Below are positions 1 to 24,216 of a stretch of DNA of 24,216 nucleotides, piece by piece. Source of the DNA: Anaerolineae bacterium (GTDB lineage Bacteria; Chloroflexota; Anaerolineae; Promineifilales; Promineifilaceae); the NCBI GenBank assembly GCA_028277515.1, contig JANQGC010000302.1, positions 1-24,216 on the forward strand, in the 5' to 3' direction. The notes under the pieces are model-generated. The model did no database searches. It saw only the letters and a program-made list of their open reading frames with translations, and was not told where the DNA came from. The stretch's first letter is position 1. Every line of letters begins with the position of its first letter. The translations under genes and the position numbers were made by a program.

Positions 1-158
1 GGTTTTGTTGTTGCAAACTTTCCAGTATGCCTTATGAACCTGTTTCTGCAAATTTTGCCGTTTTTAATGTTCAACCACGCTTTACTGTGGTGTTACCCCT
101 CTGGAAATCCGGCAGAAAAAATTGACAAATCTAATTCAAAACCACTTAGGAGAACCAA

Positions 159-944
159 ATGAGCGCAAGAATTGGCATTATCACCGGTACAGGATTTGAA
201 ACATTACCCGGATTAGAACACGGGGAGAAGCAAGAGGTACAAACTCCCTATGGAAATGTCCGGGTTGAGCTTGGCGAAATGAACGGCCGGGAAATTGTAC
301 TTATTCCAAGACATGGAAAGGGTCATGAAGTATATCCCAGGCATATCAATTATCGGGCCAACTTATATTCCCTGCATATGATGGGTGTGGAACATATTTT
401 AGCCACAAGCACCAGCGCCTCACTGGTATTGGCCTGGCCCCCAAGGACTTTGGTGTTGGTCGACCAATTTCTGAATTTCACTCGCGGTCGAGAGCACTCC
501 TTCTATCCATTGGAGGATGGAAAAGTGGTCTATTTTGATACGACTGACCCTTACTGTTCAACAATACACCAATATCTTTCAGAAAGCGCTCTAGAACTCA
601 AAATCGAATTGCAAAAAGGGGCTACATATGCCTGCTTTGACACGCCAGGATTGGGAAATCGAGCCGAGACCGAAATGGTTCGACGCCTGGGCGGCCAATT
701 GATCGGAGGAACAAATTTCCCAGAAGTCGTACTGGCTCGAGAACTGGCCATTTGTTACGCCACAGTTGGGGTTATTAGCAATTATGCGGCGGGAATGCAG
801 CCTACCAATACGGCGCGAGAAATTTCTGAAAATTTAGAGGGCATTGGAGACAAACTCGTCCATCTTTTTGCCGGCACAATAGAAAAGTTGCCCAAAAACC
901 GAACTTGCATGTGTTCAAAAGCGCTTGAGAATTCAACTCTCTAA
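159..944 (+). CDS. Purine nucleoside phosphorylase of the MTAP/MTIP family
   Basis: A 261-residue cytoplasmic enzyme of the trimeric MTAP/PNP family, which phosphorolyses purine nucleosides to free base plus (deoxy)ribose- or methylthioribose-1-phosphate. Visible family marks are the N-terminal phosphate loop ITGTGF (residues 8-13), RHGKGH (51-56), NYRANL (64-69), DQF (102-104) and GGTNFPE (183-189). The purine-recognition loop reads SNYAAG (207-212). MTAPs specific for adenine nucleosides carry Asp here, while enzymes for 6-oxopurines (inosine, guanosine, methylthioinosine) carry Asn, so I infer 6-oxopurine specificity. The usual GPRFET substrate loop is altered to TPGLGNRAET (162-171). Length is typical. 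The start is supported by TTAGGAG six bases upstream of the ATG. The gene is convergent with the DUF3299 gene and has no operon partner in view. The family is certain; the exact substrate is not. Confidence 0.9.
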   Translation: MSARIGIITGTGFETLPGLEHGEKQEVQTPYGNVRVELGEMNGREIVLIPRHGKGHEVYPRHINYRANLYSLHMMGVEHILATSTSASLVLAWPPRTLVLVDQFLNFTRGREHSFYPLEDGKVVYFDTTDPYCSTIHQYLSESALELKIELQKGATYACFDTPGLGNRAETEMVRRLGGQLIGGTNFPEVVLARELAICYATVGVISNYAAGMQPTNTAREISENLEGIGDKLVHLFAGTIEKLPKNRTCMCSKALENSTL

Positions 945-1049
945 ATGAATGCTATCCAGATTCAACCTCAAACGCCAAAAGCCACCCAAAGCTTTGGAGC
1001 TAAGTCAGCAAGCTCGAAAGTTACGGAATTCCTGCCACAGACAACAATC

Positions 1050-1892
1050 CTAGTTCGTATAGGGTTCAATAATGGCATCACCCATATAAAACCCGGCTTC
1101 AGCCAATTCTGTGCTGGCCCGTTCGGTGGTCATTTTGCCGGCGATCCAAACTGGATAAAAGGAATCCTCCGTCTTAATGCCCTCTCCCTCGGCCGTCCTC
1201 ACCAGCACAGTCTGATTAGCCGGCGGCGGAGGCACATGGATGCAGGCTCCAAAATAAGGAACCAATAAAAACTCAGTGATGAGATCACCAGTATATTCCA
1301 GGGGGGCAATAAAACCGGGAAGTCTGACCATCGTTCCATCTAGCGTCTCATTCACCGGCGCATTGTTAAACTCTTCTTGCATTTGTTGGTACAACTCAAA
1401 TCCTTCCGGTGAGCCGTCTTGAATTTGGGCTAACTGGTCCTCATACTTGGCCATAATCGCTGCCACCGTGAATTCCTCAGGAACAAGCGCGTCCCACATA
1501 ATCTCCCGATAAGCAACATCATCGATCATATACTGCGTACTCGCTAAAGTTTCCCCGGTTGCAGGCGCACTATCCTCCGCCGATGCTGCCGGGTAAGCGG
1601 GGAGGGCGGTTTCAGTCGGCACAATGACGCTGGTCGGCGGCGCAGTGGGATTTTCCGGCTGCACAGCGATCGCTTCACCGTTGCCTGCCTGTTCCGGCTC
1701 CGCCTGCGTCGCCTCTTCCCACTCACTCAATGATGCGCCATATTCTACCGGTTGGTCCACTGGAACTGTGGGGGTTATTCCTCCGGACAGCGACTCTGGC
1801 CGGGTTGAAGGGCCGCAGGAAACCATGAAAAGCGCAATAAAAATGCCCAGAAAATAAAAAAGATAACCTTTTGTTTGTCCAAAGTCGTTCAT
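1050..1892 (-). CDS. DUF3299 lipoprotein of a Zrg-like zinc transport cluster
   Basis: A 280-residue predicted lipoprotein: hydrophobic signal, lipobox FMVSC with the lipidated Cys at residue 26, then a low-complexity Pro/Thr/Glu/Ala linker to about residue 110. The C-terminal part is a recognisable DUF3299 domain, with LPGFIAPLE (191-199) and FGACIHVPPPPANQ (214-227). DUF3299 has no established biochemical activity, but it occurs beside DUF2796, an ABC ATPase and an FtsX-type permease in proteobacterial zinc-starvation clusters (V. cholerae zrgABCDE), and the same neighbours are present here. I chose the ATG at 1892, preceded by GAGG seven bases upstream; a GTG at 1901 is the alternative. 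It is the last gene of a leftward run, 22 bases after the permease stop. A role as an exported accessory to metal transport is inferred from context only. Confidence 0.88.
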   Translation of the reverse strand: MNDFGQTKGYLFYFLGIFIALFMVSCGPSTRPESLSGGITPTVPVDQPVEYGASLSEWEEATQAEPEQAGNGEAIAVQPENPTAPPTSVIVPTETALPAYPAASAEDSAPATGETLASTQYMIDDVAYREIMWDALVPEEFTVAAIMAKYEDQLAQIQDGSPEGFELYQQMQEEFNNAPVNETLDGTMVRLPGFIAPLEYTGDLITEFLLVPYFGACIHVPPPPANQTVLVRTAEGEGIKTEDSFYPVWIAGKMTTERASTELAEAGFYMGDAIIEPYTN

Positions 1893-1914
1893 AATTAACA
1901 CCTCGATAAATTTG

Positions 1915-3171
1915 TTATACTTTGATCGCTAAACCATCTTGCAGTGATCGTTTATAGGCAATCAGGCCAGGAATTAAACTGACGAGCATACCTAGAAAGA
2001 TAACGACCGCGAACAGGAGCCATTGCTGTGTATCCGGCAGCGTAATGGCAATGTTTATGCCGAATGATTGCACCAAAATTCCTTGCGATAGGAACAGCAG
2101 CAAATACAAAACAGCCGCCCCAATCAAACAACCGGCGAGCAGAATAAAAAAGGTCTCCAGCATAAACAGCAAAATGATATGGTAGGGATGGGCGCCGATA
2201 GCCCGCAGCACGGCCATCTCCCGACGCCGTTCATTCAATGTCGATAGAAGCGTGGTCAGCATACCAAGCAGGCCGGCAATCAACACAAAACCGGAAATCA
2301 CCAGCAGCACCTGCTCAAAAATGGAAATCGTCTGCCACAGTTCAGCCAATGTTGCCCCTGGAATAATTGCCAGCAAGGGTTCTTCTTCATACTCCGTGAT
2401 TTTCCGTTGCAAACGAAAGGTGTTGATCCGGTTGTCCAGGCCAACCATAAAAGCTGTAATTGTTTGGGGTTGCAAATCCATTTTCCGCGCTTGCTCGGCC
2501 GTTAGTTGCAGCGGAGACCGTGTGCCACCCTGCCAATCGACATGAATCGCTTCAATGCCTTCCAAGGATACATGCACAGTGCGATCAACCGGCGTGCCGG
2601 TTTTTTCCAGAATGCCGGCAATGACAAACGGTTTGTCATCATGATCGGAAAACTCCGTCGAAACCAGCCCATGAGCGATGATGAGCTCATCGCCCACCTC
2701 ATATTCCAGCGCCTGGGCCACATCAGCCCCAACAACCGCATCATATAAATCGAAAAATGGTTCTCCGGTGGCAAATGACAGGGGTTGGTTTTGCCCATAG
2801 CGAAAATATTCAAAATAATCGGTATTAGTGCCCATCACGCGATATCCCCGGTGCGAATCACCGAGTGAGATGGGGATTGACCAGGCGACCTCCTCAAAAT
2901 CGGTTATTTCTTCATAGGATTCCCAGGAGACATTATTGGTGGCATTGCCGATGCGAAACACACTGTAAAGCAATAAATTTGTCGGACCGCTGCGCGCACC
3001 CACAATGAGATCCGTTTGTGATATGGTGTTGATAAAACTGTTTTTAGCCTCTTTGCGAATCTTGTCCACACCTAACAGCAAGGTGATACTGATGGCGATG
3101 GAGAAGATGGTCAGGAGCAAGCTGGTGCGCCGGTGCCAGGCGCTTTTTAGCACAATTCTAACCAGGTTCAT
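1915..3171 (-). CDS. FtsX/MacB-type ABC transporter permease
   Basis: A 418-residue membrane protein with the FtsX/MacB layout: one membrane segment near residues 15-35, an extracytoplasmic domain of about 240 residues, and three C-terminal membrane segments (about 281-306, 332-362 and 383-406). The segment after the second helix, LNERRREMAVLRAIGAHP, is the characteristic cytoplasmic coupling region of this permease class. Its start overlaps the stop of the ATPase gene by four bases (ATGA), so the two should be translated together and form one complex. FtsX-type permeases usually perform mechanotransmission or extrusion rather than classical import. That makes the import role reported for the Vibrio Zrg system mechanistically unusual and worth remembering when naming this protein. 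Confidence 0.92.
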   Translation of the reverse strand: MNLVRIVLKSAWHRRTSLLLTIFSIAISITLLLGVDKIRKEAKNSFINTISQTDLIVGARSGPTNLLLYSVFRIGNATNNVSWESYEEITDFEEVAWSIPISLGDSHRGYRVMGTNTDYFEYFRYGQNQPLSFATGEPFFDLYDAVVGADVAQALEYEVGDELIIAHGLVSTEFSDHDDKPFVIAGILEKTGTPVDRTVHVSLEGIEAIHVDWQGGTRSPLQLTAEQARKMDLQPQTITAFMVGLDNRINTFRLQRKITEYEEEPLLAIIPGATLAELWQTISIFEQVLLVISGFVLIAGLLGMLTTLLSTLNERRREMAVLRAIGAHPYHIILLFMLETFFILLAGCLIGAAVLYLLLFLSQGILVQSFGINIAITLPDTQQWLLFAVVIFLGMLVSLIPGLIAYKRSLQDGLAIKV

Positions 3172-3869
3172 GACATCCCATTCCTGGCCAGGTTGATTTG
3201 GTTTAAATCGATGACGCGCTCAAAGCGCCTGGCAATATATTGATCGTGGCTGACAAAAATAAGGGTGCCTCCTTGCTCCTCAGTTTCTCGGAACAGCAGG
3301 TCTAAAAATCGGTCACGATTGCCACTATCCAAAGCAGAGGTGGGTTCATCCGCGATAATAATTTCCGGGCTGCCGATGAGTGCGCGGGCGACGGCCGTGC
3401 GCTGCTGCTGCCCAAAACTCAATTTGGAAACAGGTTGGTTTAACAGCGAATCCTCAATGCTGAGATGATTAAGCAAGCGCAGCGCCGTTGCTTTTGTGTC
3501 ACCCGCATTCGCCTTTTTGCGTTTAGAAAATCCGCAAGGAAGCTGCACATTTTCGAGGAGCGATAAATAAGGGAGCAGGTTAAATTGTTGAAAGATAACC
3601 CCTAAATGATCCGCGCGAAACTGGTCCCGTTCGATATTACCTAATCGCTCTAAGCGCGTTCCCAGCACGATCACTGACCCTGAATTGGGCAGGTTAACCC
3701 CGGTCAGCAAATTAAGTAAGGTTGTCTTGCCGCTGCCGCTCGGTCCCTGAATAAAGAGATGTTCCCCTTTCTTGACCATTAATTCCGGAATATGCAGCAA
3801 GTCATCCTGCTGATCGGGCCAACGAAAGCGGAGATTTTGTAAGTGAATGGTCAAATCAGACATTGTCAT
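3168..3869 (-). CDS. ABC transporter ATP-binding protein partnering the FtsX permease
   Basis: A 233-residue ATPase of the LolD/MacB type that powers the adjacent permease. Visible motifs are Walker A GPSGSGKTT (42-50), Q-loop FQQF (93-96), signature LSFGQQQR (150-157), Walker B IIIADE (170-175) followed by the D-loop SALD, and the switch His in FVSHD (near residue 209). The signature has Phe where LSGGQ normally has its first Gly, a tolerated variation. Two in-frame ATGs (3869 and 3863) are possible and neither has a strong ribosome-binding site. The gene follows the His-rich lipoprotein gene across a 57-base gap containing a perfect hairpin and overlaps the permease by ATGA. Confidence 0.93.
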   Translation of the reverse strand: MTMSDLTIHLQNLRFRWPDQQDDLLHIPELMVKKGEHLFIQGPSGSGKTTLLNLLTGVNLPNSGSVIVLGTRLERLGNIERDQFRADHLGVIFQQFNLLPYLSLLENVQLPCGFSKRKKANAGDTKATALRLLNHLSIEDSLLNQPVSKLSFGQQQRTAVARALIGSPEIIIADEPTSALDSGNRDRFLDLLFRETEEQGGTLIFVSHDQYIARRFERVIDLNQINLARNGMS

Positions 3870-3884
3870 CCGGCTTGATGGTAG

Positions 3885-3919
3885 ATCCTTCCCGCAATTA
3901 CAAAATTTGCGGGAAGGAT
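3885..3919 (-). repeat. Perfect 13-bp hairpin between the DUF2796 and ATPase genes
   Basis: ATCCTTCCCGCAA (3885-3897) is perfectly complementary to TTGCGGGAAGGAT (3907-3919) with a 9-base loop. A T-run follows on the plus strand, but the genes run on the minus strand, so this is not an ordinary terminator for them. It lies just after the stop of the binding lipoprotein. There it could act as an mRNA-stabilising or attenuating stem that makes more lipoprotein than transporter. Confidence 0.75.
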
Positions 3920-3926
3920 TTTAACA

Positions 3927-4700
3927 TCATTCAAACGAAAGAATCGGGTCCTCGGCCGTCAGCTCTGCGGCCGATTGGTTGCTGTCAGAGACCCATTGTA
4001 CCTGCAATGCTTCAAAATTAGGGAATTGGGAGAACAATTCGCCGGCATCCACTGCTTGCAGTTCACCAGGATTTTGGCACTGTACCAGATATGAGACATC
4101 AATATCGGAATGTGTTTCCTGGCCATCCTCTTCCTCTGCATCTGCCAGGTCAGTGTGAACATCAGCGGAAACCAGGGAGCAGTCCGCCTCTGGACTAAGC
4201 TGCAACAGATCGCCTGTTTGCAGCGCTGCCACGCTCTCATCTAGCAAATCTTGCTCGTCTTGCGAGCCAGGCGCGTGTTCAAAACCAAGCACATTAAAGG
4301 CAGGGGTTTCTAAATCAATAGCCAACTCGTCGCCCGACCAGGCAATAGTTAACACGGCCGTCCCATGCTCATGAGCGCCATGTTCTCGATGTTCATCATC
4401 ATGGTCGTCTTCATCATGCTCATGTTCGTCTTCATCATGCTCATGCTCGTCTTCATGTTCATCATCATGGTCGGCTTCTTCATGCTCATGCTCGTCTTCG
4501 TGTTCATCATCATGCTCGGCTTCTTCGTGCTCATGCTCGTCTTCATGTTCATCATCGTGGTCGGCTTCTTCTTCACTCACTTCAGCGACAGATGCTTCAG
4601 TTTCTGCGCCTTGAGATGCCGCTGGTTCTGCGTCTGTTGGTGCGCAAGCGGCCGAAATGACAAGCAGCCAACACATTATCAATAAATATCTAAACATCAT
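3927..4700 (-). CDS. His-rich DUF2796 zinc-binding lipoprotein (ZrgA-like)
   Basis: A 257-residue predicted lipoprotein: signal peptide, lipobox ISAAC with Cys at residue 19, then an acidic linker and a remarkable His/Asp/Glu tract (about residues 46-116) made of near-identical 15-residue units of the form ADHDDEHEDEHEHEE. The C-terminal half, from GAHEHGTAVLTIAWSG through NVLGFEHAP, is a recognisable DUF2796 domain. DUF2796 includes ZrgA, a periplasmic zinc-binding component of the V. cholerae Zur-regulated transporter. Binding of Zn2+ or a similar metal is strongly suggested by composition, and the ATPase and permease follow directly. The repeat region gives long phantom open frames on the other strand. 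The start could be the next codon (4697). The role as metal scavenger or chaperone at the cell surface is inferred from family and neighbours. Confidence 0.88.
   Translation of the reverse strand: MMFRYLLIMCWLLVISAACAPTDAEPAASQGAETEASVAEVSEEEADHDDEHEDEHEHEEAEHDDEHEDEHEHEEADHDDEHEDEHEHDEDEHEHDEDDHDDEHREHGAHEHGTAVLTIAWSGDELAIDLETPAFNVLGFEHAPGSQDEQDLLDESVAALQTGDLLQLSPEADCSLVSADVHTDLADAEEEDGQETHSDIDVSYLVQCQNPGELQAVDAGELFSQFPNFEALQVQWVSDSNQSAAELTAEDPILSFE
4355..4570. repeat. In-gene tandem repeat encoding the His/Glu/Asp metal tract
   Basis: The DNA here is a degenerate tandem array of roughly 45-base units built from TCATGCTCATGCTCG and TTCATCATCATGG blocks, encoding the metal-binding tract. Nearly identical consecutive units imply expansion and contraction by slippage or unequal recombination. 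Repeat number may therefore differ between strains and be prone to assembly error. Confidence 0.8.
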
Positions 4701-4794
4701 TCCTCCAAATATCAGGTTCTACGAGAAAATTAGCCAGGTAGCGGCACACAACCGGTGCGCTATGCGCTTCCAGGCAAGATCAGTTAAACAACGC

Positions 4795-4811
4795 ACAATG
4801 ATTATGGTTGT
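4795..4811. promoter_or_regulatory. Possible Fur/Zur-family operator
   Basis: ACAATGATTATGGTTGT is an imperfect AT-rich dyad (6 of 8 pairs match) about 95 bases upstream of the His-rich lipoprotein start. Its centre resembles TGATTAT-type Fur-family boxes. Zur control is expected for a Zrg-like cluster, but a single degenerate site is weak evidence. Confidence 0.25.
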
Positions 4812-4813
4812 CT

Positions 4814-5106
4814 CTAAGTACAAACAACTATGTTTTAACGGCTGTCATTTCGAGAAATTCCAGATCGTGAGCGATATTCTATGAGCAAAGAAACACCAGT
4901 TTGTCATCCTGAACGCAGTGAAGGATTTTGCGCTTCCTACCGGTGAAAGATTCCTCACTTTGGTCCCTTCGACAAGCTCAGGGCAGGCTTGAATGACGGT
5001 TTGAGAAAGTTTGTTTCTTAGCAGCAAAGCGAGAAATCTCTTGAGAGATGCCTCGACAAGCTCGGCATGACACATGATGCAACAATACTTTTTTGTTTGT
5101 ACTTAG
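4814..5106. mobile_element. 293-bp MITE-like element with 14-bp perfect terminal inverted repeats
   Basis: CTAAGTACAAACAA (4814-4827) is the exact reverse complement of TTGTTTGTACTTAG (5093-5106). Between them lie nested modules beginning GTCATTTCGAG or GTCATCCTGAAC and ending TTGAATGAC or GGCATGAC, including GACAAGCTCAGG and GACAAGCTCGGCATGAC. This is the style of non-coding repeat found scattered between genes in several bacterial phyla. No protein is encoded. It fills most of the 422-base gap between the two zinc-cluster genes, and no clear target-site duplication was found. The terminal repeats are seen directly; mobility is inferred. Confidence 0.7.
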
Positions 5107-5122
5107 TCCAACAAGTAATTTA

Positions 5123-5533
5123 TTAGAAAATTGGAGGGGGATTTAACGGTGAAAGGTGCAGAATTGAAATATGAAAGTAAACAAGATCGAACCCAAAAAC
5201 CAGGGGATGGTGGCACACAAATTGGTCGTCAGGAGTGATGTTAAAAGCAAGCAGTAAAGCCAATAGCGCATCAATATCCAAAAAACAAAGGAAACCTTCC
5301 TCATGATGCTCGTGGCCATCGTGATGCATTATTGAACCAGGTTCATAATGGATCGAATTTTGTGCAAGAATTTCAATGGGAAAATGTATATGGTTGTGCG
5401 GCCTGGCATAGACTTCATGATCAAAAAAATGATCCAGGAATGGGCTGTAAAGATACGAAAATACCCCCAACACCAATACAAGATGGAGAATGGTTTTTTG
5501 TTTCTTCTCAAATGAAAAAATTTGGTTCCGCAT
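5123..5533 (-). CDS. Small His-rich membrane protein, likely fifth member of the zinc cluster
   Basis: A 136-residue protein with an N-terminal membrane segment (about 16-35, LHLVLVLGVFSYLYSPFL), a His-rich loop containing HHDGHEHHEEGF, a second hydrophobic stretch (LLALLLAF) and a Pro-rich end, NPPPIF. The layout resembles the small DUF2946/DUF2607-type membrane proteins that accompany metal-transport genes; I do not recognise the exact family. It is transcribed in the same direction as the DUF2796 lipoprotein, from which it is separated only by the MITE-like element. A weak TTAGGA lies directly upstream of the ATG. It is AT-richer than its neighbours. A role in metal binding at the membrane is inferred from the histidines and neighbours. 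Confidence 0.7.
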   Translation of the reverse strand: MRNQIFSFEKKQKTILHLVLVLGVFSYLYSPFLDHFFDHEVYARPHNHIHFPIEILAQNSIHYEPGSIMHHDGHEHHEEGFLCFLDIDALLALLLAFNITPDDQFVCHHPLVFGFDLVYFHISILHLSPLNPPPIF

Positions 5534-5698
5534 TCCTAACTACCATTTGTTGCCAATCAATGAAAACTGTATCCATACACCATTTCTTTGTCAATCTTCA
5601 TCGAGCAAAAGTGCGGGACTCTTATCACCCTCCAATAAGAAGATTGATCATCCGGGGGACGATTAAGTGTGTATCCTGGATGCGCGGCCGTTCATCTC

Positions 5699-6655
5699 TC
5701 AAGCCAAAACCGTCGCCATCACCAGGTCCAGGAATCGCCGGTAATCGGCCTGGTAAGCCACCTGGATTTCAGGCAAGTGCGACCATTGAAAATGATGCCG
5801 GGTGTCCATAACCGTCATCCCTGACGTGAGCTTTCCTTTTGTTTCCACACCAACCCTGGCGCTTATGGTGGAAATGAGAGAAGGATCAATAACAGTCGCA
5901 ATGGCCATGGAGTCGATCAATACACTATATGATTCAAACCCGCGCCCGGTTACAAAACGGATCATCTGCAAGAGAAATTTCGCTTCCGGTCTCTTTGATT
6001 CTCTCAGTTTCACTAAATCCTGGTCAGAAAAATTCACATCAAAATGAGTGGCAACATCTAAACCTATGGCCGTCACTTTAACGCCGGATTGAAACACCAG
6101 ATCAGCCGCTTCCGGATCAACAAAAACATTCCATTCGCTTTGTGGATTATCTCCCGTAGCGTTGGAAGCAGCATATTTGTTGAACCCAAAAGCGCCGGCG
6201 ATGGCGATAATCTCTTTAACCATCGGCTTTATTTCCGGCGCTTTCATGAAAGCAAAAGCGATATTCGTCAAGGGACCCAGGGCGATAATGGCGATATTTC
6301 CAGCATTGGCCTGCACCGTTTCAATGATCAAATCAACTGCATGGTTGCTATCAAGTCCAATTTTGGGGTCTGGCAAGAAATTTTCTCCCTGCCCATCTTC
6401 ACCATGAGTGAACGGGTCCGCTGGCAGGTCGCGAACCAATGGTTTTTCTAACCCTTTTGCCACAGGAATATCCGTCGCCTGGAGCAACTCCAACGTTTTC
6501 AGGGCATTTTTACTGGTCAGGTCGACGGGATAATTTCCGGAGACGGTGGTGATCGCCTGGACCTTCAACTGCGCCGACTTGACGGTGAGGATGAGGGCCA
6601 ATGAATCATCCATGCCCGGATCGCAATCGATCAATATATTCTGTGCCTTCATCAT
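5699..6655 (-). CDS. Nucleoside hydrolase (inosine-uridine preferring family)
   Basis: A 318-residue cytoplasmic member of the IUNH family, which hydrolyses the N-glycosidic bond of ribonucleosides to base plus ribose. The Ca2+/ribose-binding signature DCDPGMDD is at residues 10-17. Further marks are IALGPLTNIA, the substrate loop SEWNVFVDPEAA and a late LDVATHF where the family usually has LDVTH. The start at 6655 is chosen because its ATG overlaps the stop of the preceding phosphorylase gene (ATGATGA), the classic sign of translational coupling; an upstream start at 6679 is possible but unlikely. It is the last gene of the leftward operon headed by the GntR regulator. The exact nucleoside cannot be read from the sequence. 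The substrate loop has Trp-Asn where many relatives have Phe-Asn. Confidence 0.92.
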   Translation of the reverse strand: MMKAQNILIDCDPGMDDSLALILTVKSAQLKVQAITTVSGNYPVDLTSKNALKTLELLQATDIPVAKGLEKPLVRDLPADPFTHGEDGQGENFLPDPKIGLDSNHAVDLIIETVQANAGNIAIIALGPLTNIAFAFMKAPEIKPMVKEIIAIAGAFGFNKYAASNATGDNPQSEWNVFVDPEAADLVFQSGVKVTAIGLDVATHFDVNFSDQDLVKLRESKRPEAKFLLQMIRFVTGRGFESYSVLIDSMAIATVIDPSLISTISARVGVETKGKLTSGMTVMDTRHHFQWSHLPEIQVAYQADYRRFLDLVMATVLA

Positions 6656-7572
6656 ACTGCGCCTAATGCCGGATACCAATGGTTTTTACCGGCTTTTGCC
6701 TTTTGCAAATCCATTTGGTTCAAGATAGCGCAGCCCTCTAAAGCAATGCGGATCGCCAAGTCATGTCCGGCGCCGCTGGTGAACGTCTCACCGGTCACGA
6801 TATTATCGGCCACGGAACAAACCGCGCCTCCCCTTCGGCCGAAAAGGGAGGACAGAGTAACAATGGCCGCCGATTCCCGGTCCCCATTCAAAACACCAGC
6901 CCGATTATAAATGCCCGGCTTGTCGATATTCCAGGGTTGCAGATAACCACCAACACCGGGACGGCCGCAGCCCACATAATCACTATCTCCGGACATGGTG
7001 ACGCCGACATGGTAAGGCGCAGCGATAGATTCGGCGGCCTGGATCATGGCCAAAACCAATTCAAAATGGCAGGCGGCAGGATACCCGGCGTCAATATACG
7101 CTTTTGTCATCGCTTCTTCACGAACGATGCCGCTGGCGATGACCACATCTCCCGGTTTTACTGTATCCCCAATGCCCCCCGATCCACCCACGCGGATAAA
7201 TGTGTTTGCGTCAGTATGCTCCATGTAATCATAGAGGATCAGTTCCATTTCCGGCGCTCCACTGCCACCACTAACGACGGTTATCGGCGCACCTTTATAG
7301 GTCCCGCTGTAGGAAGTAAACATGCCCGACTGGCCAATCAGTTCACTATCTTCCAATGAGCTTGCGATTTGGCTGGCCGGGTCTTGATCGTAAGCGCAGA
7401 GCGGATCGCGTACCGTTATTAATACAAAATCACCCACTTTAACGGGGTCAATTTGTGTCAGAGCAGGACGCCCTTCGATTTGTAGGCCCCGGTGCGGAAT
7501 GTTGTCCCAATACTCGTAATTATGATGAATATGCTGAATAGATGATTTCCGCCTGATCTGCTCGCTTTTCAT
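6652..7572 (-). CDS. Nucleoside phosphorylase, uridine-phosphorylase-like
   Basis: A 306-residue NP-1 family enzyme. The phosphate/ribose loop reads IRVGGSGGIGDTVKPGDVVIA, comparable to RVGTTGAI in uridine phosphorylase. It also has the segment HVGVTMSGDSDY and the late acidic loop NGDRESAAIVTL, where uridine phosphorylases usually have a Met-Glu-Ser ribose-binding motif. The Met is replaced by Arg, hinting at a changed sugar site. The reaction should be phosphorolysis of a nucleoside to base plus sugar-1-phosphate. I chose ATG 7572, which has GGATGAGG immediately upstream and lies four bases after the YjbQ stop; the longer reading to 7626 would overlap yjbQ. It overlaps the nucleoside hydrolase by four bases. 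Confidence 0.88.
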   Translation of the reverse strand: MKSEQIRRKSSIQHIHHNYEYWDNIPHRGLQIEGRPALTQIDPVKVGDFVLITVRDPLCAYDQDPASQIASSLEDSELIGQSGMFTSYSGTYKGAPITVVSGGSGAPEMELILYDYMEHTDANTFIRVGGSGGIGDTVKPGDVVIASGIVREEAMTKAYIDAGYPAACHFELVLAMIQAAESIAAPYHVGVTMSGDSDYVGCGRPGVGGYLQPWNIDKPGIYNRAGVLNGDRESAAIVTLSSLFGRRGGAVCSVADNIVTGETFTSGAGHDLAIRIALEGCAILNQMDLQKAKAGKNHWYPALGAV

Positions 7573-7576
7573 ATCC

Positions 7577-7981
7577 TCATCCCGCAATAACTTTAACAAA
7601 GAATTCCCTTGTTCTTGGCCCATCAAATTCTAAAAAATAAATGCCTTGCGAATGGCCTAATAGTAGTTGAGAATTTTCAACGATGAGGGTCAGCGTACTG
7701 CCAATAAAAGTCGATTTCACATGGCCGGCCGCATCTTGCGGTGTGTCATGTTGGTGCTTGAAATCAATGCGCGTGGGAATGACGCGGTTTAACTCATCTT
7801 GAATATCTTCCAGGCCATTGGGGTCCCAAAAAGAAGTAATGGTCAGCGCGGCCGTCGTATGGGGAACAAAAACAGTACAGAGACCACTCTCAATCCCGCT
7901 ATTGGCCACCGCTTCTTGCACCTGTTCACTGATATTAACGGCATCATTTTTCGCGGTCTTTAAAACAAAATTACTAAGCAT
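7577..7981 (-). CDS. yjbQ: YjbQ/UPF0047 family protein
   Basis: A 134-residue UPF0047 protein, essentially full length. Typical motifs are VFVPHTTAALTI, the central DAAGHVKSTFIGSTLTL, LLLGHSQGIYFLEFDGPR and the C-terminal REFFVKV. E. coli YjbQ can weakly replace thiamine-phosphate synthase, but the physiological reaction of the family is unsettled, so no specific activity is claimed. I chose ATG 7981: it overlaps the SIS gene stop (7974-7976) and has GAAGAGGG upstream. Its place inside a nucleoside/sugar operon is uncommon and may be a clue to the family's real substrate. Confidence 0.9.
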   Translation of the reverse strand: MLSNFVLKTAKNDAVNISEQVQEAVANSGIESGLCTVFVPHTTAALTITSFWDPNGLEDIQDELNRVIPTRIDFKHQHDTPQDAAGHVKSTFIGSTLTLIVENSQLLLGHSQGIYFLEFDGPRTREFFVKVIAG

Positions 7982-9134
7982 GCCGGCCCTCTTCAATGAT
8001 CATGATCTGGCTGTTTTTCACCGTACCTCCATTCTTACAGGCTCGCCAGTTGTCCCTGGCGCCTCTGCCATATTCTTCACCCACTAAAGCAGCAATATAG
8101 CCGCTCAACAAGGCCAGGGGCACAAAACTGGCGACAGGAGACATCCACGAACAACATGTCTCAGGAAAGCGCAGCACATGCGCCTGGCCGGAAAATATCT
8201 CCTTGTTAGCCGTCGTCAGAATGAGCAGGGGACGGCCGAGGCGAGCCATATGTTCCGCCACTTCCCACGCTCTGCTTAATGAAGCTGAATGTTTATCCAC
8301 GATCAACACCGTGCCCGTATTTTCCACATCCCGGACAAAGAAATTCAAATGCAGCCACTCCTCCGTATTGGCTAGCATGGCGTACCTTCCCGTGGCTTCA
8401 AACATCTTGGCCTGGCCATAAAAAGCGGAAGCGTAGTCGGGTCCTGCGCCGGCGAAATCAAATGCAGGCAAATCTTGCCATTCCTGGGCTACAGCAAACA
8501 TCTCCCGATCCATTTCGGGTAGGCTCTGCTTCAGCCGTGCGGGCAATTGCAACAGTTCTCGCCGGTGTAAATTTGCTTCATCCATCGTCATGCGCCCCAA
8601 CACTTCTCCCATTCGTATGGCCAGGAGCAGCAACGACAACAGGGAAACGAGATAAGACCTGACCCCAGGCCCGCTCTCAAAGCCGGGTATATCAAGCTCC
8701 AAAATCTTATCCGCCTCCTGGCCGAGTAGGGAAGCGGAATTGCCGGTGATGCCCACTGTCAACCCGCCATGAGCATTGACCCTTTTAACGGCCTCAAAAA
8801 CGCGCGCCACCTGGCCTGAATGACTGACGGCAATTAAAAAGGGCAGGTTGGGGACTGAACCTGGCCCAGGCAAAGCGCTGTGGCGTGAGAGTTCTACCGT
8901 GGGAACGACTTCTACGGGTATCTCAGTGAGTTGTTCAAAGGCTGAACGGGCAGCCAGGCAGGCGGCGAATGAATCGCCACATCCGGTCAGAGTGAGTCTC
9001 CTGAGTGAATATATTTCCGGTGTGCCCAGCAACTGACGCACTTTTGGTTCCAGGTCTTGATATTGGCCGGCCATCAGATCCGGCAAACTCCATATCTGCC
9101 TGGCCATCGGGTTGGAAAATTGATCGCGATTCAC
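7974..9134 (-). CDS. Double-SIS-domain sugar-phosphate isomerase/deaminase-like protein
   Basis: A 386-residue protein with two SIS domains (about 35-165 and 215-350), like the isomerase half of GlmS, AgaS or the fructosamine-6-phosphate deglycase FrlB, with no N-terminal glutaminase domain. Seen motifs include TGCGDSFAAC (49-58), AVSHSGQVARVFEA and a later EEWLHLNFF in the place of the family's E-x-x-HGP segment. The expected chemistry is aldose-ketose isomerisation or removal of an amine from a phosphosugar; the exact substrate cannot be read. The start codon is GTG at 9134, supported by AGGAG eight bases upstream; ATG 9107 is the alternative. It lies downstream of the MAK32-like kinase across an inserted repeat element and overlaps yjbQ. 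Confidence 0.85.
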   Translation of the reverse strand: MNRDQFSNPMARQIWSLPDLMAGQYQDLEPKVRQLLGTPEIYSLRRLTLTGCGDSFAACLAARSAFEQLTEIPVEVVPTVELSRHSALPGPGSVPNLPFLIAVSHSGQVARVFEAVKRVNAHGGLTVGITGNSASLLGQEADKILELDIPGFESGPGVRSYLVSLLSLLLLAIRMGEVLGRMTMDEANLHRRELLQLPARLKQSLPEMDREMFAVAQEWQDLPAFDFAGAGPDYASAFYGQAKMFEATGRYAMLANTEEWLHLNFFVRDVENTGTVLIVDKHSASLSRAWEVAEHMARLGRPLLILTTANKEIFSGQAHVLRFPETCCSWMSPVASFVPLALLSGYIAALVGEEYGRGARDNWRACKNGGTVKNSQIMIIEEGRHA

Positions 9135-9151
9135 TATTGTAACTCCTGGTA

Positions 9152-9274
9152 TCCCAACACTTTAACAACGAGAAGATTAATTGGACGTTGATTCACACTG
9201 ATGACGCTGAATTTCTCATGTTATCAGCGTAAATCCGCTCTTGTCCGCATCCTATTTCTAATTTCTAAACTGTC
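9152..9274 (-). repeat. Degenerate copy A of a ~120-bp inverted-repeat element
   Basis: This gap carries CCCAACACTTTAACAACGAG, then AGAAGATTAATTGGACG, then GATGACGCTGAATTT, and ends in TTTCTAAACTGTC. The same blocks occur in the same order on the opposite strand at 16845-16963. It has several indels and mismatches compared with that copy. It separates the MAK32-like gene from the SIS gene, and its last bases touch the MAK32-like stop. Confidence 0.8.
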
Positions 9275-10202
9275 AAGTAGTTAGTTGTAACTCCAAACAT
9301 CTCGCATATTGTTGCGCTGCCAGATTTTCGGCCGCCTGGCGCTGCGCTCGATTCAGTACGGGTGGTGGTCCATATTGGGCAATCGAATAAGCGGCGGAAA
9401 TACTGCCCATAATCCCTGCCATCAAGGCATCCTTGCCCTCGCAAAAACCAATTAAAACCGCGCCGGAAGAGCTATTTCCGCCGCCGGTGGGATCAACGAC
9501 CTGGATATTTTCAATACTGGGAATATGCAGCACCCGTTTCCCGGCAATCATCATAGCCCCCTCCGCGCCCATCCGTAAATAGACCAGCGGCAGTTGCAAG
9601 GTTTCCAGTTGTGCGATGGCGGTCTGCAAGTCATTTGTCGAAAACAAATGAAAGGCCTCTTGCCGGTTAATTGAAAACAGATCGACCTTTTTCAAGATGC
9701 CCCGCACAGTGTCCAATGCAGCAGGTGTTGCTGAATCCGCCGCAATCTCCCACATAAGCGAAAAGCCATGCCGTTCCTTCAAGCGCAATAAGGGCTGCCA
9801 AAAATCCGGATCGCTGTTTCTAAACACATAAACACCCCGCGCGTGGGAGCAGTGCCGGGCCACATCGGCCGCCGTCGGCTTAATCAAATGATAATGGGTA
9901 AATCCAAAAACCGGGGTCTCTTGCCGTTCTCCGTCGTCAAAATATTGGATCTTGTTACGGGGCGTCTGTTGGCAAACGACGCGCAACCCGGCAGTAGAAA
10001 GCCCGTTTTGCGCAAACCAGGAACCGTGAACCTGGTGAAAATCCGCGCCAATCCCGCTGACGATCTTGACCTCATCACACCACACTTTCATGCCGGCCAG
10101 GGCGTAAATGCCCGCCCCGCCTAGAATTGGGTGTTGAGCGCTTCCATCCGGGAGAATAATTTCATCGGTCACGGCCGTTGAGACGGTAAGGTAGTGGCTC
10201 AT
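9273..10202 (-). CDS. PfkB-family protein of the MAK32 type with Asn in place of the catalytic Asp
   Basis: A 309-residue PfkB fold protein. The N-terminal GGAGIYALAG (28-37) is the sugar-binding Gly pair, and the C-terminal anion-hole motif reads DPTGGGNSSSG (237-247). In active ribokinases this motif is DTxGAGD, and its Asp is the catalytic base. Here it is Asn243 (codon AAT read directly). The same GGGN pattern is typical of the yeast MAK32-like subgroup, so it is a subfamily trait rather than a random mutation. It may be a kinase with altered chemistry or a binding protein. It follows the first ARH gene by 27 bases in the same operon. No strong ribosome-binding site precedes the ATG. Confidence 0.87.
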   Translation of the reverse strand: MSHYLTVSTAVTDEIILPDGSAQHPILGGAGIYALAGMKVWCDEVKIVSGIGADFHQVHGSWFAQNGLSTAGLRVVCQQTPRNKIQYFDDGERQETPVFGFTHYHLIKPTAADVARHCSHARGVYVFRNSDPDFWQPLLRLKERHGFSLMWEIAADSATPAALDTVRGILKKVDLFSINRQEAFHLFSTNDLQTAIAQLETLQLPLVYLRMGAEGAMMIAGKRVLHIPSIENIQVVDPTGGGNSSSGAVLIGFCEGKDALMAGIMGSISAAYSIAQYGPPPVLNRAQRQAAENLAAQQYARCLELQLTT

Positions 10203-10229
10203 TTCATTTGCGCTTTCATTCCTGCCCGC

Positions 10230-11285
10230 CTATGCCTCTATATGCGACTCTTCCGTAACAGCTTCGGCAATCTCTTGTCCCCACCATGCGGCCGCAGCAT
10301 CAAGGTCATTGGCAAGCCCGGCCAGGTTTAATTGATTCACATCCTCGATTTCATCGATCCAGGAAGTGGGAAATTTTTCCGCCCCGGCATAAGCTCCTGC
10401 TAAAGCGCCGGCCATTGAAGCCACCGTATCACAATCGCCCCCCATATTGGCCGCGGCCAGGAGCGTACGTTGGGGGTCCCCTGCGCCGGCCAGGAAAAGG
10501 CCGATGGCCGCCGGCACGGATTGTTCCGTCTCCACACCCGCTCCAACCAACTGGTATATCTCGCTTGCAGCCGATTCTAAGTCAGGGCAATTATTGACGA
10601 TATCGACAACCAGGTCAATTCGTCGCGCAATAGAAGGACCAATAACCGGAAATCCCGTTTGTTCACCGCGAACAGCCCCCGCTCTTGCCGCAGCGACGAC
10701 ATCCTGTATATGGCCCTCATTGAGGGCGCGAGCAATGCCGCAGGCCAGGGCGCTGGCGCCGCTGATGGCCAGGGTAGAACCATGCGTCGGCATACAAACA
10801 AGATGGACATCGCGGATGATGGCCTCCGTATTTGCAAAATTGTTGGCGCGCAAGATGCCAATAGGTGAAATGCGCATCGCCGCTCCGTTGGTATGGCCTC
10901 GTTGTCCGGCAATTTCCAGTGGTTTGCCAGCGCGAATAGCAGTCAATGCCGCCATACTGCTCGGACCCACGGCCGCGGAATCTACGCCGCCCACCTGGTC
11001 GAACCAATCGAGAAGAGAGAGGGCGATTTTCTGTGGGTCCGCCTTCCGGCTCTCTAAAAGCGTTCGCGCGATAAAGACAGTTTGCTCGGTGTCGTCGGTG
11101 ATACGGCCTGCCCGATAACCGGCATGGTAAATGTGGTCAACCGGCCCTGCTTCAAACCCGTTGATACGCCCAAAGCGTGCCCGAATCACCTGGGGCGGCA
11201 TAAAGGAGGTCGGCATGCCTAACGCATCTCCAATGGCTACTCCCAACAAACAACCTAAAATTCGACCTTGTCGTTTAACTGTCAT
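10230..11285 (-). CDS. ADP-ribosylglycohydrolase family protein (DraG/ARH type)
   Basis: A 351-residue all-helical ARH-family hydrolase. The two metal-binding signatures are present: TDDTEQT (63-69) and GGDCDTVASMAG (282-293). The family removes ADP-ribose from proteins or small acceptors by hydrolysing an N- or O-glycosidic bond at the ribose C1, using two Mg2+ or Mn2+ ions. Many bacterial members have unknown small-molecule targets. I chose ATG 11285, whose ATGA overlaps the stop of the upstream kinase; the reading to 11360 adds 25 residues inside that gene and is rejected. The setting, between two PfkB genes in a regulated sugar/nucleoside operon, argues for a catabolic small-molecule role rather than reversal of protein ADP-ribosylation. 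Confidence 0.92.
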   Translation of the reverse strand: MTVKRQGRILGCLLGVAIGDALGMPTSFMPPQVIRARFGRINGFEAGPVDHIYHAGYRAGRITDDTEQTVFIARTLLESRKADPQKIALSLLDWFDQVGGVDSAAVGPSSMAALTAIRAGKPLEIAGQRGHTNGAAMRISPIGILRANNFANTEAIIRDVHLVCMPTHGSTLAISGASALACGIARALNEGHIQDVVAAARAGAVRGEQTGFPVIGPSIARRIDLVVDIVNNCPDLESAASEIYQLVGAGVETEQSVPAAIGLFLAGAGDPQRTLLAAANMGGDCDTVASMAGALAGAYAGAEKFPTSWIDEIEDVNQLNLAGLANDLDAAAAWWGQEIAEAVTEESHIEA

Positions 11286-12241
11286 ATCAATCTCACTTTT
11301 TCTATTTGAGGGACCAATCCCGGAGATAGCCGACGTGCGCGCTCGACGATAGCCGGCCAATCAGGCAAATTCGTTTGACATCCCAGCGCTTCCACAACCA
11401 TGCTTCCGGATAACACACCGATTCGCGCGGCATCCACCGGATCCAATCCCTTGCGCATAGCCGCAAGCGTCGCGGCGAAAAAGGCATCTCCGGCCCCTGT
11501 TGTATCAACGACCCGTCGCGGCGGCACCGCCCCGATATGCGCCAACTGCTGCCCTTTATGGTAAACAGAACATCCTTCAGCACCCTGAGTAATAAACAAA
11601 TACCCGGCCATTCTCTGGCTCAGCGTTGCAGGATTTAAGCCCCCTTCAATTTTGGATAGCAGGCCCATTTCATACTCATTTATGGACAGCATAGCCATCT
11701 GCGGCAACCAGGTCAGAAGTTCCGGTTCAGCAATCCCACATGAGGCAAGGGGAATTCCCTCATTTTGGGCAAATGTGTGCGCCTGTTGGTGCAATGGACC
11801 GCTTAAAGGGGTCAAGACAACTAGGTCAATATCCTTTAGAGCGGCTGCCGAAATTTGCGCATCTGTTAATTCTGTGAGGGATGTGAAGCACATGGTCGAG
11901 CCATCGGCTGCGCCAAAGACATAAGCTACACCGCTCGGCCGCTGGTTATTGATCAATAGGCCGTCTAATAATACCCCGACCTCAGCAAGCGTTTGTTCGT
12001 AATCAGAGCCGGCAAAGTCTCGGCCGACAGGGTGGGTGAGTCGAGCGCGCTCATTCAGTTTAGCCAGGCCCAACGCAATGTTGAAAGCGCTGCCCCCTGG
12101 AAAGCGCTGCCCTTGAAGTTGGTCCGCCTGGGGTAAGATGCGCGCCGTTCGCCCAGGTTCAGGCAAGCGATCCACACAAAAAATATAATCGTAGACAATC
12201 GTTGCCCCGACAACCAGTACGAGGTTTTTAAGTTCCGTCAT
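11282..12241 (-). CDS. PfkB-family carbohydrate/nucleoside kinase
   Basis: A 319-residue ribokinase-fold kinase with intact active-site motifs: PGGSAFNIALGLAKL (48-62) for sugar binding, PVGRDFAGSDY (71-81), and DTTGAGDAFFAATL (246-259) containing the catalytic base Asp252. The late segment GCQTNLPDW resembles the adenosine/nucleoside kinase branch of the family more than the fructokinase branch. It should phosphorylate a ribose-like sugar or nucleoside at the expense of ATP. The gene follows the GntR regulator across a gap with three hairpins and overlaps the ARH gene by ATGA. No clear ribosome-binding site precedes its ATG. Confidence 0.88.
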   Translation of the reverse strand: MTELKNLVLVVGATIVYDYIFCVDRLPEPGRTARILPQADQLQGQRFPGGSAFNIALGLAKLNERARLTHPVGRDFAGSDYEQTLAEVGVLLDGLLINNQRPSGVAYVFGAADGSTMCFTSLTELTDAQISAAALKDIDLVVLTPLSGPLHQQAHTFAQNEGIPLASCGIAEPELLTWLPQMAMLSINEYEMGLLSKIEGGLNPATLSQRMAGYLFITQGAEGCSVYHKGQQLAHIGAVPPRRVVDTTGAGDAFFAATLAAMRKGLDPVDAARIGVLSGSMVVEALGCQTNLPDWPAIVERARRLSPGLVPQIEKVRLI

Positions 12242-12250
12242 CTAACTGTA

Positions 12251-12325
12251 GAACAAATTGGGCAATTTGTTCGCGGTGCAAAAAAGGTTTTTTGCACTAC
12301 AGGTGCAAGCTGGAAAGCTCGCGCC
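12251..12325 (-). repeat. Three consecutive hairpins between the regulator and the kinase genes
   Basis: GAACAAATT/AATTTGTTC (12251-12259 and 12264-12272, 4-base loop), GTGCAAAAAA/TTTTTTGCAC (12276-12285 and 12288-12297, 2-base loop) and the imperfect GGTGCAAGCT/AGCTCGCGCC (12302-12311 and 12316-12325) stand side by side. They fill most of the 109-base gap. They may end or attenuate transcription after the GntR gene, or may be inserted palindromic repeats. Confidence 0.8.
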
Positions 12326-12350
12326 ACATTTTCATTTACCATTCCCCTCA

Positions 12351-13142
12351 TCACTTTTCTCCTTTGGCTAAAGAGGATTCATCGCGCAAGGTCATGACAA
12401 AATCGCGACTATTGATTTGCAATCGCAGCTTATCGCCACGCCACCAGGATCGGCTGAATTCAACCGGCGTATCATCGGGCAGGTGGGATATGGTTGTCAT
12501 TAGCAGCAAAGGGGAACCTTCAGGAACCTGTAAGAGGGCCGCCTCCTTTGCTGTGGCAATGGTCGGTTCAACCCATTCAACCCCTTTGCTGGGCAGCAAA
12601 TGGTAAACCTCTACCAGCGTTTGAATGAGTGAATCCCCTATTAATCGGATCTCAGTCAGGCCGGGCACGACTTCTTCAGGCAGCCAGGATTGGTTGATGG
12701 CCATCGGCAGGTCATCCGCAAAGCGCAAACGCTCCAGGTGCACCATCGACTGATCCTGGTCGAGTTGCAGCAGTTTTCTCCCCCAATCCGGAATGGATGT
12801 CGTCACGCCCTTAGTGATCATAACCGACGACGACTTATAACCCTGGGCAGAAAATAAAGCGGTAAGGCTGGGCGGAAACGCCAGGTTTGCAGAGACAACA
12901 TCGGCGCGATCGGTGACATAAGTACCGACACCGCGCTTCCGTTCAATCAAATCATCTTTTTCAAGTTCTTCCAACGCCTGGCGAATGGTCAGGCGTGCCA
13001 CCCCAAATTGTTCAGCCAACTTCGGCTCAGAGGGCAACTGCCCACCGAGTTGAATCTGCCCGGAACGGATCAAATTTGCGATGTTGTGTTTGATTTGCAG
13101 ATATAGGGGGATGGAACTTTCTTGTAGAATTTGTTCTTTCAT
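12351..13142 (-). CDS. GntR-family (HutC subfamily) transcriptional regulator
   Basis: A 263-residue regulator with an N-terminal winged helix (about 10-75; PLYLQIKHNIANLI, LPSEPKLAEQFGVARLTIRQAL, RGVGTYV) and a C-terminal UTRA ligand-binding domain (about 95-255). HutC-type regulators usually sense a small molecule, often a phosphosugar or pathway intermediate, and repress the genes beside them. It is divergent from the ABC importer genes and first in the leftward operon, so it very likely controls both arms through dyads in the 243-base intergenic region. The ATG at 13142 is preceded by AGGAAAGG. Its effector should be an intermediate of the pathway encoded around it. Confidence 0.94.
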   Translation of the reverse strand: MKEQILQESSIPLYLQIKHNIANLIRSGQIQLGGQLPSEPKLAEQFGVARLTIRQALEELEKDDLIERKRGVGTYVTDRADVVSANLAFPPSLTALFSAQGYKSSSVMITKGVTTSIPDWGRKLLQLDQDQSMVHLERLRFADDLPMAINQSWLPEEVVPGLTEIRLIGDSLIQTLVEVYHLLPSKGVEWVEPTIATAKEAALLQVPEGSPLLLMTTISHLPDDTPVEFSRSWWRGDKLRLQINSRDFVMTLRDESSLAKGEK

Positions 13143-13156
13143 AATCTGAGCCTTTC

Positions 13157-13184
13157 CTGTATATTTGTATAGTCAAGTATATAT
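13157..13184. promoter_or_regulatory. Putative operator near the regulator start
   Basis: This AT-rich stretch contains TTGTATAGTCAAGTATA. On the minus strand it reads ACTTGACTATACAAAT, an imperfect dyad using the same half-sites (ACTTG and TATACAA) as the operator candidate at 13258-13281. It lies 15-42 bases upstream of the GntR start codon, suitable for autoregulation. Supported only by resemblance to the second site. Confidence 0.4.
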
Positions 13185-13242
13185 CCTAAACATAAAATGT
13201 CAATCTTTACTTGCAAAACCACGGTTCAATTACCCAATTTTA

Positions 13243-13286
13243 TTGACAAACCTGTTTACTTGTACTAACATGTATACAAGTATAAT
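13243..13286 (+). promoter_or_regulatory. Promoter with overlapping operator for the ABC importer operon
   Basis: A perfect TTGACA (13243-13248) is followed after 17 bases by TAACAT (13266-13271), a plausible sigma-70-type promoter; a TATAAT at 13281-13286 is a second possible -10. The dyad ACTTGTA...TACAAGT (13258-13264 and 13275-13281) covers the -10 region and contains the 14-base near-palindrome ACATGTATACAAGT with TGTATACA at its centre, the general shape of GntR/HutC operators. Binding of the divergent regulator here would block transcription. Confidence 0.6.
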
Positions 13287-13385
13287 CGTTGAAGGAGAAT
13301 ATGTAAATAGGATTTTCAGTTTTCCGGTGACGCGAATATGCAAATGATGCATTTTTTTAGTTCTTTATCATAAGGAGAGATAGAA

Positions 13386-14846
13386 ATGAAACAAAAAGGG
13401 TTGTCTATTATTGTGGCTCTATTATTGATGGTGGTGGCTTTTGCCGGCTGTAGCCCACAAAGTGCACCGCCTGAATCCGAGGCCGACAGTGAATCGGCTG
13501 CATCGGACGGAGACGGCGCTGCCGAAGAAGCGGATGCGCCTGCGGCCGCAGAGGATGCGGCTTCGGCAGAGGGAGATGAGGAGCGTCAACTGCTCACCAT
13601 GTGGTTCTGGGGTGCGGAACCCAAACATCAGGAAACATTAGTGGATGTTCTGGCCGGCGGATATAATGCCTCGCAAGATGAGTATACTCTGGAAATTGAG
13701 TTCAGAAACACCGTTGATAAGGATGTACCTGTGGCGCTGGCCGCCGGCGAAGGGCCGGATATCGTTTATGCCTCCGGTCCGGCGTTCACCGCGCCCTATG
13801 TAGAGGCTGAACGGGTGGTTTCCCTGGATGACTATTCTGAACAATATGGGTGGGAAGAGAAGGTGCTGCCAATTCTTTACCAGGCTTCGACGGTAAATGA
13901 TTCCTTATATTCCATACCCAATTCGCTCAGTGTCGGCGGCATTTATTATAGCAAATCCGTGCTTGATGAATTAGGCTATGATGTACCTGAGACTATCGAA
14001 GAAGTGGAAGAAATTATGGACGCGGCAATGGCGCAAGGCATGTATGGTTCGGTTGGCGGCAATAAAGGTTGGCGTCCGGTCAATGACAATTATATGGCCA
14101 ATTATCTGAACGCCTTTGCCAATCCGATTGATGTCTACAATGCCTTAACTGGCGAAACGGAATGGAATAACCCCCGAATCAAAGCGGCCGTCGAAAAATC
14201 GGCCGAATGGTATCAAAAAGGATACATGGCCGGCGACGAATATACCAGCCAGAACGCTGTAGATGCTTTCCAATTAATGGCTGACGGCCGTTCCCCATTT
14301 TTCTTCGGCCCCTCACTGTTATTCCAGTTTGCCGAGGCCTTCTTTACCGGCGAAAAAGCGGACGATCTCGGCTTCATCCCCATGCCCTCCATCGATCCCA
14401 ACCAGCCAGGTCCGGTTTATTCCGTTTCCACCCCGGCCACATTTTCCATTAATGCCGGTTCCGAGCATCAAGACGCAGCGGCCGAGGTACTAGACATGAT
14501 CCTAACCGAACAATTTCTTGTCGATATGACCGAGCGTTGGCCCGGTTACTGGGGCGTTCCGTTAAGAGGTATTGACGTCAATCCGGATGAATTTGCAGGT
14601 CTCTCCAAAACCTTCCTGGAAGTTGTGGCCGAATCCTCCGGGGCCATTGATGCCGGCCAGTTTGGTTTCCATCCTACAACCTTCTTCCCGCCGGCCACAC
14701 AAGAAAAATGGCGCGATATTGACAGCGTGTGGCTTGGCTCCATCTCGGCCGATGAGTTATTGACCGCGGTGGACCAGGAATTTGATGAAGAATTGGAAAA
14801 AGGATTGGTCAGTCCTTTGCTCAAACCGGCCGAACCAGCTCAGTAA
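13386..14846 (+). CDS. ABC importer extracellular solute-binding lipoprotein (family 1)
   Basis: A 486-residue predicted lipoprotein: signal peptide, lipobox AFAGC with Cys at residue 22, an acidic Ser/Ala/Glu linker (about 25-65), then a family-1 solute-binding domain like those of sugar importers. Typical traits are MWFWGAEPKHQETL at its start, LAAGEGPDIVYA, and a C-terminal AAAEVLDMILTEQF. It should capture the substrate outside the cell and deliver it to the two permeases that follow. AAGGAGA lies a few bases upstream of the ATG. The ligand cannot be read from the sequence; sugar, sugar amine or nucleoside-like compounds are all possible for this class, and the operon partners favour an N-glycoside. 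Confidence 0.92.
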   Translation: MKQKGLSIIVALLLMVVAFAGCSPQSAPPESEADSESAASDGDGAAEEADAPAAAEDAASAEGDEERQLLTMWFWGAEPKHQETLVDVLAGGYNASQDEYTLEIEFRNTVDKDVPVALAAGEGPDIVYASGPAFTAPYVEAERVVSLDDYSEQYGWEEKVLPILYQASTVNDSLYSIPNSLSVGGIYYSKSVLDELGYDVPETIEEVEEIMDAAMAQGMYGSVGGNKGWRPVNDNYMANYLNAFANPIDVYNALTGETEWNNPRIKAAVEKSAEWYQKGYMAGDEYTSQNAVDAFQLMADGRSPFFFGPSLLFQFAEAFFTGEKADDLGFIPMPSIDPNQPGPVYSVSTPATFSINAGSEHQDAAAEVLDMILTEQFLVDMTERWPGYWGVPLRGIDVNPDEFAGLSKTFLEVVAESSGAIDAGQFGFHPTTFFPPATQEKWRDIDSVWLGSISADELLTAVDQEFDEELEKGLVSPLLKPAEPAQ

Positions 14847-15025
14847 AATGCCTGGCACTTCAAGTCTATTTCCTGAGGCTACGAGGTCACCTAAAGTGCC
14901 TGGCATTTGTTAAGGAACTTTGTGAATAAACCACTAAAACCTCTGAGGTCTTTAATTGATGCTATACAAAAGAAACTGATTGTGACCTCAGAGGTTTGCT
15001 TCCAGGGTGGGTCAAAAACCCACCC
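14846..15025 (+). repeat. Three successive stem-loops between binding-protein and permease genes
   Basis: AAATGCCTGGCACTT (14846-14860) pairs with AAGTGCCTGGCATTT (14894-14908) apart from its central base. AAACCTCTGAGGTC (14937-14950) pairs perfectly with GACCTCAGAGGTTT (14984-14997). GGGTGGGT (15005-15012) pairs perfectly with ACCCACCC (15018-15025). The first stem begins at the stop codon of the binding-protein gene. The last ends 20 bases before the permease ATG and could occlude its translation start. Such stems commonly protect the binding-protein message and lower expression downstream. Confidence 0.85.
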
Positions 15026-15045
15026 TTAAAGGGATCAGGACACCT

Positions 15046-15990
15046 ATGGCTACGATTGAGAATAGCACAGGATTAAGCGCAAGGCTGCGCAACTTTATAA
15101 GTGGCAAGGAACGAAATACCACCAGGCGCAGCAGCAAATTGGCCTATTATTTGCTGAGCGCGCCGGCTCTGATTTTAAGTCTGTCCATCATTTTTATCCC
15201 CTTCTTGCTCACCATTTTCACCGCATTCACTGATTGGAACGGCATATCTCCCCGATTTAATTGGGTGGGCGTTGAGAACTTTCAAGATATAGCGGCCGAC
15301 AGGATCTTCTGGTTATCCGTCACTAACAACATCAAGTGGACGTTGTTATTCATCACCATCCCCGTCGCCGTCGGATTGCTGGCCGCCGTCCTTTTGTTCA
15401 CCCTGAAAAGAGGCAGAACATTCTACCAAATCGCTTTTCTGATTCCCTTTATCCTGGCTCCTGTGACCAACGCCATCCTCTGGCTCAACATTATTTTCAG
15501 CCCCACATCCGGTTTAATCGGTTACTTAAAAAAAATCGGCTTTGAAATTTCCGTGCCGCTGAGCAATACCAGAACCGCGCTTTTCGCGGTGGCCGGGGTA
15601 GACATGTGGCATTATTGGGGTTTCCTCACCGTCATCTATCTCGCCGCTTTAAGGCAAACGCCAAAGGAACAAATCGAAGCCGGCATTATCGAAGGGGCTT
15701 CGGGTTATCAACTGTTTAGATATATCTACCTGCCCAACATCAAGCCCACCTTGCAGTTGATGTTTGTGATCATTATCATCTACTCCTTTCTAACATTCGA
15801 TTATATCTATCTCATCACCTGGGGCGGTCCGGCGCACTCGACAGAGATGCTGAGCACCTACGCCTACTCCTTTGCTTTCTCCATGTTCCAGGTGGGGAAG
15901 GCGGCGGCCGTCTCCCTGGTGATGGGCTTGTTTGGGGCAGTTTCGGCTTTCCTATATATCTGGCTCAGCAGAAAAGACATCATGGAGTAA
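15046..15990 (+). CDS. Sugar-type ABC transporter permease (UgpA/MalF class)
   Basis: A 314-residue membrane protein with about six membrane segments; the first (about 34-56, YYLLSAPALILSLSIIFIPFLL) follows a basic cytoplasmic N-terminus. The EAA loop that contacts the ATPase is seen as EAGIIEGASGYQLFRYIYLPNIKP. I chose ATG 15046, preceded by TCAGGA. An in-frame GTG at 15007 lies inside a hairpin and is unlikely. It forms a heterodimer with the next permease. No ATPase gene is present in the operon, so the pair presumably uses a shared MsmK/UgpC-type ATPase encoded elsewhere, as is common for this importer class. Confidence 0.92.
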   Translation: MATIENSTGLSARLRNFISGKERNTTRRSSKLAYYLLSAPALILSLSIIFIPFLLTIFTAFTDWNGISPRFNWVGVENFQDIAADRIFWLSVTNNIKWTLLFITIPVAVGLLAAVLLFTLKRGRTFYQIAFLIPFILAPVTNAILWLNIIFSPTSGLIGYLKKIGFEISVPLSNTRTALFAVAGVDMWHYWGFLTVIYLAALRQTPKEQIEAGIIEGASGYQLFRYIYLPNIKPTLQLMFVIIIIYSFLTFDYIYLITWGGPAHSTEMLSTYAYSFAFSMFQVGKAAAVSLVMGLFGAVSAFLYIWLSRKDIME

Positions 15991-15997
15991 GAAAAAA

Positions 15998-16837
15998 ATG
16001 CAAAGTATGCGACGCAGAGAACTCACCTTTCAGACCATCACCCACATCGTCCTGATCACCCTGGCCTTAACCGCCTTAGTGCCCATCCTGTTGGTATTCA
16101 TTAACAGCTTTAAGCCCCACGCCGAAATCGTGCGCAATCCGCTCGCTTTGCCTGCCCAGATAACCTTCGTCAATTTCGTCGATGGCTGGCAGGCCGGCAA
16201 CTTTTCAACCGGTTTTATTAACAGCGTTATTTTGTCCGGCACGGCCGTTATCGTCTCTGTGACCGCATCTTCATTTCTCGGCTATGTTCTGGCCGGCCGG
16301 AAGATCAGAGAATACAAGCTCATCATGGCCTACTTTTTAATTGCCATGACCGTGCCCATTCAATTATTCCTGTTCCCTCTTTACATCGTTTTCGCCAGGT
16401 TGGACTTAATAGGCAATCTTGTGGCCATCGGCTTTGTCCTGGCCGCATTAAATCTGCCGCTCGCCGTTTTATTAATGCGCACGTTTTTCCTGAAAGTGCC
16501 CCTTGAACTGGAAGAAGCGGCCAGGATCGACGGCGCCAGCACCTGGCAGGTCTTGCGCCATATCATGCTGCCCATCGTCTCACCAGGGCTGATCACCGTG
16601 GCCATCATCGTCGGCCTTTATTCCTGGAATGAATTTTTGATCACCTCGACCTTTATTTCCGGCGAGAAAAATTTCACAGCGACCTTGGGGTTCTTGTCCA
16701 TGAACGGCACCTATACCTCAAACCAGGGACCGCTCATGGCCGGAGCCATGATCATGATCGTCCCGGTCATCATATTCTTCTTGATTATGCAAAAGTATTT
16801 TATTGATGGTTTATCAAGCGGCGCAGTAAAAGGTTAA
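15998..16837 (+). CDS. Sugar-type ABC transporter permease (UgpE/MalG class)
   Basis: A 279-residue membrane protein with about six membrane segments and the EAA loop EEAARIDGASTWQVLRHIMLPIVSPG. The ending YFIDGLSSGAVKG is the characteristic C-terminus of MalG/UgpE-type permeases. The ATG at 15998 is chosen from the GGAG ten bases upstream that overlaps the end of the preceding permease gene; the extended frame from 15932 runs inside that gene and is rejected. It lies seven bases after the first permease and is clearly co-transcribed with it. Confidence 0.93.
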   Translation: MQSMRRRELTFQTITHIVLITLALTALVPILLVFINSFKPHAEIVRNPLALPAQITFVNFVDGWQAGNFSTGFINSVILSGTAVIVSVTASSFLGYVLAGRKIREYKLIMAYFLIAMTVPIQLFLFPLYIVFARLDLIGNLVAIGFVLAALNLPLAVLLMRTFFLKVPLELEEAARIDGASTWQVLRHIMLPIVSPGLITVAIIVGLYSWNEFLITSTFISGEKNFTATLGFLSMNGTYTSNQGPLMAGAMIMIVPVIIFFLIMQKYFIDGLSSGAVKG

Positions 16838-16844
16838 CAAGCTA

Positions 16845-16963
16845 CCCGACAGTTTAGAAATAGGACGCGGAAAAGAGCGGATTTACGCCGATAAAAATAA
16901 AAAATTCAGCGTCATCAGCGTCAATCAGCGTCCAATTAATCTTCTCTTTGTATAAGTGTCGGG
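16845..16963 (+). mobile_element. ~119-bp MITE-like element, copy B, with CCCGACA terminal inverted repeats
   Basis: The element starts CCCGACAGTT and ends AAGTGTCGGG, terminal inverted repeats matching at 9 of 10 positions. Its interior contains tandem-like AGCGTCATCAGCGTCAATC blocks. A degenerate copy in the opposite orientation lies at 9152-9274. It carries no reading frame. It occupies nearly all the gap between the permease and ARH-fusion genes, ending 18 bases before the ATG of the latter, so it may affect expression of that gene. Confidence 0.78.
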
Positions 16964-16981
16964 TCACTAGAAAGGATAAAA

Positions 16982-19099
16982 ATGAACTTAGAAAAATATT
17001 ACGAAAAAATCTACGCCGGTGTTCTCGGCAAAATTATCGGCGTTTACCTGGGACGGCCGGTGGAAGGCTGGTCTTACGACGCCATCCGCAACACCTTTGG
17101 CACGGTTGACTATTATGTCAGCCATGAAGTGGGCGCTCCGTTAATCATTCCCGATGATGATATTTCAGGAACCTTCGTGTTTTACCGGGCCTTGGCAGAC
17201 AACGGATCGCCGCCTGACATCACTCCCGAACAAATCGGAGAAACCTGGCTCAACTATATTATCGAAAACAAAACCATCCTCTGGTGGGGTGGGTTATCCA
17301 GGTCCACGGAGCATTCCGCCTACGTACAGCTAAAAAATGGCATTAAACCCCCTTTGAGCGGCTCAATTGCCCTCAACGGCCGTTCCATCGCCGAACAGAT
17401 CGGCGCTCAAATATTCATTGATACCTGGGCCATGGCCAATCCGGGCGATCCCGCCCTGGCCGTAGAAATGGCCCGTAAAGCGGCCTGTGTCAGCCACGAT
17501 GGCATCGCCGTTGATGCCGCCTGTTACCTGGCGGCAATGGAAGCGCTCGCCTTTGACGAACAAGACCTGGATACCATCTTGCAGGAGGCGCTGGCCTACA
17601 ATGAAAACCCCCAATTGCAATTTCTCGTCCAAAGCGTCATCGATCGCTGCGACCGGGCGAGTCATTGGCGGCAGGTGCGTGATTGGATCGAAGAGCATCA
17701 CAGTTACGCCGTTTATCGCGGAAACTGCCCGATGGTCACGAATCACCTGTCCGTGATTATGGCGCTCAAAATGGGGGGTGATGATTTTCATAAGAGTATA
17801 TCCATTGCCACATCGGCCGGTTGGGACACCGATTGCAATGCCGGCAATGTGGGCTGCCTGAATGCCATCAGACTTGGTCTTGATGCGATCAACGCGGGAC
17901 CCGACTTGCGCGGTCCGATTGCCGACCGCATGTTTGTGGTCAGCTCTGATGGCGGATCATGCGTAACCGACGCCGTCCAGGAGACGCGAAAAATAATTAA
18001 AGTGGCCGAAGAACTACGCGGCCGTGCGGCAAGCATTCCGCGCCAGAAATATGCCTTTGAGTTCCCCGATTCAACCCAGGGATTTATGCTGCATCCCGAT
18101 TACGGCTTTGTCCAGGCGATTAAATCATTAAGCAATGCCCTTGAGGTGGACGGCCAACCGGGCTTATGTCTGGAATACGTCGCCCTGGCCCGCGGCGTCA
18201 AAGGGGCAATTGCCGTACAAACCTATTCCGACCCGCAGCCCAAAGCGGCCAAAGACACCAGCTACTTTGAAGTGGAAGCCAGCCCCTCACTTTACCCCAC
18301 CCAAACCGTTAAAGCGGTATTTGCATCCGCCCAGGATAAAAATCCTTCGATAAAATTTTTCATTGATTATTACGATGAAAAAGATGAAATATCGACCATT
18401 GCCGGGGAACCTATGGCCATTAATCGGGGTGAAACCGTATGCCAATGGGACGTTCCTGATACCGGGGGACGGCCGGTATATCGTTTAGGCATGCAACTGT
18501 TATCCGCTGAACGGCTGGACGGCCGCCTGACCTTAAGAAGTCTGGATTGGCCAGGCGCGCCCCGACATTTTCACATGGGGAAATCCTACGAACTGACCCC
18601 CGGCATCTCCCCGTTTGTCACCAACACAAAATGGCTGTCTTCCTTCATGTCCTCAGCCTTGAATTTTCACCCGGATTACCTGGCCACCTTCTCGCTTTCC
18701 CATCCTGAACAAAACGGGGTTGTCACCATTGGTTCCCAGGAGTGGGATAATTACTACGTGGAGTCGCGTATAGAATTCGTACACCAGCAATCCGCGGGAT
18801 TAGTCGCCCGCTCATGTGGCCATCGACGTTATTACGCGGCCGTACTCAAAAACGGCCAGGCGGCCATCATCAAACGCAAAGATGGCGAAGTCATCGACCT
18901 AGCCGCCGCCGGCCTTGACTATGCAGATGATGCTGTTTTTGATGTTAAATTTGAAGTGCACAACAACCATCTGGCCATGTACTTGGACGGCCAGGCAATT
19001 ATCAGCGCCGAGGACAGTGAATACCCGACCGGCGCCGCCGGATACGTCGTCGACACAGGCGCCATTGTTTGCGATGGATTTACAGTGGGTCGTTGCTGA
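16982..19099 (+). CDS. ADP-ribosylglycohydrolase-like enzyme fused to a C-terminal LamG-like beta-sandwich
   Basis: A 705-residue protein, about twice the usual ARH length. Residues 1-345 form an ARH-type helical domain: YAGVLGKIIGVYLGRPVEG (11-29), the first metal motif PDDDISGT (57-64) and the second motif GWDTDCNAGNVG (280-291). Residues about 365-545 look like a beta-rich middle domain, and about 555-705 (WDNYYVESRIEF through AMYLDGQ and GFTVG) resemble a concanavalin/LamG or DUF1080-like sandwich that usually binds sugars. No signal peptide is seen, so it should act in the cytoplasm on imported material. AAAGGATAAAA precedes the ATG. As the last gene of the importer operon it probably performs the first hydrolytic step. 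The exact glycoside is unknown. Confidence 0.88.
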   Translation: MNLEKYYEKIYAGVLGKIIGVYLGRPVEGWSYDAIRNTFGTVDYYVSHEVGAPLIIPDDDISGTFVFYRALADNGSPPDITPEQIGETWLNYIIENKTILWWGGLSRSTEHSAYVQLKNGIKPPLSGSIALNGRSIAEQIGAQIFIDTWAMANPGDPALAVEMARKAACVSHDGIAVDAACYLAAMEALAFDEQDLDTILQEALAYNENPQLQFLVQSVIDRCDRASHWRQVRDWIEEHHSYAVYRGNCPMVTNHLSVIMALKMGGDDFHKSISIATSAGWDTDCNAGNVGCLNAIRLGLDAINAGPDLRGPIADRMFVVSSDGGSCVTDAVQETRKIIKVAEELRGRAASIPRQKYAFEFPDSTQGFMLHPDYGFVQAIKSLSNALEVDGQPGLCLEYVALARGVKGAIAVQTYSDPQPKAAKDTSYFEVEASPSLYPTQTVKAVFASAQDKNPSIKFFIDYYDEKDEISTIAGEPMAINRGETVCQWDVPDTGGRPVYRLGMQLLSAERLDGRLTLRSLDWPGAPRHFHMGKSYELTPGISPFVTNTKWLSSFMSSALNFHPDYLATFSLSHPEQNGVVTIGSQEWDNYYVESRIEFVHQQSAGLVARSCGHRRYYAAVLKNGQAAIIKRKDGEVIDLAAAGLDYADDAVFDVKFEVHNNHLAMYLDGQAIISAEDSEYPTGAAGYVVDTGAIVCDGFTVGRC

Positions 19100-19248
19100 C
19101 CTGAAAACCCATTCGTCCTTTCAAAGAAACCTTGATTCCGGCACCGAGTTTTGACACTGATAATTATTCTATTAGAAGGTAAATTTGAGTTGCCGTTGAA
19201 AATACCAAAAAGGGAGATTTATGAGATTGTTGTTTTGTCATATATTCA

Positions 19249-19278
19249 GTCGAAATCCGCCGGCCTAACCCCATCATA
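19249..19278 (+). repeat. Direct repeat, left copy, flanking the transposase remnant
   Basis: A 30-base sequence beginning GTCGAAATCCGCCGGCC and ending CCCCATCATA. It is identical in 29 of 30 positions to 19658-19687, and the similarity continues into ACGGCCG on both. The two copies bracket the Y1 transposase remnant, as REP sequences do around their dedicated transposase. Confidence 0.85.
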
Positions 19279-19334
19279 AAAACGGCCGAGGACATCCGGC
19301 AGTAAGCAAACAGCAGGATTTCTGTTGGGCATTT

Positions 19335-19367
19335 AGATTGGTCCAATCTTAAAGATTGGACCAATCT
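19335..19367. repeat. Perfect 16-bp hairpin with 1-base loop at the end of the transposase remnant
   Basis: AGATTGGTCCAATCTT (19335-19350) is followed by one A and then its exact complement (19352-19367). The remnant transposase stop codon (19351-19349) is inside this hairpin. The following 20 bases, AATCTTGCTCATGAGCCTCC (19363-19382), recur with two changes at 20501-20520 beside another hairpin. Confidence 0.85.
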
Positions 19368-19660
19368 TGCTCATGAGCCTCCATAAACTGCCGCTTACTG
19401 CCAAACCAATCGATCACCTGCACGCGATTGATCTTGGAAGGTTGATCACTGTTAAATGCGGGAAAGGATGACCATGGCCAGTCGCGGAAATCAGCCACCA
19501 GCCCATGATTTTGCGGGTTTTTGTGAATAAGAGAATTAACTGCTGAAAATAGGATTGGCTATCCACCCGTTTGCGATGAAACGGCCGTTCAAATAATGTG
19601 CCCGTTCGTTCCGTAAGGGTTGGGCCGGCGGGATAAGATGCAAAGGAAGCATCTGCTGTC
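19349..19660 (-). pseudogene. Frameshifted, 5'-truncated IS200/REP-associated (Y1) transposase remnant
   Basis: On the minus strand one frame reads LTERTGTLFERPFHRKRV followed by DSQSYFQQLI, and continuing in another frame LIHKNPQNHGLVADFRDW, PWSSFPAFNSDQPS and then DWFGSKRQFMEAHEQDWSNL before a TAA at 19351-19349. The RTGTLFERPF and IHKNPxxHGLVxDxxDWPWSS segments are hallmarks of the Y1 (IS200-like, RAYT) transposase C-terminus. A frameshift near 19530 joins the two pieces. The catalytic N-terminal half with the HUH motif is missing: coding resemblance begins at about 19645, right beside the direct repeat at 19658. The gene cannot be functional. Confidence 0.85.
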
Positions 19661-19687
19661 GAAATCCGCCGGCCTAACCCCATCATG
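19658..19687 (+). repeat. Direct repeat, right copy, flanking the transposase remnant
   Basis: Second copy of the 30-base sequence at 19249-19278, same orientation, 409 bases downstream. It replaces the N-terminal part of the transposase, so recombination or insertion at this repeat probably created the truncation. Confidence 0.85.
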
Positions 19688-19734
19688 AGACGGCCGGGAC
19701 CGCCCCGCTGCGCCCCCCATACTCAAACCTAGGC

Positions 19735-20013
19735 TCAAAGCTTATCGATCAACTCTTCCATACTCACCGCAGGCTGAATCTCAATTGATGCATTCAATTT
19801 CGCAAACAACGGTTCGTTTATCACAGCCATTTGACCTTGATCCGCTTCCTCAAAAAAAATCGTTCCCGCGCGCTTGCCATCCTGCAGATGAAAGTAGGCC
19901 GCTTCCGGCTTCACCCTTTCAACCAGCGCTTTGATCGCCTGCGCCAGAGAACCATCAGCCTCGGCTTCATTTCCTTTTTCAACCGGTATCGTAAATTGCA
20001 GCATTAAACGCAT
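19735..20013 (-). CDS. Small conserved protein of unknown function
   Basis: A 92-residue soluble protein beginning MRLMLQFTIPVEKGN with a predicted compact alpha/beta ferredoxin-like pattern: a first strand, a helix AQAIKALVERVKPEA, strands AAYFHLQDGKRAGTIFFE, then NEPLFAKLNASIEIQPAVSMEEL. This resembles small stand-alone proteins seen in Actinobacteria and Chloroflexota that are annotated only as hypothetical, and I cannot assign a function. I chose ATG 20013, preceded by GAGAGG, over the TTG at 20028. It is isolated between mobile-element debris on both sides. Composition and intact motifs suggest a real gene. Confidence 0.75.
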   Translation of the reverse strand: MRLMLQFTIPVEKGNEAEADGSLAQAIKALVERVKPEAAYFHLQDGKRAGTIFFEEADQGQMAVINEPLFAKLNASIEIQPAVSMEELIDKL

Positions 20014-20112
20014 AGTTTCGCCTCTCAATAGTTGCTGGACCGTCGCAGTTCCAGACCTAATCTTATCGCTTCACCATAATATTAATCGATTTAGCCACTG
20101 CCTGCATCCTGA

Positions 20113-20475
20113 GATGGGGGCAAAACCCCATCCACCACCTACCTCAACGACATCGGCCAATTCTCCGCCGCCGTCCTCGGCCTACCCTTATACGACTACC
20201 AGCTCCAGCCCCTCTATGCCATCATCGACAGCATCCGCCACCGCCGCGGCCGTGAATTCCTCCTTCTTTTCAGCCGCCAGTCCGGCAAAAATGAAGCCAT
20301 CGCCCACCTCCTCGTTTACCTGCTCAACCTTTTCCAGCGCGGAGGTGGCAACATGGTCTTCGCCGCCCTCATCGCCGAAGCCGACCGCTTGCTCCAATCC
20401 GGCAAGATCGTCATCGGCCACGTCCATTCCGCCATCATTCAGTCTCCCAACCCCCTCGATCTCTCCTGGAAGTGA
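20113..20475 (+). pseudogene. Phage terminase large subunit remnant, N-terminal fragment
   Basis: The plus frame reads YLNDIGQFSAAVLGLPLYDY, QLQPLYAIIDSIRHRRG, then REFLLLFSRQSGKNEAIAHL and LVYLLNLFQRGGGNMVFAAL before TGA at 20473-20475. RQSGKNEA is the modified Walker A of large terminase ATPases, and the preceding PLYDYQLQPL segment fits the adenine-binding start of that domain. There is no ATG in frame after the upstream stop (20110-20112). Only about 118 codons remain of the 450-600 expected. The frame ends one base into a hairpin repeat (20474-20504), which may have cut the gene. Codons almost all end in C, more extreme than neighbouring genes, suggesting a foreign origin. Confidence 0.72.
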
Positions 20476-20504
20476 TTTGTCAAATCTAGCAGATTTGACA
20501 AATC
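20474..20504. repeat. Perfect 14-bp hairpin with tag, truncating the terminase remnant
   Basis: GATTTGTCAAATCT (20474-20487), loop AGC, then its exact complement (20491-20504). The following AATCTTGCTCTTGCGCCTCC (20501-20520) matches the tag beside the 19335-19367 hairpin in 18 of 20 positions. The arms differ from that hairpin at paired positions, so pairing has been kept. Confidence 0.82.
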
Positions 20505-20542
20505 TTGCTCTTGCGCCTCCTCAACCACCAGCCCATGCTCTG

Positions 20543-20575
20543 AAATTAGACCAATCTCCGAGATTGGTCTAATTT
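20543..20575. repeat. Perfect 15-bp hairpin followed by a T-run
   Basis: AAATTAGACCAATCT (20543-20557), loop CCG, AGATTGGTCTAATTT (20561-20575), continuing TT. It could act as a weak intrinsic terminator on the plus strand, but no intact plus-strand gene precedes it. Its CCAATCT/AGATTGG core resembles the hairpin at 19335-19367. The remaining bases up to 20681 hold nothing I recognise. Confidence 0.75.
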
Positions 20576-20681
20576 TTAGCTGCGCCTGCGTCTTCTCGCT
20601 GTAGGTGCGCTTATAAATTGTGTAAATCCGGAGGGTTTAAGTCCACCCGACGGCCGTTCACGCTGAATACTCTTTCCATCA

Positions 20682-22112
20682 TTAAAGCTTAATATCATGC
20701 TTGGAATATTTCAGCGCCAGCCTTTCCGGCTCCAGGCGCTGGCTGATCTCCAGGGCGGTGCGGCCGACGATGGCCACGTAAGTAGGGAAGGAGAGAGGAA
20801 TATCGGCCAGCTCTTCGACCATCAGCCCCACTTTCATGCCCGCCGCCACAAGCTGAACCGTCTCCGCTGCCCGCTCGCCGACGACGTGACAGCCAATGAT
20901 TTCATGAGAATGGCGGTCAGCGATCATCTTGCAAAAGCCTATCTTGTGCCCGTCGATAATATTGCGCGGGTGGCCGGCAAAGTCAATCTTAGCCACTTCA
21001 ATATCATACTGTTCCAGCGCCTGCGCTTCGGTCAAGCCGATTTTCGCATATTCCGGGTCGGTGAAACTGCCAAAAGGGATCAAATCCATGGGCATACGCT
21101 GCCGGTCAGATTGTAAAGCATTGGCCGCTGCATAATGGCCGGCCTGCACGCTGGTCGGCACCAGCATCAAACGTCCGGTCACATCACCGGCCGCGAAAAT
21201 ATGAGGGACATTGGTTTGCAACGTCCTATCCACCTTGATATATCCCCGGTGATCGGTCTGCACGCCGGCCGCCTTAAGGTTTATTCCTTTGGCATTGGCC
21301 AGCCAGCCGATGGCCACGACAACCAACGAAGCATCCACGGATTCGCCGGCCGCGCCCATTTGATAATGAAAACGGAAGCCGTCCGCCAGCTTTTCAATCG
21401 CTTCAACCCCTTTGAAGCCGTCTGATCCGGTCACGACGTTCATTCCATTATCTTTGAAAGCCTGGCTGACCACGGCCGAAACATCTTCATCCTCAGTGAC
21501 CAATATGCGCGGAGCCAGTTCAAAGAGATGGATCTTGGTGCCAAACGCATTAAATATGGAGGCAACCTGCGCGCCGGTCCCGCCGCTGCCGATGACGATC
21601 ATCGATTCCGGAATTTCCTTCAACTCCCAGGCGTCACTATGCGTCACACAATGTTCCGCGCCGGGAACCGGAAGCTGGCGCGAATGTCCCCCGGTGCAGA
21701 TGATGATTCTCTCCCCTTGCAACGTTAAACCGGATTCAGTTTCAATGGTGTGCGGGTCAACAAAGCGCGCCAGGCCGGCGTGCTCATAAATGGTGACTCC
21801 CCTGGCTTCCAGTTCAATGCGGCCCTGGATGCTCTCATAAACTTCCTCGACCACTTCATTGACCCGTTCCAGCAGCTTTGGGAAATCAACCTTGGGCGGC
21901 ACGGAGGCGATGCCATATTTTTCCAGGTGCGTGGCTTCGCGCACCAGCCGCGCCGCATGGGCCAGGGTGCGCACCGGCACAGGACCATCCATCGTGGCCA
22001 TGCCGCCGACATAATCTTTTGTCACCAGGGCGGTATTGGCCCCTAACTGCACCGCTTCCGTCGCCGCCGAAATCCCCGCCGGACCGGCTCCAATCACCAA
22101 CACATCAAACAT
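20682..22112 (-). CDS. Lipoamide-dehydrogenase-like flavoprotein lacking the redox cysteines
   Basis: A 476-residue FAD/NAD(P)-dependent oxidoreductase of the class I disulfide reductase fold. FAD is bound by VIGAGPAGISAA (6-17) and FAAGDVTG (near residue 305), and NAD(P)H by VIGSGGTGAQVASI. A dimerisation domain occupies the last 110 residues. The segment that normally holds the CxxxxC redox pair reads VGGMATMDGPVPVRTL (35-50), with no Cys. The C-terminal His-Glu dyad region reads PLSFPTYVAIVGRTALE, with no catalytic His. It therefore cannot be a dithiol reductase; a transhydrogenase-like or other hydride-transfer role is more plausible. ATG 22112 has GGAGG five bases upstream, so the longer reading to 22166 is rejected. 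Confidence 0.88.
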   Translation of the reverse strand: MFDVLVIGAGPAGISAATEAVQLGANTALVTKDYVGGMATMDGPVPVRTLAHAARLVREATHLEKYGIASVPPKVDFPKLLERVNEVVEEVYESIQGRIELEARGVTIYEHAGLARFVDPHTIETESGLTLQGERIIICTGGHSRQLPVPGAEHCVTHSDAWELKEIPESMIVIGSGGTGAQVASIFNAFGTKIHLFELAPRILVTEDEDVSAVVSQAFKDNGMNVVTGSDGFKGVEAIEKLADGFRFHYQMGAAGESVDASLVVVAIGWLANAKGINLKAAGVQTDHRGYIKVDRTLQTNVPHIFAAGDVTGRLMLVPTSVQAGHYAAANALQSDRQRMPMDLIPFGSFTDPEYAKIGLTEAQALEQYDIEVAKIDFAGHPRNIIDGHKIGFCKMIADRHSHEIIGCHVVGERAAETVQLVAAGMKVGLMVEELADIPLSFPTYVAIVGRTALEISQRLEPERLALKYSKHDIKL

Positions 22113-22423
22113 GGAAACCTCCGTCAACTGTAAAGCGAATTGGTAAATCGCCAGTCGAATTACCAATTCGACCTACAATCCTCGTTGCTCAGTCACGACA
22201 AACACCCATTAATTTCTAAAGATATTAACAGGAAGTGTAAACAGATTTACCGCTGTTTACAAATTGATAACACGGGAGACAAAAGCCAGATTTCCTATAA
22301 AATCAGACTGTTGCTCAGGCGTAAACCCGCAATACCTCACCCCCGAATCCAGAACCACGCCCTGGCCAAAAACCTTTGAAGTCGATTATGTATGTGGTTA
22401 TCGCCAGGCTAATTCATCACGCT
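22113..22423. other. Intergenic region with two dyads
   Basis: No gene is seen here. CGAATTGGTAA (22136-22146) pairs perfectly with TTACCAATTCG (22160-22170), 24 bases upstream of the flavoprotein start. TGTAAACAG (22237-22245) pairs perfectly with CTGTTTACA (22254-22262), a 26-base dyad with operator-like dimensions. Either may regulate the flavoprotein gene or end the corrinoid-protein transcript. Nothing recognisable lies in 22263-22423. Confidence 0.6.
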
Positions 22424-23065
22424 TTAACCATTGACAACAAATGATTTAGCCAATGACGCAGCCTGGCTGGCATCCGGCGCATAGCCGTCAGCACCAATTT
22501 GTTCGGCAAATTCCTCTGTAACCGGCGCGCCGCCAACCAGAATCTTCACATCGTCGCGAATGCCCGCAACACATAGGGCATCAATAGTGGTTTTCATCAT
22601 TGGCATGGTGGTTGTTAACAGAGCCGACATAGCCATGATCTTGACCTCAATAGATTGGGCTGCCTCAATAAATGCCTCTGGTTTTACATCAATGCCGAGA
22701 TCGATGACCTCAAAACCGGCCCCTTCCATCATCATCATAACCAGATTCTTGCCGATATCATGCATATCTCCTTGGACGGTACCAATGATAACCTTGCCAA
22801 TCGGCTCCACGCCTGATTCAATCAGGTGCGGGCCTAATACGCCAAGGCCGGCCTGCATGGCCCTGGCCGCGGTGAGCATTTCCGGGACAAAAAAATCGCC
22901 ATCTTCAAACAGTTGGCCAACTTCAGCCATGGCTTGAATCATGATGTCATTTAAAATCTTATCCGCCGGCATGCCGCCATCAAGTACCACCTGCACATTG
23001 CCAGGAGTGCTGGCAATATCCCCATCGATTATGCCATCATATAATGCATCTAATTCGCTATCCAT
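22424..23065 (-). CDS. Methyltransferase-associated corrinoid (B12-binding) protein
   Basis: A 213-residue protein with an N-terminal helical cap (about 1-85; DGGMPADKILNDIMIQAMAEVGQLFEDGDFFVPEML in outline) and a C-terminal cobalamin-binding Rossmann domain. The cobalt-ligating motif DMHDIGKN (100-107, His102) and the GAPVTEEFAEQIGADGYAPDA segment are diagnostic. Such proteins (MtbC/MtmC/MtaC-like or those of bacterial one-carbon pathways) carry a methyl group between two methyltransferases. No methyltransferase is encoded in this window, which makes the specific methyl donor unknown. AGGAAG precedes the ATG. The downstream flavoprotein is over 300 bases away and probably not in the same operon. 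Confidence 0.92.
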   Translation of the reverse strand: MDSELDALYDGIIDGDIASTPGNVQVVLDGGMPADKILNDIMIQAMAEVGQLFEDGDFFVPEMLTAARAMQAGLGVLGPHLIESGVEPIGKVIIGTVQGDMHDIGKNLVMMMMEGAGFEVIDLGIDVKPEAFIEAAQSIEVKIMAMSALLTTTMPMMKTTIDALCVAGIRDDVKILVGGAPVTEEFAEQIGADGYAPDASQAASLAKSFVVNG

Positions 23066-23109
23066 ATTTCTTCTTCCTTATCAAAGATATCCTATTCTAA
23101 GCTTAACAA

Positions 23110-23167
23110 GTGACAGTCACTTTATTATCTGTATTGCCGCGCAAATAATGACCAAAGTGACTGTCAC
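23110..23167. repeat. 14-bp perfect inverted repeat between galactokinase and corrinoid genes
   Basis: GTGACAGTCACTTT (23110-23123) pairs perfectly with AAAGTGACTGTCAC (23154-23167) across a 30-base loop. It begins 14 bases past the galactokinase stop on the minus strand and could act in 3'-end formation. It has the same style as the AAGTGCCTGGCATTT repeat at 14846-14908. Confidence 0.7.
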
Positions 23168-23181
23168 ATTACTTAAACCAT

Positions 23182-24216
23182 TTAAGGGAGCAAAGCGGCT
23201 GCGCCTTGTGCAGCCAAAACAGGAAAAGTGCGCGGTTGGATGCCCGTTTCGGCAAAATAAGTCTGGTCAACATGGTCGCAGAAGTTAGAAACGAGATCTT
23301 CTTCAACAAGGGCCACCATACATCCACCAAAGCCCGCACCCGCCTGGCGCCCGGCAACCACCCCCGGCGCGCTCAGCATGGCCCGCACCATCGCCTCCAT
23401 TGAAGGGGCTCCAATTTCAAACAAGTCGCGCGCCCCTCTATAGGAGGATGCAAAAAGCGCATTCAAGGCAGTTCGATCACCCGATCGGAGCGCCGGTTCC
23501 AGGTCTAACACACGTTGGTTCTCTTCGATGATAAAACGACAGCGCCTGGCAACAAGCGGAGGCATATCTGGCTCGCTTTTATAGAATTGATTGAGGGTGA
23601 CATCACGGAGATATTCTATGGCCGGATCTTTCTGCTGAAGGATAGTAACCCCTTGTTCGCATTGTTTGCGGCGGTCATCATATTCTGATCCCACCAGGTT
23701 CCTCTCGGCACGCGTGTCACAAATCACCACACGAAGTCCCTTAGCGATATTCACGTTCTTGCTGGTCAAATCGCGGCAATCAAGCTGCAATGCGCATCCT
23801 TCTTTGCCCATGGCGGAACTGTACTGGTCGAGAATGCCCGTGTTGACACCGACAAATTGGTTTTCGGCTTGTTGGCCCAACAAGGCCATTTCAACCGGGT
23901 CGATATTAATACCACTAACCTGTTGGAAGGTGACGGCCGTTGCCATTTCAATGGCCGCTGATGAACTAAGGCCACTGCCGAACGGAACCGTACTGTGAAT
24001 CAGACCATCAAACCCTTGCAGCTTATAACCCGCCTGCTGCAAGACCACGGCCATCCCCCTTACATAGTTGCTCCAAGGTGCTTCGCGATCTCGTTCGATG
24101 TTACCCAGACTGAACAACCCTTCACCAGGAATATTTAACGAACGAACGCGCACTTTCCCATCAGAACGTGGGTGCGCGGCAATCCACGTGTCCCGGTCGG
24201 TGGTCATCGTCATCAC
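23182..24216 (-). CDS. galK: Galactokinase, 5' end beyond the window
   Basis: A GHMP-family sugar kinase that phosphorylates galactose at C1 for the Leloir pathway. 344 or more residues are visible; the frame is open to the window edge. The first family motif (GRVNLIGEHTDY) must lie outside, because the visible start WIAAHPRSDGKVRVRSL corresponds to about residue 50 of complete galactokinases. Seen here are the ATP loop VPFGSGLSSSAAIE (77-90), the catalytic Asp region GILDQYSSA and the C-terminal GAGFGGCMVAL. ATG or GTG codons at the edge should not be taken as the true start. The 3' end is complete, with an inverted repeat following. Confidence 0.93.
   Translation of the reverse strand: MMTMTTDRDTWIAAHPRSDGKVRVRSLNIPGEGLFSLGNIERDREAPWSNYVRGMAVVLQQAGYKLQGFDGLIHSTVPFGSGLSSSAAIEMATAVTFQQVSGINIDPVEMALLGQQAENQFVGVNTGILDQYSSAMGKEGCALQLDCRDLTSKNVNIAKGLRVVICDTRAERNLVGSEYDDRRKQCEQGVTILQQKDPAIEYLRDVTLNQFYKSEPDMPPLVARRCRFIIEENQRVLDLEPALRSGDRTALNALFASSYRGARDLFEIGAPSMEAMVRAMLSAPGVVAGRQAGAGFGGCMVALVEEDLVSNFCDHVDQTYFAETGIQPRTFPVLAAQGAAALLP

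Follow-up and report, generated by a model that had tools for sequence, protein, structure and literature searches.

A conserved bacterial gene cassette that joins ADP-ribosylglycohydrolase-family proteins to nucleoside-splitting enzymes, with a possible role in N-riboside breakdown

Introduction

Proteins of the ADP-ribosylglycohydrolase (ARH) family are familiar chiefly for erasing ADP-ribosylation, and finding two of them in an import locus raises the question of what such a locus takes up and degrades. The window considered here is a stretch of 24,216 nucleotides from an Anaerolineae bacterium (Chloroflexota). A preliminary description of it proposed an undescribed locus under a single GntR regulator, which would import an N-glycosylated molecule, split it and feed the sugar into central metabolism. 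Gene families, co-occurrence in other genomes, catalytic motifs and the divergent gene arrangement were computed in order to follow up this proposal.

Layout of the locus

All twelve genes that had been named are present between positions 5699 and 19099, where they form two divergent operons that include the gene of a GntR-UTRA regulator, and each assignment was borne out by Pfam: IU_nuc_hydro (E 2.2e-80), PNP_UDP_1, UPF0047/YjbQ, SIS, PfkB twice, ADP_ribosyl_GH twice, GntR with UTRA, SBP_bac_1 and BPD_transp_1 twice. The features are as follows.

5699..6655, minus strand: IUNH, nucleoside hydrolase (Pfam, 271 bits; start taken as the ATG at 6655)
6652..7572, minus strand: PNP2, uridine-phosphorylase-like, with an altered phosphate site (Pfam PNP_UDP_1, 84 bits; start taken as the ATG at 7572)
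7577..7981, minus strand: YjbQ (UPF0047) (Pfam UPF0047; NCBIfam TIGR00149, above cut-off)
7974..9134, minus strand: SIS protein, a relative of the GlmS isomerase half (Pfam SIS; PDB matches)
9273..10202, minus strand: PfkB2, PfkB-fold protein with GxGN replacing GxGD (Pfam PfkB, 66.6 bits)
10230..11285, minus strand: ARH1, ADP-ribosylglycohydrolase family, YegU-like (Pfam, 226.5 bits; start taken as the ATG at 11285)
11282..12241, minus strand: PfkB1, ribokinase-like kinase with intact GAGD (Pfam PfkB, 141 bits)
12351..13142, minus strand: GntR-UTRA transcriptional regulator (Pfam GntR and UTRA)
13143..13385, no strand: predicted divergent promoter/operator region, containing two repeats of 17 bp
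13386..14846, plus strand: SBP, family-1 solute-binding protein of CUT1 type (lipobox-like FAGC close to the N terminus)
15046..15990, plus strand: Perm1, ABC permease 1 (Pfam BPD_transp_1; start taken as the ATG at 15046)
15998..16837, plus strand: Perm2, ABC permease 2 (Pfam BPD_transp_1; start taken as the ATG at 15998)
16982..19099, plus strand: ARH2, 705 aa, ARH domain and CBM66-like C-terminal domain (Pfam ADP_ribosyl_GH, 166 bits)

Overlaps, said to link many of these genes, occur at three of ten junctions: PfkB1/ARH1 and PNP2/IUNH (4 bp each) and SIS/YjbQ (8 bp, with the ATG start of YjbQ inside the end of the SIS gene). The remaining junctions are gaps, either short (YjbQ/PNP2, 4 bp; Perm1/Perm2, 7 bp; ARH1/PfkB2, 27 bp) or longer (GntR/PfkB1, 109 bp; PfkB2/SIS, 138 bp; Perm2/ARH2, 144 bp; SBP/Perm1, 199 bp). 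The ABC importer has a binding protein and two permeases but no ATPase gene in the cluster. Its type is CUT1 (sugar), and CUT1 importers usually carry sugars. By profile the binding protein is nearest to oligosaccharide binders; monosaccharide and oligosaccharide binders tie on its model, which makes a large ligand at best a possibility.

Recurrence of the cassette

The preliminary description was to count as refuted if the genes failed to co-occur in other genomes. Seventy-nine loci with ARH2 were found, 15 of them in the same ARH2 cluster as the window and 64 outside it. Within the cluster, ARH2 is accompanied by PfkB2 and IUNH at 11 of 15 loci each, by YjbQ at 10, and by SIS and PNP2 at nine each; outside it, PfkB2, YjbQ, SIS and PNP2 are found at none of the 64 loci and IUNH at two. 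The gene set is found together in distant bacteria, and this recurrence argues against a chance assembly: the cassette is real and conserved across distant bacterial groups. In another Chloroflexota genome it occurs without ARH1 and PfkB1.

A matching ABC permease is found in 56 of the 79 loci. Even outside the cluster, ARH2 often lies beside the same kind of importer (Perm2 at 42/64 loci, SBP at 31/64), an association that suggests the imported compound itself as the substrate of ARH2. For example, loci in Rhizobium and an enterobacterium (L028 and L053) carry the run LacI-SBP-permease-permease-ARH2-ATPase; within the run, to which annotation was confined, LacI and the ATPase are the sole additions to ARH2 and the importer.

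A second line of association comes from PNP2. Searching with this gene gave 15 places within a single order; an ARH gene lies nearby at 10 of them, eight of which are of a different operon type. This second operon type, from the order of Mesorhizobium, combines PNP2, PfkB and ARH with an importer and has ARH at 8 of 11 such places. In addition, six PfkB2-PNP2 fusion proteins of about 603 aa occur among the 120 relatives listed. Accessory genes beside the cassette elsewhere encode the phosphopentomutase DeoB, DeoD or PunA, a nucleoside deoxyribosyltransferase-like protein, adenosine deaminase, ribokinase and a second IUNH. Most belong to nucleoside and ribose breakdown, and phosphopentomutase, DeoD/PunA, adenosine deaminase and ribokinase point to N-ribosides.

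The association is not uniform. Three loci lack PNP2 (L003, L010, L013), two have PfkB2-SIS-YjbQ-PNP2 with no ARH within 19 kb (L122, L123), and two have the second operon type without ARH (L124, L132). Checking for shared contigs gave a positive result for the pairs ARH2/SIS and ARH2/PNP2, but not for PNP2/SIS. Relatives of PfkB2 (E <= 1e-40) are not confined to the cassette: PfkB2 as query led to five new places, and one of these is the cassette.

Catalytic residues

Both ARH proteins match the profile of family PF03747 (226.5 bits for ARH1 and 166.3 for ARH2; cut-off 26.2). ARH enzymes bind metal through a TDD motif near the N terminus and a GxDTD motif near the C terminus. ARH1 keeps both (TDDT, GGDCDT); ARH2 has PDDD and GWDTDC, with the Thr of the first motif replaced. 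Of the 15 cassette-cluster members, the 14 that were read all have Pro before DD. Second ARH2 copies have Ala or Pro at this position, 21/21 sequences from three further clusters have Thr, and a fourth cluster is mixed. The N-terminal domain model of ARH2 matches ARH3, whose specificity is alpha-ribosyl, and the C-terminal domain matches CBM66 by both profile and model. Relatives of ARH2 are numerous, with 7306 at E <= 0.001 among 7998 candidates scored.

In the case of the two PfkB proteins, both match the family, but only PfkB1 keeps the catalytic Asp, and to speak of two kinases is unsafe. PfkB1 combines a PfkB profile match with a GxGD motif (TGAGD); its best NCBIfam models are ribokinase and ribose-1-phosphate kinase, both under cut-off. 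PfkB2 scores 66.6 bits against a cut-off of 25.8. It lacks the GxGD Asp found in RbsK, PsuK, YegV, FrlD and PfkB1, having GGGN instead, and Asn stands there in 11/11 aligned sequences (the window and 10 others) and in two distant paralogues. This replacement makes a kinase role for PfkB2 doubtful.

PNP2 had been taken for a nucleoside phosphorylase, a role that is similarly weakened. Compared with E. coli Udp it keeps R91 and E198 and loses R30, R48 and T94. We take R30, R48, R91 and T94 to be the phosphate-binding residues of Udp, and since three of these four are missing, PNP2 may not be a phosphorylase. PNP2 does not fit a true uridine phosphorylase: only R91 of the four is retained, and the match to NCBIfam TIGR01718 is 141.6 bits against a cut-off of 280.3. 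IUNH carries the DxDxxxDD motif, and its best NCBIfam model is the pyrimidine-specific RihA (231 bits against a cut-off of 433). The signs of the base type conflict: those enzymes that IUNH and PNP2 resemble most act on pyrimidines (RihA, uridine phosphorylase), those that the accessory genes resemble most on purines.

The "double-SIS" protein shows one SIS domain by Pfam, but its residues 39-353 align to the isomerase half of GlmS, which has two; its top PDB matches are GlmS/GFAT (E 4e-27). Equivalents of GlmS K485, E488, H504, S347 and S349 are kept, and those of S347, S349, E488 and H504 are present in 9/9 SIS sequences. Presumably S347/S349 form the phosphate loop and E488/H504 the Glu/His acid-base pair of phosphosugar isomerase or deglycase SIS enzymes. 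The position of the Schiff-base lysine K603 is not conserved and Pfam found no glutaminase domain, which speaks against a GlmS-type aminotransferase. With the Glu/His pair kept and K603 absent, the protein looks like a phosphosugar isomerase or deglycase, and ribose would suit it no better than hexose or aminosugar chemistry.

The divergent promoter region

Two similar 17-bp repeats lie between the operons at 13158-13174 and 13271-13287 (TGTATAYWWGTATARTC), with promoter-like -10 hexamers at their edges (13176-13181, minus strand; 13266-13271, plus strand). Allowing two mismatches, the pattern TATACWARTATA has six matches in the window against 1.9 expected, and at least six were seen in 1 of 100 shuffles, a comparison that is partly circular because the pattern was derived from the repeats. 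Five of the six matches fall within 13143..13385, at three places read on both strands. The repeats fit the claim of a single regulator, but a classic palindrome test of the region (TTGTATACAA, one mismatch) gave one match, which is not significant. Promoter-like sites over 5300-19500 show no excess (14, against 14.9 in shuffles). The region is compatible with one regulator for both operons.

A proposed pathway and its rivals

The reading we favour, tentatively and at a little under an even chance, is that the cassette serves the regulated breakdown of an N-riboside which exceeds a plain nucleoside in size or oddity, and which would be either a nucleoside with a second sugar or a ribosylamine. 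We infer the substrate, the order of reactions, the roles of YjbQ and PfkB2 and the regulation from the genes described above. The N-riboside would enter through the CUT1-type importer, which would draw on an ATPase whose gene lies elsewhere. ARH2, aided by ARH1, may then cut a ribose C1 bond inaccessible to ordinary nucleoside hydrolases, most likely an alpha-ribosyl bond, and the remaining nucleoside would be split by IUNH and PNP2. PfkB1 would phosphorylate the freed sugar, and the SIS protein would isomerise or deglycate a phosphosugar intermediate into the pentose or hexose phosphate pool. GntR would repress both operons until a phosphosugar or the substrate occupies its UTRA domain. Counting for such a cassette are its recurrence, the ARH2-importer association, the fusions, the accessory genes, the second operon type, the SBP profile and the ARH3 match; counting against it are the loci lacking PNP2 or ARH, PfkB2 outside the cassette, the tie on the SBP model, the base-type conflict, the fit of the SIS protein to hexose or aminosugar chemistry, the sugar habit of CUT1 importers and the shared-contig result for PNP2/SIS. 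The original N-glycoside proposal is borne out in part: co-occurrence and the mostly nucleoside/ribose type of the accessory genes hold up, but the two kinases and the phosphorylase are in doubt. The ligand itself may be a nucleoside, a product of ADP-ribose, a glycosylamine or a plain sugar.

Other substrates can be considered. Import of a fructosamine (Amadori compound), with PfkB phosphorylation, an SIS deglycase and a GntR regulator as in frl loci, and with the extra nucleoside genes serving a glycated nucleoside or amine, would account for a GntR-UTRA protein, an ATPase-less importer, a PfkB protein and a deglycase-like SIS protein, the gene content of Bacillus frl. The Glu/His pair is shared with E. 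coli FrlB and K603 is missing in both; the SIS profile matches include 3eua (E 1.6e-7), whose depositors describe it as a putative fructose-aminoacid-6-phosphate deglycase, and one relative is labelled FrlB-like by its source. Nevertheless, the SIS protein is far closer to GlmS/GFAT, the FrlB model of NCBIfam gives no match to it, and FrlB has Thr in place of K485. The 41-bit match of PfkB1 to the fructoselysine kinase model is far under the cut-off of 247, and IUNH, PNP2, DeoB, adenosine deaminase and two ARH genes are left unexplained, making a fructosamine unlikely.

General scavenging, in which the locus takes in ordinary ribonucleosides for cleavage by a set of base-specific glycosidases and ARH, SIS and YjbQ do side jobs, we also regard as improbable. 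IUNH, the PNP-like protein and, elsewhere, DeoD/PunA, DeoB, RbsK and ADA would fit, and so would a binding-protein model that matches small-sugar and oligosaccharide binders equally. However, plain nucleosides need neither two ARH proteins nor an SIS enzyme, DeoB has no match within the window, and the importer is CUT1 rather than the Bmp/BPD_transp_2 type, an example of which adjoins a PfkB2 paralogue at another locus (L092). Similarly improbable is plain O-glycoside catabolism, with ARH2 merely a glycoside hydrolase and the nucleoside genes neighbours of convenience. The L028 and L053 runs do lack the cassette's nucleoside genes, and among the remaining 62 loci outside the cluster the sole exception is IUNH, at two of them; the binding protein is nearest to sugar binders and ARH2 ends in a CBM66-like lectin domain. 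Yet the nucleoside genes are conserved across phyla in the window's ARH2 cluster, and PNP2 is tied to ARH in the second operon type.

Relation to known systems

One of the closest known systems is E. coli yegTUV-yegW (ggaR), which includes a putative nucleoside transporter (YegT). Three of its four parts have counterparts in the window: YegU (38% identity to ARH1), YegV (24% to PfkB1) and YegW/GgaR (25% to GntR over 237 aa). In contrast, YegT is a single-protein transporter, not an ABC system, and SIS, YjbQ, IUNH, PNP-like and ARH2-type genes are absent. The resemblance makes ARH, PfkB and GntR alone a known, uncharacterised arrangement; our literature search found no description of the cassette.

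In frl operons an SIS deglycase and a PfkB kinase, to which the window's SIS protein and PfkB1 are related, stand with a GntR-type FrlR, and the Bacillus version has a family-1 ABC importer without an ATPase; E. coli frl has no counterpart of IUNH, PNP-like, ARH or YjbQ, and the window's SIS protein resembles GlmS more than FrlB. Nucleoside salvage operons (deo, rih and bmp types) share IUNH and the PNP superfamily and, in relatives of the cassette, DeoB, DeoD/PunA, ribokinase and adenosine deaminase, but not the CUT1 importer, two ARH proteins, SIS, YjbQ and a PfkB with GxGN. Pseudouridine psuKG pairs a PfkB kinase with a glycosidase, and fused forms exist. PfkB2-PNP2 recalls this coupling to a base-releasing enzyme, although PsuK keeps the Asp that PfkB2 lacks and Pfam found no PsuG family match in the cassette. 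With the ADP-ribosylhydrolases of the ARH3, ARH1 and DraG kind, the window's ARH proteins have in common the fold and the two metal motifs, apart from the replaced Thr in ARH2; they differ in lying within an import operon and in the CBM66-like domain of ARH2.

ARH and nucleoside-splitting enzymes are tied together here in a conserved cassette with a natural fusion protein and two operon types, which gives a direct handle on the role of these ARH proteins; E. coli YegU is another that is unassigned. The cassette predicts a small ligand set for the binding protein, and ideas on two orphan families can be tried out on it, namely YjbQ and those PfkB-fold proteins that carry GxGN.

A more specific proposal, which we regard as a long shot, is that the cassette degrades ribosylamine-type nucleosides (ribose on an exocyclic amine), for instance ring-opened formamidopyrimidine purine ribosides. 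We know of no salvage pathway of this kind for damaged purines, which is what the cassette would then provide. The alpha and beta forms of such ribosides interconvert, and they can rearrange to ketosamines. The alpha form might go to ARH, the beta form to IUNH or PNP2, and the rearranged ketosamine phosphate to PfkB, YjbQ and SIS, with formamide-type enzymes handling the base. The window has neither a creatininase-family nor a 5-formyltetrahydrofolate cyclo-ligase-like gene; among relatives, the second operon type has the former at 10 of its 11 places, and the latter shares a locus with SIS, YjbQ and PNP2 in L001, L099, L122 and L123.

Gene content and layout of the cassette

The gene set claimed for positions 5699 to 19099 in the preliminary description was borne out: the cassette comprises 12 genes in two divergent operons, with families confirmed by Pfam and compared with NCBIfam.

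Operons of the cassette (Pfam families)
Within 5699-19099, minus strand: GntR-UTRA regulator (GntR), PfkB protein with an intact GxGD motif (PfkB1), ADP-ribosylglycohydrolase-family protein (ARH1), PfkB-fold protein with GxGN (PfkB2), protein akin to the isomerase half of GlmS (SIS), UPF0047 protein (YjbQ), uridine-phosphorylase-like protein (PNP2), nucleoside hydrolase (IUNH)
Within 5699-19099, plus strand: family-1 solute-binding protein (SBP), two ABC permeases (Perm1, Perm2), ADP-ribosylglycohydrolase-family protein with a CBM66-like C-terminal domain (ARH2)

Overlaps of 4 bp join PfkB1 to ARH1 and PNP2 to IUNH, and one of 8 bp joins SIS to YjbQ. No importer ATPase gene lies within the cluster; at one related locus (L014), an ABC ATPase with a TOBE domain adjoins the operon. 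One repeat of about 130 bp occurs in two copies, 78 to 86% alike, one in the gap ahead of SIS (9130-9261) and one in that ahead of ARH2 (16854-16986), both oriented alike with respect to the gene that follows. The GntR-PfkB1 gap contains a pair of closely spaced perfect hairpins (12251-12272 and 12276-12297), each with arms of 10 bp, which are a possible attenuator or terminator.

Recurrence in other genomes

Scanning genome contigs with an alignment of 24 ARH2 proteins gave 561 relatives, from which 79 distinct loci were kept and grouped by ORF similarity clustering, not by a tree. A gene counted as present at a tblastn score of at least 80 bits. The cluster with the best ARH2 matches contains 15 loci (L001-L015; ARH2 identity 50-63%), where SBP was found at 12, Perm1 at 13, Perm2 at 14, PfkB2 at 11, PNP2 at 9, SIS at 9, YjbQ at 10 and IUNH at 11, all of them lower bounds because several of these contigs are short. 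For instance, SIS and PfkB2 of L009 lie just past the fetched flank (L096). By contrast, the 64 loci outside this cluster have SBP at 31, Perm1 at 37, Perm2 at 42 and IUNH at 2, while PfkB2, PNP2, SIS and YjbQ were each found at 0/64 by the same search. These counts argue against chance neighbours, and the proposal that the genes belong together held in other genomes, both here and with PfkB2 and PNP2 as queries.

The cassette-specific genes were found in Clostridia, Peribacillus, the actinobacteria Georgenia and a Microbacteriaceae bin, and Mesorhizobium. Among the carriers, Peribacillus loiseleuriae and Anaerobium acetethylicum can be cultured. Three loci (L006, L011, L012) share the order SBP-Perm1-Perm2-ARH2-ARH2b-PfkB2-PNP2-SIS-YjbQ-IUNH, ARH2b being a second ARH2 copy, and L010 and L013 have the same order without PNP2. 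A second ARH2 is present at 11 of the 15 loci and a LacI-cluster gene at 8; GntR, PfkB1 and ARH1 occur together as in the window only at L001. Shorter LacI-SBP-permease-permease-ARH2-ATPase runs, without the remaining cassette genes, are found in an enterobacterium and in Rhizobium (L028, 5873-13228; L053, 5860-13193), and offer a simple setting for learning what ARH2 cleaves.

Searches with PfkB2 and PNP2 mostly scored five or six candidates per genome, and their counts may be too low. At E <= 1e-40, PfkB2 was found in 2/391 genomes of the class of G001 and 3/400 of the phylum of G005 (Anaerolinea thermolimosa, hence Chloroflexota). Most matches were distant paralogues without the cassette, and five places were new (L090-L094). 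L091 carries GntR, SIS, YjbQ, SBP, both permeases, two ARH2, PfkB2, PNP2, IUNH and a deoxyribosyltransferase-like gene, without ARH1 or PfkB1. In the same genome, L092 (6110-18406) has a GxGN PfkB2 paralogue with two SIS proteins, a BtpA protein and a Bmp-type importer; BtpA also occurs at L090, with another importer. At L093 and L094 there was no match to SIS, YjbQ, PNP2, IUNH or ARH. The PfkB2 paralogue of L090 (8803-13315) sits between two proteins of 384 and 435 aa without a Pfam match, which a NADAR-DarT1 antitoxin-type protein adjoins.

In the order of G004 (Mesorhizobium), PNP2 was found at 15 places in 13/377 genomes. The full cassette is present at two of them (L095, in the genome of L014, and L121), and two others (L122, L123) combine SBP, permeases, PfkB2, SIS, YjbQ and PNP2 with a 5-FCL-like gene and have no ARH within 19 kb. 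The other 11 (L124-L134) are a different operon, with a PotD-like SBP, two permeases, PNP2, ATPase, PfkB, ARH and creatininase (for example L130, 5820-13404, in the order of Mesorhizobium); here ARH was found at 8/11 and creatininase at 10/11, the contig of L133 being only 8.3 kb. ARH thus lies near PNP2 at 10 of the 15 places. PNP2 was found in 0/398 genomes of the class of G002 and 0/392 of the order of G001, zeros that say little because the searches had no positive control, the centre genomes themselves being without a match. Against plasmids, the second-type PNP2 had no match and the window PNP2 one record. The Rhizobium leguminosarum plasmid pRL1 (L099) carries SIS, YjbQ, PNP2, PfkB2, IUNH and a 5-FCL-like gene, with IUNH and the ATPase each matching in two pieces.

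Shared contigs, equated by identical size, were counted among the best 120 listed relatives of each protein. ARH2 and SIS share 13 (control mean 0.47, largest 3), ARH2 and PNP2 share 6 including the window itself (mean 0.28, largest 2), and PNP2 and SIS share 2, not above control (mean 0.61, largest 3). Six fusions of PfkB and PNP domains, of about 603 aa, are among the best 120 listed PNP2 relatives. All three that were inspected have GGGN, and in the two compared the PfkB part is PfkB2 (46-47% identity over 288 aa). This fusion would tie PfkB2 and PNP2 to neighbouring steps.

Active sites

Residue comparisons rest on our own alignments to E. coli enzymes, whose residue numbers and roles serve as the reference. 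In 9/9 sequences, SIS keeps the phosphate-loop serines, K485, E488 and H504 of GlmS and lacks K603; FrlB has E488 and H504 in common with SIS and likewise lacks K603. This pattern predicts that SIS is catalytically active on phosphosugars, as an isomerase, deaminase or deglycase rather than an aminotransferase. PfkB1 has the normal catalytic Asp motif, and in PfkB2 Asn replaces this Asp in every aligned relative. Compared with Udp, PNP2 keeps R91 and E198 and is without R30, R48 and T94. The activities of PfkB2 and PNP2 may therefore differ from their family names. ARH1 has both canonical metal motifs. For ARH2, the motif is PDDD in 14/15 members of the cassette cluster (one not read), ADDD in 7/8 and PDDD in 1/8 of the second copies, and TDDD in 21/21 members of three other clusters; a fourth (c17) has three ADDD and one TDDD, with two not read.

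Proposed pathway and alternatives

Genes found beside the cassette at related loci
DeoB: L006, L010, L013
DeoD: L010
PunA: L013
Nucleoside 2-deoxyribosyltransferase-like protein: L001, L006, L010-L013, L091
Ribokinase (above NCBIfam cut-off): L003
Adenosine deaminase: L008
Second IUNH: L015
5-FCL-like protein: L001

These accessory genes mostly serve purine nucleoside and ribose breakdown; DeoB, the deoxyribosyltransferase-like protein and the 5-FCL-like protein had no match in the window. The nearest NCBIfam families, RihA for IUNH and uridine phosphorylase for PNP2, both far below their cut-offs, would speak against a purine reading, and the evidence on base type conflicts. Our best reading, held tentatively and at a little under an even chance, is that the cassette takes up and breaks down an N-riboside closed to ordinary nucleoside enzymes. 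Candidate substrates are a ribosylamine and a nucleoside that carries an extra ribosyl or other glycosyl group. ARH would open the special bond, IUNH or PNP2 the common one, PfkB1 would phosphorylate and SIS would convert the phosphosugar; PfkB2 and YjbQ have no firm role. We do not rate this reading higher because of the conflict over base type and because the SBP model matches monosaccharide binders as well as it does oligosaccharide binders.

A fructosamine pathway is unlikely, plain nucleoside scavenging equally so, and plain glycoside catabolism slightly less probable again; each of the three leaves certain conserved genes unaccounted for. N-riboside-type catabolism, the earlier suggestion, is favoured in kind more than in any particular substrate, and PfkB2 and PNP2 are atypical. 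A defence role for ARH was set aside on the catabolic setting, as was thiamine salvage, hinted at by the family name of YjbQ and the 5-FCL-like gene, with no other thiamine gene among the annotated genes.

The E. coli yegTUV-yegW genes have ARH, PfkB and GntR in common with the cassette but a different transporter. GgaR (YegW) is the subject of PMC10819704. No description of the cassette appears in the titles and abstract openings surveyed, in a library without bioRxiv preprints and most subscription papers.

Regulation and neighbouring genes

Two 17-bp repeats, 76% alike, lie in the 243-bp region between the divergent operons. The pattern TATACWARTATA, derived from these repeats themselves, has 6 matches in the window at up to 2 mismatches against 1.9 expected, a number reached in 1/100 shuffles; 5 of the 6 lie in the divergent region, where they fall on three sites, both strands being counted. 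A palindrome test of this operator region, with the pattern TTGTATACAA, showed no significant enrichment. On each strand, the second hexamer of the best promoter-like site lies at the border of one repeat (13176-13181; 13266-13271); across the region as a whole, such sites are no commoner than in shuffled sequence. Repeats and hexamers together would fit control of both operons by one GntR repressor. Neither the window nor 12 related loci had an Rfam match at the gathering score, and RNA hence gave no ligand hint.

Outside the cassette, another PNP-superfamily protein is encoded at 159-944. The genes at 1050-4700 encode a ZrgA-family protein containing a long repeat rich in His, Asp and Glu (DNA repeat at 4375-4592), an ABC ATPase, an FtsX/MacB permease and a DUF3299 protein, and are perhaps a metal transport operon.
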